From Jiella sonneratiae (lineage in GTDB: Bacteria; Pseudomonadota; Alphaproteobacteria; Rhizobiales; Rhizobiaceae): a DNA stretch of 64,000 nucleotides. The position numbers were made by a program, and so were the translations under genes. Below are positions 1-64,000 of this stretch, one piece after another; within the stretch, counting starts at the first letter, position 1; the number at the start of each line of letters is the position of its first letter. The stretch is taken from positions 124,001-188,000 of the forward strand of contig NZ_JAFMPY010000006.1 in assembly GCF_017353515.1 (NCBI RefSeq), written 5' to 3'. The notes below the pieces were generated by a model. The model was not told the DNA's origin. It did not search any database and saw only the letters and a program-made list of their open reading frames with translations.

Positions 1-789
1 TTCGGACCGGAGATCTTTCGCGCCGAGGAGATCACGCTGGCGTCGAGCCGCGGCGGCCTTGCCGTCGATCACGTGTCGTTTTCGCTGCGGGCCGGCGAGA
101 TCCTCGGCATCTACGGCCTGATGGGCGCCGGTCGCTCCGAACTTCTCGAATGCATCATCGGCGGCGTGACGCATTATGGCGGCCGCCTCTTCGTCGAGGG
201 AAAGCCGCTCGCCGAGCGGAGCGTCTCGGGACGGATCGCCCGGGGCATCGCCCTCATCCCCGAAAATCGCAAGGAGGACGGTCTCGTCCAGATCCTCTCG
301 ATCCGGGAGAACATGACGCTGTCGAGCCTCAAGGCTTTCGCGACCGGCATCCATCTCTCCCTGAAGCGTGAGGCGCTGAGCGTCGCCGAGTTCGTCAGGC
401 GGATGACGGTCAAGGTCGCCTCGACCGAGCACGAGGTCTCGTCGCTGTCCGGGGGCAACCAGCAGAAGGTCGTCATCGCCAAGGCTCTGATGACGAAGCC
501 GAAGATCCTGTTGATGGACGAGCCGTCCCGGGGCATCGACATCGGCGCCAAGGCGGAGGTCTTCCGGGTGATGCGCAGGCTCGCCGCCGAGGGCCTCGGC
601 ATCGTCTTCGTCACCTCCGATCTCGACGAGGTGATGGCGCTTTCGGACCGGATCATCGTGATGTCGAACGGGCGCGTCACCGGCGCGTTCGACCGCGCCG
701 AGGCAACCGAAACCGCTCTCGTCGAAGCCTCCAGCCTCGGCCACGGGCCGGATGCCGGGCATGCCGGCCGTTTCAGGGAAGCATCGTGA
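1..789 (+). CDS. Sugar ABC transporter ATP-binding protein, RbsA type (5' partial)
   Basis: The reading frame is open from the first base, so only the last 262 residues are present. They correspond to the second nucleotide-binding domain of a two-domain sugar ATPase (RbsA/XylG/MglA family). Visible motifs are a Walker A-like loop GLMGAGRSE near residue 40, with Arg in place of the usual Lys (normal for the second domain of this family), the signature LSGGNQQK near 150, and Walker B ILLMDEPSRGID. It would power import of a monosaccharide with the permease that follows; the TGA stop overlaps that gene's ATG by one base. The periplasmic binding protein must lie upstream of the window. From the neighbours the sugar is probably D-apiose, which is inference only. 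Confidence 0.93.
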   Translation, partial: FGPEIFRAEEITLASSRGGLAVDHVSFSLRAGEILGIYGLMGAGRSELLECIIGGVTHYGGRLFVEGKPLAERSVSGRIARGIALIPENRKEDGLVQILSIRENMTLSSLKAFATGIHLSLKREALSVAEFVRRMTVKVASTEHEVSSLSGGNQQKVVIAKALMTKPKILLMDEPSRGIDIGAKAEVFRVMRRLAAEGLGIVFVTSDLDEVMALSDRIIVMSNGRVTGAFDRAEATETALVEASSLGHGPDAGHAGRFREAS

Positions 790-1859
790 TGTCCGAACAG
801 ACCCTCGCCCGACCGGCGCATCAAGGCTTCGACCTGAATGCCGCGCTGCTCGTGCTTCTCAAGGCGCGCACCTTCATCGCGCTGATCCTGGTCTTCGCCT
901 TCTTCGCCTTCGCCGCCCCGAACTTCCTGTCGGTGGCGAACCTGGTGATCATGTCGAAGCACGTCGCGCTCAATGCCTTCCTCGCGATCGGCATGACCTT
1001 CGTCATCGTCTCGGGCGGCATCGACCTTTCCGTCGGCTCGATCGTCGGGCTGTGCGGCATGGTCGCCGGGTGGCTGATCCTCCACGGCATCGATCTCGGC
1101 CTCGGTTTCACCATCGAGTTCAACACGTTCGAGATCTGCTTCCTGGTCGTTCTGGTGGGAATCGCCGTCGGCGCCGTCAACGCCTTCCTGATCACCCGGC
1201 TCAACGTCGCGCCGTTCATCGCCACGCTCGGCACGCTCTATGTCGCGCGGGGAACCGCGATGCTCTCGTCGAATGGCGAGACCTTCCCCAATCTCAACGG
1301 CAAGGCCGCCTACGGCTCCGACACCTTCCGCCTGATCGGGGCGGGAGACTTCCTCGGCGTGCCGATCTCGATCTGGATGCTGATCGTGGTCGGACTGGCC
1401 GCCGCCTACATCGCCCGCCGCACGCCGCTGGGGCGCTACATCTACGCCGTCGGCGGCAACGAGAAGGCGGCCGGCCTCTCGGGCGTCAGGGTCAACCGGG
1501 TCAAATACTTCGTCTACATGTTCTCCGGCTTCTGCGCGGCGCTGGTCGGCATCATCATCGCCTCGCAGCTCGTCGCCTCGCATCCGGCGACGGGCGAGAC
1601 CTTCGAGCTCAACGCCATCGCCGCGGCGGTCCTCGGCGGCACCTCGATGTCCGGCGGACGCGGGCGGATCGCCGGCACCATCGTCGGCGCTTTCGTCATC
1701 GGCATCCTCTCGGACGGGCTGGTGATGATGGGCGTTTCGGCCTTCTGGCAGACGGTGATCAAGGGCGTCGTCATCATCGCCGCCGTGGTGATCGACCAGG
1801 CCCAGCAGCGCTTCGAGAGCCGCCTGGCGCTGCAGGCCCAGGCCGCACTCGGCAAATAG
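789..1859 (+). CDS. Sugar ABC transporter permease, RbsC type
   Basis: A 356-residue membrane protein of the RbsC/XylH branch of sugar ABC permeases. Many hydrophobic segments are visible, along with the family stretches MTFVIVSGGIDLSVGSIVG (about residues 75-95) and AVLGGTSMSGGRGRIAGT (about 280-297). The ATG at 789 is chosen because it overlaps the stop of the upstream ATPase gene (TGATG), an arrangement typical of translational coupling; an in-frame GTG lies one codon earlier. It works with the ATPase in the inner membrane. Substrate cannot be read from the sequence, but the next two genes point to a pentose such as D-apiose. Confidence 0.93.
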   Translation: MSEQTLARPAHQGFDLNAALLVLLKARTFIALILVFAFFAFAAPNFLSVANLVIMSKHVALNAFLAIGMTFVIVSGGIDLSVGSIVGLCGMVAGWLILHGIDLGLGFTIEFNTFEICFLVVLVGIAVGAVNAFLITRLNVAPFIATLGTLYVARGTAMLSSNGETFPNLNGKAAYGSDTFRLIGAGDFLGVPISIWMLIVVGLAAAYIARRTPLGRYIYAVGGNEKAAGLSGVRVNRVKYFVYMFSGFCAALVGIIIASQLVASHPATGETFELNAIAAAVLGGTSMSGGRGRIAGTIVGAFVIGILSDGLVMMGVSAFWQTVIKGVVIIAAVVIDQAQQRFESRLALQAQAALGK

Positions 1860-1872
1860 GGAGGGCTCGCCG

Positions 1873-2892
1873 ATGAAAGGCGCACTGATCGGCTGCGGCT
1901 TCTTCGCGCAGAACCAGCTCCACGCCTGGGCCGAGATCCCCGGCGCCGGGATCGTCGCCCTTTGCGACACCGACGAGGCGAAGCTGGCGGAAACCGCGCG
2001 GCGCTTCGGCATCGAGCGGACCTACCGCGACGCCGCCGCGATGCTCGAGGCCGAGACGCTCGACTTCGTCGACATCGCGACGACGGTCCCGAGCCATCGG
2101 CCGCTGGTCGAACTGGCGGCGAGAATGCGCCTCCACGTCATCTGCCAGAAGCCCTTCGCCGAAACGATGGAAGACGCCCGCGCCATGGTCGCCGCCGTCG
2201 AGGGCGCCGGCCGCGTCCTGATGGTGCACGAGAATTTCCGCTGGCAGTCGGCGGTGCGCCGGGCGATCGACACGGTGCGCGGCGGGGCGATCGGCGAGCC
2301 GTTCTTCGGGCGGGTCTCCTTTCGCTCCGGCTACGACGTCTTTTCCGGCCAGCCCTATCTCGCCGAGGGCGAGCGCTTCATCATCGAGGATCTCGGCATC
2401 CACATCCTCGACATCGCCCGGGCCTTCTTCGGCGACGTCGACCGGCTGGCCGCGACGACGCGGCGGGTCAACCCGAAGATCCGCGGCGAGGACGTGGCGA
2501 CGATGCTCCTCTCCCATGCCGGCGGCGTCACCAGCGTCGTCGACTGCTCCTATGCGACGAAGCGCGTGCCGGACACCTTCCCCCAGTCGCTCGTCGAGAT
2601 CGACGGCACCGACGGAACGCTGCGGCTCGACGCCGGCTATCGCCTGACGATCCAGGCGAGGGGCGAGGAGAGCGTCGTCGACGTTTCGCCGCCTCTGCTT
2701 TCCTGGGCCGAGAGGCCCTGGCACAACATCCAGGAGAGCGTCCGGACGATCCAGCAGCATTTCGTCGATTGTATCGGCGCTGGCCGCGAGCCGGAGACCT
2801 CCGGCCGGGACAATCTGAAGACGCTGGCGCTCGTCGAGGCGGCCTATCGCTCGGCGGCGACCGGCGAAACGGTCCGGCCGGGGGATCTGTGA
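1873..2892 (+). CDS. apsD: Gfo/Idh/MocA dehydrogenase, probable D-apiose dehydrogenase (ApsD-like)
   Basis: A 339-residue NAD(P)-dependent sugar oxidoreductase. The N-terminal Rossmann fold shows GCGFFAQNQL at residues 7-16. The usual EKP motif reads QKP (CQKPFAE, about residue 95), and EDLGIHILDIAR near 175 carries the catalytic His of this family. GAGGG precedes the ATG by about seven bases. In the known D-apiose pathways a member of this family oxidises D-apiose to apionolactone. The assignment to that step rests on context: a sugar importer before it, a D-apionate-lactonase-like gene overlapping its 3' end, and the remaining pathway enzymes nearby. The family assignment is firm; the substrate is inferred. 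Confidence 0.75.
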   Translation: MKGALIGCGFFAQNQLHAWAEIPGAGIVALCDTDEAKLAETARRFGIERTYRDAAAMLEAETLDFVDIATTVPSHRPLVELAARMRLHVICQKPFAETMEDARAMVAAVEGAGRVLMVHENFRWQSAVRRAIDTVRGGAIGEPFFGRVSFRSGYDVFSGQPYLAEGERFIIEDLGIHILDIARAFFGDVDRLAATTRRVNPKIRGEDVATMLLSHAGGVTSVVDCSYATKRVPDTFPQSLVEIDGTDGTLRLDAGYRLTIQARGEESVVDVSPPLLSWAERPWHNIQESVRTIQQHFVDCIGAGREPETSGRDNLKTLALVEAAYRSAATGETVRPGDL

Positions 2893-4643
2893 GCGGGCTC
2901 GTCGCCCTCTACGGCACCGAGGAGCCGGTGGAGGAGCGCCGGCCGTATCGGCTCGGGCCGGTCTCCTTCGAGCTTTGCGGCGGTGCCGTCCGGTATCTTG
3001 CGGTCGGCGGCAGCGAAGTCGTCCGCCGTATCGCCTTCCTCGCCCGCGACCGTGACTGGGGAACGCTGGCTCCGACGCTCGGGCCGGTCGAGGAGAAAGC
3101 GGACGGCGCGAGCTTGCGCCTTGCCATCCCGATGCGGTTCCAAAACGGCGCCGCGCGGCTCGACACGCGCCTGACGCTGACGCTTCGCCCGGACGGTCTC
3201 GACTTCGAGGCCGAGGCGGTTGCGCGAGGCGTCTTCGAGACCAACCGCGCCGGCTTCACGATCCTGCATCCGATCGCCGGCCAGGCCGGGTCGCCGGTCA
3301 CGGTCGTTCACGGTGCCGGCGGGACCGAAGAGGGGACGTTTCCGGAAACCATCGCGCCGTGGCAGCCCTTCAAGGACATCGCCGCGATCACCCATCACGT
3401 CGGCGTCCTCTCCTGCACCTGCCGGCTGGAAGGCGACGTCTTCGAGATGGAGGATCAGCGCCAGTGGGGCGATGCGTCCTTCAAGACCTACAACCGGCCG
3501 CTGGCGCTGCCCTGGCCCTACCGGATCGACGACGGCGCAACGATCCGCCAGGCGGTGCGGGTGTCTTGGCGAGAGAGAAAGCCGGCGCAAGCCTCGGTTC
3601 GCCCGACCCGGACGGTTGCGGCTTGCCGCTTTCCCGAAACCGCGATCCTCCTGACGCCGGAGCAAGCGCGCCGGGCGCTCGGGCGGCTCGACGACATCCG
3701 GGCGATCGGGCCGCAGCGGCTGCTCTGCCATGTCGACGCCTCGCGCGGCGATCTTGCCGGACAGTTTGCGGCCTTCGCCGATCTGCAGCGCGCCGCGCCG
3801 GCCTATCTCTACGACATCGAGATGATCGCGGATTTCGGCGACGATCCCGCTGCCGATCCGGCCGGGCCGCTCGACGCCGCTGCCGGTGCGATGCGGGAGA
3901 CGGGCCTGCGGCCGGCAAGCGTCATGGTCTGCCCCTCGGTCGACCGCCAGTCGACCCCGCCCGGCTCGACATGGCCGGCCTGCCCGCCGCTCGATCTGAT
4001 CCATGCGGCGGCGCGTGCGGCATTCGCCGCGCCGTTGATGGGCGGCGGCATGGCGAGCTTCTTTCCCGAACTCAATCGCAAGCGCCCGCCGGTCGGGCGC
4101 CTCGATTTCGTTTCCCATTCGCTCTGTCCGATCGTCCACGACGCCGGCGACCGCGCGGTGATCGAGACGCTCGAGGCGGTGCCGCACATCACCCGCTCCG
4201 CCCGCGCGATCATCGGCGACCGGCCGTATCGGATCGGCCCGTCGACCATCGCCATGCGCCAGAACCCCTATGGCGCGAGGACCATCCCGAACCCCGAGGG
4301 CCGCCGCGTCGCCATGGCCGACGACGATCCGCGCCATCGCGCGCGCTTCGGCGCGGCCTATGCGCTCGGACTGGCGGCAGCTCTGGCCCCGGCCAAAATC
4401 GCCGTCTGGACGCCCGCCGAGCTTTACGGGCCTCGCGGCATCGTCCGCGATGACGGAGGCTGGCATCCGTTGACCCATGTCGTCGCGGCACTGGCCGCGT
4501 GTGCAAGCTCGCCGGTGGCGGAAGCGACGATCGACGACGGCCTCGCCAGGCTGGTGCTCGGCAAGCGCCGCTTCACGGCCAACTTGACCGACGCTCCGCT
4601 TCGTGGATTGGAACCCTATGGCTGGTCCGGGGAGGGAACCTAG
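2889..4643 (+). CDS. apnL: Probable D-apionate lactonase (ApnL-like), three-domain protein
   Basis: A 584-residue cytoplasmic protein starting at a GTG that overlaps the dehydrogenase stop (GTGA). The N-terminal ~220 residues look like a beta-sandwich of the kind in sugar-binding enzymes and contain the family-specific stretch EMEDQRQWGDASFKTYNRP near residue 190. The middle (~240-500) is alpha/beta and fits the TIM-barrel domain described for D-apionate lactonases, followed by a short C-terminal domain. The family opens the lactone made by the upstream dehydrogenase to give D-apionate. A much longer open frame upstream of 2889 only shadows the dehydrogenase gene. I recognise the family by its motif and neighbours, not by a search. 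Confidence 0.72.
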   Translation: MSGLVALYGTEEPVEERRPYRLGPVSFELCGGAVRYLAVGGSEVVRRIAFLARDRDWGTLAPTLGPVEEKADGASLRLAIPMRFQNGAARLDTRLTLTLRPDGLDFEAEAVARGVFETNRAGFTILHPIAGQAGSPVTVVHGAGGTEEGTFPETIAPWQPFKDIAAITHHVGVLSCTCRLEGDVFEMEDQRQWGDASFKTYNRPLALPWPYRIDDGATIRQAVRVSWRERKPAQASVRPTRTVAACRFPETAILLTPEQARRALGRLDDIRAIGPQRLLCHVDASRGDLAGQFAAFADLQRAAPAYLYDIEMIADFGDDPAADPAGPLDAAAGAMRETGLRPASVMVCPSVDRQSTPPGSTWPACPPLDLIHAAARAAFAAPLMGGGMASFFPELNRKRPPVGRLDFVSHSLCPIVHDAGDRAVIETLEAVPHITRSARAIIGDRPYRIGPSTIAMRQNPYGARTIPNPEGRRVAMADDDPRHRARFGAAYALGLAAALAPAKIAVWTPAELYGPRGIVRDDGGWHPLTHVVAALAACASSPVAEATIDDGLARLVLGKRRFTANLTDAPLRGLEPYGWSGEGT

Positions 4644-4695
4644 CTGAAGAGAGAGCCGCGCCGTCCGGCCGGTTCATCGCATTCGAGGAAAGCCC

Positions 4696-5436
4696 GTGGC
4701 ATCGCAACTCTCCGCAGGTCCTGAAGGGGACAAGATCGTCCGCCGGAAACTGTCCGAGCAGGTGCTCGACCGGCTGCGCGAGATGATCCGCGGTGGCGAA
4801 TTGCGGCCCGGCGACGCGATGCCCTCGGAACGCACCTTGATGGAGCGCTTCGGGGTCGGCCGCCCGGCGGTCCGCGAGGCGCTGCAGTCGCTGCACAATT
4901 CCGGCCTGATCACTATCAATCACGGCGAGCGCAGCCGGGTGAACGAGATCACCGCCGGCACCGTGCTCGACCGTTCCGACGAGATCGCCCGGCTGCTGCT
5001 CGACGCGGTGCCGTCCAATCTCGAACATCTGAAACAGGCGCGGCGGATGTTCGAACTCGGCATCGTGCGGATCGCCGCCGAGAAGGCGAGCGACGACGAC
5101 GTTGCCGAGCTGCGAGGCCTCGTCGCCCGCCAGCGCGCGCTTCTCGGACGGGACGCGCTGCCTTTCATCGAGACCGACATGGCCTTCCATGCGCGGATCG
5201 CCGAGATCGTCGGAAACCCGATCATCGCCGCCGTCTCCGTGGCGATGCTGCGCTGGCTGTTCGAGTATCACACCGCACTCCTCCACTGGTCGGGCAAGGA
5301 GGAGGTGACGCTCACCGAGCACGAGCGCATCGTCGATCTGATCGAGGCGCATGACGCCGAGGGCGCCGTCGCCATGATGCAGACCCACCTCGACCGCTCG
5401 CTGGAGCTTTACGCCCGCAGCGAGGGACGGGGCTGA
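4696..5436 (+). CDS. GntR-family regulator with FCD domain
   Basis: A 246-residue FadR-subfamily regulator. A winged helix at about residues 15-80 (PSERTLMERFGVGRPAVREA) is followed by an all-helical FCD ligand-binding domain whose metal-ligand pattern is visible (D...FH near 160, then EHERIVD and QTHL). The GTG start is supported by GAGGAAA seven bases upstream. It ends the ABC/dehydrogenase/lactonase run, 52 bases after the lactonase, and is the likely local repressor. A candidate operator shared by the kinase/oxidoisomerase promoter and the RuBisCO-like promoter is described separately. Which of the two GntR regulators in the island binds it is not known. Confidence 0.88.
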   Translation: MASQLSAGPEGDKIVRRKLSEQVLDRLREMIRGGELRPGDAMPSERTLMERFGVGRPAVREALQSLHNSGLITINHGERSRVNEITAGTVLDRSDEIARLLLDAVPSNLEHLKQARRMFELGIVRIAAEKASDDDVAELRGLVARQRALLGRDALPFIETDMAFHARIAEIVGNPIIAAVSVAMLRWLFEYHTALLHWSGKEEVTLTEHERIVDLIEAHDAEGAVAMMQTHLDRSLELYARSEGRG

Positions 5437-5514
5437 GGCGAGTGGAGAATTTGAGACGGAATTGCCAGGAGTGTTTCACACTTCTGTCACAGCGCCAGCG
5501 CGTTGAGCATTCAA

Positions 5515-6030
5515 CTACCGAGGTGGCGCTGTGGGTTCCCGCCGCGCAACGCTCGCACCGTTCATCCGGCAGCGCCATTCGGCAAAGCTGGTCTTCCAGC
5601 AAAGTCCCTCCGCTGCCGACACGTCCGCCTCCGCACAGTTCAGGTCGGGGTTCCCATAAATCGCGGCATCATGGCGTGTCTTGCAGGTCGACCACGTAAA
5701 GCTGCCTCGGATCGGGTAGGTGTCGGCCCGTGTGTCGGCATCCTCCATGACATATCGATCGTACATGGCGAGATAAGGAACGGGCCCGCCAACCTCGAGC
5801 TCGACGTTTTCCATCAGTGACATGGTGCCCTCCACCGCGACTTCGCCGGAACAGCGAACGAGCGTAACAGCCTGTTCGGCGGTGGGCGGTTCGCTTTGGG
5901 TCAACGCCACACAGGGCGTAGGGTCACGAGCGCCCCAGTCGAGCCCCGATCCTTCCTTCGCCGACCCTGCGGAGGCTCCGCAAAGAACGCCCAGACACGC
6001 AAAAATCGCATATATGCCAAGAACTTTCAT
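5515..6030 (-). CDS. Small secreted Cys-rich protein of unknown function
   Basis: A 171-residue protein starting at the ATG at 6030, chosen because it opens a good signal peptide (Lys, then a hydrophobic run, with probable cleavage after ASA). The longer upstream frame has no signal-like start. The mature part has six cysteines spread over about 110 residues, compatible with disulfide bonds in the periplasm or outside the cell. No domain was recognised. It sits alone, convergent with the GntR gene, in a patch with visibly lower G+C than the rest of the island, which may mean separate acquisition. Confidence 0.6.
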   Translation of the reverse strand: MKVLGIYAIFACLGVLCGASAGSAKEGSGLDWGARDPTPCVALTQSEPPTAEQAVTLVRCSGEVAVEGTMSLMENVELEVGGPVPYLAMYDRYVMEDADTRADTYPIRGSFTWSTCKTRHDAAIYGNPDLNCAEADVSAAEGLCWKTSFAEWRCRMNGASVARREPTAPPR

Positions 6031-6287
6031 GCCATACGCTCCATGAAGAGATTGTCCGATCAGAGCCCGGCATCTTGTTCCAATGGTGGCATGACTTCGC
6101 ATTTTAACGACCGCATCATGCAATGATGAGCGCACGGCCGGTTTCTCTTGCATATCTCGCCACGATTTCATGCATTCCATAACCTAACCTTATGACAGGT
6201 GAGGCGGCGGACACGACGGGATTGTAGATTCCGCATCCGATTCAGCTCCGTGGCGAGCAGTGACCTCTGCGTGGTAGGGTTGGATGC

Positions 6288-6872
6288 ATGAGCACCAAAA
6301 CCCAAAAAGAAAAGATGTTGGCGGGGGAACTGTATCTCGCCAACGATCCTGAACTGGGAGCAGCCTACGGACGGGCGCAGAACCTCCTCGCCAGATTCAA
6401 CGCGACGCCCGGCCATGAGCTGACAGCGCTTGTTTCCATCCTTCATGATCTCCTCGGTCATCTTGGGACAGATGCCGTCGTAAAGCCGACGCTCCGGTGC
6501 GATTACGGCTTCAATATCTCGATCGACGCGAGAACATTCGTCAATTACGATTGCGTTTTCCTCGACTGCAACACGATCACGATCGGCGAGGAAGTCCAGG
6601 TCGGGCCCGGCGTTCATATCTACACCGCGAGTCATCCATTGGACGCTGAAACGCGCCGATCCGGGTTGGAGTCGGCTCATCCTGTTCTGATCGGTGACGG
6701 CGCTTGGCTCGGCGGTCGAGCGCTGATCTGCCCTGGCGTGACAATCGGCGAAAATACGGTCGTCGGTGCTGGGAGCGTTGTCACGAAAGACCTGCCGCCA
6801 AACGTGCTTGCGGTGGGTAACCCATGTCGTGTCGTTCGAGCGCTCGAAGGAGCACGCAAAGCTCGTATTTGA
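6288..6872 (+). CDS. Sugar O-acetyltransferase, Maa/NodL type
   Basis: A 194-residue left-handed beta-helix acetyltransferase. The N-terminal helical cap (KEKMLAGELYLANDPEL) and the hexapeptide repeats with YTASHPLD (about 113-120), GDGAWLGGRALICPGVTIG and GAGSVVTKDLP are those of the maltose/nodulation acetyltransferase family (acetyl-CoA donor, trimeric, cytoplasmic). The catalytic His is the one in YTASHP. Base composition is less G+C-rich than its neighbours. It has no obvious role in the apiose pathway and may be a passenger; a role in acetylating surplus sugar is possible. Confidence 0.88.
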   Translation: MSTKTQKEKMLAGELYLANDPELGAAYGRAQNLLARFNATPGHELTALVSILHDLLGHLGTDAVVKPTLRCDYGFNISIDARTFVNYDCVFLDCNTITIGEEVQVGPGVHIYTASHPLDAETRRSGLESAHPVLIGDGAWLGGRALICPGVTIGENTVVGAGSVVTKDLPPNVLAVGNPCRVVRALEGARKARI

Positions 6873-6975
6873 AGACTTTCATCGTAATCAGTTTCGATCT
6901 CCGCACCTCGGCTCACGGCGACCGGCGCTGGGCAAAAGCGAACCTGCCGAGTTCGAACTCCGCGCCACTGCGGCT

Positions 6976-8343
6976 CTACCTTGCCCCGCCGCCATCGCGG
7001 ATCCAGCCGAAGAAATCCTCCGAGCCCATCTGGCCGCCCTTCAGGGCGATCTGCAGGCCGTCGTGGGAGCCGTTGCCGTAGGCGGTGCAGAGCGACGCGC
7101 CGGGGATGGTCGGGCTGAGCGCGGTGAGCGCGTCGAGCCTCAGCTGGCGCATGCCGTGGCCGGAAGTGTCGCCGCCGGAGATCACGGCGCGGCGGATGCC
7201 GGTTTCCGTGAGGATGCGGTCGAGGATGCGGCCGAGCGCCTCGCCGATGCGCCGGTTGGCGGTCTCCGGCGCCATGCCGCTTCGGCCGAGCGCCGCCCGG
7301 AAGGCGGAAACCGCTTCGCCTTCGGTGCCCATCGCCGAATGGACGAGAGGGCTTTGCCCCCGTGCGGCCGCCTCGCAGGCGCGGGCGACGACACGGCTTT
7401 CCTCGGCCGCGAGCGCGGCGTCGCTGCCGCAGACGGCGGCGGCGTCGAAGGCGGTGAGGGCGAAGCCGTTCGCCCCCGCCCAGCGCAGCTGCGCCGCGGT
7501 CATCGGCGAGACCGAGCCGGAAATCACCGCGATCCGGTCGACCTTCCCGGCGGAGGGGGTCGGTGCGGGCGGATCGATCAGGCCGGTCGCCTGCCAATGG
7601 CGCAGCAGGGCATATTCGACACCCTGGCTGCCGACCACGAAGCCGAGCCTGTCGCGGTTTTCCCAGATCAACCGGCCGGCGGCCCGCTCGCTTTTCTCCT
7701 CCATCGAATCGAGCGACAGGATCCGCGCGCCGGCGCCGATCGCCGCCTCAAGGCGGGACTGCGGGCCGGACCACAGCGCCTCGAGGTCGATCAGCGCTGA
7801 GGGAAGGGCCGTCTGCGCGGCGAGGTGCTTCAGGAGATCGGCCTCGTTCATCGGCGTCACCGGGTGGTTCGCCATCACCGGATGCCGGTCGAGGCGAAAG
7901 ACGCCGTCATAGGTGCCCGCGAAGAGATGGCCGAAGGCCTGGTAGCGGCGCATCTGCGGCGCGGCCGTGAGGAGCGGCACGGCGCTTGCCGGACGAATCG
8001 TCAGCCCGATCTCGATCGCCTTGCCGATCGACCCGACGTCCGGCGCCGAATCGAAGGTCGAGCAGACCTTGTAGTGCAAGAGCGGCGCGCCGAGGCTGTC
8101 GAGCCAGCGCAGCGGTTCGCGGAGATTGTCCTCCATCCACGTGGGCCCGTGGCTGCGCGCCGTCGAGGCGATCCCGAAGGCCCGGCATCCGGCAAAGCGC
8201 TCCAGCGTCGCGGCTTCCGGAATGCCGGTGAACAGCACCGCATCGGCGCCGGCAAAGGCCAGAGCCTCCATCACTGCCGCTGAGCCGGTGAAGTCGTCGC
8301 CATACCATGTGACGAGCGGCGCAATTTCAGCTTTTCCGGTCAT
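6976..8343 (-). CDS. oiaK: DUF1537 four-carbon acid sugar kinase, probable 3-oxo-isoapionate kinase (OiaK-like)
   Basis: A 455-residue kinase of the DUF1537 family. The N-terminal substrate domain carries YGDDFTGS at residues 13-20. The C-terminal nucleotide domain carries VISGGDTSGHG near 390 and LKGGQMGSEDFF near the end. The ATG at 8343 is preferred because GAGGT lies five bases before it; an in-frame ATG four codons upstream lacks this. Members phosphorylate four-carbon acid sugars, and in the D-apionate route one makes 3-oxo-isoapionate 4-phosphate. It is divergent from the ApnO-like gene with a 100-bp shared promoter region, supporting that role. Substrate is inferred. Confidence 0.78.
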   Translation of the reverse strand: MTGKAEIAPLVTWYGDDFTGSAAVMEALAFAGADAVLFTGIPEAATLERFAGCRAFGIASTARSHGPTWMEDNLREPLRWLDSLGAPLLHYKVCSTFDSAPDVGSIGKAIEIGLTIRPASAVPLLTAAPQMRRYQAFGHLFAGTYDGVFRLDRHPVMANHPVTPMNEADLLKHLAAQTALPSALIDLEALWSGPQSRLEAAIGAGARILSLDSMEEKSERAAGRLIWENRDRLGFVVGSQGVEYALLRHWQATGLIDPPAPTPSAGKVDRIAVISGSVSPMTAAQLRWAGANGFALTAFDAAAVCGSDAALAAEESRVVARACEAAARGQSPLVHSAMGTEGEAVSAFRAALGRSGMAPETANRRIGEALGRILDRILTETGIRRAVISGGDTSGHGMRQLRLDALTALSPTIPGASLCTAYGNGSHDGLQIALKGGQMGSEDFFGWIRDGGGAR

Positions 8344-8366
8344 CGGACCTCGCATCGTGGATGGAA

Positions 8367-8404
8367 TTGACATTCGCCGTCCGATCGTTATCTCATCATA
8401 CCAG
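8367..8404. promoter_or_regulatory. Divergent promoter and candidate operator between kinase and oxidoisomerase genes
   Basis: On the minus strand CTGGTATGATGAGATAACG (8404-8386) contains a -10-like TATGAT (8400-8395) placed to drive the kinase. The same 19 bases recur, with 16 matches, over the -10 box of the RuBisCO-like gene at 18048-18066. On the plus strand TTGACA at 8367-8372 is followed after 15-17 bases by TTATCT/TATCTC, a plausible promoter for the ApnO-like gene that runs into the same motif. A repressor bound here would shut both genes. Confidence 0.55.
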
Positions 8405-8443
8405 TTGATGAAAGCCGGTTGGGCTGACAGGGAGGGGAAGGCG

Positions 8444-9271
8444 ATGACGAGCATTGCGCTGTTCGGGGCCGGCGGGAAGATGGGCGTCAGGCTGTCGCGC
8501 AATCTGGCGAAGACGGATTTCGACGTCCGCCATGTCGAGGTGATGCCCGAGGGGCAGGCGCGGCTGAAGGAAGCCGTGGGCGCCGCCTGCGTCGCGCCGG
8601 ACGCGGCGATCGAAGGTGCGGACGTCGTCGTCCTCGCAGTCCCGGACACGGCGATCGGCAAGGTCGCCGGAATGGTGGTGCCGAAGGTCGCGCCGGGAAC
8701 GATCGTCGTCATCCTCGACGCCGCCGCGCCCTTTGCGGGCCATCTGCCGGAACGCGCCGACATCAGCTATTTCGTCACCCATCCCTGCCACCCGACGATC
8801 TTCACCAAGGAGACCACCGAGGCGGGCCGCAACGACCATTTCGGCGGCATCGCCGCGGAGCAGGCGGTGGTCAACGCCCTGATGCAGGGGCCGGAGGAGC
8901 ATTACGCGATCGGCGACAGCGTCGCACGGGCGATCTACGCGCCGGTCAACCGGACGCACCGGGTCAGCGTCGAGCAGATGGCCTATCTGGAACCAGGCCT
9001 CTCGGAGACCGTCTGCGCCTCGCTGCTCGTCGTCATGCGCGAGGCGATGGAGGAGGTCATCAAGACCGGCGTTTCGCGCGATTGCGCCCGCGACTTCCTG
9101 CTCGGCCACATGAACATTCTCGGCGCGGTGATCTTCGAGGAGGTCGACGGGGTGTTCTCCGACGCCTGCAACAAGGCGATCGAGTTCGGCAAGCCGATGC
9201 TGATGCGCGACGACTGGAAAAAGGTCTTCGAGCCCGACGAGATCGCGGCGAGCATCCGCCGCATCACCTGA
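8444..9271 (+). CDS. apnO: Probable D-apionate oxidoisomerase (ApnO-like)
   Basis: A 275-residue NAD-dependent enzyme with an N-terminal Rossmann fold (FGAGGKMGVRLSRNL, residues 6-20), a conserved THPCHPTIF stretch near 113-121, and an all-helical C-terminal half as in phosphogluconate-dehydrogenase relatives. The ATG at 8444 is chosen for the strong GGGAGGGGAAG just upstream; the frame extends further back but only antisense to the kinase. In the apionate pathways a protein of this kind oxidises D-apionate with a carbon shift to 3-oxo-isoapionate, the substrate of the divergent kinase. The match is by family appearance and context. Confidence 0.75.
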   Translation: MTSIALFGAGGKMGVRLSRNLAKTDFDVRHVEVMPEGQARLKEAVGAACVAPDAAIEGADVVVLAVPDTAIGKVAGMVVPKVAPGTIVVILDAAAPFAGHLPERADISYFVTHPCHPTIFTKETTEAGRNDHFGGIAAEQAVVNALMQGPEEHYAIGDSVARAIYAPVNRTHRVSVEQMAYLEPGLSETVCASLLVVMREAMEEVIKTGVSRDCARDFLLGHMNILGAVIFEEVDGVFSDACNKAIEFGKPMLMRDDWKKVFEPDEIAASIRRIT

Positions 9272-9292
9272 GCCCCGAAGCCATTGCTCGAC

Positions 9293-9342
9293 GATGACAC
9301 GAGGCCGGCGCGCGAGAATCGCGCCGGCCTCGTGTCGCATCG
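9293..9342. terminator. Strong bidirectional hairpin terminator
   Basis: A perfect 17-bp stem (9296-9312 with 9320-9336) with a 7-base loop lies between the convergent oxidoisomerase and aldehyde dehydrogenase genes. The flanks GATG/CATC extend the stem after a one-base bulge. The run of U expected of an intrinsic terminator is weak (AAAA follows on the plus strand, giving U on the minus transcript). Confidence 0.8.
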
Positions 9343-9354
9343 AAAAGCTGGCCT

Positions 9355-10815
9355 TCACCCGTGTCTGATCGACACGGTCTTCAGCCGCGAGAAGCCGTAG
9401 AGCGCCTCGAAGCCCTTCTCGCGGCCGTGGCCCGACTTGCCGACGCCGCCGAAGGGGAGTTCGACGCCGCCGCCGGCCCCGTAATTGTTGACGAAGACCT
9501 GGCCGCAGTGGAGCCGGCGGGCGAGCCGCATCTGTCTCGCGCCGTTCTCCGTCCAGACGCCGGCGACGAGGCCGTAGTCGGTGCCGTTGGCGATGCGGAT
9601 TGCCTCCGCCTCGTCCTCGAAGGGGATCATCACCTGCACCGGGCCGAAGATCTCCTCCTGGGCCAGGGCGTGGTCGGCGGGGACGTCGGCAAAGAGCACC
9701 GGCGCGACATAGTGGCCCTTCGCCGGCGCGTCGTCGTCGATCCGCCCCTCGGCGGCGACCGTCAACTCGTCGCGGCCTTGGGCGATGTAGCGGGTCACGA
9801 TCGCCTTCTGCCTGCCCGAGACCAGCGGCCCGAGGTCGAAGCCGCCGGAGGCAGGTCCCGCGACGAGCCTGCCATAGGCGGCGGCCATCTTCGCCTTCAC
9901 CTCCGCGTAGATGCCGCGCTGGACGAGGACCCGCGAGGCGGCCGAGCAGGTCTGGCCGGCGGCCTGGATGCAGGCGCCGACGAGCGTCGGCAGCGCCGCC
10001 TCGAGATCGCAGTCGTCGAAGACGATGTGCGGGCTCTTGCCGCCGAGCTCCAGCGTCACCGGCACGACGTTCTCCGCCGCCGCCGACTGGATGCGCCGGC
10101 CGGTGCCGACCGAGCCGGTGAAGGAGACGTGATGGACGCGGGGGTGGGCCGACAGCGCCGCGCCGACCTCGTCGCCGTAACCGGTGACGACGTTGAGCGC
10201 GCCGGCCGGCAGGCCCGCCTCCTCGGCCAGTGCGGCGACGGCCAGGGCGCTCAGCGAGGCGTCCTCGGCCGGCTTCAGCACGCAGGCATTGCCCATTGCG
10301 AGGGCCGCCCCGATCGAGCGGCCGAGGATCTGCATCGGATAGTTCCACGGAATGATGTGGGCGGTGACGCCGTGCGGCTCGCGGAGGGTCAGAACGGTGG
10401 TTCCGGCCTGATAGGGGATCGTCTCGCCCATCACCTTGTCGGCGGCGCCGCCATAGAATTCGAAATAGCGGGCGAGGGCGGTCGCGTCGTTGCGGGCCTG
10501 GGTGATCGGCTTGCCGACATCGGTCGATTCCAGATGGGCCAGCGTCTCGGCACGCTCCTCGACGAGCCGTGCCCAGCGGATCAGGATGCGGCCGCGCTCC
10601 GTCGCGGTCATCGCCCCCCATTCGCCGTCGAGCGCGGCTTCGGCGGCACGGACGGCCGCCTCGACGTCGCCTGGCGTTCCCGCGGCGATCGATGCGACGG
10701 CCTCGCCGGTCGAGGGGTTCTCGACCGGGATCGATCCGCCGCCCTCCGCGTCACGCCATGTCCCTCCGACGAGAAGCCTGGACGGATCGAACCACAGCTT
10801 CGTGTTCAACTTCAT
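9355..10815 (-). CDS. NAD(P)-dependent aldehyde dehydrogenase
   Basis: A 486-residue ALDH-superfamily enzyme. Key stretches are PWNYPMQILGRSIGAALAMG (about 150-170), FTGSVGTGR, the ELGGKSPHIVF segment holding the general-base Glu near 255, the nucleophilic Cys in GQTCSAASR near 290, and EEIFGPV near 385. The start at 10815 is backed by GGGAGG eight bases upstream; the longer frame runs back into the regulator gene. It lies 104 bases after the second GntR gene on the same strand, so the two are probably co-transcribed. It may oxidise a short hydroxy-aldehyde formed in sugar-acid breakdown; the substrate is not visible. Confidence 0.9.
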   Translation of the reverse strand: MKLNTKLWFDPSRLLVGGTWRDAEGGGSIPVENPSTGEAVASIAAGTPGDVEAAVRAAEAALDGEWGAMTATERGRILIRWARLVEERAETLAHLESTDVGKPITQARNDATALARYFEFYGGAADKVMGETIPYQAGTTVLTLREPHGVTAHIIPWNYPMQILGRSIGAALAMGNACVLKPAEDASLSALAVAALAEEAGLPAGALNVVTGYGDEVGAALSAHPRVHHVSFTGSVGTGRRIQSAAAENVVPVTLELGGKSPHIVFDDCDLEAALPTLVGACIQAAGQTCSAASRVLVQRGIYAEVKAKMAAAYGRLVAGPASGGFDLGPLVSGRQKAIVTRYIAQGRDELTVAAEGRIDDDAPAKGHYVAPVLFADVPADHALAQEEIFGPVQVMIPFEDEAEAIRIANGTDYGLVAGVWTENGARQMRLARRLHCGQVFVNNYGAGGGVELPFGGVGKSGHGREKGFEALYGFSRLKTVSIRHG

Positions 10816-10919
10816 CGTTCCCTCCCATGAAAGCTTTCGGCGACCGGTCGCGTCGAGGACGTGCGCCGTCGTGAATTGCGCTTCGCGTCCCCGCGTCGTC
10901 CCCGCGCGGTGCGATCCGC

Positions 10920-11636
10920 TCAGTCGGCGGCATCGAGATGCGCCTCGATCCGCTCGCGGCCGGCCTCGATATGGCCCCGCATGGCCGTTTCCGCCCGGGC
11001 CGGATCGCGCGCGCCGATGGCGGCGAGGATGTCGATGTGTTCCTCGATGACCGCCTGGGCGACGTCGGAGTGATAGCGCAGTCGGAAGATGTGCATCTGG
11101 GTGAACAGCCGCCCGAGCGCGTCCTCGATCAACTCGTTGCCGCAGGCGGCGGCGATGGCGCTGTGAAAGCGGCTGTCGAGGACGACGAGTTTCGCCCGGT
11201 GGCCGGTGATGTCCTCGGCGGCCATGGCGCGCATCTCCTCGGCGATCGAACCGAGTTCGGCGAGCGCTTCGGGCGATGCCAGCCGCGCTGCCCCGGCGGC
11301 GCTTGCCGGCTCGATGAGGCAGCGGAGCTCGAAGATCTTGGCGAACTGCTCGGGCGAGGGGAGCGGCGCGACGCTCCAGCCGGTGAACTGCTTCTTGACG
11401 ACGAGCCCTTCCGCCTCGAGCCGGATCAGGGCTGCCCGGGTCGGCGTCTGCGACACGCCGAAGCGGCGCGCGAGGCCGTCGACGGACAGTCGCGCACCGG
11501 CGGGGATGCGCAGCGCGATCAGGTCGTCGACGAGCCGCTGGTAGACCTCGTCGCCGAGCGACGGGCGCTGCAGGATCGCATCCCGCGGAGAGCGGTCCTC
11601 CGGTCGGGTGCCGAAGACGGCGTCTTTCGCAATCAA
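10920..11636 (-). CDS. Second GntR-family regulator with FCD domain
   Basis: A 238-residue FadR/FCD-type regulator: winged helix at about 10-70 (VDGLARRFGVSQTPTRAAL) and a helical FCD domain behind it. I place the start at a TTG (11636) rather than the upstream ATG at 11765. AAGGA lies seven bases before the TTG. A good promoter (TTTACA at 11700-11695, 17 bases, TATTCG at 11677-11672) would start the message near 11665, downstream of the ATG. It faces the TRAP transporter genes and precedes the aldehyde dehydrogenase, so it probably controls both. Confidence 0.85.
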   Translation of the reverse strand: MIAKDAVFGTRPEDRSPRDAILQRPSLGDEVYQRLVDDLIALRIPAGARLSVDGLARRFGVSQTPTRAALIRLEAEGLVVKKQFTGWSVAPLPSPEQFAKIFELRCLIEPASAAGAARLASPEALAELGSIAEEMRAMAAEDITGHRAKLVVLDSRFHSAIAAACGNELIEDALGRLFTQMHIFRLRYHSDVAQAVIEEHIDILAAIGARDPARAETAMRGHIEAGRERIEAHLDAAD

Positions 11637-11646
11637 AGGGGCATCC

Positions 11647-11700
11647 TTGACCGTTCCGAAAACGTCGCTTACGAATATCGTATCGGATATCTGGTGTAAA
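11647..11700. promoter_or_regulatory. Overlapping divergent promoters with a palindrome (GntR/TRAP intergenic)
   Basis: Plus strand: TTGACC (11647) with TACGAA 17 bases on would drive the TRAP genes. Minus strand: TTTACA (11700-11695) with TATTCG 17 bases on would drive the regulator. ATATCGTATCGGATAT (11675-11690), a near-perfect inverted repeat (13 of 16 positions), sits between them and is a likely operator for the GntR protein. A second small repeat, GTGT-AA-ACAC, follows near 11694. Confidence 0.5.
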
Positions 11701-11779
11701 CACTGGGCCGATGGGGCCGGCGCTGCCCGGGGGAGACGTGCGGCGCGTTCTGCGGCCTTGCCCAAGGGAGGAAATTGAG

Positions 11780-12772
11780 ATGAGCTACAAGTCGATGCTC
11801 GCCGGCCTGATGCTGGCGACGACGGCCCTCGCGACCACTGGCCTCGCGACCACGATCGCCGATGCGAAGGAGATGAACTTCGCCATCGTGACCCCGCCGG
11901 ACGGCCACTACGGCCAGGGCGCCAAGGCGTTCGCCGAGAAGATGAAGGAACTGTCGGGCGGCGACTTCGTCGTCAACGTCAAGGCCGGCGGTTCGCTCGG
12001 CGGCGAGCGCGAGCTCCTCGAGGGCGAGCAGATCGGCACCATCGAATTGGCGATGACTTCGACGGGGCCCGTCGGCTCCTTCGTGCCGGAAATCTACGCT
12101 CTCGATTTCCCCTTCCTGTTCAAGGACTATGCGAGCGCCCGCAAGATCCTCGACGGCGAGATCGGCGACGAGCTTCTGTCCAAGTTCGAGGACAAGGGGA
12201 TGATCGGGCTCGCCTGGTCGGAGAACGGCTTCCGCCACATCACCAATTCCGTCCATCCGATCAAGACCCCGGCGGATCTCCAGGGCCTGAAGCTCCGCAC
12301 CATGGAGAACCAGGTCCACATCGACGCCTTCAAGGAGCTCGGCGCCTCGCCGACGCCGATGAGCTGGACCGAGGTTCTCACCTCGCTCCAGCAGGGGACG
12401 ATCGACGGTCAGGAAAACCCGATCCCGATCATCGTCTCGAACAACATGTGGGACATGCAGAAATACGTGACGCTCACCGGCCACGTCTATTCGCCGGCGG
12501 TGATCACCATGTCGAAGATCCACTGGGACCAGCTCTCCGACGAGGAAAAGGGCTGGATCAGAGAGGCTTCCAAGGCCGCCGTCGAAGCGACGCGCGCGGT
12601 CGTCGACCAGACCGAGGCAAACGGCGTCAAGACCATGCGCGAGCATGGCATGGAGGTGATCGAGGACGTCGACAAGGCGGCCTTCCAGGACGCGGTCGAG
12701 CCGACATACGAGCGCTACGGCAAGGAATATGGCGAGCAGATGATCCAGAGGATCCGCGACGCCCAGAAATAG
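11780..12772 (+). CDS. dctP: TRAP transporter solute-binding protein, DctP family
   Basis: A 330-residue periplasmic binding protein. The ATG at 11780 follows GGGAGGAAA and opens a signal peptide ending near residue 28 (ATTIADAKE). Family marks are GSLGGERELLEGEQIG, LRTMENQVHI, with the Arg that binds the ligand carboxylate, and LQQGTIDGQENP near 210-220. It delivers an organic acid to the DctQM permease encoded next. In this setting the ligand is probably a sugar acid (apionate, or a tetronate), which cannot be told from sequence. The gap to DctQ holds two hairpins, listed separately. Confidence 0.93.
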   Translation: MSYKSMLAGLMLATTALATTGLATTIADAKEMNFAIVTPPDGHYGQGAKAFAEKMKELSGGDFVVNVKAGGSLGGERELLEGEQIGTIELAMTSTGPVGSFVPEIYALDFPFLFKDYASARKILDGEIGDELLSKFEDKGMIGLAWSENGFRHITNSVHPIKTPADLQGLKLRTMENQVHIDAFKELGASPTPMSWTEVLTSLQQGTIDGQENPIPIIVSNNMWDMQKYVTLTGHVYSPAVITMSKIHWDQLSDEEKGWIREASKAAVEATRAVVDQTEANGVKTMREHGMEVIEDVDKAAFQDAVEPTYERYGKEYGEQMIQRIRDAQK

Positions 12773-12785
12773 GCGCCGCTGCCGC

Positions 12786-12827
12786 GCGCCTCTCCCGGCA
12801 GGCGCTCGCCCGGTCAGACGGCCGGGC
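12786..12827 (+). promoter_or_regulatory. Two intercistronic hairpins between dctP and dctQ
   Basis: GCGCCT (12786-12791) pairs with AGGCGC (12800-12805), and GCCCGG (12808-12813) with CCGGGC (12822-12827). Stem-loops at this spot commonly stabilise the binding-protein message or reduce read-through into the permease genes; that role is inferred here. Confidence 0.4.
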
Positions 12828-12883
12828 GGGCGTCGCCGGCAAGGGCACGAAGCCGCCCGATAAACCTCGTCGAGGTCCCGCCG

Positions 12884-13396
12884 ATGCGGAAGATCGCCGT
12901 CAATGCCGCCGAGCGGCTCATCGCGCTCACCCATAATCTCGCGGCCGTGCTTCTGGCGGTGGCTGCGCTGCTGGTGTTCTGGCAGGTCGTCACCCGCTTC
13001 CTCCTCGGCGATGCCGCGGCGTGGTCGGAGGTGCTGGCGCGCGGCGTCGTCATTTGGATGGTGTTTCTCGTCGCCGGTGCCGGGTTTCGCCTCAGCGCGA
13101 TGATCCCGCTCGAATTCGTCCGCAGCGTCCTGCCGGACACTCTCCAGCGGGTCGTCGGTTTCGTCGTGATGGCGCTGATCCTCGTCTTCCTGGGCGTGCT
13201 GATCTGGTTCGGCACGGCGATGGCGATCCGCGTCTCGACCCAGCAAGTGGCGATGCTCGGCGTACCGATCTCCTGGTTCTATGCCGCGATCCCGCTCGGT
13301 GCGGCCTTGGCGGTGCCGGGCGTCCTCCTCGAATTCTTCCGGCCGATCGACGAGCTTCGCGACGCGGCGGCCGCCCGGGACGAGACGTTCGAATGA
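12884..13396 (+). CDS. dctQ: TRAP transporter small permease, DctQ family
   Basis: A 170-residue membrane protein with four predicted transmembrane segments (about 17-37, 50-70, 90-112, 130-152) and the DctQ-type stretch VFWQVVTRFLLGDAAAWSEV. It pairs with the large DctM subunit, whose ATG overlaps this gene's stop (ATGA), indicating coupled translation in the inner membrane complex. Confidence 0.92.
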   Translation: MRKIAVNAAERLIALTHNLAAVLLAVAALLVFWQVVTRFLLGDAAAWSEVLARGVVIWMVFLVAGAGFRLSAMIPLEFVRSVLPDTLQRVVGFVVMALILVFLGVLIWFGTAMAIRVSTQQVAMLGVPISWFYAAIPLGAALAVPGVLLEFFRPIDELRDAAAARDETFE

Positions 13397-14667
13397 ACGC
13401 CGGCCTCGTCAGCGCACTGATCTTCTTCTTCGTCCTCTCGGTCCCGGTCGGCGTGGCGATCGGGCTTGCCGCCATCGTCGGCGTCGGCTTCTTCTCGCCG
13501 CTGCCGCTGCTCGTCATCCCGCAGAAGATCTTCACCTCGATCGACAGCTTCCCGCTGCTCGCCGTGCCGTTCTTCATTCTCGCCGGCAATCTGATGACCC
13601 ATGGCGGGGTGTCGCGCCGGCTCGTCGGCTTCGCCAAGTCGATGGTCGGCGGGGTGCAGGGCGGCCTCGCCTCGACCTGCGTCGTCACCTGCATGATCTT
13701 CGCGGCGATTTCCGGCTCGTCGGTGGCGACCACCTTCGCGATCGGGGCGATCCTGGTGCCGGCGATGGCGCGGCACAACTATCCCCTGCCGATGGCTGCG
13801 ACGATCCAGGCGACCTCCGCCGAACTCGGCGTCATCATCCCGCCGTCGGTGCCGATGATCATCTTCGGCGTCGCCACGGAGACCTCCGTCACCCAGCTGT
13901 TCATGGCCGGGATCGGACCCGGCCTCCTCGTCGCCGGCGCGCTCGTCGTGATGACGCAGGTCTGGTGCCGGATGAAGGGCATCGGCAAGCAGGACGGCGA
14001 CGAGAGCCAGCCGATCCTGAAGAGCTTCGTCGACGCGTTCTGGGCGTTGATGCTGCCCGTCATCATTCTCGGCGGAATCTATGGCGGCGTCTTCACCCCC
14101 ACCGAGGCGGCGGCTGTGTCGGTGGTCTATGCGCTGATCGTCGGGCTCTTCGTCTATCGCGAGATGACCGTCGCCGACCTGCCGCAGATCTTCCGCTCGG
14201 CGGCGGTCTCGACGGGGGCGATCATGCTTATCATCGCGACGGCCGGCCTGTTTTCCTTCCTGATCAGCCTTTCCGGCTTGCCCAACCTCATCGGCGGCTG
14301 GGCGAAGGCGAATTTCGACAGCGCCGTCGGCTTCCTGCTGTTCGTCAACCTGCTGCTGCTCGTCGTCGGCATGTTCGTCGAGACCTCGGCGGCGATCCTG
14401 GTGCTGGCGCCGATCCTGACGCCGATCGCCACCGGATTCGGCGTCGATCCGGTGCATTTCGGCATCATCGTCATCGTCAACCTCGCCCTCGGCATGATCA
14501 CCCCGCCGCTCGGCGTCAATCTCTTCGCGGCGGCGCAGGTGGCGAGGATCCCGGTGCAGCGGATGTTCGCCTCGCTCGTCATCCCCGTGACGGTGGTCTT
14601 CGCGACGCTCCTTCTCATCACCTACGTGCCGCCGATCTCGCTGTTCCTGCGCGATCTGTTCAACTGA
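13393..14667 (+). CDS. dctM: TRAP transporter large permease, DctM family
   Basis: A 424-residue polytopic protein that carries the ion-coupled transport path of the TRAP system. Typical DctM stretches include SGSSVATTFAIGAILVPAM (about 99-117), IIPPSVPMIIFGV and LGMITPPLGVNLF near 370. The start overlaps the DctQ stop by four bases. The three TRAP genes and the two dehydrogenase genes that follow on the same strand at short spacing look like one operon. Confidence 0.93.
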   Translation: MNAGLVSALIFFFVLSVPVGVAIGLAAIVGVGFFSPLPLLVIPQKIFTSIDSFPLLAVPFFILAGNLMTHGGVSRRLVGFAKSMVGGVQGGLASTCVVTCMIFAAISGSSVATTFAIGAILVPAMARHNYPLPMAATIQATSAELGVIIPPSVPMIIFGVATETSVTQLFMAGIGPGLLVAGALVVMTQVWCRMKGIGKQDGDESQPILKSFVDAFWALMLPVIILGGIYGGVFTPTEAAAVSVVYALIVGLFVYREMTVADLPQIFRSAAVSTGAIMLIIATAGLFSFLISLSGLPNLIGGWAKANFDSAVGFLLFVNLLLLVVGMFVETSAAILVLAPILTPIATGFGVDPVHFGIIVIVNLALGMITPPLGVNLFAAAQVARIPVQRMFASLVIPVTVVFATLLLITYVPPISLFLRDLFN

Positions 14668-14711
14668 CGGCGGCGATCCAGACGCGGCAAGCCAAACGAA
14701 GGCATGACGGC

Positions 14712-15821
14712 ATGAGCGGACATCCAAAAGCTACATATCGCATCGCGACGATCGAAGGCGACGGCATCGGGCCGGAGGTCACCCGGTCGGCGATGGCGGT
14801 GCTTGCGGGAGCCTGCGGCGCAGGCCGGCTCGACTTCGTGATGGTGCCGGGGGGCGTCGGCCACTACCAGGCGTCCGGCGAGGTTCTGCCCAAGGATACG
14901 CTGAAGGCCTGTCGCGAGCTCGACGCCACCCTGCACGGCGCCGCCGGCCTGCCGGGTGTGACCTATCCGGACGGGACGGAGGTCGGCAACGAGCTGCATC
15001 TGCAGCTGCGCTTCAAGCTCGATCTTTACGCCAATGTCCGCCCGATCAAGCTTCTCAAAGGCGTGCGCTCGCCGCTGCGGGATTTCGATGCCGCCGGCGG
15101 CAGAAGCATCGACTACGTGATCGTGCGCGAAAACACCGAGGGGCTCTATGCGAGCCGCGGGGCAGGCGTGCTTCTGCGCGGCGAGTTCGCGTCCGACAGC
15201 CTCGTCGTCACCCGCAAGGGGACGAGCCGCGTCGCCCGCTTCGCCTTCGATCTCGCCGAGAAGCGCGGCGGAGCGCTGCGCGATGGCAGGCGCCGCATGA
15301 CGGTGTGCGACAAGGCGAACATTCTGAGGAGCTATGCCTTCTTCCGCTCAATCTGCGACGAGGTGCATGGCGAGTTTCCCGACGTCGAGATCGACTACGC
15401 CTATGCCGATGCGATCACCGTCCACCTCCTCAAGCGGCCGGACTTCTACGACGTCATCGTCGCCGAAAACATGTTCGGCGACATCATCTCCGACCTCGGG
15501 GCGGCGACCGTGGGCGGCATGGGCATCTCGCCTTCCGGTGAGATCGGCGACGCGCACGGCCTCTTCCAGGGCGCCCACGGCTCGGCGCCGGACATCGCCG
15601 GCCAGGATCTCGCAAGCCCCGTCGCGGCGATCCTCTCCGGCGTCATGATGCTGCGCTGGCTGGCGGACCGCCACGGCGACGCGGCGCTCGGCGAGGACGC
15701 GAGCCGGATCGAACGGGCCGTCGAGACCGTGCTCGAGGCCGGCGCGTTCGTTCCGACCGATCTCGGGGGCAAAGCGCGCTGCAGCGAGATGACACAGGCG
15801 ATCCTCGGCGCGCTCGCCTGA
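14712..15821 (+). CDS. Isocitrate/isopropylmalate dehydrogenase-family enzyme (tartrate dehydrogenase-like)
   Basis: A 369-residue beta-decarboxylating dehydrogenase. It begins with IEGDGIGPEV (residues 12-21), has VRENTEGLYASRG near 140, the catalytic Lys/Asp region VCDKANILRS and ADAITVHLL, and GDIISDLGAATVGGMG followed by GAHGSAPDIAG near 290. The substrate-specifying loop differs from classic LeuB and Icd, and its position behind a TRAP importer argues for a sugar-acid or malate/tartrate-type substrate. It lies 44 bases after dctM. Whether it belongs to apiose catabolism or to a second pathway cannot be decided from sequence. Confidence 0.85.
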   Translation: MSGHPKATYRIATIEGDGIGPEVTRSAMAVLAGACGAGRLDFVMVPGGVGHYQASGEVLPKDTLKACRELDATLHGAAGLPGVTYPDGTEVGNELHLQLRFKLDLYANVRPIKLLKGVRSPLRDFDAAGGRSIDYVIVRENTEGLYASRGAGVLLRGEFASDSLVVTRKGTSRVARFAFDLAEKRGGALRDGRRRMTVCDKANILRSYAFFRSICDEVHGEFPDVEIDYAYADAITVHLLKRPDFYDVIVAENMFGDIISDLGAATVGGMGISPSGEIGDAHGLFQGAHGSAPDIAGQDLASPVAAILSGVMMLRWLADRHGDAALGEDASRIERAVETVLEAGAFVPTDLGGKARCSEMTQAILGALA

Positions 15822-15844
15822 ACGATTCGAGAAGGACGCAACCC

Positions 15845-16741
15845 ATGAGCAGGAAGATCGGCATCATCGGCGTCGGCATGATGGGCCACGGCATCGCCCG
15901 GAATATCGCGCTCGCCGGCTGGCCTCTGGCCTATCTCGACCACCCGGGCAACCAGCCGGCGGAGGATCTCGACGCAGCCGGCGCGACCCGCATCGACGCG
16001 CTGCCGGATCTCGTCGCGCAAAGCGACGTCGTCGTCCTCGTCGTCACCGGAAGCAGGGAGATCGAACGGATCGTCCTTGCCGACGAAGCCTTCATTCGGG
16101 CCCTGCGCCCCGGCACCATCGTCGTCGACTGCTCGACCGGCATTCCCGCGGTCACCCGGCGGGCCGCAGCGCGGGTCGAGGCAGCGGGAGGCCGCTTCTG
16201 CGACGCCGCGATGACCCGCACGCCGAAGGAGGCGGAGGCGGGGCGCCTCAACCTTCTGATCGGCGGCGACGAGAAGACGGTCGCGGAGCTGACGCCGCTG
16301 TTTGAGCTGTTTTCGGAGAACCGCTTTCATGCCGGGCCGGTCGGCGCCGGGCAGACGCTGAAGCTGATCCACAATTTCGTCTCGCTCGGCAGCGTCGCGC
16401 TGATCGGCGAGGCCGCGGCCTGCGCCGCCGAAAACGGCATTGCGGCGGAGATCCTCGTCGATTGCCTGAGGCGCGGCGGTGGCCACGGAGCCGCGCTCGA
16501 CCGCGTCGCGCCCTTCCTGCTCGAAGGCGAGACCGCCCAGATGCGCTTCACCAACGCCAACGCCTTCAAGGACGTCGGCTATTACGACGAACTCGCGGGT
16601 GCGACGGGCACGCGGCGGGACATCGCGAAGGGCGTTCTGGCGGCTCTCGGCTGGCTGAACGACAACGGCTTCGGCGCGGCGATGGCGCCCGAGGCGGCAG
16701 AGGCGTTCCGGCAGAAAAATGATCGCCGCGAAGGTCCCTAA
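15845..16741 (+). CDS. 3-hydroxyisobutyrate dehydrogenase-family oxidoreductase
   Basis: A 298-residue beta-hydroxyacid dehydrogenase. The Rossmann motif GVGMMGHGIARN is at residues 10-21, and the catalytic Lys sits in GAGQTLKLIHNF near 174. The substrate loop reads DAAMTRTPKEAEAG instead of the usual D-A-P-V-S-G-G pattern, so the substrate is probably not a standard one. It starts 24 bases after the isopropylmalate-dehydrogenase-like gene and closes the TRAP operon. Its TAA overlaps the stop codon of the convergent RuBisCO-like gene by two bases. Confidence 0.87.
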   Translation: MSRKIGIIGVGMMGHGIARNIALAGWPLAYLDHPGNQPAEDLDAAGATRIDALPDLVAQSDVVVLVVTGSREIERIVLADEAFIRALRPGTIVVDCSTGIPAVTRRAAARVEAAGGRFCDAAMTRTPKEAEAGRLNLLIGGDEKTVAELTPLFELFSENRFHAGPVGAGQTLKLIHNFVSLGSVALIGEAAACAAENGIAAEILVDCLRRGGGHGAALDRVAPFLLEGETAQMRFTNANAFKDVGYYDELAGATGTRRDIAKGVLAALGWLNDNGFGAAMAPEAAEAFRQKNDRREGP

Positions 16742-18027
16742 CGAAACGTCTCCAGGGCGCCTTTCAGCGCCGGACGGCTCTCTGCGTATTCGGCGAGGGG
16801 CGTTCCGGACATCGCCGCCTCCCAGGCTTCGCGCATGCTGGCGACGCCGCCGGCCGGGCCTGCCGGATGCGCCATGATGCCGCCGCCGGCGGCATGGATG
16901 AGATCGGCCGACCCCAGCCGCGCGAAGGTCTCCGGCGCCTGGCGTGCCGTCTGGCCGGACGAGAACACCGGCATGATGATGCACGGTTTGTCGTCGAACA
17001 TCGGCGTCAGGCAGGCGCGCGCCGCCGCAATGACGCTGTCGTCGTCCTCCGAGAACTTGTTGCTGAGGCCGTTCACATGCATGTGGTCGCAGCCGACCAG
17101 CCGCCAGATCTTCTGCCAGGCGGTGTAGGACCAGCCGAGCAGCGGATGGCGCGACAGGTAGCCCCAGCCGTTGCGGTGGGCATGGATCGGCAGTTCGCTG
17201 TGACGGGCGAATTCGATCATGCCGACGAGACCGACGGAGTTGAGGCTCGCCATCACGCAGGTGCCGCCGAGCTCGCGGACGAGATCGTGGCGCCGGCGCA
17301 TCTCGTCGAGATCGCCCGTCAGATTGAAGGCGAACATCACCTTCCTGCCGCTGCGCTCGGCGTGCCGCTCGATGACCTCCATCACGGCGCGGGCGCGCGC
17401 CTCGAAGGGACAGCCGGGACCGTCCGACTGGAGTTCGTCGTCCTTGATGAAGTCGATGCCGGCGCCGGCGAGCGTATCCACCGCCTCGGCGGTGGCTTCC
17501 GGCGTCAGGCCGATGCTCGGCTTGATGATCGTCCCGATCAGCGGCCGGCCTTCGACGCCGGCGAGCCGGCGGGTGCCTTCGACCCCGAATTGCGGCCCCG
17601 GGTAGGCGTCGGCGAAGGCCCCCGGCAGACGGATGTCGAGAAGGCGCAGGCCGGACACCTGCTTTAGTTCGAAGAGATTGCCGGCGACCGTGGCGAGAAG
17701 GTTCGGCAGCGACGGGCCGATATTGGCGAGCGGCCAGGAGATGGTGATTTTCGCCCGGTTCCAGCGACCCCCGATCCGCGGTTCGGCGGCGCCCGGAAGC
17801 GACGGGCGGTCGGAGGGGGCCAGATTCTCGATAGCCGCGACGGTCGCCGCCGCACGTTCTTTGAGCTCGGGCGTCTCGCCGGGGACCGGCAGGAAGGTCC
17901 CGCTCGACTGCTCCCCGGCGATCGCCGCGACCGCTCTCTCCACAATATCCGGCGTTTCCAGCAGGTAGTCGGCCTCGATGCGATCGACCGAGCGACGGCT
18001 GGACGCGACGCGATCCTCAGATGACAT
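16738..18027 (-). CDS. RuBisCO-like protein, probable 3-oxo-isoapionate-4-phosphate processing enzyme (OiaX/OiaT-like)
   Basis: A 429-residue form-IV RuBisCO-like protein. Compared with RuBisCO it keeps the first active-site Lys in GTIIKPSIGL (about 165-174), the carbamate Lys and metal ligands in FIKDDE, HAHR, H and K in HVNGLSNK, and the phosphate-binding SSG and GGGIMAHP. The second Lys of the KPK loop is Ser and the His after HAHR is lost, so CO2 fixation is unlikely. In D-apiose pathways such proteins either decarboxylate 3-oxo-isoapionate 4-phosphate or split it to 3-phosphoglycerate and glycolate. No erythrulose-phosphate isomerases lie in the window, which slightly favours the second reaction. 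Confidence 0.8.
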   Translation of the reverse strand: MSSEDRVASSRRSVDRIEADYLLETPDIVERAVAAIAGEQSSGTFLPVPGETPELKERAAATVAAIENLAPSDRPSLPGAAEPRIGGRWNRAKITISWPLANIGPSLPNLLATVAGNLFELKQVSGLRLLDIRLPGAFADAYPGPQFGVEGTRRLAGVEGRPLIGTIIKPSIGLTPEATAEAVDTLAGAGIDFIKDDELQSDGPGCPFEARARAVMEVIERHAERSGRKVMFAFNLTGDLDEMRRRHDLVRELGGTCVMASLNSVGLVGMIEFARHSELPIHAHRNGWGYLSRHPLLGWSYTAWQKIWRLVGCDHMHVNGLSNKFSEDDDSVIAAARACLTPMFDDKPCIIMPVFSSGQTARQAPETFARLGSADLIHAAGGGIMAHPAGPAGGVASMREAWEAAMSGTPLAEYAESRPALKGALETFR

Positions 18028-18044
18028 GCAACCCCCGAAACCGT

Positions 18045-18085
18045 ACTGGTCATCTCATTATACCAGAGTCGGAGAGGACACAAGT
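18045..18085 (-). promoter_or_regulatory. Promoter and candidate operator of the RuBisCO-like gene
   Basis: Read on the minus strand, a perfect TATAAT (18062-18057) is preceded at 15-16 bases by TTGTGT/CTTGTG. The -10 box is embedded in CTGGTATAATGAGATGACC (18066-18048), flanked by CTGGT...ACCAG arms 11 bases apart. The same motif covers the kinase promoter near 8395. The predicted message starts about 23 bases before the ATG at 18027. Confidence 0.6.
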
Positions 18086-18223
18086 TGGGACCTGCCCGAC
18101 GCCCAGCGCCGAACCACGCTTGCGATATGCAAGCGGCGGAAATAATTGCGAAATTGCGTCGAAAGTCGACTTGATCGGGCCGCGCCGATCCTGCTGGGAA
18201 ATCCTCAGCCCGCGGTTACTTCA

Positions 18224-18265
18224 CGGCGGACGGCGGACGGCGGACGGCGGACGGCGGACGGCAGG
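18224..18265. repeat. Tandem 7-bp repeat
   Basis: CGGCGGA is repeated five times without error (18224-18258) and followed by one degraded copy (CGGCAGG). It lies between the RuBisCO-like gene and yebC, outside any coding region. Such runs change length by slippage. Confidence 0.9.
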
Positions 18266-18356
18266 CGGAAGGCGGCAGCCATGATAATCCATGCCTGCGA
18301 TATGCCCGGCGAGCATCGGACGAAGGCGATGCATCCGCCGGGCCGTCGCCCCGTCG

Positions 18357-19106
18357 TCAGGCGGCCGACAGCTTCGCCATCACCGCGTCGTCGACCTCGA
18401 AATTCGCATAGACGTTCTGGACGTCGTCGTCGTCGTCGAGATTGCCGATCAGCTTCAGGATGCTCTGGGCCTTCTCCTCGTCCACCGGGGTGCCGGTCTG
18501 CGGGCGCCAGATGGCGCGCACGCTCTCGGCCTCGCCGAGGGAGTTTTCCAGGGCCGTGGAGACCTCGTTGAGATCCTCGAAGGCGGTGATGATGGTGTGG
18601 CCCGTCTCGTCGGAGACGACGTCGTCGGCACCGGCCTCGATCGCCGCCTCCATGACGGCGTCGGCGTCGCCCGCCGAGGCCGCGTAGACGATCTCGCCGA
18701 CCTTGTCGAACATGAAGGCGACCGAGCCGGTCTCGCCGAGCGCCCCGCCGGACTTGGTGAAATAGGAGCGCACGTTCGAGGCGGTGCGGTTGCGGTTGTC
18801 GGTCAGCGCCTCGACGATGACGGCGACGCCGCCCGGGCCGTAGCCCTCGTAGCGGACCTCCTCGTAATTGTCGCCCTCGCCGCCGGCGGCCTTCTTGATC
18901 GCCCGCTCGATGTTGTCCTTCGGCATCGATTGGGCCTTGGCGTTGTTGATCGCAAGGCGCAGCCGCGGGTTCATGTCGGGGTCGGCCAGGCCGGCCTTCG
19001 CCGCGACGGTGATCTCGCGGGCGAGCTTGGAGAAGAGCTTCGAGCGGACGGCATCCTGCCGCCCCTTGCGATGCATGATGTTCTTGAACTGTGAATGACC
19101 GGCCAT
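18357..19106 (-). CDS. yebC: YebC/PmpR family protein (translational or transcriptional regulator)
   Basis: A 249-residue protein beginning [18 protein letters not shown], the hallmark of the YebC family, with [13 protein letters not shown] near 65-77 and [11 protein letters not shown] near 85. Length and spacing of motifs are normal. Family members have been described as DNA-binding regulators and, more recently, as ribosome-associated factors that help at difficult stretches. The ATG at 19106 is the conserved family start; the longer frame upstream is not real. Confidence 0.95.
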
Positions 19107-19293
19107 GCGGCACCTGCTCTCGAAATGTCGGCGGTGAAACGTGGGTGTCATATAAAAAATCTCGGCCGGTCCGTCCAGAATCCTCGCAAAGCCTGCAGGA
19201 GAGCGGAGCGGACAGGACGCGTGCCGGCCGGATGCCGTCCGGACGTTGGGAATCTTGCCGGCACGGGTGAAAGGCACGGCGCCGCGTCAGGCG

Positions 19294-20466
19294 TCAGAGA
19301 AAGTCGCCCTCGACGAGAAGGTCTTTGCGGACCGGCCAGCGCTCGTCGTCGAAGCGGACGACCTTGCGATAGGGGAAGGCGTCGAAGAGCGGTCGCGGAT
19401 CGAAGTGGAAGAAGGGCGCCTGGCGATCGCACCACTCGACGATCGCGTGCCAGTTCGCCGGGCGCTGGCGCGGCCAGCAATAGGTCGGCGCGGTCTTGCG
19501 GTCGAGCACGGAATAGAGATCCCATATCCGATGGTCCATCACGTGCGTCGGAACGATCGGCAGGTCCTGCGGGCCGGCCTCTTTGGTGACGCCGAAGGGA
19601 AAGGCCGGAACCCCGAGAGCCTCGGCCACGACGAGCCCGTGAAGCGAGGCCGAGAGGATGCGCCGGCACCGGCCGATCTGTTCGATCACCTTTCCAACGC
19701 CGTCGAACGACCGCTCGGCGATGGGGCTGATCAGGACGACGCGCTCGGCGAGATCCGACGGTATCTCGTAGCGGCGCAGGCCCGCCTTCAGAGGCGAATC
19801 CGCGCGCCTTCCAGCCCATTCGCTCAGATGCGGAATCACGCCGACGTCGTAAATCTTCTCCTGCCGCGCGTGTTGCGGCCAGAGCTTGCCGACGAAGAAG
19901 CCCGGATCGCCGAAGATCTCCGGCGAAGCCACGCCCGCATCCAGGAAGATCTGGCGGGTGTGCCGGCCCCGGCAGGCCGCGATCGTGAACCTGGTATAGG
20001 ACGGAAGCCGGTAGCCGCTCTGGTCGACGTTGATGCCATGGGTGTAGCGATCGAGGCCCGACCCCCAGATCTGGACGTCCCCGCCGGAGAAGTTCTGCGC
20101 GATGGTGCCGATCGCCGAGAGCCTCGTCTCATTGGTGACGAAAGGGAGCTTGCGGATGCGGCGACCGGAAATGGCGCTGACGACAAGTGGACTGAGCGCG
20201 TCCCCGAAATTGACATGACCGTGACCTTCGTCGAGGCTCGCCCAGGTTGCGTTCAGTTCTCGCTTGATGAATCTGCGACGCAGCTTTTCGGCATGTTGAC
20301 GCAGCGAAGGCAGGTGACGCTGTCGAAGGGTTGGAATGGTCGCCCTCCCAGGCAGGGTTCCGGTTTGCGGCCCTCTTGAAAGGGCTTTGGCCACTCGTGG
20401 TCCGATTCCGACATTTGGTACCGTCTTTTGGAGACCGCGCAGCAAATGCCGAAATCGAAACACCAC
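19294..20466 (-). CDS. Polysaccharide pyruvyl transferase family protein
   Basis: About 390 residues. GHVNFGDALSPLVVSAISG near 83-101 is the family's N-terminal signature, and ILSASLHGLVVAEALGVP near 270 is the C-terminal donor-site signature. Such enzymes (ExoV, WcaK) add a pyruvate ketal from PEP to sugars of exopolysaccharide or capsule. The start is uncertain: the GTG at 20466 has no clear ribosome site and the first ~60 residues look basic and poorly folded, so the true start may be further in. It is divergent from a sulfotransferase gene across a hairpin region. Confidence 0.82.
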   Translation of the reverse strand: MVFRFRHLLRGLQKTVPNVGIGPRVAKALSRGPQTGTLPGRATIPTLRQRHLPSLRQHAEKLRRRFIKRELNATWASLDEGHGHVNFGDALSPLVVSAISGRRIRKLPFVTNETRLSAIGTIAQNFSGGDVQIWGSGLDRYTHGINVDQSGYRLPSYTRFTIAACRGRHTRQIFLDAGVASPEIFGDPGFFVGKLWPQHARQEKIYDVGVIPHLSEWAGRRADSPLKAGLRRYEIPSDLAERVVLISPIAERSFDGVGKVIEQIGRCRRILSASLHGLVVAEALGVPAFPFGVTKEAGPQDLPIVPTHVMDHRIWDLYSVLDRKTAPTYCWPRQRPANWHAIVEWCDRQAPFFHFDPRPLFDAFPYRKVVRFDDERWPVRKDLLVEGDFL

Positions 20467-20483
20467 TAGCCAAGTTTATGATC

Positions 20484-20561
20484 CTAGTGGATTTTTCGAA
20501 TTTGACATTTGATCCGACGCCTCATCTGGTCGGGGTTCAAATGTCAAATTCAATCCACTAG
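20484..20561. repeat. 78-bp interrupted inverted repeat
   Basis: A 25-base right arm (20537-20561) matches the complement of a left arm (20484-20512) except for a 4-base TTTC insertion in the left arm. The inner CCGAC (20514-20518) and GTCGG (20529-20533) extend the stem around a 10-base loop. The arms are AT-rich compared with the surroundings (they contain AATTTGACATTTGA). It lies between two divergent surface-glycan genes and could be an operator pair, a palindromic mobile remnant, or a transcript hairpin. Confidence 0.8.
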
Positions 20562-20635
20562 ACCCGACCATTGTCCTGAAGCAAGAGCGGTTGGGGAAGC
20601 GAGACCAGCGGGGAATGATGGCAGACGAGGTCTCG

Positions 20636-21694
20636 ATGCAGGATCGATTTTGGCAGGAGGCTCGTCTCGCCGTTCAGGCACTCGTCGAGGAGACCGGGGA
20701 CGTCTCCGTTTCACTGCCCGCGGAGTTCGATGGAATCTTCGACCGATCGGTCGCCTACGGCGTGCCGGCCGACGTGGTATTGCTGCACAAGGGGATGATG
20801 AGCGCCTTCCCGCTGTCCTTTTTGGCCGAGATCGCCCACTGGGACGTCGTCTTCGCAAATCCGGTCTTCCTCCTCCTGACCCGCCGGCGACGGCGGGGCG
20901 GATTGCTCTCCTCTCGATGGAACTTGCGCAGGGAATTTCTCGAAAGACGCACCAGGGCTCATTTGAGGTCCTATGTCGCGGACGTCGCCTCGGCGCGTTT
21001 TTCGGGGCGGCAGACGGTCTTTCTGCACGTGCCGAAAACCGCAGGCACCTCGATTTTCGAGGCGGCGCAGGGCCGCTTCCATCGATCCCTCCGGCTGCGC
21101 TCGGACTCGGAGCTTCTGTCGGCGGCAGGGCACCTTTACGCCTACGATTTCGTCGCCGGACATTTCCGGTTCGATCATGCCGAAAGTCTCCTGCCGGACG
21201 CGGCCTTCGTGACGCTTCTCCGCGATCCGCTGGAACGGCTGGTCTCGGCTGCGGGTCACGCCCGCCGGCCCGGTGAAACCGCGGCGCGTCTTGCGCATGG
21301 CCTGCGTCTCCTCAGGTCGCAGCGACTGAAGCAATTCATCGCGACGCCCTACGGCACGGCGGCGCTCTTCATTCAGAACGGCATCGTCGGTGGGAAATCG
21401 CGGCCCTTGCCCGCCGTCCATCTCGAACGCCGCATCGAGCGCATCGCGGCCGGCACGATCGAGGGCATGGCCGGTTTTCTCGATCGGAATCGGACGCTTC
21501 TGAGGATCGACAAGAGCGAGATCGGCCACTTCAATGCCACACGGAACCGATCGACCCTGGTAAGCCAGGAAGAAATCGAGGAGGCGCGCGCCGCCCATCA
21601 AAGCCTGATCGAGGAGGCGGGCGAACTCTACAGAATGGTGCGAGCCCGGGAATTGGCCGGGACGGCCGGAGCTCGGGAACCATCGTCAGCCTGA
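20636..21694 (+). CDS. Sulfotransferase family protein
   Basis: About 352 residues. FLHVPKTAGTSIFE near 130 is the 5'-phosphosulfate-binding loop, and TLLRDPLERLVSA near 195 the 3'-phosphate motif, of PAPS-dependent sulfotransferases of the heparan/chondroitin type. It would transfer sulfate to a cell-surface glycan. I chose the ATG at 20636 for the GAGG five bases upstream; ATGs at 20615 and 20618 and a TTG at 20591 are also in frame. With the divergent pyruvyl transferase it suggests a decorated exopolysaccharide. Confidence 0.82.
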   Translation: MQDRFWQEARLAVQALVEETGDVSVSLPAEFDGIFDRSVAYGVPADVVLLHKGMMSAFPLSFLAEIAHWDVVFANPVFLLLTRRRRRGGLLSSRWNLRREFLERRTRAHLRSYVADVASARFSGRQTVFLHVPKTAGTSIFEAAQGRFHRSLRLRSDSELLSAAGHLYAYDFVAGHFRFDHAESLLPDAAFVTLLRDPLERLVSAAGHARRPGETAARLAHGLRLLRSQRLKQFIATPYGTAALFIQNGIVGGKSRPLPAVHLERRIERIAAGTIEGMAGFLDRNRTLLRIDKSEIGHFNATRNRSTLVSQEEIEEARAAHQSLIEEAGELYRMVRARELAGTAGAREPSSA

Positions 21695-21713
21695 TTCCGA
21701 CAGGGCACTCCGT

Positions 21714-22121
21714 TCATAGCTCCCGGTCGCCCTTGCGGCCTTCGGCATCGAGGTCGGCGAGGCTTTCGAGCGCCGCCCGCACGATTTCCTCGCGCAGGAG
21801 AAGCTCCTGCCGGCTCATCGCCATGCGGGTGAAGTCCGACCACATGATCCAGCGCGAGAGGCTGCGCTCGGGCGCGCTCTGCTGGAGGAAGATCCGGATG
21901 TCGGAATGCCGCTTGTCGGCGATGATCGCCTGCATCAGCGTCTCGACCGGGTCGAGCGGGCCTTCCAGGAGCTGGATGAAGCGGTTGAACTCGTGGATCA
22001 ACAGGCCGGTGACGCCGATTTCCGCGTTGCGGCGGGCAGCGGCTTCCGCGAGGGAGGTGAGGTCTTCAGCCGTCAGCCCGGGGCTCGGCCGGGAGACATA
22101 GGCGAGCCGGTAGATCGTCAT
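21714..22121 (-). CDS. BLUF-domain blue-light photoreceptor
   Basis: A 135-residue protein that is almost only a BLUF domain. The flavin-coupled Tyr is in YRLAYVSR (residue 8), the Asn in RRNAEIGVTGLL, the switch Gln in RFIQLLEGP, and a Trp is present in SRWIMWSD, so the photocycle residues are intact. A short charged tail of about 35 residues follows. It is convergent with the sulfotransferase gene. Stand-alone BLUF proteins act through partner proteins; no EAL or GGDEF partner adjoins it here, and the nearest diguanylate cyclase is 13 kb away. Confidence 0.9.
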   Translation of the reverse strand: MTIYRLAYVSRPSPGLTAEDLTSLAEAAARRNAEIGVTGLLIHEFNRFIQLLEGPLDPVETLMQAIIADKRHSDIRIFLQQSAPERSLSRWIMWSDFTRMAMSRQELLLREEIVRAALESLADLDAEGRKGDREL

Positions 22122-22274
22122 GGCAGCAATCCTTCCTCGCCCTCGCCCTCCACATGGGGCCGGACCGTTCGGCCGATAACGACAATATGACTTTGCCGAT
22201 CCGGCGCAAACTGGCGGAATCGGCGGCGGCGGCGATGGGCTGCGTGGTTTCGGCACTCGGAAGCGGAGGACATG

Positions 22275-22910
22275 ATGGCGTCCTGCTTGCAGCTATCGGG
22301 AAGGATCCTCGCAGGCTTCGCGGCGGCCTGCCTCGCCTTCGCCGCCGCCGCGGCGGCCCTCGTGCCGGACGCATCGGCGCAGACGACGGGCGAGCCGCGC
22401 GGCCTGCCGCAGCCTCATGCGGCCGACGACCTCCCGCGGCTCTTTGCAAGATTGCGGGCGGCGCGGGACGAGGCGAGCGCCCGGGCGATCGAGGACCGGA
22501 TCTGGCGGCGATGGATGGAGGCGCCGGACGAGAAGACCGGGGCGCTCCTGCGCGAGGCGATGGCGCGGCGCGAGGTCTACGACTTCGCCGGGGCGAGAAC
22601 CCTGCTCGATGCGGCGGTCGCCGGCGCGCCGGACTATGCCGAAGCCTGGAACCAGCGCGGCTTCGTCCGCTTCCTCCAAGAGGATTTCGACGGCGCGCTC
22701 GAGGACGTCGACCGGGCGATCGCGATCGAGCCGCGCCACTTCGCGGCGATGGCCGGGCGTGCGCTCATCCTGATGCGGCAGGGGCGGCATCGGCTGGCCC
22801 AGGATCAGCTCCGGGCGGCCGTCGCCATCGATCCCTTCCTCAAGGAGCGGTCGCTGCTCGTTGCGCCGACCGGCGGGCCGGCACCGGCGAAGGGGCAGGT
22901 GGATCTCTGA
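22275..22910 (+). CDS. Secreted TPR-repeat protein
   Basis: A 211-residue protein with a signal peptide ending near VPDASAQ (about residue 36). It is followed by about three tetratricopeptide repeats between 85 and 190 (YDFAGARTLLDAAVAGAPDY; DFDGALEDVDRAIAIEPRH; RHRLAQDQLRAAVAIDP). GGAGG lies five bases before the chosen second ATG. It probably serves protein-protein contacts in the periplasm. No partner is evident from neighbours. Confidence 0.8.
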   Translation: MASCLQLSGRILAGFAAACLAFAAAAAALVPDASAQTTGEPRGLPQPHAADDLPRLFARLRAARDEASARAIEDRIWRRWMEAPDEKTGALLREAMARREVYDFAGARTLLDAAVAGAPDYAEAWNQRGFVRFLQEDFDGALEDVDRAIAIEPRHFAAMAGRALILMRQGRHRLAQDQLRAAVAIDPFLKERSLLVAPTGGPAPAKGQVDL

Positions 22911-23140
22911 GCGCGGGCCCCCCGGAACACCAAAGGCGGCGCGCGACTGTCGCTCGATGACACCGTCGTGATTTTGCCTCTGCGGCGGCGCCGATAATCT
23001 CGCCTTGCGCCTCCGCAAGGCGGCGGCACTCTCCGGCTCTTGGAGCCGCGAGGCCGATGATGCGACCGGTCGAGGCGAGGGGTGGCGGCGATCCGATCGG
23101 CTCCGCGCGTGGGATCCGAGCATGAGAAGGGAACGAAGTC

Positions 23141-24016
23141 ATGCGCGCCAGACCGATCGTCCGCGTGTTCCTCTGCCTCGTCGCAGCGCTGTGGACGCTC
23201 TCGCCCGGCCGGGCCTTTTCCCAGGATGCGGCCGGCGCTGGCGAGCGTCCCAGCCAGTGCCGGGCGATCGCCAGCCGCGACCCAGGCAGCGATCCCGACC
23301 TCGCCCTCGGCGTCGTTCCGGCGCAGTTCGCGCCGTCGGGGCGGGGCCTCTTCGAGGGCGGGGCAGGCGACCGGACGGTCAGGATCACCTATGTCACCCA
23401 CGCGACGTTCCTGATCGAGAGCCCGGGCGGGGTGCGCGCCGCGACGGACTATGCCGGCTATGCGGGGCCGGCCGTCCCCGACATCGTCACGATGAACAAG
23501 GCGCATTCCTCGCACAACACGGCCTTTCCCGACCCGGCGATCAAGCATGTCCTCAAGGGGTGGAACCCCGCCGGCGACGGCCCGGCCCGCCACGCGCTGA
23601 CGGTCGGCGACATGTATGTGCGGAACGTGACCACCGACATCCGCTCCTTTGGCGGCGCGATGGAGCCCGACGGCAACTCGATCTTCATCTTCGAGGTGGC
23701 GGGGCTCTGCATCGGGCATCTCGGCCATCTGCACCACCGGCTGACGGACGAGGACTATGCCGCGATCGGCCGGCTGGACGTCCTGATGGTGCCGGTCGAC
23801 GGCGGCATGACCATGAGCCAGGACGGCATGGGCGAGATCGCCGAGCGGCTGCAGTCGCGGATCATTTTGCCGATGCATCGCTTCAGCGGCCCGATCGACC
23901 GTTTTTTGGCGAATGTGCCGGAGTTCGAGGTCGACTGGCGCCTCTCGGACACGATCGAGGTCTCGGCGAAGACCCTGCCGAAACGGCCGACCGTCATCGT
24001 CCTGCCGGGCGTCTGA
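23141..24016 (+). CDS. Secreted MBL-fold protein, UlaG-like, with altered metal site
   Basis: A 291-residue protein with a signal peptide (to about residue 28) and a metallo-beta-lactamase fold resembling the UlaG branch: ITYVTHATFLIES near 83-95, MVPVDGGMTM near 215 and ILPMHRFSG near 247. The usual zinc motif H-x-H-x-D-H reads K-A-H-S-S-H (about 128-133), and GHLGHLHH occurs near 190. Metal binding, if kept, must be different from classic members. Function unknown. Confidence 0.72.
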   Translation: MRARPIVRVFLCLVAALWTLSPGRAFSQDAAGAGERPSQCRAIASRDPGSDPDLALGVVPAQFAPSGRGLFEGGAGDRTVRITYVTHATFLIESPGGVRAATDYAGYAGPAVPDIVTMNKAHSSHNTAFPDPAIKHVLKGWNPAGDGPARHALTVGDMYVRNVTTDIRSFGGAMEPDGNSIFIFEVAGLCIGHLGHLHHRLTDEDYAAIGRLDVLMVPVDGGMTMSQDGMGEIAERLQSRIILPMHRFSGPIDRFLANVPEFEVDWRLSDTIEVSAKTLPKRPTVIVLPGV

Positions 24017-24027
24017 CGCGGAACGAT

Positions 24028-24064
24028 CGCGCCGTGCCTGCAGCCTGCGGCAGCCTGCGGCGCG
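24028..24064. terminator. Candidate bidirectional terminator
   Basis: CGCGCCG (24028-24034) pairs with CGGCGCG (24058-24064) around an inner CTGC/GCAG stem, between the convergent MBL-fold and thermonuclease genes. No U run is present. Confidence 0.4.
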
Positions 24065-24088
24065 CAAAGCCCGCCATGCCGGCCGGCG

Positions 24089-24676
24089 TCAACCGCACCA
24101 GGGGTTCGACCGGTTCGGCCATGGCTGTGCCAGACCTTCGCCCATCAGCACACGGCCGGCGTCGCGCCCGTCCGCAAGGGTGATGGTGACGAGATCGCGG
24201 CCGTAGCGATCGGTCCCGTCGGCAGCGAGCCGGTAGCCCTGCGACAGCAGCGCCTGCAGCCGGCGTGTCGCTTGCTCGCCGATCCGGCGTTCGGCCGGGC
24301 AGGCGGGGCTGAAGACTTCCGGCGTGTCGATGCGCGCGAGCCGCCATTTGCGGCCGTCGGCCCAGCCCGTGTCGCCGTCGACGAGGCAGGTCCGACGTTC
24401 CCCGCGGCCGCAGACCGGCAGGGCGCCGTGGACCGAAGCCGCGGCCGCGCCGTGACCGCCGACCCCGGAGGCCGTCGCCGACAGTCCGCCTTCGACGGCC
24501 GCGAAGAATTCGTCGGCGACGCCGTTTTCGTGCAGCCGACCGACGGCGACGGCGGCGAGGAAGACCGCGGCGACGAGCAGCGCCTCGCGCGCGAGCTTGA
24601 AAGGCAGCCGCCACGCGCCGCGCCGGCGGCGGCGGGTGGAGGCTGAACGCCAGGACGTGCGGGTGCTTTGGGCCAT
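24089..24676 (-). CDS. Membrane-anchored thermonuclease (SNase) family protein
   Basis: About 195 residues: a basic N-terminus, one transmembrane segment near 32-50, then a staphylococcal-nuclease-like OB fold. The catalytic residues of the family are recognisable: VDGDTG (Asp), RLARIDTPE (Arg, Asp, Glu) and TDRYGRDLV (Arg). It probably faces the periplasm as a Ca2+-dependent nuclease. The ATG at 24676 is one choice; a TTG at 24703 in the same frame is possible. Convergent with the MBL-fold gene. Confidence 0.82.
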   Translation of the reverse strand: MAQSTRTSWRSASTRRRRRGAWRLPFKLAREALLVAAVFLAAVAVGRLHENGVADEFFAAVEGGLSATASGVGGHGAAAASVHGALPVCGRGERRTCLVDGDTGWADGRKWRLARIDTPEVFSPACPAERRIGEQATRRLQALLSQGYRLAADGTDRYGRDLVTITLADGRDAGRVLMGEGLAQPWPNRSNPWCG

Positions 24677-24946
24677 GGCCGCAGCATGCGGCGCAAAGCT
24701 CAACCGCTCGTGGAGTCGATCGATCGCATTTGAACCAATTGACGAAAAACCGGCCGGATCGCGCGTCGGCCGGGCTGCGCCCCGAATCGTCGGTGCCGTT
24801 CATTCCAAAAAATTTACCATGCGTCATTTCGCTTGCCTGCCGCGGACTGAGCACGCATGGTGGACGTGGAACCCGGGCCGGTCCGGGCCGCCGGGGGCGA
24901 TCGACCCTCCGTTCCGGCCGCAGGGGAAGGGCCGGAAATCTGGACG

Positions 24947-25666
24947 ATGGAGGATCCGACAGCATCGATGCCGACCGGCCTGTTCGATCCCGCCCTCTTT
25001 CCGTTCACCCTTGCGCTCTGCGGCGTCGTCGCGATCGCATTCTTCGAAGCGGCATCGACGATCCTCGGCCATTCGCTCTCCGGGCTCGTCGACGACGCCC
25101 TGCCGGACCTGTCGGCCGATGCCCATTTCGACGTCGGTGGCGATCTCCATGCCGAGTTCGACGCCGACGCGGCGTCCGCCGACGGCGCCTTCGACGGATC
25201 GTCGCTTGGCGCCGTCCTCGATTTCCTGTCCTTCGGGCGCGTGCCGCTGCTGGTTCTCGTCATCCTGTTCCTGCTCGGCTTCGGAGCGACGGGATTCGTC
25301 CTGCAGCTTATCGCCGAGGCGATTTCGGGCGGTCCGGCGTCGCCGGGTCTCCTCTCGGTCCCGGCGGTCGCGGGCGGGGCGGTGTTCATGCGGTTTCTCG
25401 GCCGGGTGATCGGCCGCATCATCCCGAAGGAGGAGACTGCCGCGATCAGCCGCGAGAGCTTCGTCGGCCGGCTCGGCGTCGTCAGTTCCGGCACAGCGCG
25501 GACCGGCCTGCCGGCCCAGATCCGCATCACCGACGAACACGGCACCACCCACTACCTCCTCGGCGAGCCGGAGGACGACGGCGAGACCTTCGGCCCCGGC
25601 ACGTCCGTCATCGTCGTGTCGCTCGAGGGCGCCCGGGCGCGGGTGATGCGTGATCCGACCGCTTGA
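24947..25666 (+). CDS. yqiJ: YqiJ-like membrane protein with NfeD-type OB fold
   Basis: About 239 residues. Two hydrophobic regions (about 22-45 and 100-150) are separated by an acidic Asp/Ala-rich stretch. The C-terminal soluble domain (about 165-239) contains VGRLGVV and THYLLGEPEDDGE, as in YqiJ. In many bacteria YqiJ is the partner of a flotillin (YqiK), and the flotillin gene follows here by 59 bases, so the pair is conserved. The start is not certain (ATGs at 24857, 24947 and 24968 are all in frame). Confidence 0.82.
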   Translation: MEDPTASMPTGLFDPALFPFTLALCGVVAIAFFEAASTILGHSLSGLVDDALPDLSADAHFDVGGDLHAEFDADAASADGAFDGSSLGAVLDFLSFGRVPLLVLVILFLLGFGATGFVLQLIAEAISGGPASPGLLSVPAVAGGAVFMRFLGRVIGRIIPKEETAAISRESFVGRLGVVSSGTARTGLPAQIRITDEHGTTHYLLGEPEDDGETFGPGTSVIVVSLEGARARVMRDPTA

Positions 25667-25725
25667 GCGCCTATCCGAGAACCGTGCCGCTCGTCGCGGT
25701 GCCATCGCATGAGGGAGAGCCAGCC

Positions 25726-27435
25726 GTGAATGTCGAATTCCTGATCCTCGTCGGGGCGGTGATCGCGGCGATCGTCGCCGTCTTCCTGATCTTCGCCCGG
25801 CTATATCGCCGTTCCTCCAAGGAGATCTCCTACGTCCGCACCGGTCTCGGCGGGCAGAAGGTGATCATGAACGGCGGCGCGCTGGTCATGCCGGTGCTGC
25901 ACGAGATCATCCCGGTGAACATGAACACGCTGCGGCTCGAGGTGCGGCGCGCCGACGAGGCGGCGCTGATCACGCGGGACCGCATGCGCGTCGACGTGGT
26001 CGCGGAATTCTACGTCAGGGCGCAGCCGACCGCCGAATCGATCGCCAACGCCGCCCAGACCCTCGGCCGGCGCACGATGGAGCCGGAGAGCCTGAAGGAG
26101 CTGATCGAGGGCAAGTTCGTCGACGCGCTGCGCTCAGTCGCCGCGGAAATGGCGATGGAGGAGCTGCACGAGCGCCGCATCGACTTCGTCCAGAGGGTCC
26201 AGAACGCGGTTTCGGAGGATCTCCTGAAGAACGGCCTGGAGCTCGAGACGGTGTCGCTCACCGGCCTCGACCAGACCCGGCGCGACTACTTCAACCCGGA
26301 CAACGCCTTCGACGCGGAGGGCCTGACCCGGCTGACGGCCGAGATCGAGGAGCGGCGCCGCATCCGCAACGAGATCGAGCAGGACACCCAGGTGGCCATC
26401 GCCCGCAAGAATCTCGAGGCCGAGCAGAAGCAGCTCGAGATCACCCGCGAGCAGGAATATTCGCGGCTCGAGCAGCAGCGCGAGATCGCCGTGCGCCGAG
26501 CCGCGCAGGAATCCCAGGTCGCCTCGGAAAAGGCCCAGCGCGACCGCGAGGCCAAGGAAGCCCAGATCCATTCCGAGCAGGAGGTCCGCCGGCGCGACAT
26601 CGCCCGCCAGCAGGCGCTGGAGGCGGCCGAGATCGAGCGCAGGAAGACCGTCGAACTCACCGAGCAGGACCGCGAGATCGCCATCGCCGACCGCTCGCGC
26701 GCCCGGTCCGAGGCGCAGTCGGCGGCCGACGCGGCCCGGGCGATCGCCGTGCGCGCCGCCGAGCAGGTCGAGACGGTGCGCGAGGTGGAGGCGGCCGAGC
26801 GGCGCAAGCAGGTCGAGCTCGTCCAGGCGCGCCAGACCGCCGAACGCGAGGCGATCTCCATCCGCGTCGCCGCCGAGGCCGAGCGCGAAGCCGCCGAGGA
26901 CCGGGCCGAGGCGCAGCGCCAGGTCGCCCAGGGCGAGGCCGACCGCGCCCGCATCCTCGCCCAGGCCGACGCCGACGCCGTGCGCCAGAGGGCCGAGGCC
27001 GACGAGGTGCGGCTGCGGGTCGAGGCGGAAGGTGCGCGGGCGATCAACGATGCCGCGAACATGCTGTCGGCCGAGCAGATCGCCATGCAGGTGCGGCTGC
27101 GGCTGATCGAGGAAATGCCGAAGATCATCGCCGAGAGCGTGCGGCCGATGGAGCGCATCGACCAGATCAAGATCCTGCAGGTGGACGGGCTCGTCGGTGT
27201 GGCCGGCGGCGGAGGCGCCGGGGGAGACGGCGACGGGGCGTCGATGTCCGACCGGCTGGTCAATTCGGCGTTGCGCTACCGCGGGCAGGCGCCGCTCGTC
27301 GACGCGCTGCTGAAGGAGCTCGACCTCGAAGGCGGTCTGGGAAATCTCGGCCGCAGTGCCGCAAAAATGAACGGGGCAGAGGGGCCGGACCGATCGTCCG
27401 GCGCGTCGGGACGGTCCGAGGGATCGTCCGCCTGA
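25726..27435 (+). CDS. yqiK: Flotillin family protein (YqiK-like)
   Basis: A 569-residue protein: an N-terminal membrane segment (about 4-26), an SPFH/band-7 domain (about 35-215), then a long coiled coil rich in Glu, Ala, Arg and Gln (about 220-440), and a flotillin C-terminus with NMLSAEQIAMQVRLRLIE near 445-462 followed by a Gly-rich tail. The GTG at 25726 is chosen for GAGGGAG eight bases upstream; the frame extends back to a TTG overlapping yqiJ. Flotillins assemble into membrane microdomain scaffolds together with NfeD/YqiJ-type proteins. Confidence 0.93.
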   Translation: MNVEFLILVGAVIAAIVAVFLIFARLYRRSSKEISYVRTGLGGQKVIMNGGALVMPVLHEIIPVNMNTLRLEVRRADEAALITRDRMRVDVVAEFYVRAQPTAESIANAAQTLGRRTMEPESLKELIEGKFVDALRSVAAEMAMEELHERRIDFVQRVQNAVSEDLLKNGLELETVSLTGLDQTRRDYFNPDNAFDAEGLTRLTAEIEERRRIRNEIEQDTQVAIARKNLEAEQKQLEITREQEYSRLEQQREIAVRRAAQESQVASEKAQRDREAKEAQIHSEQEVRRRDIARQQALEAAEIERRKTVELTEQDREIAIADRSRARSEAQSAADAARAIAVRAAEQVETVREVEAAERRKQVELVQARQTAEREAISIRVAAEAEREAAEDRAEAQRQVAQGEADRARILAQADADAVRQRAEADEVRLRVEAEGARAINDAANMLSAEQIAMQVRLRLIEEMPKIIAESVRPMERIDQIKILQVDGLVGVAGGGGAGGDGDGASMSDRLVNSALRYRGQAPLVDALLKELDLEGGLGNLGRSAAKMNGAEGPDRSSGASGRSEGSSA

Positions 27436-27666
27436 CCGGGGCCGGCAAAGGCCGCAGACCCGTTCCGGATCCGCTCGGGCGACGATCCGGCGACGATCGG
27501 GCGACTCTTGCCAGCCGCCCCTGGAGCGGCATATGGGGAGGTCAGAAAAGACTTCCTGACAGACGATTTTCCTCTTCCCCTTCGCCGCGCGTTTCGACCT
27601 TCGCGGCTCGAGGGGCATCGGTCGACGGGCATCGAACTGCCCGCCCGATTACGCAATGGCCCGACC

Positions 27667-29172
27667 ATGACCGACAGTTCGGCGCTCCGCCGCCCCTTCA
27701 TCGTCGCCTCGATCGTCGGGGCGATGGCGATGATCGCGATCGAGGCGACGATCGTCTCGACAGCCATGCCGCAGATCGCCGGCCAGCTCGGCGATCTCCA
27801 CCTCTATTCCTGGGTGTTCTCGTCCTTCCTGCTGACGCAGACGGCGATGACCGTCGCCTTCGGCAAGCTCGCCGACCTTTACGGGCGGCGCCCGATCATG
27901 CTGCTCGGCATCGCCATCTTCCTCGCCGGCTCGGTGCTCTGCGGCCTTGCCTGGTCGATGCCGTCGCTGATCGCCTTCCGGCTGATCCAGGGCGTCGGCG
28001 CCGGCGCGATCCAGCCTGTCGGCATCACCATCGTCGGCGACCTCTACACCGTTGAGGAACGCGGCAAGGTGCAGGGCTGGCTCGCCAGCGTCTGGGGCAT
28101 TTCTTCGGTGATCGGCCCGCTGGCGGGCGGGCTGATCATCCAGCATGCGAGCTGGGCGTGGATCTTCTGGATCAACGTGCCGATCGGGCTCGTGGCGGCG
28201 GCCGGCTTCGTCGCCTTCCTCAACGAGGGCATCACCTATCAGCGCCGCAAGATCGACGTCGCCGGCGCGGCGCTCTTTGCGATTTCCGTCGCGGCACTGA
28301 TGATCGCCCTCACGGAAATCGGCGAGTCCACAGGCCTCGTTCTCGGCGCGCTGGCCGTCGCGGTGGTGACCGCGATCCTCTTCCTCGCGCAGGAACGGCG
28401 GGCCGTCGATCCGATGATGGACGTGCGCCTGTGGATGCGCCGCTCGATCGCGCTGACCAACGCCGCGACGCTGCTTTCCGGCATGACCGTCATCGGCCTG
28501 ACGACCTTCCTGCCGATGTACGTGCAGGGCGTTCTCGGCCGCTCGCCCCTCGTCGCCGGCTTTGCGATGACGGCGATGGTGCTCGGCTGGCCGATCGGCG
28601 CGACCATCGCGGCGAAGAACTTCACCCGCTTCGGCCTGCGGGCGATCCTCATCGTCGGGGCGGCGCTCCTGCCGGTCGGCGCCAGCGTCTTCGTGTTCCT
28701 CGGTCCCGGCTCCTCGCCGGTGGTCGCCGGAGTCGGATCGGTGATCATGGGCTTCGGCATGGGCTTCTTGACCAATGCCGCGATCGTCATCATCCAGAGC
28801 GCGGTCGGCTGGGGCGAACGGGGCGCGGCGACCTCCTCCAACATCTTCGCCCGCAATCTCGGCTCGACGCTCGGGGCGACCGCCCTCGGCGCCGTGTTCA
28901 ACCTGTCCATGGCGGGCGGCTGGGGCGGCACCGCGCCGGTCGACTTCGGCCGCATCCGCGAACTGCTCGACGGCGCGGGCGAGATCGCCGCCGATCCGCA
29001 GACGCAGGCCGCGCTCGCCCATTCGCTCAACCTGACCTTCTGGGCGATGTTCGCCGTCTCGGCGCTGACGCTGGTGCTCGCCTTGATCGTGCCGAAGCCG
29101 GCGCCGCCGCAGCCCTTGTCCCGTGAGGCGGCTGCCGCCGCGCCGGAGGCGTTGCCGACGGCGGAGGCCTGA
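27667..29172 (+). CDS. MFS multidrug exporter, DHA2 (14-TM) type
   Basis: A 501-residue drug:proton antiporter. ATIVSTAMPQIAGQLG near 27-42 is the motif-C/D1 region, GKLADLYGRRPIML near 65-78 is MFS motif A, and GVGAGAIQPVGITIVGDLY follows. About 14 hydrophobic segments are visible, as in EmrB/QacA relatives. No ribosome site is obvious before the ATG. It is convergent with the carbonic anhydrase and has no adaptor (EmrA) gene next to it, so the substrate is unknown. Confidence 0.9.
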   Translation: MTDSSALRRPFIVASIVGAMAMIAIEATIVSTAMPQIAGQLGDLHLYSWVFSSFLLTQTAMTVAFGKLADLYGRRPIMLLGIAIFLAGSVLCGLAWSMPSLIAFRLIQGVGAGAIQPVGITIVGDLYTVEERGKVQGWLASVWGISSVIGPLAGGLIIQHASWAWIFWINVPIGLVAAAGFVAFLNEGITYQRRKIDVAGAALFAISVAALMIALTEIGESTGLVLGALAVAVVTAILFLAQERRAVDPMMDVRLWMRRSIALTNAATLLSGMTVIGLTTFLPMYVQGVLGRSPLVAGFAMTAMVLGWPIGATIAAKNFTRFGLRAILIVGAALLPVGASVFVFLGPGSSPVVAGVGSVIMGFGMGFLTNAAIVIIQSAVGWGERGAATSSNIFARNLGSTLGATALGAVFNLSMAGGWGGTAPVDFGRIRELLDGAGEIAADPQTQAALAHSLNLTFWAMFAVSALTLVLALIVPKPAPPQPLSREAAAAAPEALPTAEA

Positions 29173-29220
29173 AGCCGGTCCCGCCGAGGAAGCCGGTCGT
29201 CTTCGGGGCCTCTTCGAGGG

Positions 29221-29937
29221 TCAGCCTTCGAAGAAGCGGACCCTGCCGCTTGCAAGCTCGTGCATGGCTCCGACGATCATGACGTCTCCGGCGTCCACCA
29301 TGGACTTGATCGTCGGGCTGTTGTCGAGGATGAAGCGGCCGGCGAGTTCGACGTTGGCGTCGGAAACTTTCTGCACGAAGGCTGCGTCCTTCGAGGTTCC
29401 GGCATCGCCGCCCGTCGAGGCCGCGTCGACGGCCGGCCGGATGTTCGAAAGCGTCGCGGTCAGGTTGCCGAGTTCGACGCCGTCGATGGCGCCCTTGATC
29501 GCGCCGCAGTCGCTGTGGCCGAGGATGCAGATCAGTCGCGCGCCGGCGACCTTCGTCGCGAATTCGAGGCTGCCGAGGATGTTCGTGTCGACGAAATTGC
29601 CGGCGATGCGGGCATCGAAGACGTCGCCGATCTTCTGATCGAAGACGAGTTCGGGCGGAACGCGCGAATCCATGCATCCGACGATCGCCGCGAACGGCGC
29701 CTGGCCGCCCGCGGTTCGCTTCGCCTGGGCCAGGAGATCGCAGTCGATCGTCTTTCCGGCGACGAAGCGTTCGTTGCCGGCCTTGAGCCGCGCCAGGGCG
29801 TCGGCCGGCGACATCGCCTGCTGGCGCGCCGGCGTGAAGACGTCGCAGGCATCGCCTTCGGCTGCAAGCGACGGGCGGGCGATGGTGGCGAGAGGAACCG
29901 CGGCGAGGCAGCCGCACATCATGCGTCGGGTCAACAT
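29221..29937 (-). CDS. Exported beta-class carbonic anhydrase
   Basis: A 238-residue enzyme with a Tat/Sec-like leader (LTRRMMCGCL..., cleavage near SLAAEG) and a complete beta-CA core. Zinc ligands are in VGCMDSRV (Cys, with the Asp-Arg dyad) near 98-105 and LGHSDCGA (His and Cys) near 150-157. It interconverts CO2 and bicarbonate in the periplasm. GGAG seven bases before the ATG at 29937 supports this start over the upstream frame. Confidence 0.92.
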   Translation of the reverse strand: MLTRRMMCGCLAAVPLATIARPSLAAEGDACDVFTPARQQAMSPADALARLKAGNERFVAGKTIDCDLLAQAKRTAGGQAPFAAIVGCMDSRVPPELVFDQKIGDVFDARIAGNFVDTNILGSLEFATKVAGARLICILGHSDCGAIKGAIDGVELGNLTATLSNIRPAVDAASTGGDAGTSKDAAFVQKVSDANVELAGRFILDNSPTIKSMVDAGDVMIVGAMHELASGRVRFFEG

Positions 29938-30111
29938 GGGAAAGCTCCACCGTGCGGTCCATTCCGCACAATGTAAGTATATTTTATGATATCGACCCAT
30001 GCGAGATCATCGCAAATCAATCGCCGACGCCGATGAAGACTTTGCGAAGTGCAGCCGAAGCATTTGCATCAATTTTTGCCCGGCCGGTCGAAGCAGAAGT
30101 CCGGCCCGCCG

Positions 30112-30939
30112 TCAGGTCACGGTCGGCGGGCCGCCATGCGCCTGCGCCGGAACCTTGACCGGCGCCGTCGGAGCGGCGCCCGCCGCAGCCCCCGCCGCTC
30201 GCTCGCGGTCCAGCCGGCGCTTGCGCTTGGCGAAGATGTTGAGGATCTCGACCAGCGCCGAGAAGGCCATCGCGGCGTAGACGTAGCCCTTCGGCACGTG
30301 GAAGCCGAGGCCGTCGGCGATCAGCGTCATGCCGATCATCAGCAGGAAGCCGAGGGCGAGCATGACGATCGTCGGGTTCTGCTCGATGAAGCGCGACAGC
30401 GGTCCCGAGGCGAGGAGCATCACCATGACGGCGACGACGACGGCGATCACCATGATCCCCACCTCGTCGGTCATGCCGACGGCGGTGATGATCGAGTCGA
30501 TCGAGAAGACCAGGTCGAGGACGAGGATCTGGACGATCACCGCGCCCATCGTCACTGTCGCCGCCTTGGAGACGATCGTGTCCTTGTGGTCTTCGGGGTC
30601 GACGGAGTGATGGATTTCCTTCGTCGCCTTCCAGACGAGGAACAGGCCGCCGGCGATCAGGATCAGGTCGCGCCAGGAGAAGCCGTGGCCGAAGAGCTCG
30701 AAGATCGGCTCGGTCAGCTGGACGATGATCGCCACGGTGGAGAGGAGGCCGAGCCTCAGGATCAGAGCGAGGCCGATGCCGACGCGCCGGGCCGTGGCGC
30801 GGCGGTTTTCCGGCAGCTTGTTCGACAGGATCGAAATGAAGACGAGATTGTCGATGCCGAGCACGATCTCCATCACCACCAGGGTGAAGAGCGCGACATA
30901 GGCGGTCGGGTCGGCGAGGAAGGCGAACATGTCGGCCAT
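30112..30939 (-). CDS. TerC family integral membrane protein
   Basis: A 275-residue protein with about seven transmembrane segments and the TerC motifs [20 protein letters not shown] near residue 17-36 and [17 protein letters not shown] near 137-153, whose Asp residues are conserved. TerC-type proteins (Alx, MeeF/MeeY) are linked to metal, chiefly manganese, efflux that supports exported metalloenzymes. The Pro/Ala-rich C-terminus is a family-variable tail. GGAG precedes the ATG by five bases. Confidence 0.92.
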
Positions 30940-31031
30940 CGGGGCTCCAGGGCGCGAGGTGGTCGAATGCCGCCGGATTCTCGGCGGTTGCCGTCAGATG
31001 TGGTGCCGCATTTCGGAAAACCAGAGACGGC

Positions 31032-31853
31032 TCACCAAAAATCCGGACGCACCTCCTGAAGCCGCGGGCCGAGCCTCAGGGCCGCGACCTTTTCGGCGAG
31101 GCCGGTGCGATCGGAAATCTCGACGGCGAGGCCGCAGATCGTCGCCGGCCCCTGCGCCGCCTCGAAGCGGCCGCGCGGCACCTTGGTGACGAAACGGTTG
31201 AGCGGCTCCTCCTTCTCCATGCCGAGGGAGGAATCGTAGTCGCCGCACATGCCGGCGTCGGACTGGTAGGCCGTGCCGCCGGAAAGGATCTGGTGGTCGG
31301 CGGTCGGGACGTGGGTGTGGGTGCCGACGACGACGCTGGCGCGGCCGTCGAGAAAGTGGCCCATCGACTGCTTTTCGCTGGTCGCCTCGGCATGGAAGTC
31401 GAGGATGACGGCGTCGGCCTGTTCGCCGAGCGGGCAGGAGCCGACCAGCTGGTCGGCGCAGGCGAAGGGATCGTCGAGGTCGGGCACCATGAACACCCGC
31501 CCCATGATGTTGGCGACGAGGACGCGGGCGCCGTTCTTCGCCTCGAACAGTCCCGAGCCGTTGCCGGGGGCCCCCTTCGGATAGTTCAGGGGGCGCAGGA
31601 AACGCGGCTCGCGCGGCGCGAAGCCGATCGCCTCGCGCTGGTCCCAGACGTGGTTGCCGGTGGTGACGACGTCGGCGCCGGCGCGGAGCGTCTCGTTGAA
31701 GATCTCCTCGGTGATGCCGAAGCCGCCGGCGGCGTTCTCGCCGTTCACCACGACGAAATCCAGCCTGTAGTCGGAAACGAGGCCGGGGAGGGCGGAAAAC
31801 ACCGCATTGCGGCCGGACCGGCCGACCATGTCACCCAGAAACAGAAATCGCAT
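31032..31853 (-). CDS. ymdB: YmdB-family (TIGR00282) metallophosphoesterase
   Basis: A 273-residue calcineurin-like phosphoesterase. Metal-binding motifs are GDMVGRSG near 7, VNGENAAGGFG near 36, TTGNHVWDQRE near 65 and VVGTHTHVPTAD near 174-185. YmdB hydrolyses 2',3'-cyclic nucleotides in Bacillus. Its ATG overlaps the GST stop codon by one base (TGATG), so the two are translated together. In Hyphomicrobiales this gene usually lies near 5-formyl-THF cyclo-ligase, as it does here. Confidence 0.93.
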   Translation of the reverse strand: MRFLFLGDMVGRSGRNAVFSALPGLVSDYRLDFVVVNGENAAGGFGITEEIFNETLRAGADVVTTGNHVWDQREAIGFAPREPRFLRPLNYPKGAPGNGSGLFEAKNGARVLVANIMGRVFMVPDLDDPFACADQLVGSCPLGEQADAVILDFHAEATSEKQSMGHFLDGRASVVVGTHTHVPTADHQILSGGTAYQSDAGMCGDYDSSLGMEKEEPLNRFVTKVPRGRFEAAQGPATICGLAVEISDRTGLAEKVAALRLGPRLQEVRPDFW

Positions 31854-32494
31854 CAGCCCGTCTTGGCACGCTTGGCTTGGTCGAGCTTTTCGATAGCGGC
31901 TTTCACCGCCGGGCGCGAGCCCACCCGCTCGGTCCAGGCGAAAAGGTTCGACAGGTCAGCCGCGCCTTCGGTCTTCAGGGCCGAGAGCCCGGTGCGCACC
32001 CAGCCGAAGTTCATCATGTCGGCGATCGAATAGGCGCCGGCGATCCACTCCCGATCCTTCAGGCGCTCGTCGAGGACGCCGAGGAGCCGGAGCGACTCCT
32101 TCCGGTACCGTTCGATCGCATAGGGCAGCTTCTCGGGCGCGGACTTCTCGAAGTGATACCACTGGCCGAGCATCGGGCCGGTGCCGCCGGCCTGGAAGAA
32201 GGTCCAGGCGAGGGTCTCGTAGCGCTCGGGGCCGGATGGCGGCAGGAAGCGGCCGGTCTTCTCGGCGAGATAGACGAGGGTCGCGCCGGACTCGAACACC
32301 GCGTCGGTCCGGACTGCGGTCGTCTCGACGAGTGCCGGGATCTTGCCGTTCGGGTTGATCGCCAGAAATTCCGGCGTCTTCTGTTCGCCGGCGGAGATGT
32401 CGACCATGTGGAGGCGATAGTCGAGGCCGCATTCCTCCAGCATCAGGACGGGTTTTTCGCCGTTCGGCGTTTGCCAAGTGTAAAGATCGATCAT
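31853..32494 (-). CDS. Glutathione S-transferase family protein, YfcG-like
   Basis: A 213-residue GST. The N-terminal thioredoxin-fold half begins MIDLYTWQTPNGEK, which matches disulfide-bond oxidoreductase YfcG rather than catalytic-Ser/Tyr GSTs, and includes NPNGKIPALV and ESGATLVYLAEKTG. The C-terminal helical half has PYAIERYRKE and SIADMM. AAGGA six bases upstream fixes the start. It probably works on glutathione mixed disulfides in the cytoplasm. Confidence 0.9.
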   Translation of the reverse strand: MIDLYTWQTPNGEKPVLMLEECGLDYRLHMVDISAGEQKTPEFLAINPNGKIPALVETTAVRTDAVFESGATLVYLAEKTGRFLPPSGPERYETLAWTFFQAGGTGPMLGQWYHFEKSAPEKLPYAIERYRKESLRLLGVLDERLKDREWIAGAYSIADMMNFGWVRTGLSALKTEGAADLSNLFAWTERVGSRPAVKAAIEKLDQAKRAKTG

Positions 32495-32623
32495 GAAAAA
32501 TCCTTCGTCGGGGCCCATCGGATGGGCGCGTGACCTGTAACGGCGAGTTAGGCCGCTTCGGCCCGCGGCAAAGCGATGGCCGGGCCGTAGGGCCGGTAAG
32601 AAGGGCAAAAGGGGGATCTTCGG

Positions 32624-33139
32624 ATGACTGCGGCAGAGCATCGGTCCAAACATGCGCGACGTCTTTCGGGGGCGGGGCTCGCCTTCGCTCTCCTTCTCGC
32701 CCTGTCCGGCTGCGCGGGCGGGCTCGGTTCGGTCGACGTCGCCTTGACGAGGGACGTGCCCGTCGACCGGCAAGTGGCGCTGTCCTCCCTCAACGCCTTC
32801 AGGGCCGAGAACGGCCTGCCGGCGCTGGTGTTCAATCCGATCCTCGGGGAAGTGGCGGAACGCCAGGCCCGGGCGATGGCGGCGCGCGGCGATCTCTCCC
32901 ACAGCGTCGACGGGACGCTGCCGGAACGCGTCCGCTCCTACGGCTACGACGTCTATGCGGCGGCCGAGAACATCGGCTGGAACTACCGCTCGGTGCCGGC
33001 GGTGATGGACGGCTGGAAGAACTCCGCCGGCCACCGCAAGAATCTGCTCAATCCGCGGGTTCGCGAAATCGGCTTCGCGGCGGCCGAGGGCCCGAACGGC
33101 GAGCCCTACTGGGCGCTGGTGCTCGCCGCGCGGGAGTGA
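32624..33139 (+). CDS. CAP/SCP-domain lipoprotein
   Basis: A 171-residue lipoprotein. The lipobox LALSGC ends at about residue 30, followed by a CAP (SCP/PR1) domain with LNAFRAENGLPALVFNP, the conserved His in DLSHSVDG, and ENIGWNY plus the SAGHRKNLLNPRVREIG block near the end. Bacterial CAP proteins are poorly understood extracytoplasmic factors; some bind wall or lipid components. Confidence 0.9.
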   Translation: MTAAEHRSKHARRLSGAGLAFALLLALSGCAGGLGSVDVALTRDVPVDRQVALSSLNAFRAENGLPALVFNPILGEVAERQARAMAARGDLSHSVDGTLPERVRSYGYDVYAAAENIGWNYRSVPAVMDGWKNSAGHRKNLLNPRVREIGFAAAEGPNGEPYWALVLAARE

Positions 33140-33142
33140 GCT

Positions 33143-33183
33143 GCGAGCCGCGCGCTTCGCCGAAGACGCCGGCGGCGGCTCGC
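33143..33183. terminator. Candidate bidirectional hairpin
   Basis: GCGAGCCGC (33143-33151) pairs perfectly with GCGGCTCGC (33175-33183), enclosing a smaller CTTCG/CGAAG hairpin, in the gap between the convergent CAP lipoprotein and cyclo-ligase genes. No U tract. Confidence 0.4.
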
Positions 33184-33211
33184 CGGCTGGCGCCCGACGG
33201 GATCGGCGGGT

Positions 33212-33790
33212 TCACCCGGAGGGCCGGATGATCCCTGCTTCGGTGGCGATCATGCCGAGACGGACGTCGTGGGCATCCATCGGCACCGCGTCCACCTCCT
33301 GGCAGGCGAAGGCGACGCCGACGAGAACCGGGTCGAGGCCCTTCTGCCGCAGCCGCGCAATCGCCCGGTCGTAATAGCCGCGGCCGTAGCCGACGCGTCC
33401 GCCGCTGCCGTCGAAGGCGGCAAGGGGAATCAGCATGAGCTCGGGGTCGAGGACCGCCGCCTCGGCGCCCGGCGCAAAAGTGCCGAAGCCCTGCGGCTCG
33501 AGCGCGGCGCCGCGCAGGAGCTGGCGGAACTGAAGCTCGCCCTCGACGATCGCCGGGACGCAGAGCTGCGCGCCGCGATCGGCAAACGCCGTCATCAGCG
33601 GGCGGATGTCGATTTCGGAGCGGATCGGCAGGAATCCGGAGACGATGGCGGGGGATGCCGCGACATGCGCCGCGACGGCATCGCAGACGGCGAGCGAAGC
33701 CTCGATCCGGCTGTCTTCCGCCATGGCGTCGCGGCGGGCCAGCGCCTCGCGGCGGATCGTCGCCTTGCGCTCTCTGATCGTCGGGTCCAT
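33212..33790 (-). CDS. fau: 5-formyltetrahydrofolate cyclo-ligase
   Basis: A 192-residue enzyme that converts 5-formyl-THF to methenyl-THF with ATP. Visible motifs are RKATIRREALARRDAM at the N-terminus, GFLPIRSEIDIRPLM near 52-66, and the nucleotide loop GRVGYGRGYYDRAI near 135-148. The start at 33790 is the family start; the upstream extension overlaps the probable 6S RNA gene and is not real. In many proteobacteria 6S RNA and this gene are co-transcribed. Confidence 0.95.
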   Translation of the reverse strand: MDPTIRERKATIRREALARRDAMAEDSRIEASLAVCDAVAAHVAASPAIVSGFLPIRSEIDIRPLMTAFADRGAQLCVPAIVEGELQFRQLLRGAALEPQGFGTFAPGAEAAVLDPELMLIPLAAFDGSGGRVGYGRGYYDRAIARLRQKGLDPVLVGVAFACQEVDAVPMDAHDVRLGMIATEAGIIRPSG

Positions 33791-33873
33791 CGTCGCGGCG
33801 CCGTCAAATTTGGTCGGAAGAAAATGATCGGAGGAAAATGGCCCGACCGCGCAGACAGGCCGAGGCCGAAACG

Positions 33874-34033
33874 AGGGGCGAGCCACCCGGCCGATGGAGA
33901 AGTCGATCCCGGGAACCTACAACGTAGGTGGGCGCCGTGTGCCCCGGCCCACGGGCCGAGGCAGGGACAGCTCCCTTCGGAATGACTAAGGCCCCGGGGA
34001 TAAGTTACTCCTGTCGCACCGCGCAGCCCGCCT
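33874..34033 (-). ncRNA. ssrS: Probable 6S RNA (SsrS)
   Basis: The ~160 bases upstream of fau, read on the minus strand, have no reading frame but have features of alphaproteobacterial 6S RNA. The ends can pair (GGCGGGC near 34030 with GCTCGCC near 33875). A central CCGAAGGGAGCTGTCCCTG segment and the short hairpin ACCTAC-GTT-GTAGGT (33917-33928 region) are visible. A -10 box TATATT (34045-34040) would start the RNA near 34033. Position before 5-formyl-THF cyclo-ligase is the classic 6S location. 6S RNA binds sigma70-RNA polymerase in stationary phase. Ends are approximate. Confidence 0.7.
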
Positions 34034-34228
34034 TTGCGCAATATAGGCCGTGGGGAATCGCGGCGAAAGGGATCAGGGTCGTGAAATTCCGGGAAGCCAC
34101 GTGGCCGGCACCGCATTTGCTCGGGCGCGTGCCGCCGGCGCCCGGGGGCGCAGCTTGATCCCGATACACGGCGGCCACAAATTCGGCGCGACCGCATCGT
34201 CGGCAACTGAGCCGGAAAGGACGAGATC

Positions 34229-34630
34229 ATGGACCAGAGGACGTTTCCAGTCACCCGGAGCGAGGCCGAATGGCGTGCCATGCTGACCCCCGAACAGTAT
34301 CAGGTGATGCGCGGCCACGGCACCGAGCGGCCGGGCAGTTGCGCCCTGCTGCACGAAAAGCGGCCCGGCCGCTTCTCCTGCATCGGCTGCGGCCAGCCGC
34401 TCTTCGTCGCGACGACGAAATTCGAGAGCGGCACGGGCTGGCCGAGCTTCGACACGCCGGTGGAAGGCGCGATCGAGGAAACCGTCGACCGCAGCCATGG
34501 CATGGTCCGCACGGAGGTGCACTGCAGCCGCTGCGGCAGTCACCTCGGCCATGTCTTTCCGGACGGCCCGCCGCCGACCGGCCTGCGCTACTGCATCAAT
34601 GGCGTCGCACTCGAATTCGAGCCGGAGTGA
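34229..34630 (+). CDS. msrB: Peptide-methionine (R)-S-oxide reductase MsrB
   Basis: A 133-residue enzyme repairing methionine-R-sulfoxide in proteins. Zinc-binding pairs CIGC and CSRC are present, along with [11 protein letters not shown] near 64-74 and the catalytic Cys in RYCINGVAL near the C-terminus. It is a single-domain cytoplasmic form of normal length. The gene stands alone, divergent from the 6S RNA/fau unit. Confidence 0.96.
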
Positions 34631-34757
34631 CGGCCCGCCGACTGCAGCGGGATTAACGTAAAGATCCACAACCTCTTCACTACCGTGGATAGTGAGGAAA
34701 TCCTGGCTATAATCGGCGGCAACGGGCCGGGCCGGACGACGCTCCGGCCCGGATCTC

Positions 34758-35657
34758 ATGCTTTGCCAAAGAGTTGTGTCGATGCCGTTCTATGCGTTCA
34801 TGCAGCGGATCGGATGGCCGCGGTCCTACCGCGGCAAGATCCTGGCGATCTGTTTCCTCGGAACGCATGTTCCGCTCGTCGCCCTGCTCGTCTGGCTCGC
34901 CGGCGACGGCCGGCTGCTCGAAAACCTGCCGGTGCTCCTCGTCGTTCTCGTGGCGACGCTGATCGGCACGGCGGCGACGCTTGCAGGGCTCGCCGCGATG
35001 CTGGTGCCGATCCGGCTGGCCACCGCCGCCCTCGACGACTACGGCGCCGAGCGGGCCCTGCCGGATCTCCCGACCGTCCATGGTGACGATGCCGGACGGC
35101 TGATGGCGAGCGTTCAGGCGACCATTGCCGAACTCGACATGACGATCGCGACCCTCGAGGGGCTCTCGGTGACGGATCCTCTGACCGGCCTCTACAACCG
35201 CCGTTGGATCGACGACAGGCGCGAGCGTCTCATCTCGGACGCCAGGCGCGAGCGGCGCCCGCTGGCACTCCTCGTCATCGACGTCGACCGGTTCAAGTCG
35301 TTCAACGACGAACACGGACACTCGATGGGCGACCAGGTGCTGATCCTCGTCGCCGACGCGATCCGCGACGGCATGCGAACCGGCGACCATGCGGTCCGCC
35401 TCGGCGGCGACGAGTTCTGCGTCCTCTTGCCCGGCGCCGACCGGGAAATGGCGGAAGGCGTCGCGCAGCGCATCCGGCTCGCCACCGAACTCGGCGTCGA
35501 GAACTTCATCGACCGCGAAGCCGGCAGCATCACCCTGAGCATGGGGCTGTCGCTTCTTCAGGTCGAGGACCGCACTTTCGACGACCTCGTCAAACGCGCC
35601 GACAGGCAGCTCTTCCAGGCAAAGCGCAGCGGCAGGGACCGGCTCTCGACCGGCTGA
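34758..35657 (+). CDS. Membrane-bound diguanylate cyclase
   Basis: A 299-residue protein with two N-terminal transmembrane segments (about 26-48 and 57-82), a short linker, and a GGDEF domain (about 135-299). The active-site motif is intact (RLGGDEFCVLL) and the product-inhibition I-site RTGD lies five residues before it, so it should make c-di-GMP and be feedback-limited. VTDPLTGLYNRRW marks the domain start. The start could also be the ATG at 34782. Confidence 0.92.
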   Translation: MLCQRVVSMPFYAFMQRIGWPRSYRGKILAICFLGTHVPLVALLVWLAGDGRLLENLPVLLVVLVATLIGTAATLAGLAAMLVPIRLATAALDDYGAERALPDLPTVHGDDAGRLMASVQATIAELDMTIATLEGLSVTDPLTGLYNRRWIDDRRERLISDARRERRPLALLVIDVDRFKSFNDEHGHSMGDQVLILVADAIRDGMRTGDHAVRLGGDEFCVLLPGADREMAEGVAQRIRLATELGVENFIDREAGSITLSMGLSLLQVEDRTFDDLVKRADRQLFQAKRSGRDRLSTG

Positions 35658-35666
35658 AGCACGGTT

Positions 35667-35699
35667 GCCCCGACGCCCCGACGCCCCGACGCCCCCGAC
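35667..35699. repeat. Short tandem repeat GCCCCGAC
   Basis: Three exact 8-base copies of GCCCCGAC and a fourth with one extra C lie just after the diguanylate cyclase stop, in the gap before the next gene. No function seen. Confidence 0.85.
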
Positions 35700-35767
35700 A
35701 CCGCGCGACGGCCGTGGCCCCGGTCTCGCCGCGCATACGCCCCGGCAGCACAGTCCCGGAACGAACG

Positions 35768-36217
35768 ATGACGGACTATTTCGCCTTCTACGGCACGTTG
35801 ATGCAGGGCGCCGGCGATGCCGCGACGCCCCGGACCGAAGGGCTTGTGCGCCGGATCGGTCCGTGCCGCCTTGCGGGCATCCTGCGCGACCACGGCAGCT
35901 ATCCCGGCTACTTTCCGATGCCGGCCGACGCGCGTGCGACCGGCGGGGACGCTGCCCGCGAGGGCCATGTCGTCGCCGAGCTACATGCCGTCCTGCGGCC
36001 GGAGGCCTTCGCTGTCTTCGACGACTGGGAGGGCTACGATCCGCGCGACGAGGCCGGGTCGCTCTATGTGCGCCGCCGGATCGCCCTCGTCGAGCCGGCG
36101 GGCGTTCACGCCTGGGTCTACGTCTCGCAGCAGTCGGAAGACGACCCGGTGCTCAAGGACGGCGACTGGCGGGCACATCGACGGCTGAACGGCGCGGGCG
36201 ATGCTGAGGGGTTTTAG
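35768..36217 (+). CDS. Gamma-glutamylcyclotransferase (AIG2-like) family protein
   Basis: A 149-residue protein with the GGCT fold. FAFYGTLMQG at residues 5-14 is the substrate-binding loop, and FDDWEGYD near 85 carries the usual catalytic acid. Such enzymes cleave gamma-glutamyl-amino acids to 5-oxoproline or act on related amines. It is convergent with dxs, with 23 bases between stops. Confidence 0.87.
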   Translation: MTDYFAFYGTLMQGAGDAATPRTEGLVRRIGPCRLAGILRDHGSYPGYFPMPADARATGGDAAREGHVVAELHAVLRPEAFAVFDDWEGYDPRDEAGSLYVRRRIALVEPAGVHAWVYVSQQSEDDPVLKDGDWRAHRRLNGAGDAEGF

Positions 36218-36240
36218 CGACCGGCCAGCCGGCCGCGGCC

Positions 36241-38157
36241 TTACGCCTCCATCTGCCGCTTCGCCCCTTCGCCGAGCGCCCGGAACACCGTGTCGACGAT
36301 CGCCTTCGCGTCGAGGCCGGCCTCGTGAATCATCGCCTCGGGCGAGGCCTGATTGACGAAGCGGTCGGGCATCGCCATCGGCCGCAGCTTCAGCCCGGCG
36401 TCGAGCAGCCCGTTCATCGCCAGGAACTGCATCACCAGCGATCCGAAGCCGCCGACGGCTCCCTCCTCGATCGTCACCAGCACCTCGTGCTCGCGTGCCA
36501 GCCGGGCGAGGAGGGCGGTGTCGAGGGGCTTGGCGAAGCGGGCATCCGCGACCGTCGTCGACAGGCCGAAGCCGTCGAGCTCCTGCGCCGCCTTCATCGC
36601 GTCGGCGAGCCGCGTGCCGAGGGAGAGGATCGCCACCTTCGACCCCTCCTTGACGATGCGGCCCTTGCCGATGGGAAGGATCTCGCCGCGGTCCGGCAGG
36701 TCGACGCCGACGCCGTTGCCGCGCGGGTAGCGGAAGGCGATCGGGCCTTCGTCGTGGGCCGCTGCGGTGCGGACCATGTGCTTGAGCTCGGCCTCGTCGC
36801 TCGCCGCCATCACCACCATCCCCGGCAGCGAGGTCAGGAAGCCGAGGTCGAAGGAGCCGGCATGGGTCGGTCCGTCGGCGCCGACGAAGCCGGCCCGGTC
36901 GATGGCGAAACGCACCGGCAGATGCTGGATCGCGACGTCGTGCACCACCTGGTCGTAGGCCCGCTGCAGGAAGGTCGAATAGATCGCCGCGAACGGCCGG
37001 TAGCCTTCGGACGCCAGCCCCGCACAGAAGGTCACGGCGTGCTGCTCGGCGATGCCGACGTCGAAGGTGCGCTTCGGAAACCGCGCGCCGAACTTGTCGA
37101 GGCCGGTGCCGGCCGGCATCGCGGCGTTGACGGCGACGATGCGCTCGTCCTCCTCCGCCTCGCGGATCAGGCTGTCGGCGAAGACGCCGGTATAGCTCGG
37201 GGCGTTGGCCTTGGATTTCGACTGGGCCCCGGTGATGACGTCGAACTTCGAGACACCGTGATACTTGTCGGTCGAGCTTTCCGCCGGCGGGTAGCCCTTG
37301 CCCTTCTTGGTGACGACGTGGACGAGGATCGGGCCGGACTTGGCGTCGCGGACGTTCTTGAGGACCGGCAAGAGGTGGTTGAGGTCGTGCCCGTCGATCG
37401 GCCCGACGTAATAGAAGCCGAGTTCCTCGAACAGCGTGCCGCCGGTGAAGAAGCCGGGGGTATATTCCTCCGTCCGCCGCGCGCCTTCGCGCATGAAGTC
37501 CGGCAGGATGCGGGTCAGGCTCTTCGCCCGGTCGCGGATCGTGCGGTAGGTCTTGCCGGAGACGAGCCGCGCCAGATAGGCGCTCATCGCGCCGGTCGGG
37601 GGGGCGATCGACATGTCGTTGTCGTTGAGGATGACGATCAGCCGCGCATCCAGCGCCCCGGCGTTGTTCATCGCCTCGTAGGCCATGCCGGCGCTCATCG
37701 CGCCGTCGCCGATCACCGCGACGACGTTGTTCGTCCCGCCCGACAGGTCGCGCGCCACGGCCATGCCGAGCCCGGCGGAGATCGAGGTCGACGAGTGACC
37801 GGCGCCGAAGGGGTCGTATTCGCTCTCGGTGCGCTTGGCGAAGCCGGAGAGCCCGCCCTCCTGGCGGATCGTCTTCATCCGGTCGCGGCGTCCGGTGAGG
37901 ATCTTGTGGGGATAGGCCTGGTGGCCGACGTCCCAGATCAGGCGGTCGCGCGGCGTGTCGAAGACGTAGTGCAGGGCGACGGTCAGCTCGACCACGCCGA
38001 GACCGGCGCCGAGATGGCCGCCGGTGCGCGATATCTGGTCGATGAGATCGGCGCGGAGTTCGTCGGCGAGCTGGGTGAGCTTCGATTCATCGAGGTCGCG
38101 CAGATCCTCCGGATGGGTGATCCGATCGAGGAGCGGCGTGTTGGACGTTTCTGCCAC
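36241..38157 (-). CDS. dxs: 1-deoxy-D-xylulose-5-phosphate synthase
   Basis: A 638-residue thiamine-diphosphate enzyme, first step of the MEP isoprenoid pathway (pyruvate plus glyceraldehyde 3-phosphate). Visible are [38 protein letters not shown] (TPP/Mg site), [10 protein letters not shown] with the catalytic Glu near 375, and GADGPTHAG. The GTG at 38157 with AAGG upstream is chosen; the frame extends 33 codons further without support. xseB follows upstream on the same strand, a conserved pairing. Confidence 0.96.
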
Positions 38158-38383
38158 CTCAAAACCTTTCAACGAGACTGACGCGGCCGCCCGCGGGCCG
38201 TTGGCATCGGATCGGGCAGCCAGGCCCGCGTGCCTCACGGCGCGCCGGCATTGCACTTAGATCGTTCACAGAGTGCGCTCTTCAAGCACGGGATCGCAAG
38301 CCCGGCCGGACGAGCCGCGGGAACGAGGCGCGCTCCGCCCCGTCTGCCGCCTTTTCGGGCGAAGAGGTGCGGCGAGGCCGGTC

Positions 38384-38656
38384 TCAGCCGGGATCGAGCG
38401 GCTCGGTGCCGGAGGGCTTGCCGGCGCGGTTCAGCTTGATCTTCTCCACCTTGTCCTCGGCCGCCGACAGCAGCCGCTCGCAGTGGTTCTTCAGCTTCTC
38501 GCCGCGATCGTAGATGCGGATCGAGACGTCGAGCGGCACGTCGCCCCGTTCGAGATCCGTGACGATGCGCTCGAGCGCGGCGATCGCGTCCTCGAAGCTC
38601 ATCCGCTTGATGTCCGAATCGTCCGCCGGCAGCGGCGCTTCACCGGTCTCCGCCAT
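38384..38656 (-). CDS. xseB: Exodeoxyribonuclease VII small subunit
   Basis: A 90-residue helical protein with the family core [20 protein letters not shown] and [19 protein letters not shown]. It joins XseA to form the single-strand-specific exonuclease VII. Its place between an HDAC-like gene and dxs is common in this order. There is a 226-base gap to dxs, in which nothing was recognised. Confidence 0.95.
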
Positions 38657-38723
38657 GGGCCGGACCTTTCGTCGTGGGTTGCGGTTTCGCCGGCCGGAGC
38701 GGGCGGGGCGTCGCGCCGGCGCC

Positions 38724-39650
38724 TCAGCCGGTCATCAGGCGCTTGATGTGGGCGGCTGCAGAGAAAGCCAGGCCCTTGAGGTCGTAGCCGCCTTCGAGCA
38801 GGCTGACCAGCCGGCCGCCGGCATGGCGGTCGGCGACGTCGAGAAGCTGGCCGGTCGCCCAGTCGAAATCGGCCTCGGTGAGGTTGATGTTCGCCAAAGG
38901 GTCGCGCCAGTGCGCGTCGAAGCCGGCCGAGACGATGACGAGATCGGGTTCGAAGGCCTCGAGTTCGGGGAGGATGCGCTCGCGCATCGCCGCACGGAAT
39001 TCCTCGCCGCCGTCGCCGGCCCTCAGCGGCGCGTTGACGATGTTGCCGGCACCGGTCTCGTTCCTCGCCCCGGTGCCAGGATAGAGCGGCATCTCGTGCG
39101 TCGAGGCGTAGAGGACCGACGGGTCGGACCAGAAGATGTCCTGGGTGCCGTTGCCGTGATGGACGTCCCAGTCGACGATCGCCACCCGCTCCAGACCGTG
39201 CACGGTTTGGGCGTGGCGGGCGGCGACCCCGGCATTGTTGAACAGGCAGAAGCCCATGGCGATCGCCCGCTCGGCATGATGGCCCGGCGGGCGCGCCGCC
39301 ACGAAGACGTTCTTCGCGCTTTTCGCCACGACGTCGTCGACGGCGGCGATCGCCCCGCCTGCGGCGTGGAGCGCCGCGGAGAAGCTCTTCGGGCTGACGA
39401 CGGTGTCGTTGTCGAGCCGGGTCAGGCCCTCGCCGGGGATCGTCGTCGCGATCCGGCGGACGTATTCTTCCGGATGGCAGCGATAGATCGCCTCGAGCGG
39501 CGCTTCGGGAGCCTCGGCGCGGTCGAGATGCTGGAACGCCTCGGCCTCGAGCGCCGCGGCGACCGCCTTCATGCGGTCCGGCCGCTCCGGATGGTCGGGG
39601 CCGGTGAGGTGCTCGGCGAAGATCTCGTGATGATAGAGCCGCGTGTTCAT
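38724..39650 (-). CDS. Histone deacetylase family (class II-like) amidohydrolase
   Basis: A 308-residue zinc amidohydrolase. The active site is intact: [19 protein letters not shown] with Asp and His zinc ligands near 165-175, [24 protein letters not shown] and LEGGYD. Bacterial relatives (HdaH, acetylpolyamine amidohydrolases) remove acyl groups from small molecules or proteins. The ATG at 39650 was chosen by comparison with family length. Confidence 0.93.
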
Positions 39651-39713
39651 AACAAACGAGCTAGCGCCCCTCCCGCCCAACTTCAAACCGGCCGGCATCG
39701 GGGGCATGGCGGT

Positions 39714-40814
39714 TCACGCACGCACTGCCCCGACCTGGCCGCGATCTCGCAGATAATGGTCGGCGATGGCGCAGGCCACCATCGCCTCGCCGACCGGCAC
39801 GGCCCGGATGCCGACGCAGGGGTCGTGACGTCCCTTGGTCATCACGTCGACGGCGTTGCCGCCGGCATCGACGGACCGGCGCGGCGTCAGGATCGAGGAG
39901 GTCGGCTTCACCGCGAAGCGGGCGACGACGGCCTGGCCCGTCGAGATGCCGCCGAGGATGCCGCCGGCATGGTTCGACAGGAACTGCGGCCTGCCGTCCG
40001 GACCGGGGCGCATCTCGTCGGCGTTCTCCTCGCCCGACAGCGCGGCGGCGGCGAAGCCTTCGCCGATCTCGACGCCCTTCACCGCGTTGATCGACATCAG
40101 TCCGGAAGCGATGTCGGCGTCGAGCTTGCCGTAGATCGGGGCGCCGAGCCCGGCCGGCACGCCCTCTGCGACGATTTCCACCACCGCGCCGATGGAGGAG
40201 CCGCTCTTCCTGACGGCGTCGAGTTCCTCCGCCCAGCGGGTCGCCGTCTCGGCGTCCGGACAGAAGAACGGATTGCGCGGCACCTCGTCCCAGTCCCAGC
40301 GCGAGCGGTCGACCCAGGTCGCGCCGATCGCGACGAGGGCGCCGCGGACCCGCAGGCCGGGCACGACCTTGCGGGCGAGGGCGCCGGCCGCGACCCGCAT
40401 CGCCGTCTCGCGGGCCGAGGACCGCCCCCCGCCGCGATGGTCGCGGATGCCGTATTTGACGTCGTAGGTCATGTCGGCATGGCCCGGCCGGTAGCGCTGC
40501 GCGATGTCGGAATAGTCCTTCGAGCGCTGGTCGGTGTTCTGGATCTCCAGCGCGATCGGCGTGCCGGTCGAGACGTAGTCGCCCTCGGTCTCGCCCGGCA
40601 TGACGCCGGAGAGGACGCGCACCTGGTCAAGCTCCTGGCGCTGCGTGGTGTAGCGCGACTGGCCGGGACGCCGCCGGTCGAGCTCGGCCTGAATCTCGGC
40701 GACGGTGAAGCGAATGTTCGGCGGCATGCCGTCGACGACGCAGCCGATCGCGGCGCCGTGGCTCTCGCCCCAGGTGGTGACGCGGAAGAGGTGGCCGAAG
40801 GTGTTGTGGGACAT
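39714..40814 (-). CDS. aroC: Chorismate synthase
   Basis: A 366-residue FMN-dependent lyase, last step of the shikimate pathway. It starts [20 protein letters not shown], the family signature, with [20 protein letters not shown] near 105-124 and [12 protein letters not shown]. It lies 63 bases upstream of the HDAC-like gene on the same strand, so may be co-transcribed with it. The frame upstream of 40814 is not part of the gene. Confidence 0.96.
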
Positions 40815-41175
40815 GGGGCAGTCGAAGCCGTGGCATGAACAGGGGACGAGGCCGTCTGCGACCTCTCTACGCGCAAAGCGCAAATCGACGCAAATCCCGT
40901 CTGCGAGGGCCTGAGCAACGCGCCGCCGCGGCAGCCGTCCGGCCGGCGTTCCGCAGGGCCGCCAGCCTTAAAGAATTGCTTACCATCGCGGCGAATCTTT
41001 CGATACAATTCGCCATGGCCCGGTACGACTTTGGACACAATCGGAGGCGACGTTCCGGGTCGGCGGACGGGAGCGGGCCGACGATGCTTCGCTCTCCGAA
41101 ATTGGCGGCACTTCCGACGCGAAGGCCGCAGGCCCGAATGCACGGCATCAGACGTGGCGAGCGAGGAGCAAGGTC
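40815..41175. other. Intergenic region upstream of aroC
   Basis: About 360 bases between divergent aroC and the DUF1344 gene. It should contain both promoters. No conserved RNA, repeat or small gene was recognised. Confidence 0.5.
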
Positions 41176-41424
41176 ATGACGAGACGGATTCTGGCACTTT
41201 TCGCAAGTTCGTTCCTGACCGTGGCACTGACGATCCCCGCAATGGCGGAGGAGACCGACGGTGTCATCGAATCCATCGATCGCGAGCACGCGCAGCTGCG
41301 CCTCAGCGACGGCGAGATCTACAACCTGCCGCCGGACTTCGACTACGAAGCCATCGCCCAGGGCATGACCGTCGTCCTGATCTACGACGCCGCCGACGAG
41401 CGGCCGCATCTCAGGGCGCTCTGA
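41176..41424 (+). CDS. DUF1344 secreted small protein
   Basis: An 82-residue protein with a signal peptide (to about PAMAEE) and a small all-beta domain starting TDGVIESIDREHAQLRLSDG, the DUF1344 pattern common in Rhizobiales. Its role is not known; the domain resembles short OB-like folds. It is convergent with the ABC ATPase gene. Confidence 0.85.
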   Translation: MTRRILALFASSFLTVALTIPAMAEETDGVIESIDREHAQLRLSDGEIYNLPPDFDYEAIAQGMTVVLIYDAADERPHLRAL

Positions 41425-41494
41425 CCCCGCGAGGCTCGATCCACCGCCGGGCTTCGCCGTTTTTCCGGCAGGACCGTTCGTCGCAGGACCGCGT

Positions 41495-42256
41495 CTACAG
41501 CACGCCCGAATAGCGCTTGGCGATCGCCGAGAGCGTCGCCTCGCGCCAGCGCGTGTCGCGTTCCGCGCGCGGCTTCGCGATGTCGTGGACGCCGCGCACG
41601 CGTGACGGGCGCTCGGTCAGGAAGATGATCCTGTCCGAGAGCTGAACCGCCTCGCGCAGATTGTGGGTCACCATCAGCGCCGTCGTCGGCCGCGCCGACC
41701 AGACGTCCATCAGCAGCTTGCGCAGCCGCGTCGCGGTCTGCTCGTCGAGCGAGACGAAGGGCTCGTCGAGGAGGAGCAGCGACGGACGCACCGCGAAGGC
41801 CCGCGCCAGGGCGACCCGGCGCGCCAGGCCGAGCGAGAGCTCGGAGGGATAGCGCGAGCGCATCTCGGCGAGGCCGAGGACGGCGAAGAGCTGGTCGAGG
41901 TCGCGTTCGGCCTCGTCGTCGGACAGTGCCAGGCGGACGTTCTCCTCGACCGTACGCCAGGGCAGGAGACGCGGCTCCTGGAAGACCGCCGCGATCCGCC
42001 CGTGCCCCTCGTCAGGCAGCCTGAGCCGCCCCTCGTAATCCTCGTCGAGGCCGAGGATGATCCGGAGCGTCGTCGTCTTGCCGCAGCCGGACGGGCCGAT
42101 CAGCGTCGCGAAGCTCGCCGGCGCGACCTCGAAGGCAATCGTCTCGATCGCACGGACCGCCTCGCCGTCTGCCCCGCGGAAGGTCTTGCCGCGGATCTCA
42201 ACCTCGAGCGCGTTTCGGCCGCCAGCGGGTGGAATGGGCTTCGAAAGGTTGGACAA
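41495..42256 (-). CDS. ABC transporter ATP-binding protein, nitrate/sulfonate/taurine type, with unusual signature
   Basis: A 253-residue ATPase: Walker A GPSGCGKTT near 54-62, Q-loop FQEPRLLPWRTV near 92-103, Walker B LLLLDEPFVSLDE near 160. The ABC signature, usually LSGGQ, reads LSLGL (SELSLGLARRVALARA). Other catalytic parts look intact. The ATG overlaps the permease gene by 59 bases, so the true start may be slightly inside. It forms an importer with the two genes upstream on the same strand. Confidence 0.9.
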   Translation of the reverse strand: MSNLSKPIPPAGGRNALEVEIRGKTFRGADGEAVRAIETIAFEVAPASFATLIGPSGCGKTTTLRIILGLDEDYEGRLRLPDEGHGRIAAVFQEPRLLPWRTVEENVRLALSDDEAERDLDQLFAVLGLAEMRSRYPSELSLGLARRVALARAFAVRPSLLLLDEPFVSLDEQTATRLRKLLMDVWSARPTTALMVTHNLREAVQLSDRIIFLTERPSRVRGVHDIAKPRAERDTRWREATLSAIAKRYSGVL

Positions 42257-43004
42257 GGAGGAACTCGATGATCAGCATGACCGCGACGAAGGCGAGTGTA
42301 TAGGCGAGGATCGCCGCCACGTCGAAGAGCTGGAAATAAAGGTTGATCTGAAAGCCGACACCGTTCGAACGGCCGAGCAGTTCGACGACGAGGGCGATCT
42401 TCCAGATCAGCGATATGCCGGAGCGGGACGCTGCGGCAAAATACGGCTGAAGCTGCGGCAGGACCACGTGGCGCAGCGTCCTGGCGAAGGAGAAGCGGTA
42501 GACCCGCGCCATCTCCTCGAGATCGCGGTCGAGCGCCCTTGCGCCTTCGCGCAGCGTCACGACGACGTTGGGAATCTTGTTGACGGCGATGGCGCCGATC
42601 GCCGCCGCTTCGTTCAGCCCGAACCAGATGTAGGCGAGGACGATCAGGACCAGCGCCGGGACGTTGAGGAAGAGGATCACCCAGGGGTCGAAGAAGCGGT
42701 TCGCCTCGCGGTTCATGCCGAGGAAGATGCCGATGGCCGAGCCGACGGCCATGGCGATGGCGAAGGCGCCGGCGACCCGCATCAGCGTCATGCCGAGATG
42801 GAAGAACAATTCGCCGGTTCGCGCGTCGCGCCAGAACGCCTCTGCGACCTCCGGCGGGGTCGGCAGCACGCGGCTGTCGGCGAGCGTCGCTGCGACCCAC
42901 CACACGGCAAGGAGACCGGCAAGTGAGACGATCGTGACGACGCCGGGCGCAAGGCGCGAGGGGACGGCGGTGCCCGCCGTCCCGTGTTCCAGCTCAAGAG
43001 CCAT
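42198..43004 (-). CDS. ABC transporter permease, nitrate/sulfonate/taurine type
   Basis: A 268-residue inner-membrane permease of the SsuC/TauC type, with about six membrane segments and the ATPase-contact loop EMARVYRFSFARTLRHVVLPQ near 165-185 (only the core E-A/G pattern is certain). Its start overlaps the 3' end of the binding-protein gene by 11 bases. Confidence 0.92.
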   Translation of the reverse strand: MALELEHGTAGTAVPSRLAPGVVTIVSLAGLLAVWWVAATLADSRVLPTPPEVAEAFWRDARTGELFFHLGMTLMRVAGAFAIAMAVGSAIGIFLGMNREANRFFDPWVILFLNVPALVLIVLAYIWFGLNEAAAIGAIAVNKIPNVVVTLREGARALDRDLEEMARVYRFSFARTLRHVVLPQLQPYFAAASRSGISLIWKIALVVELLGRSNGVGFQINLYFQLFDVAAILAYTLAFVAVMLIIEFLLVQPFEAHSTRWRPKRARG

Positions 43005-43986
43005 TCTTGCCGTCGTCGTAATAGGTGCCGGGCTGCAACGTCTTCGACGGCCCGACCAGCTTTTCGCCGCCGATCTCGGACAGAAGGCCGTAGAGCCGCT
43101 CCGTGTCGGTGCGCTCCTCGGCCGCCGACCGATCGGGGATGCCTTCGCGATAGCGGTCCCGCAGCGTGGTGAAGGTCTTCTCGTCCTCGGCCTTCATCAG
43201 CGGTTTCAGCGCGTTCCAGGCATCGTCGGAGCTCGCCAGCAGATCCTTCGTCGCCTGGTCGGCCTTCAGGAAGGCGGCGATCGCCCCCTGGTGCTTCTCG
43301 GCGAATCCGTCGCGGAACACCCAGCCGATCGAGGCGACCGGCCCGGACGTTCCCATTTCCATCGCCGCTTTCGTCCCGGAGATCAGCGTGCGGAAGCCCT
43401 CCGCCTCGAGCCGCGCGGCGTAGTGCCAGAAGTTCAGCACGGCATCGAGTTCGCCCTGCCGGGCCTTTTCGGTAAGGAGCGGCGGGGCGCCGTAGACCAC
43501 CGAATTCTCGGCCGCGAGATCGACGCCGTAGCGCTTCTTCGCCAGCGCCTGGATCAGCAGCCAGTTCTTGTCGAGCGGGCCACCGGCAACGCCGATGGAC
43601 TTGCCCTTGAGGTCGCCGAGGGTCTTTGCCGGGCTGTCCGCCTGCACCATCAGCGAGCCGACCGAGGTCGAGTAGGGCACGAAGGTGAGGTCGGTCCCCA
43701 TCGCCCGCTCCCGCGACACCCACAGCCAGTCGGAAACGATCATGTCGACCGAGCCGGCCTGCAGCGCCACGGCGGAGGCGTCCTCGCCGGCGAAGGGGAC
43801 GACGTCGATGGTGACGCCGGCCTTCTCGTCGAGGCCGGCCCGCTGCATCGCGTCGAGCTCCCAGTTGACGGTGCCGAATTTCAATACGCCGATCCGGATC
43901 GTCGGATTCTCTTCGGCAGAGCCGGGGGTGACGGTGGCAGCCAGGACGAGCGCGAATACCGCCGCGACGGCGCTTGTCAGCCGCAT
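42994..43986 (-). CDS. ABC transporter substrate-binding protein (SsuA/TauA/ThiY-like)
   Basis: A 330-residue periplasmic binding protein with a signal peptide (cleavage near TPGSAEE). It starts its mature fold with IRIGVLKFGTVNWELD and has AGSVDMIVSDWLWVSRERA near 82-100 and GKSIGVAGGPLDKNW near 130-144. GGGAGG seven bases before the ATG at 43986 fixes the start. The family transports sulfonates, nitrate or thiamine precursors; nothing in the sequence or neighbours identifies the ligand. Confidence 0.88.
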   Translation of the reverse strand: MRLTSAVAAVFALVLAATVTPGSAEENPTIRIGVLKFGTVNWELDAMQRAGLDEKAGVTIDVVPFAGEDASAVALQAGSVDMIVSDWLWVSRERAMGTDLTFVPYSTSVGSLMVQADSPAKTLGDLKGKSIGVAGGPLDKNWLLIQALAKKRYGVDLAAENSVVYGAPPLLTEKARQGELDAVLNFWHYAARLEAEGFRTLISGTKAAMEMGTSGPVASIGWVFRDGFAEKHQGAIAAFLKADQATKDLLASSDDAWNALKPLMKAEDEKTFTTLRDRYREGIPDRSAAEERTDTERLYGLLSEIGGEKLVGPSKTLQPGTYYDDGKNGS

Positions 43987-44101
43987 GACGATCCTCCCAA
44001 ATTCCGCGGTGCCCGGCGCCACCATAAGCGCTTCGCCGCGCTGTGGCGATGGTCCGACGTCCCGTTTCGACGCGGTGCGCCCGCCTTGCGATGCGAAGGC
44101 C

Positions 44102-44692
44102 TCACGACCGGGCGTCGATCGCCTCGGCGATCTCGTCGGCCATCTTCAGGAGGCGGACGATCAGGGGCACCACCAGGCTGACCGGAGAGGGCCTGCGGCC
44201 GCGCGCGATCTGCGCCTCGCGCACCTCCGCCGCGATCTGTCCGACGGCCGGGATGAAGCGGATGGCGAGGGAAACGGCGAGGCTGATCTTTCCGACGTCG
44301 AGGCCGAGCCGCGCGAGGGGCGACAGTCTGCGTTCGAGCGACGCGACGAGATCGGCGGTGCGGGTCGTCAGCGTCACCAGCCCGGCGGCGAGCACGAGCG
44401 CTGCGAATCGCAGGACGAGGAGGAGCGCTTCCGAAGGCGTCGAGAGCCAGAGCTGGGCGAGCGCCAGGAGGACGAGCACGAGGGCGACGGGCCTGAGCTG
44501 CGCAAGGAAGATGCGTGCGCCAAAGCCCGCCGCGAGATAGAGGCCGAGGACGAGCAGAAGCCCCCCGGCCGCGACGATCGGCGAGGCAACCGAGAGGAGA
44601 AGCGTCCCGAAGAGGACCAGCGCGAGGAGCTTCGTCCCCGCGCCGGTGCGATGCAGCGGGCTGTCTCCCGCGCGGTAGAGTCCGGCGATCAC
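44102..44692 (-). CDS. bioN: Biotin ECF transporter transmembrane protein BioN
   Basis: A 196-residue energy-coupling (T) component with four to five membrane segments and the coupling motif EAQIARGRR near 155-163. Start: the GTG at 44692, which overlaps the BioM stop (GTGA). With BioM and BioY it forms the tripartite BioMNY biotin importer. The frame upstream of 44692 shadows bioM and is not real. Confidence 0.9.
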   Translation of the reverse strand: MIAGLYRAGDSPLHRTGAGTKLLALVLFGTLLLSVASPIVAAGGLLLVLGLYLAAGFGARIFLAQLRPVALVLVLLALAQLWLSTPSEALLLVLRFAALVLAAGLVTLTTRTADLVASLERRLSPLARLGLDVGKISLAVSLAIRFIPAVGQIAAEVREAQIARGRRPSPVSLVVPLIVRLLKMADEIAEAIDARS

Positions 44693-45363
44693 CCGGCGAT
44701 CCGAAGATAGGCGTCGATCGCCGCAGCGGGCGCCGCGTCGGTGGCGAGGCGGCCGGCCTCGAAGACGAGCACGCGGTCGAAATCCGCCAGGAGCGTCAGA
44801 TCGTGGGTCACGAGCAAGACGTTCTGGGGCATCGCCGCGACCGCCGCCATGATCGCGCGGGCGTTCCGGCGGTCGAGCAGGGTCGTCGGCTCGTCGAGGA
44901 CCAGCCATTCCGGCTCGAGGATCATGACGCCGGCAAGCGCCACCAGCTGCCGCTCGCCGCCGGAAAGTTCGTGGACGAGGCGGTCGCCGAAGCCCTCCAG
45001 GCCGAAGCGGTTGAGAGTTGCCGCGACCCTTTCGGCGATCTCCGGCTTCGCCAGGCCGCGCCCCTTCAGGCCGAAGGCGAGATCCTCGCCGACGGTCGGA
45101 TAGACGATCTGGTTGTCGGGATTCTGGAACAGGAAGCCGACCTTGCGGCGCACCGCCTTCGCCTCGCGGCGGGTGTCGAGGCCGTCGACGGTGACGCGGC
45201 CAGCGCTCGGCAGCAGCAGCCCGTTGACGAGGCGCGCGAAGGAACTCTTGCCGGAGCCGTTGGCGCCGACGACGCCGATGCGCCGCTCGGCGAGCGTCAG
45301 ATCGAGCCCCGAGAGAACCGTTCGTCCGCCGCGTTCGAGCCGGACGCCCTCAATCGAGATCAT
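44689..45363 (-). CDS. bioM: Biotin ECF transporter ATP-binding protein BioM
   Basis: A 224-residue ATPase of the energy-coupling factor type: Walker A GANGSGKSS near 33-41, Q-loop LFQNPDNQIVYPTVGED, signature ELSGGERQL near 132-140 and Walker B LVLDEPTTLLD. The Q-loop NPDNQ is typical of ECF ATPases. Its start overlaps the bioY 3' end by 14 bases. Confidence 0.92.
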   Translation of the reverse strand: MISIEGVRLERGGRTVLSGLDLTLAERRIGVVGANGSGKSSFARLVNGLLLPSAGRVTVDGLDTRREAKAVRRKVGFLFQNPDNQIVYPTVGEDLAFGLKGRGLAKPEIAERVAATLNRFGLEGFGDRLVHELSGGERQLVALAGVMILEPEWLVLDEPTTLLDRRNARAIMAAVAAMPQNVLLVTHDLTLLADFDRVLVFEAGRLATDAAPAAAIDAYLRIAG

Positions 45364-45931
45364 CGCTCGGAGCGGTCCGCCAGCGGTCCTCCTGCCGGAT
45401 CATCGGATAGGCCCGCCTGACCATGACGATCGCGGCCGCCGCGAGACCGGCCTTGATGAGGTCGCCGGGGATGAAGGCGGCGGAGCCCGTGGCGGCCGTT
45501 GCCAGCGGCACGCCGCCGACGAGCGAGATCCAGGGAATGCCGATCGCGTAGAGAAGCACGATGCCGCCGGCGGCGGCGGCGAGGAAGGCGGTGACGAAGG
45601 TCAGCTTCGCCCAGAATCGCTCGACCACGAGGCCGGTGGCGAAGGCCGCGACGATCCAGCCGAAGATGAAGCCGGCGGTCGGCCCGGCAAAGATCGCCAG
45701 CCCGCCGCGGCCCCCCGACAGAAGCGGCAGGCCGGCGGCGACGAGCACCACGAAGAGCAGCATCGACAGCGCCCCGCGCTTCGCGCCGAGGATGCCGCCG
45801 GCGAGCATCGGGCCCATCGACTGGGCGGTGACCGGTACCGCGATGGCGGGAATCATCAGCGGCGGAAAGGCGCCGAGCGCGGCCATCAGCGCGGCGAAGA
45901 GCGCGATGAGGACGATGTCGCGGGTGGACAT
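45350..45931 (-). CDS. bioY: Biotin transporter substrate-binding component BioY
   Basis: A 193-residue S-component with six membrane segments. AVPVTAQSMGPMLAGGILG near 33-51 and GPTAGFIFGWIVAA near 84-97 are typical of BioY. It captures biotin and couples to BioMN. The ATG at 45931 is chosen by family alignment. No BioR operator (TTATCTATAA-like) was seen within 100 bases upstream. Confidence 0.92.
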   Translation of the reverse strand: MSTRDIVLIALFAALMAALGAFPPLMIPAIAVPVTAQSMGPMLAGGILGAKRGALSMLLFVVLVAAGLPLLSGGRGGLAIFAGPTAGFIFGWIVAAFATGLVVERFWAKLTFVTAFLAAAAGGIVLLYAIGIPWISLVGGVPLATAATGSAAFIPGDLIKAGLAAAAIVMVRRAYPMIRQEDRWRTAPSDDLD

Positions 45932-46025
45932 GGCGATGGGAAACCTTTCTTCGGGTCGTGCCGGATCAGGCGACGACTGACCGCATGGCCGGCGAAAAAT
46001 CAATGGGCACGAGCGATCGCACGTC

Positions 46026-46511
46026 TCACGCGGTGCCTTTGGCGGGCGGGGCGGGCGGTCGCCGCGTCTCGGCGCCTCCGCTGCCGGCGGCAGGCAGCTT
46101 CCGGCGCCAGCGCCCGGCGCCGTGGCCGGCGAGGATCCAGTAGACCAGCGGGAAGGTCAGCGAGGCAACGAGGATCGCCGTCTGGACGCTCATATGCGGC
46201 ACGTTCTGGCCGTAGGCGACGAAGAGGATCGCGATGCCGCCGAACAGCCCCGCGACCAGATGCAGGAGCAGCGACGACAGGCCGAAGAGTTCGCTCACCA
46301 CCATGCAGGCGACCCAGGGCATGAAGGTCACGGCACCGATCTGCAGCGTCTGGGCGCCGAAGACGAAGGCGGCCCGGCCGACGAAGATCGGGTCCATCGC
46401 GGCCGACCCTCCAATCTGCATGAACGGCCAGAGCATGGCGAAGGCCGAGGCGAGGCAGGCCGCGACATAGGCGAGCGGCACGACGAACAGGAATCTCAGG
46501 ACCGTGCCCAT
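46026..46511 (-). CDS. Hypothetical membrane protein
   Basis: A 161-residue protein with four hydrophobic segments (about 5-30, 45-70, 78-99, 108-128) and a Pro/Ala/Gly-rich cytoplasmic tail. No family recognised. It lies 94 bases upstream of bioY on the same strand, and divergent from the DUF1223 gene. G+C and codon use match its neighbours, and no shadow on the other strand is a better candidate. Confidence 0.65.
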   Translation of the reverse strand: MGTVLRFLFVVPLAYVAACLASAFAMLWPFMQIGGSAAMDPIFVGRAAFVFGAQTLQIGAVTFMPWVACMVVSELFGLSSLLLHLVAGLFGGIAILFVAYGQNVPHMSVQTAILVASLTFPLVYWILAGHGAGRWRRKLPAAGSGGAETRRPPAPPAKGTA

Positions 46512-46629
46512 CGGCGACCACCTTCTTCGATCTGCACGCGATCGTTATCGGCCCGATCGCGGCCGGACTGTAACCGCTTCGGCCGCCGCACCGAACCCCG
46601 GTCGAGGACACAATGTCGAGGAGACGACG

Positions 46630-47325
46630 ATGCCCGCCAGATGGTTTGCCGCCGCTTGCCTTGCGACCATGGCCGCGCTGCCCGCGACGGCCGGGCCGCG
46701 GCACGTGGTCGAGCTCTTCACCAGCCAGGGCTGCTCTTCCTGCCCGCCGGCCGATGCGCTTCTGCGCGGCCTGTCGGGCGAGGCCGACGTCCTGGCGCTC
46801 GGTTTCCACGTCGACTACTGGGACCGGCTCGGCTGGCCGGACACGCTCGGCTCCCCGGCCTTTTCGACTCGCCAGCGGGACTATGCCGTCCGGCGCGGCG
46901 ACGGCCAGGTCTATACGCCCCAGGCGGTGGTCGACGGCGGCGGCCATGCGGTCGGCTCCAACGCCGTGGCGATCGCCGGGCTGATGGGCGCGCCGCTGCC
47001 GGTCGAGATCGCGGTCGACCGCAAGGCCGGAACGGTCAGGATCGGCGCTGGAAAGGAAAGGGCGGGTTCGGGCGGGGCGACGCTCTGGCGCGTCGACTAC
47101 ACCCGCACCGCGTCGGTACCGATCGGAAGGGGCGAGAACCGCGGCCGCACGGTCACCTACGTCAACGCCGTCCGCGGCCTGACGCCGCTCGGACGGTGGA
47201 CCGGCACGCCGGCACGCTTCGATCTCGGCCGCTGCGGCGCGGCGAAGGGCGCCGACGCCTGTGCCGTCGTCCTGCAGGCGGACAGTGACGGCCGGCCCGG
47301 CGCCATCCTCGGCGCGGCGGACTGA
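46630..47325 (+). CDS. DUF1223 thioredoxin-like secreted protein
   Basis: A 231-residue protein with a signal peptide (to about PATAGP) and a thioredoxin-type domain: VELFTSQGCSSCPPAD near 28-43 has a C-x-x-C pair, followed by FHVDYWDRLGWPD, a DUF1223 mark. GAGGAGACGACG just upstream supports the ATG. Members are thought to act on thiols in the periplasm; the precise role is not established. Confidence 0.9.
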   Translation: MPARWFAAACLATMAALPATAGPRHVVELFTSQGCSSCPPADALLRGLSGEADVLALGFHVDYWDRLGWPDTLGSPAFSTRQRDYAVRRGDGQVYTPQAVVDGGGHAVGSNAVAIAGLMGAPLPVEIAVDRKAGTVRIGAGKERAGSGGATLWRVDYTRTASVPIGRGENRGRTVTYVNAVRGLTPLGRWTGTPARFDLGRCGAAKGADACAVVLQADSDGRPGAILGAAD

Positions 47326-47344
47326 GGGCAAATACGGTCGTCTT

Positions 47345-47650
47345 TCACGCGTCGCCGGGCGCACCGTGGAAATGTGCGTCGACGTCGGCATGGCCTTCCA
47401 GGATGTTGACGATCTCGAGGGTTTCGCGATCGTCGAGATATCGGATGTAGATGACATAGCCGCGGAACGCATAGCTCCGGATGTCACGCCGAAGCTCCGG
47501 GCGCGGGGTGCCGAGAAGGCCCGGAAGGCCTAAAGGAGTGGCACATTTCAGGCGCAACAGGTCGATGAAGCGTCGCCCGACCGACAGGCTGCCGCTTTGC
47601 CGGGTGACGTCGGTGAGGATTTCCACCAGATCGGTCCGAGCGGACCTCAA
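47345..47650 (-). CDS. ParE/RelE-type toxin, possibly degraded (no standard start)
   Basis: About 101 residues with the ParE core: RSARTDLVEILTDV, RRFIDLLRLKC, GLLGTPRPELRRDIRSY and YVIYIRYLDDRETLEIVNIL. The first beta strand (IRIRHL) lies upstream of the TTG at 47650, but only a stop codon, and no ATG, GTG or TTG, precedes it in frame. The start may be mutated or displaced by a frameshift. No antitoxin gene of normal form is next to it; a helix-rich fragment ending at 47772 on the same strand is the only possible remnant. It may be inactive. Confidence 0.6.
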   Translation of the reverse strand: MRSARTDLVEILTDVTRQSGSLSVGRRFIDLLRLKCATPLGLPGLLGTPRPELRRDIRSYAFRGYVIYIRYLDDRETLEIVNILEGHADVDAHFHGAPGDA

Positions 47651-47874
47651 ATGTCTGATACGGATTCCGGCAGATCACTTCGTGATGCCGGAAACAAAGA
47701 CGCTCATTCGCCGCGCGGGCTTGATACGAGCCCCGCTCTGATCGAGCGGATCTCGTATGAGGCGTGGCACCTCAGTAGCCTTGTTCGGCCAACTCCGCCG
47801 CTCGTGCTTCGAGGGCCGCGTCGATGTCGGCCTCAAGTCGCCTCGCCGCCGGCGGGGCAAGGTCTTCGGGGCGA

Positions 47875-48876
47875 TTACTGGATGTTCCCGCTGCACCTGA
47901 AGAACGCGTCGAGCGCCTTGTTGCTTCCCCCAAGATCGGTTTCCAGGATGATGTTCGGTCCGCTGAACGACACCTGCCGGGAGTTGGGGATCGCATCGTC
48001 CAGATAGCCCGGGCCGTCGCTGCGCCCCTGGGTGATGCGGGCCCATTTCTCGCCGTCGCGCCCCTCGATGATCTCGACGACGGAATCCGTCGGCGCGTCC
48101 CGCGGCCCGAAGCCGACCTTGACGGGAATGCGCTGGCCAAGACGGCCCATCTCGCCGCCGTCCTTGAAATCGATATAGCTGTTGTCCCGGTCGATTTCGA
48201 AGCGCAGGTTGCCCTTGGCGGAATCGTAGGTCTCGCAGGCAACGACCCGGCCGCCTTCGCGAAACTCGTTGATGATCCACGAGCCCGCCTTGCCGAAGCG
48301 CGCGGCCGTCGCCTCCGTCGGCTCGGGCGCCGCCGCGGACGCGGCCTCGCCGGAACGGCCGACGCATTCCTTGACCTTCAGCACCGCCGCCGTCGAACCC
48401 GACAGGGCGAAGTCGTAGTCGGCCTTGCCGACGCCGAGAACAGCAGCCTTGCCCTGGCGCAGGCCGTCGAGTTCGGCCTCGCCGAGCCAGGCGATCGTCC
48501 AGCGGCCGGTTGCCGTCCCCGAAATGAAGTCGCCGCCTCTCTGATAGCCCTGGCCGGAGCCCGCACCGTCGATCCGAAGCGTGCCCCGCCAGTCGGGCCG
48601 GGAGACGACCGGCACCGCGAGCTGCCACTGCTGGCCGTCCCAGCCGAGGCGGAAGGCCGAGCCGTCGCTGCGCCTTGCCTCGGCAAAGCAATAGGCGAAC
48701 TTCCCGCGGGCCCTCGCGGCGAAGACGCGCCATCCCCGCGTGTCGGCGTAGAAAGATTCGCCCTTCGGCGCTGCGACGATGTCGTAGCCGCCGTAATCGT
48801 TCTGCTGGGCCGTGGCCGACCCGGCGAAAGTCAGCGCGATGGTCGCACCCAGGACGAGGTTTTGCCAACCGAACAC
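47875..48876 (-). CDS. Secreted protein of unknown function, probably two related domains
   Basis: A 333-residue protein starting at a GTG with AAAGGTGA upstream and opening a signal peptide (cleavage after ATAQ). Two halves look similar: GWRVFAARARGKFAYCFAE (about 48-66) and SWIINEFREGGRVVACETYD (about 200-219) each start a beta-rich stretch with a Cys at the same place, and each is followed by an R-x-x-x-D segment. The first half is reminiscent of IalB-like domains. Function unknown. Confidence 0.6.
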   Translation of the reverse strand: MFGWQNLVLGATIALTFAGSATAQQNDYGGYDIVAAPKGESFYADTRGWRVFAARARGKFAYCFAEARRSDGSAFRLGWDGQQWQLAVPVVSRPDWRGTLRIDGAGSGQGYQRGGDFISGTATGRWTIAWLGEAELDGLRQGKAAVLGVGKADYDFALSGSTAAVLKVKECVGRSGEAASAAAPEPTEATAARFGKAGSWIINEFREGGRVVACETYDSAKGNLRFEIDRDNSYIDFKDGGEMGRLGQRIPVKVGFGPRDAPTDSVVEIIEGRDGEKWARITQGRSDGPGYLDDAIPNSRQVSFSGPNIILETDLGGSNKALDAFFRCSGNIQ

Positions 48877-48959
48877 GGATCACCTTTGACGCGGGGAGAG
48901 AGAGGATGGAGGCTTCGATGGGGGCGGCGGAGGCAACCGCCGCAACGTTTGACGGTCGG

Positions 48960-49373
48960 CTACGGATGCATCATCCGGATCATCGCATCCGGAGCGCCCT
49001 GCGGCTTGGTCTTGCCGAACCAGGATCTTCCCTCCAGGGAATTGAAGTCTCCGAGCCAGAACTCGTAGTAGGTCGGAATGATCGACGGCACGACGAACCT
49101 GTAGATCTGGTTCTTTTCCGTAAAACCGACCTTCCAGCACGAGCCGTTCAAGCAATAATTGACCTTGTTTCCCATCAGAAGTTCGATGGAGGAGTGATTG
49201 TCCTTCGTGATCCCTTTGCGGATTTCGGGGATGTAGATCCAGCTGCCGCTCCAGCTCAAGGTGCCCTGAACCTTGATGACATGCGCCTTCTCGGGGCCGG
49301 CAGCCGGGGCTTCCGCCGTGAACCCGGCAATCGAGACGGTCGCATATGCCAATGCCGCCAGTAATGCCTGCAT
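48960..49373 (-). CDS. Secreted small protein of unknown function
   Basis: A 137-residue protein with a signal peptide (cleavage near EAPAAG) and a beta-rich mature part with two close cysteines (NYCLNGSCWKVGF). Codon use is less G+C-rich than the surroundings. It lies 83 bases upstream of the two-domain secreted protein on the same strand. No family recognised. Confidence 0.55.
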   Translation of the reverse strand: MQALLAALAYATVSIAGFTAEAPAAGPEKAHVIKVQGTLSWSGSWIYIPEIRKGITKDNHSSIELLMGNKVNYCLNGSCWKVGFTEKNQIYRFVVPSIIPTYYEFWLGDFNSLEGRSWFGKTKPQGAPDAMIRMMHP

Positions 49374-50003
49374 GATCCTGCCGATCTCCGTGCGCTCGCG
49401 CTCATTCGAATCTTGACGGCCGACACCCGACGACCGTTGCAGCTTCCGGCGTCAGCCGCCCTCGGCCTTCCTGCATCTTGCACGGCGCGCGGACGCCCCG
49501 GCGGTGGCAGCGTCGATCTTCCCGCGGTCGGACAGCACGACAAAGCACTGCCGCGCTGCTTGCGCAGGCGCATTGCAACTTCCGGCAATTCCGACTTTCA
49601 GGATGACCGACATTCCCCAGGGGAACGTACTATGCCGTCGATGCCGCGATGGCAAGTCGAATCATCGGCGCGACCCCATGACGGTGAAGTCGGCGCTTTC
49701 GCCATCGAATTTCGATGATTTGGGCTCGAAGCCGGAAGGTGCCGCCGCCCCGGACCGGGTTTTGCTCTGAAGCGAGATGGCCGGCACGGACGGACATGCG
49801 GACCCGCGCCCCGAGCGCCCTCGCGAACGTCGTGTTGGCGCGATGATGGCGACGCGTCCGCTCGCCCGGCACAGCCGGATGCGCAGACGAATTTTCGACG
49901 CCAAGCCGGGCCACGTTAGAAAACCGGATCGGCCGCCATCAGCCGGCTTCGATGCCTCACGGCATCGGACCGGCTTCGGACCGGCGTCACCCCGGCACAG
50001 GTC
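49374..50003. other. Intergenic region without recognised gene
   Basis: 630 bases between the small secreted protein and rlmN. Short open frames on both strands lack ribosome sites and recognisable domains. No repeat or RNA was identified. Confidence 0.5.
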
Positions 50004-51248
50004 TCACTCGGCCGCCGCCAGAGCCTCGCGGTCCTTCTTGCGCATCCGCTCCGATTCCGATTTCAGCTGGCCGCAGGCGGCGAAGATGTCGCGGCCGCGC
50101 GGGGTGCGGATCGGCGAGGCGTAGCCGGCCTGGTTGACGAAGTCGGCGAAGCGCTCGATCTGGTCCCAGTCGGAGCATTCGTAGGCCGAGCCCGGCCAGG
50201 GATTGAACGGGATCAGGTTTATCTTCGCCGGAATGCCCTTCAGCACGCGCACGAGCTCCTTCGCGTCGTCGAGGCTGTCGTTGACGCCCTTCAGCATGAC
50301 GTATTCGAAGGTGATCCGCCGGGCGTTCGAAAGGCCCGGATAGGTCCGGCAGGCATCGAGCAGCTCCTTGAGCGGATATTTCCGGTTGATCGGCACCAGC
50401 TCGTCGCGCAACGCGTCGCGGACGGCATGGAGCGAGATCGCCAGCATCACGCCCATCTCCTCGCCGGTCTTTGCGATCATCGGCACGACGCCGGAGGTCG
50501 AGAGCGTGATCCGCCGCTTCGACAGCGCCAGACCCTCGCCGTCGGAGACGACGGCCAGCGCCGCCTTCACGGCGTCGAAATTGTAGAGCGGCTCGCCCAT
50601 GCCCATCATCACGACGTTGGAGACGAGGCGGCCTTCGGAGGGAACGATCGCGCCGGCGGGCGTCTCGGCATCGGGAAAGTCGCCGAGTCGATCGCGCGCC
50701 AAGAGCACCTGGCCGACGATCTCGTCGGCGGTGAGGTTGCGGACGAGCCGCTGGGTGCCGGTGTGGCAGAAGGTGCAGGTGAGGGTGCAGCCGACCTGGG
50801 AGGAGACGCAGAGCGTGCCGCGGCCTTCCTCGGGGATGTAGACCGTCTCGATCTCGACCGGCCGGCCCGCCCCCTTGGCCGGAAAGCGCAGCACCCATTT
50901 GCGGGTGCCGTCGACCGAGACCTGCTCGGTGACGATCTCCGGCCGTGCGATGGTGAAGGCGGCGGCCAGCTTTTCCCGCAGCTCCCTCGAGACGTTGGCC
51001 ATCTGCGAAAAATCCGAGACGCCGCGGACGTAGAGCCAGTGCCAGAGCTGGGCGACGCGCATCTTGATCTGCCGCTCGGGCACGCCGACGGAGGCAAGCG
51101 CCGCGCCGAGTTCCTCGCGCGACAGGCCGATCAACGAGGGCGTCTCGCCGAGCGGCTGCGGGACGGCCGGGATCGCGGCGGCGGCGAGCGCCCGTTCGGC
51201 GAGCGCGGCGCGGCTTTCCTGCGGCTTCAGGTCGATCGAAACGGCCAT
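50004..51248 (-). CDS. rlmN: 23S rRNA/tRNA adenine-C2 methyltransferase RlmN
   Basis: A 414-residue radical-SAM enzyme methylating A2503 of 23S rRNA and A37 of some tRNAs. The iron-sulfur motif CTLTCTFC (C-x3-C-x2-C) is near 154-161, and the methyl-carrying Cys is in FAACGQL near 390. [11 protein letters not shown] and [19 protein letters not shown] are typical. ATG 51248 is taken as start; the upstream 23 codons lack support. Confidence 0.96.
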
Positions 51249-51522
51249 GACGGTCCTTCGCGAAATCGTCTTGCCGGCGGCGCATCGCGGCCGGCTGGGT
51301 CGAGCGCTGCCACCCAAGGCGCGCGGATGTGTCGGATTTCAGGAACACATGCCCGTTTTGCCCCGATACTTCAAGGTGCGGGGATGTGCCGAGCCGATCG
51401 CGCGAAGCCGGGGCCCGCATTTGCGATTGGCCTGATCTCCCCACAAGGGCGGAGATCGAAGCGTCAGCGACGGCGCTCGCATTCAGGCGATCGCGCCGGC
51501 GACCTGGGGTGCCGCCTTGCCG

Positions 51523-52332
51523 TCAGCCGTCGTCGTTCGGAATGTTCAGGATCTGGCCGCAGGCCTTGCAGTGGACGGCGTCCGGGTCGTGCCGCTGAAG
51601 GCCGCATTGCGGGCAGGGATGGTGGACCTTCGACGGCTTGAAGATCGCCTGGGCGAGTTGCACGAACAGGCTGATGCCGATGATCATGACGACGATGGCG
51701 GTCAGCTTGCCCCAGGGGCCTTCCAGCGTGATGTCGCCGTAGCCGGTCGTCGTCACCGAGGCGACGGTGAAGTACAGCGCGTCGAGATAGCCTTCGAGGC
51801 CGGAGCTCTGGCGAAAGAAGAAGGTGTAGATGAAGCCCGTCGCCAGAAACAGGAAGGTGACGAGATTGACCACCGCCCGCGCCGGCAATTCCCATTCGGC
51901 AAGGCCGCGGCGCTTCAGCGGCTGCCACAGCCGTCCGCTCTTCGACAGCGACCAGAGACGCAGGATCCTCAGGAAACCGAAGTTGATCAGCGCATAGGGC
52001 AGAAGCAGCGTGACGAGGATCAAGACGTCGAGGAGGACCAGCGGCTGGCGCAGCCGGCGAAACGGCCGGGGCACCGCCAGCATGCGCGCCGCGATGTCGA
52101 TGAAGAGCACGGCGGCGACACTGTAGTCGACGGCGAGAAAGGCCTGGGTGCCTTTCAGGACCGGCTGGGCGATGAACAGCGCGATGATCGCAAGGTCGAC
52201 GGTCAGGGCGGCCGTCTGAAAGCGCATGGCGGCTTTGCCGTCGCCGTAATAGAGCCGGCGAAGCCTCGATCTGAGGCGGGCGAGGGGCGCATCGTAGCGC
52301 GGCGCTCTGGCCGGGTGGGGCGATGTCGGCAT
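51523..52332 (-). CDS. Voltage-gated-type potassium channel with C-terminal zinc ribbon
   Basis: A 269-residue six-TM ion channel. S4 region FLRILRLWSLSKSGRLW near 121-137 carries spaced Arg/Lys; the pore has the filter TTTGYGDIT near 198-206 (K+-type GYGD). After S6 comes a short C-terminal zinc ribbon, C-P-Q-C ... C-K-A-C (about 243-262). The TTTGYG filter is a variant of TVGYG. The added ribbon may sense metal or redox state. Long overlapping frames on both strands are shadows. Confidence 0.88.
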   Translation of the reverse strand: MPTSPHPARAPRYDAPLARLRSRLRRLYYGDGKAAMRFQTAALTVDLAIIALFIAQPVLKGTQAFLAVDYSVAAVLFIDIAARMLAVPRPFRRLRQPLVLLDVLILVTLLLPYALINFGFLRILRLWSLSKSGRLWQPLKRRGLAEWELPARAVVNLVTFLFLATGFIYTFFFRQSSGLEGYLDALYFTVASVTTTGYGDITLEGPWGKLTAIVVMIIGISLFVQLAQAIFKPSKVHHPCPQCGLQRHDPDAVHCKACGQILNIPNDDG

Positions 52333-52468
52333 CCGGTTCCTTGAGCGCGCCGGTTCCTTGAGCGCGAAGCTGTCCCGGGGCCATATAGGCCGAAGCCCGG
52401 ACGATCGACCGCTTCAGGCCGCCCGCGGCGCGGTCGTCTGCCTCTCAACCTTTCGGAGGTTCATCCCC

Positions 52469-52786
52469 ATGTCAGCACCGACGCCCTTAAACGAGGAGCG
52501 CCCTCGCATCGCGATCACCTATTGCACCCAGTGCCAGTGGCTGCTCAGGGCGGCGTGGATGGCGCAGGAACTGCTCTCGACCTTTTCCACCGATCTCGGC
52601 GAGGTGGCGCTGGTGCCGGGGACGGGCGGCGTCTTCGAGATCCGCTATCGCGACGGCGCGAGCGAGGCGCTGATCTGGGAACGCAAGGCCGACGGCGGCT
52701 TTCCGGAGGCGAAGGTGCTGAAGCAGCGGGTGCGCGACCGCCTCGATCCGGAACGGGATCTCGGCCACAGCGACCGGCAGCGATGA
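52469..52786 (+). CDS. SelT/SelW/SelH (Rdx) family selenoprotein-W-like protein, Cys form
   Basis: A 105-residue thioredoxin-like protein. The redox motif is C-T-Q-C in ITYCTQCQWLLRAAW near 18-32, followed by GEVALVPGTGGVFEI and LIWERKADGGFPEAKVLKQ. Cys stands where some relatives carry selenocysteine. GGAGG nine bases upstream fixes the ATG. Bacterial members are small cytoplasmic redox proteins of unclear target. Confidence 0.9.
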   Translation: MSAPTPLNEERPRIAITYCTQCQWLLRAAWMAQELLSTFSTDLGEVALVPGTGGVFEIRYRDGASEALIWERKADGGFPEAKVLKQRVRDRLDPERDLGHSDRQR

Positions 52787-52799
52787 CGCCCGCTGTCGA

Positions 52800-52988
52800 T
52801 CAGCGGCGTCTCAGAACGACGTAGACGCAGAGCCACCCCGCGAGGATCGCGGCCGCCCCGGCGAGCTTGATGCCACCGCCGTAGCCGGCATCCGCGAGAA
52901 AGTTGAACGCCACGAAGGCGCTGACGAAGGCGGCGAAGACGTAGAGGTCGAAGGTCAGATCCCTGAGGAACGAGACGATGAACCTCAT
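52800..52988 (-). CDS. Small two-TM membrane protein
   Basis: A 62-residue protein with two hydrophobic helices (about 15-33 and 40-58) and a basic end (VLRRR). Its ATG overlaps the stop of the upstream 217-residue gene by four bases (ATGA), which supports it as real and co-translated. No family recognised. Confidence 0.65.
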   Translation of the reverse strand: MRFIVSFLRDLTFDLYVFAAFVSAFVAFNFLADAGYGGGIKLAGAAAILAGWLCVYVVLRRR

Positions 52989-53638
52989 TCGAGGTAGCTC
53001 TCGAACCTGGTGAAGGCGGCGCGCGACTGCGGGTCGCTGCCGGCGATGATTGCAGCCAGCGCGACGAACGGCGCGAGCTCGTCCTCGACCAGCCCGTAGA
53101 GCATGTCGAGGTTGCCGTCGGCCAGCTTCTGCCAGAGCCGGGGGTCGATCTTCCTGAGCCGCTTGGAGGCGTTCGACGCCTGCTCGATCGTTCCCTGGAT
53201 CGAGATCGGCATCAGGGCGACGCTCATAACCCTGTTCGCCGCCTGCTTGCTGATCACCCGGGCCACCGTCTTTGCGCCGATCTTCGCGACGACGATGTCG
53301 GTCACGGTCTTGACGATGAATTTCTTCGTCGCACGGCTCGCCACGATCTTCATTCCGCGCAGGGCGAGATGATCGGCAAGCTTTTCGATCGCGGAGGCGG
53401 GAAGGCGTTCCAGCGATTCCGAGACGACGATCGTGATGACGCTCATCAGGATGCCGCGGTTCTCGAAGGCAGCCTTCATCAGCGCCCAGACGCGTCTGTC
53501 CTCGGCAAAGTTCTCGCGCTGGATGTCGCGGCCTAGAACGCCGCTGTCCTCCACCGTTCGCCGCGCGCCGTAATACAGCCCGATCGGAATGGACGCCACG
53601 CCGTCGACCACCGCACCACCGACATCAAGTATCCGCAT
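52985..53638 (-). CDS. Hypothetical protein, co-encoded with small membrane protein
   Basis: A 217-residue, mostly helical protein with hydrophobic stretches (about 8-25, 63-75, 135-150, 190-202) but no clear membrane topology. It overlaps the next gene by four bases. A promoter is visible (TTGTGT at 53697-53692, 16 bases, TATTTT at 53675-53670). Repeated Lys/Val-rich segments (KKFIVKTVTDIVVAKIGAK) could be amphipathic helices. It might, with its small membrane partner, form a membrane-associated pair; no function assigned. Confidence 0.65.
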   Translation of the reverse strand: MRILDVGGAVVDGVASIPIGLYYGARRTVEDSGVLGRDIQRENFAEDRRVWALMKAAFENRGILMSVITIVVSESLERLPASAIEKLADHLALRGMKIVASRATKKFIVKTVTDIVVAKIGAKTVARVISKQAANRVMSVALMPISIQGTIEQASNASKRLRKIDPRLWQKLADGNLDMLYGLVEDELAPFVALAAIIAGSDPQSRAAFTRFESYLE

Positions 53639-53669
53639 CGCGCCGCGCTCGTCCCAACAATATCAACCG

Positions 53670-53697
53670 AAAATAGCATATTCCTGAACATACACAA
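53670..53697 (-). promoter_or_regulatory. Sigma-70-like promoter of the two-gene hypothetical unit
   Basis: On the minus strand TTGTGT (53697-53692) and TATTTT (53675-53670) are 16 bases apart, in a locally AT-rich stretch about 30 bases before the ATG at 53638. Confidence 0.4.
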
Positions 53698-53828
53698 TCT
53701 TTGATTTAGCATATGGCGCGTCGGGCCGGCCCGTCTTGCGGCGGGGGCCCGGCCATTCCATGAGCCGTCGAGGACGATGCCGTCCGCAGGCGCCGCCACA
53801 TGCCGATTTCAGCAGACAATCCACGGCG

Positions 53829-53844
53829 TTAACGGTTTGTTAAC
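53829..53844 (+). promoter_or_regulatory. Perfect CtrA binding site upstream of fliF
   Basis: TTAA, seven bases, TTAAC: TTAACGGTTTGTTAAC matches the full CtrA box consensus. It ends 80 bases before the fliF start, suitable for overlapping the -35 region. CtrA controls flagellar genes in many Alphaproteobacteria. Confidence 0.65.
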
Positions 53845-53923
53845 CGGGGTCTCGCGCAAGCTTTAGACGGCATTGTCCCTCGCGACTCAGAACGGCAGTT
53901 CGTGCGTATCGCGAGGAATGAAC

Positions 53924-55615
53924 ATGGCTCTTGCCATCGGCGGGCAGGCTCAGCAGATCCTGACGAATCTCTCGGGGCTCGGAGCGCGCAAGCTCTCCGC
54001 GCTCGGCCTCGTCGGCCTGTTGGTGGTCGCGCTCGTCGGTCTCGGCAGCTACTACCTGTCGCGACCGGACATGGAGGTGCTCTATTCGGGCCTCGATCGG
54101 ACCGACGTCACCCGCATCGGCGCGGCGCTGACGGAAGCCGGCATTCCCTTCGACGTCAACGCCAAGGGCGACGCGGTGATGACGCCGTTCTCGCAGACGG
54201 CGCCGGCGCGCATGCTGCTCGCCGAAAAGGGCCTGCCGCGCTCCGAGAACGCCGGCTACGAACTCTTCGACAATCTCGGCTCCATCGGCCTCACCTCCTT
54301 CATGCAGGAGATCACCCGCGTGCGGGCGCTCGAAGGCGAGATCGCGCGCACCATCCAGTCGCTGGCGCATGTGCGTGCCGCGCGCGTCCACATCGTTCTG
54401 CCGGACGAGGGAAGCTTCCGCCGCAACGAGCGCAAGCCCTCGGCGAGCGTCGTCATCCGCACCGACCAGCCGGAGGACTTCTCCTCCGCCCAGGCGATCC
54501 GCCACCTCGTCGCTTCCGCCATTCCCGGCATGACGCCCGACGAGGTGACGATCCTCTCCTCCGACGGCACGCTGCTCGCCTCCGGCGACGATTCGGCCTC
54601 CAGCGCGCCGACGAAGCTGTTCGGCATCGAGCGCATCGTCGGCAAGAGCGTCGAGGATTCGATCCGCCGCACCCTCTCGCCCTATCTCGGCATCGGCAAT
54701 TTCCAGACCTCGGTGACGGCGCGGCTCAACACCGACCGCCGGCAGATCAGCGAACGGACCTTCGATCCGGACGGCCGGGTCGAGCGCTCGGTCCGCTCCA
54801 TCCGCGAGAACGGCGAGAGCGAGAACTCGACCAAGGAGAACGCCGTCGGCGTCCAGCAGGACATCCAGCCGGCCAACGGCCAGGCGCAGTCGAGCAGCGG
54901 CCAGACCTCCAAGGACAACAACGAGCGCCGCGAGGAGCTCACCAACTACGAGATCAACGAAAAGACCGTCCAGACGACGAGCGAGGGCTACAGCGTCGAG
55001 AAGCTGTCAGTCGCGGTGGTCATCAACCGGGCGCGGCTGAAGCAGTCGCTCGGCGAGAAGGCGACCGACGCCGACATCGACCAGCGCATCGGCGAACTCA
55101 AGGCGCTCATCGCCTCGGCCGCCGGCATCTCCGAGCAGCGCGGCGACCAGCTGAAGCTGACGGCCGTCGACTTCCTCGACAGCGAGACCGCCCTCGAGCC
55201 GGTTCCGGGCCCCGGGCTCGGCGAGATGTTCATGCGCCAGTCCGGCACGCTCATCAACGCGCTCACCATCCTCGCGGTCGCCGTCCTCGTCATCTGGTTC
55301 GGCCTCAAGCCGGCGATCCGGGCGATCGTCCAGACGCCGGGCCAGGAGAACGGGCTGGAGCTCGCCGGCGAGGGGCTGCCGGGCCTCGGCCTGCCGGAGA
55401 ACGCCGGCGCCCTGGAGTTGCCCGGCGGTTTCGAGTTCGCGCAAGGTACGCCCGATATATCCGAGTTCGGCGGCGGCGCGCCGGCCTATCTCGGCCAGTT
55501 CGACGAACCCGACAACCTCAGCCCCCAGGAGCGCATCGAGCGGTTGCTCGACCAGGACGAGCTGAAGGCCGCCAACGTGCTGAAGCAGTGGATCAATCAC
55601 AAAGAGGCGGCGTAA
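53924..55615 (+). CDS. fliF: Flagellar MS-ring protein FliF
   Basis: A 563-residue inner-membrane ring protein. TM1 about 25-46, ring-building region with VLYSGLDRTDVTRIG and PSASVVIRTDQPEDFSSAQA, a disordered Gln/Ser-rich middle (about 300-340), TM2 about 440-462, and the C-terminal FliG-binding tail (PQERIERLLDQDELKAANVL). The ATG at 53924 is chosen over 53918 because GAGG lies seven bases before it. First gene of the flagellar run. Confidence 0.95.
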   Translation: MALAIGGQAQQILTNLSGLGARKLSALGLVGLLVVALVGLGSYYLSRPDMEVLYSGLDRTDVTRIGAALTEAGIPFDVNAKGDAVMTPFSQTAPARMLLAEKGLPRSENAGYELFDNLGSIGLTSFMQEITRVRALEGEIARTIQSLAHVRAARVHIVLPDEGSFRRNERKPSASVVIRTDQPEDFSSAQAIRHLVASAIPGMTPDEVTILSSDGTLLASGDDSASSAPTKLFGIERIVGKSVEDSIRRTLSPYLGIGNFQTSVTARLNTDRRQISERTFDPDGRVERSVRSIRENGESENSTKENAVGVQQDIQPANGQAQSSSGQTSKDNNERREELTNYEINEKTVQTTSEGYSVEKLSVAVVINRARLKQSLGEKATDADIDQRIGELKALIASAAGISEQRGDQLKLTAVDFLDSETALEPVPGPGLGEMFMRQSGTLINALTILAVAVLVIWFGLKPAIRAIVQTPGQENGLELAGEGLPGLGLPENAGALELPGGFEFAQGTPDISEFGGGAPAYLGQFDEPDNLSPQERIERLLDQDELKAANVLKQWINHKEAA

Positions 55616-55618
55616 GGG

Positions 55619-56467
55619 ATGATCTCTCTCGCAGACTATCTGACGGAATTCCCCGAGGCCGGCGACGAGCACTTCCAGAGCCTGACGCCCGCGAAGCCGA
55701 AGCCGCAGAAGAAGCCGAGCTTCGAGCATCTGACGCTGGTCTCCGACGCCCTGCCGGCCCAGAAGCGCCGCAGCAAGCCGGTGCCCGAGCATCTCGAGGC
55801 GATCCCCGAGATGGGCGAGGCCGAGAAGGCCCTCGACGACGTTTCCTTCGACGGCGCCGACTTCGGCTTCGACGCCGAGCAGGCCGCAGCACCGCAGGAG
55901 ATCGCCTTCGCGCTGCCGCAGCTGACGGAAGAGGACGTCGAGGCCGCCCGTGCCGAGGGCCGCGAGGCCGGACGCGCCGAGGCGTTCGAAGAGGCCGAGG
56001 CGCGGATCGAGGCCGCGGTGGAGGCTGCCCTGCAGGCCGAACGTGCCCGCGCCGCCGCGCATGAGGCCGAGGCGGTCGAGGCCGCGCGCCTCGAAGCGCT
56101 CGGCGAGGAGGGCGGCCGCCTGGCGGAACTTCTCACCGACAAGCTCGAGCGCATCGAAACGGCGCTGTCGACGTCGCTCGCCGGCGTCCTGAAGCCGATC
56201 GCGCTCGACGTCAGGACCCGCCAGACGATCGGAGACCTCGCCACGGCCGTCGCCACCATGTCCCTCGACGGACGCTCGCTCTCGCTCGAGGCGGTCGGCC
56301 CGGCGGCGCTGCTCGACGCCTTCGCCGAGGCCCTCGGGCCGCGGCGCGGCTTCGTCGCCTTCGAGGCAGACGAGAACCTCTCCGACATCCGCATCAGCTG
56401 CGACCAGACCACCCTCGAGACCCGTCTCGCCGACTGGAAGCGCGCCCTGGAAGAGGCCCTGACGTGA
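55619..56467 (+). CDS. FliH-like flagellar protein (unknown, Rhizobiales type)
   Basis: A 282-residue protein starting 3 bases after the fliF stop and overlapping motB by four bases. It has a Lys-rich N-terminal part, a long Glu/Ala-rich coiled coil (about 100-180), then an alpha/beta C-terminal domain (VAFEADENLSDIRISCDQT near 245). The layout matches FliH-type export regulators, but no clear family motif was seen. The position supports a flagellar role. Confidence 0.65.
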   Translation: MISLADYLTEFPEAGDEHFQSLTPAKPKPQKKPSFEHLTLVSDALPAQKRRSKPVPEHLEAIPEMGEAEKALDDVSFDGADFGFDAEQAAAPQEIAFALPQLTEEDVEAARAEGREAGRAEAFEEAEARIEAAVEAALQAERARAAAHEAEAVEAARLEALGEEGGRLAELLTDKLERIETALSTSLAGVLKPIALDVRTRQTIGDLATAVATMSLDGRSLSLEAVGPAALLDAFAEALGPRRGFVAFEADENLSDIRISCDQTTLETRLADWKRALEEALT

Positions 56468-57726
56468 GCGAGCAGTCCGGAGCGGGGCATCTCGACCAAC
56501 ACCAGATCATCATCGTCCGCCGCAGCGGCCATGGCGAGGGCGAACACCACGGCGGTGCCTGGAAGATCGCCTTCGCCGACTTCATGACCGCGATGATGGC
56601 GTTCTTCCTGGTGATGTGGCTGACCAATTCCTCGGACATGGCGACGCGCAAGCAGGTCGCCCAGTACTTCAATCCGATCAAGCTCAACGATCCTTCGCCC
56701 GCCACCCGCGGCATCAAGAAGAAGGACGACGGCGCCGACCGCAGCGAGAACCAGAACGGCGAGAGCGCCGCCGAGACCAACGGCGATCCGCGCGGGCATC
56801 CCACCGCCGGCAACGAGACCGGCGGCGAGGAGAAGGCGATCTTCCGCGACCCGTATTCGGTGCTCGCCGAGATCGTCTCGGAAAGCAGCAAGAACGGCGA
56901 CGGCCAGATGTCGGGCAAGCCGGACGGTTCCGGCCTGCCGGGCCTCAACGGCGGCGAGGCCTATCGCGATCCGTTCGACCCCGATTCCTGGCAGCTGTCG
57001 CCCAACGTCATGGAGAGCGGCGGCCGGCTGGAGGACGTTCCGCCGATCGACTTCCGCACCGCCGTCCTGCCGCCCGAGGACCCGATGAGCGACCCGGAAA
57101 AGGGGCCGAAGGGCGAGGGCGTCGACGACCCCGGCAATTCCATGGCCGCGGGCGACCAGAAGGACAAGACCGGCTTCAAGGCGGCTGGCGACCAGAGCGG
57201 AGCACCCTCCGGCAAGGGCGCCGACGCCGCCGGCAAGGCCGAGGACGGCACCAAGAAGCAGGGCGGCGAGGCTGCCCGGATCAAGCGCGAGATCAATGCC
57301 CAACTCGCCAAGCTGGGCGATCACGTCCCGGCCAATGTCGAGGTCGTCGAGGGCGAGGGCGGCGTCACCATCTCGCTCGCCGACGAGGCGAAGTCCGGCA
57401 TGTTCCCGGTCGGCTCGGCCAAGCCGAGCGCCGACGCCATCAAGATGATGGAGAAGATTGCCGAGGTTCTCGCCAAGCGGCCCGGCAGGATCACCATCCG
57501 CGGGCACACCGACGCCCGGCAGTATGCCGGCGGCGAATACGACAACTGGCGGCTTTCCACCGCCCGTGCGCACATGGCCTACTACATGCTGGCGCGCGGC
57601 GGCCTCGACGAGACCAGGGTCAAGGCCATCGAGGGCTTCGCCGACCGCGACCTCAAGGATCCCAAGCATCCGGACGCGGCGATCAACCGCCGCATCGAAA
57701 TCTTCCTCACCGAACCACGGGCGTGA
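56464..57726 (+). CDS. motB: Flagellar motor stator protein MotB
   Basis: A 420-residue protein: an N-terminal TM with the proton-conducting Asp (AFADFMTAMMAFFLVMWL, Asp at residue 39), a long Lys/Asp/Gly-rich disordered linker (about 70-280), and a C-terminal OmpA-like peptidoglycan domain (IRGHTDARQ near 342, NWRLSTARAHMAYYML, NRRIEIFL). Start overlaps the previous gene (GTGA). The linker is longer than in enteric MotB. MotA is not in the window. Confidence 0.93.
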   Translation: MSEQSGAGHLDQHQIIIVRRSGHGEGEHHGGAWKIAFADFMTAMMAFFLVMWLTNSSDMATRKQVAQYFNPIKLNDPSPATRGIKKKDDGADRSENQNGESAAETNGDPRGHPTAGNETGGEEKAIFRDPYSVLAEIVSESSKNGDGQMSGKPDGSGLPGLNGGEAYRDPFDPDSWQLSPNVMESGGRLEDVPPIDFRTAVLPPEDPMSDPEKGPKGEGVDDPGNSMAAGDQKDKTGFKAAGDQSGAPSGKGADAAGKAEDGTKKQGGEAARIKREINAQLAKLGDHVPANVEVVEGEGGVTISLADEAKSGMFPVGSAKPSADAIKMMEKIAEVLAKRPGRITIRGHTDARQYAGGEYDNWRLSTARAHMAYYMLARGGLDETRVKAIEGFADRDLKDPKHPDAAINRRIEIFLTEPRA

Positions 57727-59354
57727 TGCGTCAACCCCTCAACCATCTTGCGCGTCTCCTCGCGGTGGCCGCGGTCGTCCTCGCTGCGCCGGTGCGCGGC
57801 GAGGAGGCGCACGGCGACGCCGCCGGCAAGAGCGCGGCCGAGCGCGTCCGCGAGGCGGGCGAGGCGGCGCGGCGCGGCGACGAGGCCGGGCACGACGCTC
57901 CCGCGCAGGGCAGTGCCGGGCAGAATGCCGCCGGGCACGATGCCGGCGGGCACGAAACGGGCGGGGCCGACGCCGCGGCGCAGGCGCCGCACGAAGCTGG
58001 CGACGGGCATGCCGATGATGCCGGGCAGCCGGCGGCCGCAGCCGGCCACGGCGAGAGCGGGGCGCAGGCCGGCGCGAAGGCGGCCGATGCGGCACATGAC
58101 GGTGGCAATGCCTCGCACGCGGCGAATGCCGGCGAGGGCGCCCATGCGGAACCGGATGCGCACGCCGGCGATGACGCCCATGCGGGGGACGCTGCGGAAG
58201 AAGCCCATTCGGACGAAGGCCACGGCAAGGCGCCTGCGCCGGTCCCGACCCGCGGGCCGCAGCCCTACGAGGTGATCCGCTCGCTGCAGTTTCTGCAGGA
58301 CCAGGCCGCACGCGGCAATCCGTCGGCCAATCGCGTCCAGGCGCGTCTCCTGCAGTGGTACGGACCGGCGTTCGAACGTGCGAGCCAGGACACCTGGAAG
58401 GACCCGCGCAACCAGCGGGCGGCGGCTCTCTTCGTCCTCTCCGGCGGGCCGCCCTCCGTGCTGCGGATGATCCTCGCCAAGAACGACTTTCCCGCCGACG
58501 TGCGGCCGCTGCTCGACGGCGCGCTGGCCTATGTGGAGAACCGCCAGAAGGATGCCGAGCGGCTGCTCTCCGGTCTCGACGTCGCCAGCCTGGAGCCGGG
58601 CCTTGCCGCCCAGGTCAACCTCGCCGTCGCCCAGATGATCGAGAAGACCGCGCCTGACAAGGCGCTGGAGCGGCTGCGGCTGGTGATGCTCGACGGCACG
58701 GGCACGCTGCTCGAGGAGGCGGCGCTGCGCCTCGCCATGGTGCTGGCCGAACAGCTCGGCGAGCACGACCGGGCCGATGGCTACGGGCGGCTCTATTTCG
58801 ACCGCTACGCCCATTCGGTCTATGCCGGCAATTTCCGGGCGATGTTCACCGCGCTCTACGTCGCGCGGCCCGTGGAAGAGGCGGACAAGACGGTGGAACG
58901 CGTCGCCGACGCGGTTGCCCGGATCCCGCTCGCCGACCGGCTCAACATCTTCCTGTCGATCGGCCGGCGGGCACTGATCGCCGGCAACATGAAGCTCGCC
59001 GGCATGGTCGGGGCGAAGGTTCTGGAGGTGCCGAACCTCACGCCCGCCGCCCGCCAGCGCGCGCTCCTTTACGTCGCCGCCTCGACCTTGACCGAGCGCG
59101 ACCCCGCGGAGACGCTCGCCAGGCTGGAGGAGATCCAGCGCGACAATCTGCACCCGGCCGACCGCAAGCTCTACGAGGCGGCGCTCGGCGTGCTCGACGA
59201 AATCCGCAAGCCGCTGATGGCCGACGCGGCGATGCCTTCCGCCAAGGGCGGGGACGCGGCGCCGGCGGCCGACGCGGCCGATTCGGCCGTCCTCGACCGG
59301 GCGAACAAGCTTCTCGATGCCGTGCGCAGCGATCTCGAAGGGATGAAGGAATGA
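57726..59354 (+). CDS. motC: MotC-like chemotaxis/motor protein with His/Ala-rich insertion
   Basis: About 542 residues. A signal peptide (to about VRGEE) is followed by a ~150-residue low-complexity stretch rich in Ala, Gly, His, Asp and Glu with repeated A-G-H-D/E units. Then comes a helical domain (about 178-515) typical of MotC, the periplasmic motor protein of rhizobia (PYEVIRSLQFLQDQAARGNP...). Start overlaps the motB stop by one base. Gene order motB-motC-fliK is that of the Sinorhizobium group. Confidence 0.82.
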   Translation: MRQPLNHLARLLAVAAVVLAAPVRGEEAHGDAAGKSAAERVREAGEAARRGDEAGHDAPAQGSAGQNAAGHDAGGHETGGADAAAQAPHEAGDGHADDAGQPAAAAGHGESGAQAGAKAADAAHDGGNASHAANAGEGAHAEPDAHAGDDAHAGDAAEEAHSDEGHGKAPAPVPTRGPQPYEVIRSLQFLQDQAARGNPSANRVQARLLQWYGPAFERASQDTWKDPRNQRAAALFVLSGGPPSVLRMILAKNDFPADVRPLLDGALAYVENRQKDAERLLSGLDVASLEPGLAAQVNLAVAQMIEKTAPDKALERLRLVMLDGTGTLLEEAALRLAMVLAEQLGEHDRADGYGRLYFDRYAHSVYAGNFRAMFTALYVARPVEEADKTVERVADAVARIPLADRLNIFLSIGRRALIAGNMKLAGMVGAKVLEVPNLTPAARQRALLYVAASTLTERDPAETLARLEEIQRDNLHPADRKLYEAALGVLDEIRKPLMADAAMPSAKGGDAAPAADAADSAVLDRANKLLDAVRSDLEGMKE

Positions 59355-62300
59355 CCGTGGCGAGGGGGATCGCGGCCGACGTGGCGGTGCCGGGTCGCAG
59401 TGCTTCCAAGGACCGTGGCGGCAAGGCGGGCGACGCCGACGGCTTCGCCGCGGCGATCCGCGACCTCAAATCGGCGCAGGACGGCGGCAATGCTGCGTCC
59501 GCCGCCTCCGGCAGGCGGCGCCCGGCGGCTGCGGGCGAGCCGGCCGCGCAGCAGGATGCTGCGGGACAGAAGGGTTCCGACACGGCCGAAACCGCCGCGC
59601 GTCTCGGCCGCGGACAGACCTCGCGCAGTGCCGGCAGACAGGTTGCCGGCGAGGCGGCCGGCGGGCCGGCGCCCACTGCCGGTCCAAAGGTCGCCGACGG
59701 CCCCTCCGGCGTCGCCGACGCGGCAGAGGCCATCGCACCGCTCGGCGACGCCGAGGGCGATGCGCAGGAGAGTGATGCGCAGGCGGCGGTCGTGCCAGAA
59801 AAGGGCCGCTCGCTGCCGGCCGCCGAGACCAAAGCCGCTGCGGCGGAAGGACTGTCGAAGCGCCGCATGGCGGCAGCCGGCGCATCCGTCGCCGGCAGGG
59901 ACGGGCAAACCCGTCCGGGCGCCGCCGCTGCGGCGACGAACCTCGAAACGGGCCGCCGGGCCGCCCCGCAGGCCAGGCTCGCGGCGGTCACCGCCGAGAC
60001 CGATCCGGAACTTTTGCGCCTGCGGCTGCTGCAATCCGGCGTCGATGCCGAGAATCCGGCCGTCGAACTGCAGCTTTCTGCGGAAGAGACCGCCGAGCGG
60101 CTCGGCATCACCCTGCCCGGGGACGCCGACACGAAAGCCTCCGTACAAAGGGCGGCGAGCCCGGTTCGCAGCCACCGCGTCATCGTCACTGTGGGGAGCG
60201 GGCAGGCGGTCGCCGCTTCCTCCGGCGACGACACGGACGAGGATGCCGGCGCGCCGGCCGCCGAGCCCGTCGAGACGGTCTCGGCGGCGCCGCTTTCGCC
60301 CGACGCCAAGCTCGCGGCGATCCTCGGCGGCTTCGGCCTGGAACGGCAGATCGTCGCCGCGAGTGCCGGGACCGAAGACGCCCCGCAGAACGGGCCGGCG
60401 GCGACGACCGCCGCCACGCCGTCGAACCTCCTCGCGGGGGCCTCGCTGGTCGATCGCAACCCGCTGCAGCCAGGTGTCGCGGCGCAGGCCGGTCCGCGCG
60501 CCCAGGCGCAAGGTGCCGCCGCCGATGCCGCGCCTGCCGCCGCCGGCCGGCCGGCGGTCGATCCCGCCGCCGTCCGGGGCGCCTCCCGGAGCGGCGAGGC
60601 TGCCGCGCAGCAACTGCGGCCGGCGGCCGCGTCGAGCTTCGTCCTCCCCTCCGGTGCGGCTCCGCAACAGGCTGTCGCCGATCTGGCGGCGCGCGCGAGC
60701 CTTCCGTCGCAGCAGGCCGCGTCCGGGTCGCCGGCCGCCACCGGCGGAGCGACCACCGCCGCCGCCACGAATGCGATACCCGGCGGCGCCGCACAGACGA
60801 GCGGGGCGGCGACGCCCGCACCGGCGAGCGGCGGCGACGTGCCGGTCGACGCATTGCGCGCCGCCTCCGAGCGCAGCATCCGCCTGCCGGGCTCCTCCCG
60901 GGCCATGCTCGGCGCCCGGGTCGACCTCGTCTCGATGCGCACCGACTTCGAGCCGGCGACACGGCGGGCCGACCGCGGCAGGGCCGGCGAGGGCGCCACC
61001 ACCGCTACGGCACCGGTTGCCGCCACCGGCGGAACGATCGCCGCCGCCGCCCGTCGCGATGCGCTGGCGGGCCTCGGCGTCGCCGGCCAGACGGCGAACG
61101 CTCCCGCGACGGCAGAAAATGCCTTCTCCGCCTCCCAGAACACCGGCGCGACCGCTCAGGCTGGAACCGCCGCCATGCCAAGAGCTGCGACCGTTGCGGG
61201 CGGCGCGGTGGCCGAGTCGGTTCGCGGCTTCGCCGGCACCGCCTCCGCCTCCGCCGCCGCCTCCGTCGCCGGCCAGACGGCGACGAACGTGCCGACCGTA
61301 GCGGCTACGGCCGATGCCGCCCCGGCGCAGGCTTTCGAGCGCACGGCCCCGCTTTCTGCTACCGCTGCATCCGCCTCCACCGAGACGAGCAGCCCGGCTG
61401 CGACGACGCGCTCGGCCGACCCGTCCACGACATCGCCGCGCAAGCCCTCGATCGCCGGTCAGGCGGGTGCGGGCGCGCCGACCACCACCGTCCGGGCCGA
61501 TGGCGCGCCGGTGCGGGCATTCGAGCGCTCGGCGCCGCTTGCGGCGACGGCTGCTGCCGGCGTTTCGTCCCGCGCTTTCGGCGAAGCGCAGCTCGGGCAG
61601 ACCCAGCCTTCGACGAGCAGCATTGCGGCCGGCGCGGCTTCGGCGGGAATTGCTGCTGCAAGCACGCAGACCGCTTCCGCGGCAGAAGCCCGGCCCGCGG
61701 CCGGCACGGTTGCGGCCGTCCCACGCGGTGCAGGCACGGTGGAGCCGGTAAACAGCGGCCAAGCCGCGACCGCCGCGACCGGCTCGACCGAGACGAGCGT
61801 CACTGGGGCTGGCGCGCGGTCGACCGACCAGTCCGCCGCGGCGCCGCGCAACCCTGCGGCTTCCGGACAGCCTGCTGCCGCCCGGCGCAGCGCCCGCCCG
61901 GCCGCCGGGCAGGCGCAGGCTGCGACGCAGCAGACCGGCCAGCGATCCCCCGCAAATCCGGCATTCCAGCTTGACCGCCAGGCACAGCCGGGAACGGCCG
62001 CCGCAGCAGGCTCGAGCAGTGCCTCGCCCGAACCGGTGCGGAGCGTCTCGGGCGCGGTGCCAGAGGTTCGGCCCGGAGCGGGGATCGGGGCAGAAAGCGG
62101 TGCAGAGAGCGCGGTAGCGGGCATGACGGCGCCGGCCGACGGCCAGGCACGCGGCATGCCGAACCTTTCGCAAGGCGCAATGACGCCGGGGGCTGCAGCC
62201 GGTGCCGGACAGCCGGGATCTGCCGCCACGCAGACATTTGCTGAAGTTAGCCCCGCAGCGGTGACGTCGAGGATGACGGCGCCCGAAGCGGTGACCACGA

Positions 62301-64000
62301 CAGCCGCCGCGCCGGCGGCCGGCGATGCCGAAGGTTCCGCAGCGATCGCCACGGGATCGCGGCCGGTCGCCGCCGCAACGACCGTGGAGGCCATTGGCGA
62401 GACCGGTGCGGCCTCGGCTCAGGCCGTGGCGGGCAGCGCCTTTGCCGAACAAGGATCGGGCGTTTCTGGGGAGAAAATGCCGAGCCCCTCCGTCCAGGGC
62501 ATCCGCAGCGCCGATGCCTTGACGCCGCGCCAGGCGGCCGCCGCCGCTGCCGCGCCGCGTGACGCCGCAGCTCCCCGCGCCGCGACGTCGCCGGCCCGCG
62601 CGGATGCAGCTCCGCCGATCGCTTCCGGCACCGGACGTACCGACAGTGCCGACACCTCCGAGCCGAAGCAGCAGGGCGGCCGCGAGCTACCGGCGACCCG
62701 ACAGGCCGGCGCAGCCGCCGCGCAAAGCCAGGCAGCCTCCAGCCGCGGCGTAGCTGCGGCGAGAATGCCCGAGGCCGCTCCTGCGGGCGGGCAGGCCGCA
62801 GGCCGCGGGGCGCTTGCGTCCGGCGCCGCAGCCTCGACCGAAGGCGCCGCTTCGTCCGCACCGGCCGGCAGCGATGCCGCATTGCCGGCGGCGGAGCCTC
62901 GCGTCGCCCGTGACGATGCCGGCGCGCCGGCGGCCACGGCGCAGCAGCCCACGTCCGGCAGCGATACCGGCGAGCCACTGCTGACCGGCGCGGCCGCTTC
63001 GGCGACGCCCGCCGAAACGAGCGATCAGGCCGGTACCGCTGCACCCGCAGAAGCCGGCACGCCGGGGCGCGGAGAGACGGCCGCGGCGCCTCGCAGCTCT
63101 CCCGGGGCGGAAGTCGCGGCTGACCTGACCACCCCTGCGCCTGCCGCGGATTCGGCCGCCGACGCCGGTGCCGATCGCGGCGCCGCGATGCCCGTGCGGG
63201 GCGAGACGGACCGCCGGAACGTGATGCCTGCGCCAGCCGGCAACGCCCAGAAGGCGCCCGCCGCCGCGCCTGCCGCGACGACCGGCACCGCCACGACCGG
63301 CGCCCGGCCCCTCCAGGTAGCTGCGGCCGGGGATCGCACCCCGGCGTCTGCCTCCGCCGCTGAAGGCGGGACGGGCGCGACGGTCGGCGCTGATCCGGCC
63401 GCTTCGCATCCTGCCGCGGACGCCCCCAAACACGAGCCGGCCTCGGCGCGCGAACTCGCAGCGGAGTTCGCCCGGCCGCTTCCCGCCGTCCAGCCGCAGG
63501 TTCCGGTCGCGCGCGGCGAGGCGGTGCGGGGCGTTGTCCCGGCGAACGTCGCGCCGGCGACCAGCCAGGTCGCCAATGCGGTTGCCGCGGCCCTCGTCCA
63601 GATGCCGGCGGCAGCCGCCATGTCCGAAGGGGTCGAACGCACCCGCCTGCGGGCCGGCGGTGCGGCGCTGAAGACGATCCAGATCCAGCTCGCGCCGGAA
63701 GATCTCGGCAAGGTCAACGTCACGCTCAAGCTGATCGAGGGCAGCCTCTCGGTGCATATCGAGGCGCTCGAGCCGGAAACCGCGATGCGGCTGAAGGATG
63801 ACAGCGAGGCGCTGAAGGCGATGCTGAAATCCTCGGGCTTCGACGTCGACGACGCGCTCGTCACCGTCGGACAGCGGGACACCTCCGGCCTTCGCGCGGC
63901 GCAGCAGCCCGCCGGCCAGGGCGATCCGGCAGCTTCCGGCCAGCCGCGCGGCGATGCATCCTCCGGTGGTCAGACGGCGTCCGGCGGACAGAACGGGCAG
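59351..64000 (+). CDS. fliK: Flagellar hook-length control protein FliK/MotD (3' partial, very long)
   Basis: Starts at the ATG at 59351, overlapping the motC stop by four bases, and remains open to the window end: at least 1550 codons. Most is an Ala/Gly/Pro/Ser/Thr/Gln-rich disordered region containing degenerate repeats (see findings). The C-terminal FliK substrate-switch domain begins near 63670 (IQIQLAPEDLGKVNVTLKL, then EALKAMLKSSGFDVDDALVTV). FliK measures hook length as a ruler; rhizobial FliK/MotD is usually around 500 residues, so this is roughly threefold longer. No stop codon was seen in this frame. Confidence 0.88.
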   Translation, partial: MTVARGIAADVAVPGRSASKDRGGKAGDADGFAAAIRDLKSAQDGGNAASAASGRRRPAAAGEPAAQQDAAGQKGSDTAETAARLGRGQTSRSAGRQVAGEAAGGPAPTAGPKVADGPSGVADAAEAIAPLGDAEGDAQESDAQAAVVPEKGRSLPAAETKAAAAEGLSKRRMAAAGASVAGRDGQTRPGAAAAATNLETGRRAAPQARLAAVTAETDPELLRLRLLQSGVDAENPAVELQLSAEETAERLGITLPGDADTKASVQRAASPVRSHRVIVTVGSGQAVAASSGDDTDEDAGAPAAEPVETVSAAPLSPDAKLAAILGGFGLERQIVAASAGTEDAPQNGPAATTAATPSNLLAGASLVDRNPLQPGVAAQAGPRAQAQGAAADAAPAAAGRPAVDPAAVRGASRSGEAAAQQLRPAAASSFVLPSGAAPQQAVADLAARASLPSQQAASGSPAATGGATTAAATNAIPGGAAQTSGAATPAPASGGDVPVDALRAASERSIRLPGSSRAMLGARVDLVSMRTDFEPATRRADRGRAGEGATTATAPVAATGGTIAAAARRDALAGLGVAGQTANAPATAENAFSASQNTGATAQAGTAAMPRAATVAGGAVAESVRGFAGTASASAAASVAGQTATNVPTVAATADAAPAQAFERTAPLSATAASASTETSSPAATTRSADPSTTSPRKPSIAGQAGAGAPTTTVRADGAPVRAFERSAPLAATAAAGVSSRAFGEAQLGQTQPSTSSIAAGAASAGIAAASTQTASAAEARPAAGTVAAVPRGAGTVEPVNSGQAATAATGSTETSVTGAGARSTDQSAAAPRNPAASGQPAAARRSARPAAGQAQAATQQTGQRSPANPAFQLDRQAQPGTAAAAGSSSASPEPVRSVSGAVPEVRPGAGIGAESGAESAVAGMTAPADGQARGMPNLSQGAMTPGAAAGAGQPGSAATQTFAEVSPAAVTSRMTAPEAVTTTAAAPAAGDAEGSAAIATGSRPVAAATTVEAIGETGAASAQAVAGSAFAEQGSGVSGEKMPSPSVQGIRSADALTPRQAAAAAAAPRDAAAPRAATSPARADAAPPIASGTGRTDSADTSEPKQQGGRELPATRQAGAAAAQSQAASSRGVAAARMPEAAPAGGQAAGRGALASGAAASTEGAASSAPAGSDAALPAAEPRVARDDAGAPAATAQQPTSGSDTGEPLLTGAAASATPAETSDQAGTAAPAEAGTPGRGETAAAPRSSPGAEVAADLTTPAPAADSAADAGADRGAAMPVRGETDRRNVMPAPAGNAQKAPAAAPAATTGTATTGARPLQVAAAGDRTPASASAAEGGTGATVGADPAASHPAADAPKHEPASARELAAEFARPLPAVQPQVPVARGEAVRGVVPANVAPATSQVANAVAAALVQMPAAAAMSEGVERTRLRAGGAALKTIQIQLAPEDLGKVNVTLKLIEGSLSVHIEALEPETAMRLKDDSEALKAMLKSSGFDVDDALVTVGQRDTSGLRAAQQPAGQGDPAASGQPRGDASSGGQTASGGQNGQ

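Follow-up and report, generated by a model that had tools for sequence, protein, structure and literature searches.

Gene content of the island

The window, which is the 64,000-nucleotide stretch of Jiella sonneratiae DNA analysed here, opens inside a gene island that starts approximately 2.4 kb before it, the first genes encoding a sugar-binding protein and a DUF2291 lipoprotein (genome C60:121565-123228). The ABC ATP-binding gene has its 5′ end outside the window as well, at C60:123230, and was read complete in locus L003. The island genes that lie in the window are listed below in window positions; start codons are our choice, and the start of the DUF1537 kinase is uncertain between 8283 and 8373.

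1-789, +: ABC transporter ATP-binding protein, ribose type, C-terminal part (NCBIfam RbsA/XylG-type matches)
786-1859, +: ABC permease, RbsC type (NF007067 273 bits, cut-off 398)
1873-2892, +: Gfo/Idh/MocA dehydrogenase, candidate D-apiose dehydrogenase, ApsD (PF01408, PF22725, PF02894)
2889-4643, +: ApnL-like D-apionate lactonase (NF049900 629 bits, cut-off 750)
4696-5436, +: GntR/FCD regulator, NanR subfamily (NF003011 303 bits, above the cut-off of 260; PF00392/PF07729)
5515-6180, -: hypothetical gene (no Pfam match)
6288-6872: Maa-type acetyltransferase
6976-8283, -: DUF1537 kinase, OiaK-like (PF07005/PF17042; NF042436 442 bits vs NF043035 147)
8444-9271, +: ApnO-like D-apionate oxidoisomerase, PGDH_C (PF16896 237 bits; 5t57 409 bits)
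9355-10830, -: aldehyde dehydrogenase, second module (PF00171 524 bits)
10920-11687, -: second GntR/FCD regulator, oriented divergently to the TRAP genes (PF07729, PF00392)
11780-12772, +: TRAP solute-binding protein DctP (PF03480)
12884-13396, +: TRAP small permease DctQ (PF04290)
13393-14667, +: TRAP large permease DctM (PF06808 386 bits)
14712-15821, +: isocitrate/isopropylmalate dehydrogenase family, IMDH-like (PF00180; TIGR02089 250 bits, cut-off 470.4)
15845-16741, +: beta-hydroxyacid dehydrogenase, HIBADH/tartronate semialdehyde reductase superfamily (PF03446)
16738-18027, -: RuBisCO-like protein (RLP), non-OiaX, candidate OiaT (PF00016 224 bits; NF042437 450 bits)

The gene classes named in the original prediction (ABC importer, Gfo/Idh dehydrogenase, ApnL-like, ApnO-like, DUF1537 kinase, RLP, TRAP transporter and three further dehydrogenases) are all present between positions 1 and 18,027, but the importer is cut by the window edge, with its binding protein and the DUF2291 gene further upstream. 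The hypothetical gene and the Maa-type acetyltransferase match no apiose step. We regard the grouping as going beyond chance because the ApnO-like gene is the only PF16896 gene of the genome, the RLP is its only PF00016 gene besides the RuBisCO large-subunit gene, and kinase and ApnO genes are recurrent beside non-OiaX RLPs (127 and 80 of 133, respectively, window included).

Gene content, family membership, phylogenetic group, active-site residues and recurrent neighbourhood were observed directly; the reactions, ligands and regulation of the island we infer throughout. In our judgement this is probably, though by no means securely, a D-apiose island of the OiaT (transcarboxylase/hydrolase) kind with a second entry fed by the TRAP transporter. 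D-apiose would be taken up by the ABC importer and oxidised to a lactone by the Gfo/Idh enzyme, the ApnL-like enzyme would open the lactone ring to give D-apionate, the ApnO-like enzyme would oxidise and rearrange D-apionate to 3-oxo-isoapionate, and the DUF1537 kinase would convert this to 3-oxo-isoapionate 4-phosphate. The route had originally been predicted to end at this phosphate, whereas the RLP would carry it further, through decarboxylation to an enediol, re-carboxylation of the neighbouring carbon and RuBisCO-like C-C hydrolysis, to 3-phosphoglycerate and glycolate. The TRAP system would import an acid of the (2R)-2,4-dihydroxybutanoate type, most simply D-apionate, entering at ApnO, and the aldehyde dehydrogenase, IMDH-like and HIBADH-like enzymes may use acids of the same shape.

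Assignment of the RuBisCO-like protein

The RLPs that we compared (n=159) came from 162 loci with an RLP match, leaving out L027 and L056 (short or broken frame) and L130 (identical). These loci are a non-random sample: the first part is the best 80 of at least 557 relatives, joined by 14 hand-picked records out of 348 from plasmids, 20 of the 25 OiaX matches and 40 of the 55 lower-scoring non-own matches (364-488 bits), 20 stretches picked for DctP or IMDH matches, and one Variovorax plasmid picked for IMDH. Neighbours were labelled by tblastn within 12 kb at identity floors that we set (for example, 45% for DerI and 40% for LerI), and neighbour absences on short contigs are lower bounds.

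The OiaX model NF042437, whose cut-off is 700 bits, gave the window RLP 450; across 397 genomes the scores were 758-791 bits in 25 genomes and 364-488 for the remaining relatives. The RLP tree places it outside the OiaX clade (26 of the 159 RLPs, support 1.0). The positions equivalent to RuBisCO E60, N123 and H327 hold E/N/H in all 133 non-OiaX proteins and D/G/Q in all 26 OiaX proteins, while the equivalents of K175, K201, D203, E204, H294, R295 and K334 are common to both groups; the window RLP keeps all ten, with its E39, N117 and H317 in the places of E60, N123 and H327. Carboxylation and C-C hydrolysis need these RuBisCO active-site residues, K175 through K334 as well as E60, N123 and H327. 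An OiaX identity was rejected on the score, the separate clade, the E/N/H residues and the score gap, and family and residues would instead link the RLP to OiaT and to a route of that type yielding the two products named above.

LerI adjoins 12 and DerI 8 of the 26 OiaX genes, which makes them frequent, not universal, and neither was found over its identity floor beside any of the 133 non-OiaX RLPs by tblastn within 12 kb. None is labelled in the island, and the best LerI match of the genome reaches only 36%. One DerI relative, also at 36% and thus under the 45% floor, was seen at a non-OiaX RLP locus (L133). An OiaX-type cluster on a Rhizobium phaseoli plasmid (L015) shares with the island NanR, RLP, DUF1537 kinase and PGDH_C ApnO genes, as well as RbsB, DUF2291, RbsA, RbsC and Gfo/Idh genes. 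Its RLP, annotated OiaX, is followed by two isomerase genes, one of the triose-phosphate isomerase type and one of the RpiB type (our LerI and DerI), and at the edge of the stretch one more gene begins, which is annotated hypothetical. By comparison, the window has an RLP of the other group, no isomerase genes nearby, and the TRAP genes and three dehydrogenases in addition.

In the family with Ancylobacter- and Bradyrhizobium-like genomes, OiaX exceeded its cut-off in none of 119 genomes, and RLP matches scored 412-460 bits (13) or 206-226 bits (12). We take Ancylobacter to belong to the same family as Xanthobacter; an Ancylobacter locus (L020) holds a window-type RLP, kinase, ApnO, ApnL and TRAP genes together. 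Xanthobacter autotrophicus has an OiaT route (Carter et al. 2018) with an RLP acting on 3-oxo-isoapionate 4-phosphate; an excerpt of PMC6302742 mentions it, naming transcarboxylation/hydrolysis and a Xanthobacter RLP with no "respectively" tying the two. The island would resemble this route. The same-genus genome of the sample had no RLP match, which we counted against an OiaT-kind island.

For the 133 non-OiaX RLPs, NCBIfam offers no model or a weak OiaX score; tree, neighbours and three active-site positions set them cleanly apart. If they are the OiaT group, they would represent a catabolic enzyme still performing the carboxylation and cleavage chemistry of RuBisCO, and whether an RLP is limited to decarboxylation would be predictable from the three residues. 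A question of RuBisCO evolution thereby becomes directly testable through these positions.

Core enzymes and the ABC importer

The D-apiose reading of the island core, a prediction from protein matches, is well supported. The ApnL, OiaK-like, ApnO-like and binding-protein matches bear out a D-apiose/D-apionate island with an RLP and two transporters, as originally predicted; in profile searches the families of the apiose enzyme set fit, but the ApnL, OiaK and OiaX cut-offs of NCBIfam were all missed, and this we counted against the OiaT-kind island. For the ApnL-like protein, NF049900 was the sole NCBIfam match at E 1e-5, and 141 of the 181 columns invariant among eight ApnL relatives are retained; of eight relatives scored on the model, six reached 816-936 bits and two distant ones 308-374. 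Likewise counted against was an ApnL paralog elsewhere in the genome, which scored 636 bits and has a true 3-oxo-tetronate kinase as its neighbour; the substrate therefore cannot be told from an ApnL score near 630. Counted in favour were over-cut-off ApnL proteins paired with a window-type RLP in Roseibium and Mesorhizobium. The Roseibium aggregatum plasmid (L008) shares Gfo/Idh, RbsC, RbsA, DUF2291, RbsB, PGDH_C, kinase and RLP (56%) genes with the island and has its ApnL over the cut-off; the stretch is without TRAP, IMDH-like, HIBADH-like and aldehyde dehydrogenase genes.

The window kinase is far closer to OiaK than to 3-oxo-tetronate kinase, at 442 against 147 bits. Its OiaK score is below the cut-off of 700, which is strict since an OiaX-linked rhizobial kinase (469 bits), a Roseibium kinase (432) and an Ancylobacter kinase (577) all fall short of it. 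OtnK of the tetronate (erythronate/threonate) genes belongs to the same DUF1537 superfamily, whereas the window kinase is OiaK-like, and the genome's own OtnK lies apart from the island (C4:28508-29740). The ApnO-like protein exceeds the PF16896 cut-off of 25 with 237 bits, a domain that we take as the ApnO marker. Relatives of the Gfo/Idh enzyme occur in apiose-type clusters of other genomes, and relatives of the NanR-type GntR regulator adjoin RLP genes elsewhere.

The best solved relatives of the ABC binding protein were 5ibq, which we take to be a structure holding apiose, and 4ry0, R. etli RHE_PF00037 according to its entry title. Structure modelling gave low confidence (mean pLDDT 58.7 and 51.4) and bad superpositions, and the Foldseek lists, which for the binding protein came from a model of the Inquilinus relative in L033 in place of the window's own protein, served for entry titles only. 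In the original prediction the host may feed on plant or seagrass material; a search of the whole genome found no PF13204 apiosidase gene that would back growth on plant polymer. In Novosphingobium flavum, an apiosidase lies 3.4 kb from a window-type RLP and kinase, which we counted for a D-apiose island. The genome encodes GlcDEF-like genes, which counted in favour of the OiaT kind, with GlcD below both its cut-offs (530 of 568; 705 of 897), which counted against it.

The TRAP genes, the added dehydrogenases and competing readings

The TRAP transporter and extra dehydrogenases are interleaved in the island as first described, but they are no private oddity, since all or some of these genes accompany comparable cores in Halomonas relatives, Limnohabitans, Variovorax and one more genus of Hyphomicrobiales, and the association recurs in separate RLP subclades. 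The nearest solved proteins of DctP (4nq8, 4pdd, 4pdh and 4p9k/4pak) are of the pantoate/erythronate kind, which makes D-apionate uptake by the TRAP system plausible. Excerpts of PMC5812351 and PMC11668362 name the pantoate/erythronate binding-protein cluster. Aceric acid was also considered as a candidate substrate, and a literature search pairing apiose with a TRAP transporter found no paper. In the order sample, the eight closest relatives of DctP each have an RLP 3.6-5.6 kb away and come from two genera only; DctP is found beside 4 of the 26 OiaX genes, three of these (L199-L201) having been picked for DctP. IMDH relatives adjoin 17 of the 133 non-OiaX RLPs (window included), or 13 of 129 without the picked L202-L204 and L208. 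The nearest relatives of the aldehyde dehydrogenase (65-69%, Hyphomicrobiales sample) do not adjoin an RLP match, and four at 57-58% do. A tartrate dehydrogenase (TTC) reading of the IMDH-like gene was rejected at 250 bits against 470.4 on TIGR02089. The genome has three true TTC genes at other sites, and the TTC subfamily, scored for one Halomonas locus (L090) and one of L202-L204 (L204), fits the IMDH of both as well as a second gene in Jiella. The absence of an RLP match beside the nearest aldehyde dehydrogenase relatives and the TTC-type IMDH of L090 and L204 were counted against an OiaT-kind island. The HIBADH-like protein reaches no NCBIfam cut-off.

For the RLP, an OiaX-like decarboxylase yielding L-erythrulose 1-phosphate, with isomerases encoded elsewhere, would agree with OiaX as the best NCBIfam match and with the general catalytic residues shared by both groups, yet we hold it improbable given the score, the separate clade, the missing D/G/Q signature, the lack of LerI and DerI over their floors beside window-type RLPs and the 36% LerI relative. 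Slightly less probable still is breakdown of D-hamamelose, as in a similar Ochrobactrum anthropi cluster where, according to an excerpt of PMC8914248 (citing Kim et al. 2018), an RLP amid hamamelose genes is an oxygenase with 3-phosphoglycerate and glycolate as products. The enzyme classes would be similar, but an ApnO-type oxidoisomerase fits apionate, 5ibq and 4ry0 are the closest matches of the binding protein, and it is an apiosidase that adjoins the related RLP in Novosphingobium.

The TRAP, HIBADH-like, aldehyde dehydrogenase and IMDH-like genes could alternatively be a pantoate (pantothenate) catabolic set unrelated to apiose, a possible but doubtful reading in which pantoate is oxidised at C4, aldopantoate is oxidised further and 3,3-dimethylmalate is oxidatively decarboxylated to 2-oxoisovalerate. 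HIBADH, aldehyde dehydrogenase and IMDH are enzyme classes that match this chemistry, the DctP relatives agree with it, and a Paracoccus seriniphilus plasmid carries relatives of all three dehydrogenases (HIBADH 45%, aldehyde dehydrogenase 39%, IMDH 56%) next to an operon for a branched-chain keto acid dehydrogenase. Against it, Limnohabitans (L079) joins the three dehydrogenases, ApnO, TRAP, RLP and kinase in a run of ten genes on one strand that overlap or are spaced by no more than about 150 bases, the association with RLP loci recurs across subclades, and the Halomonas locus L090 and locus L204 carry the TTC-type enzyme instead, with tetronate genes beside TRAP (DenD and OtnI in L090, LtnD and OtnK in L204). 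We consider it unlikely, though less so than either reading of the previous paragraph, that two parallel routes serve one branched sugar acid, a pantoate-style pathway for a plant cell-wall sugar running beside ApnO, kinase and RLP. The HIBADH-like enzyme and aldehyde dehydrogenase would then oxidise a CH2OH of TRAP-imported, pantoate-shaped D-apionate to a carboxylate, the IMDH-like enzyme would oxidatively decarboxylate the 3-C-hydroxymethyl-tartrate so formed to 2-oxotetronate, and the tetronate enzymes (OtnK at C4:28508) would complete its breakdown; such a pathway would have been put together at least twice, with members of different subfamilies. The recurrent TRAP-plus-dehydrogenase set hints at a possibly undescribed route for a branched sugar acid.

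The apiose-type core of the island

The island starts about 2.4 kb upstream of the window and ends at window position 18,027; its first genes lie in the adjoining upstream stretch (L003) of the window's contig, C60, where the ABC ATPase gene, cut by the window edge, also begins.

Features of the upstream stretch L003
C60:121565-122509, ribose-type solute-binding protein
DUF2291 lipoprotein, 165 bits

After the ATPase, a plus-strand run of permease, Gfo/Idh dehydrogenase, ApnL-like lactonase and NanR-type regulator genes is followed by a hypothetical gene, an acetyltransferase gene, the DUF1537 kinase (minus), the ApnO-like gene (plus), and an aldehyde dehydrogenase and second GntR regulator (both minus). 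The distal part comprises the TRAP transporter DctPQM with IMDH-like and HIBADH-like dehydrogenases (plus), the RuBisCO-like protein (RLP; minus) and then yebC. PF16896 occurs once in the genome (5.15 Mb, 76 contigs) and PF00016 twice, in the window RLP and in the large subunit of a RuBisCO (C33:6081-7004, L001; 449-bit match), so that the host may fix CO2.

The original prediction had placed the lactonase, kinase and RLP in D-apiose families, and on profile checking (NCBIfam) each kept the resemblance while scoring under its family's cut-off: 629 bits for ApnL (cut-off 750), 442 for OiaK (700; just 147 for 3-oxo-tetronate kinase) and 450 for OiaX (700). The OiaK cut-off is strict, since the OiaX-linked kinase of R. 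phaseoli (469) and kinases of Roseibium (432) and Ancylobacter (577) also fall below it. The lactonase lies between six relatives at 816-936 bits and two distant ones at 308-374, and, of 181 columns that do not vary among eight ApnL relatives, it keeps 141; six of the eight scored over the cut-off (L107 and L036 were unscored). A score in this range is not enough to settle the substrate: on contig C4 of the same genome, an ApnL paralog of 636 bits has a true OtnK as its neighbour (584 bits, cut-off 350). This paralog, outside the window in C4:19001-39000 (L223), is 39% identical to the window's protein; around it and the 3-oxo-tetronate kinase are apparent ribose-type ABC genes as well as genes for an aldo-keto reductase and a DhaL-like protein, and the set may be a route for a tetrose or tetronolactone that is organised like the apiose pathway.

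The best solved relatives of the sugar-binding protein were 5ibq, which we take to be a structure holding D-apiose, and 4ry0, whose entry title names R. etli RHE_PF00037 (490 bits each). The comparable order on an R. phaseoli plasmid is OiaX, kinase, two isomerases, PGDH_C, RbsB, DUF2291, RbsA, RbsC and Gfo/Idh. The core of the island is known in kind. Growth on D-apiose is described for a marine strain of the Rhodobacteraceae whose genes for apiose use are annotated (PMC11747546).

A window-type RLP and its kinase in Novosphingobium flavum have a PF13204 apiosidase gene (347 bits) at a distance of 3.4 kb, in surroundings that include GH42 and rhamnosidase genes, and a Croceibacterium plasmid has the RLP-kinase pair in a stretch with GH127, GH42, GH2 and GH28 genes. 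A profile search of 33 genomes or records found PF13204 in 16 and gave no match in the window's own genome. Directly before the RLP-kinase pair in Croceibacterium and Hephaestia (L006, L098) stands a GH127 beta-L-arabinofuranosidase family gene.

The kind of RuBisCO-like protein

Across 397 Hyphomicrobiales genomes, the OiaX model at E 1e-60 matched in 72; 25 genomes scored 758-791, further matches fell at 364-488, including the window's 450, and five at 212-216. When 159 RLPs, a non-random sample, were placed in a FastTree tree, the 26 of OiaX type formed one clade (support 1.0) and the window RLP fell among the other 133. Isomerase genes lay near the OiaX RLPs (LerI at 12, DerI at 8); none over the author-set identity floors was found beside any of the 133, where one 36% DerI relative was under the floor, and the best LerI match in the window's genome reached 36% identity.

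At the equivalents of RuBisCO E60, N123 and H327 (spinach numbering), all 26 OiaX proteins have D, G and Q, versus E, N and H in all 133 non-OiaX RLPs. The counterparts in the genome's own RuBisCO are E62, N125 and H328, and seven further catalytic positions checked were identical in the two groups. Such residues serve carboxylation and cleavage in RuBisCO. An OiaT enzyme needs both, because yielding 3-phosphoglycerate and glycolate requires a carboxylate shift and then a cut, whereas a plain decarboxylase does not. PMC6302742 assigns decarboxylation and transcarboxylation/hydrolysis of 3-oxo-isoapionate 4-phosphate to the RLPs of A. radiobacter K84 and X. autotrophicus, which we read, by order of mention, as the former activity for K84 and the latter for X. 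autotrophicus.

Genome G077 belongs to an Ancylobacter, its locus sharing 90-93% DNA identity with A. rudongensis, and its family also includes a Bradyrhizobium-like genome; none of the 119 genomes in that family had an OiaX over the cut-off, and its OiaX-model matches fell at 412-460 (13) and 206-226 (12). From the tree, neighbours, residues and this family, we infer that the window RLP would be of the OiaT kind. Glycolate, its predicted product, could be usable by the host, whose genome has genes for GlcE (290, cut-off 284) and GlcF (470, cut-off 333), preceded by a GlcD-like gene under both its cut-offs. The nearest named relative by RLP, among the matches listed, was Jiella endophytica (88%), which would probably place the host close to Jiella/Aurantimonas.

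TRAP transporter and accompanying dehydrogenases

The best solved relatives of DctP were 4nq8, 4pdd, 4pdh and 4p9k/4pak, which we take to be entries of the pantoate/erythronate kind. D-apionate, D-erythronate and (R)-pantoate have a 2,4-dihydroxybutanoate core in common, and a single family of binding proteins could therefore bind all of them. A pantoate/D-erythronate kind of TRAP binder is named in a review (PMC5812351), and a further study mentions homologues with pantoate or erythronate bound (PMC11668362). The eight DctP relatives nearest to the window's in the Hyphomicrobiales sample (58-64%, from two genera) lay 3.6-5.6 kb from an RLP, and none of the ten weaker ones (44-55%) was on a contig with an RLP match; weaker relatives in genomes G116, G300 and G254 stood beside genes with distant (24-29%) similarity to HIBADH and the kinase. 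In one of these two genera (L119, L199-L201), the TRAP genes occur with ApnO, kinase and OiaX, and with LerI in three of four loci, and no ApsD or ApnL label in these stretches, an arrangement that would be simplest if the TRAP system imports D-apionate.

Litchfieldella, Halomonas and Billgrantia (L088, L090, L092, L095, L097) have all four gene types of the second module (TRAP, aldehyde dehydrogenase, IMDH-like, HIBADH-like) next to their ApnO, RLP and kinase genes, with no ApsD, ApnL or ribose-type ABC label in those stretches. Two Limnohabitans (L079, L082) have the module genes in line; the L079 run, ten genes that begin with aldehyde dehydrogenase and end with the NanR regulator, lies on a single strand, several of the genes overlapping. 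Partial modules occurred in an Aquabacterium MAG (L067), Variovorax (L208, aldehyde dehydrogenase unlabelled) and L153/L202-L204 (no HIBADH over the identity floor). Of the 133 non-OiaX RLPs, counting the window's, 17 had an IMDH relative next to them, and at 15 of these 17 there was also a DctP relative with 40% identity or more; when loci picked for DctP or IMDH are set aside, the count becomes 13 of 129. Neither this recurrent partner set nor the residue rule separating the RLP groups was found in our literature search; subscription papers, chiefly Carter et al. 2018, may contain parts of either.

In the RLP tree, the Halomonas group, L153/L202-L204, the Limnohabitans pair and window/Jiella formed four separate groups (supports 1.0, 1.0, 0.99 and 1.0). 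The module members are not all orthologous across loci. The IMDH proteins of L090 and L204 are true TTC tartrate dehydrogenases (565 and 534, cut-off 470), and Jiella has one TTC-type and one window-type IMDH. The closest relatives of the window aldehyde dehydrogenase (65-69%) lie away from RLP matches; those of L153 and L202-L204 (57-58% to the window's) adjoin one. With such non-orthologous members, the association seems to have come together on more than one occasion or to have been reshuffled. As a candidate identity for the window IMDH-like protein, TTC tartrate dehydrogenase was rejected (250 bits, cut-off 470). The extra TTC gene in Jiella (L019:8612-9694, 565 bits) directly adjoins the RLP, on the side where the window has yebC.

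Three readings of the dehydrogenases remain. They may serve pantoate catabolism beside the apiose genes, as favoured by a Paracoccus seriniphilus plasmid where a branched-chain keto acid dehydrogenase operon adjoins similar genes; the oxidation of tetronates via tartrate; or a pantoate-like oxidation of D-apionate. Tetronate genes adjoin the TRAP genes in both loci scored, DenD and OtnI in L090 and LtnD and OtnK in L204, all over cut-off. The one-strand run in Limnohabitans argues that the three dehydrogenases may have a substrate class in common with ApnO and the RLP.

Other RLP loci and window contents

A further RLP-kinase arrangement, at 15 of the 133 non-OiaX RLPs (L010, L013, L014, L062, L070, L140, L141, L144, L146, L147, L152, L154, L156, L157, L159), consists of a LacI regulator, a VOC (glyoxalase-fold) protein and the RLP, mostly with TRAP genes and a DUF1537 kinase, and has no ApnO label. 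Haloarchaeal plasmids of Haloarcula (L009) and Natronosalvus (L017) carry the RLP-kinase pair, with RLPs 53-55% identical to the window's, and on the Haloarcula plasmid there are also TRAP genes and a relative of ApnO (45%). Genome G105 has two RLPs, one of OiaX type and one non-OiaX, separated by about 15 kb (L112 and L151; C1:93009 and C1:76675), with an ApnO relative near each. Elsewhere in the window, positions 53873-64000 hold flagellar genes for FliF (YscJ_FliF), a MotB-type protein and a G+C-rich FliK-like hook-length control protein of more than 1549 aa, open at the window end.
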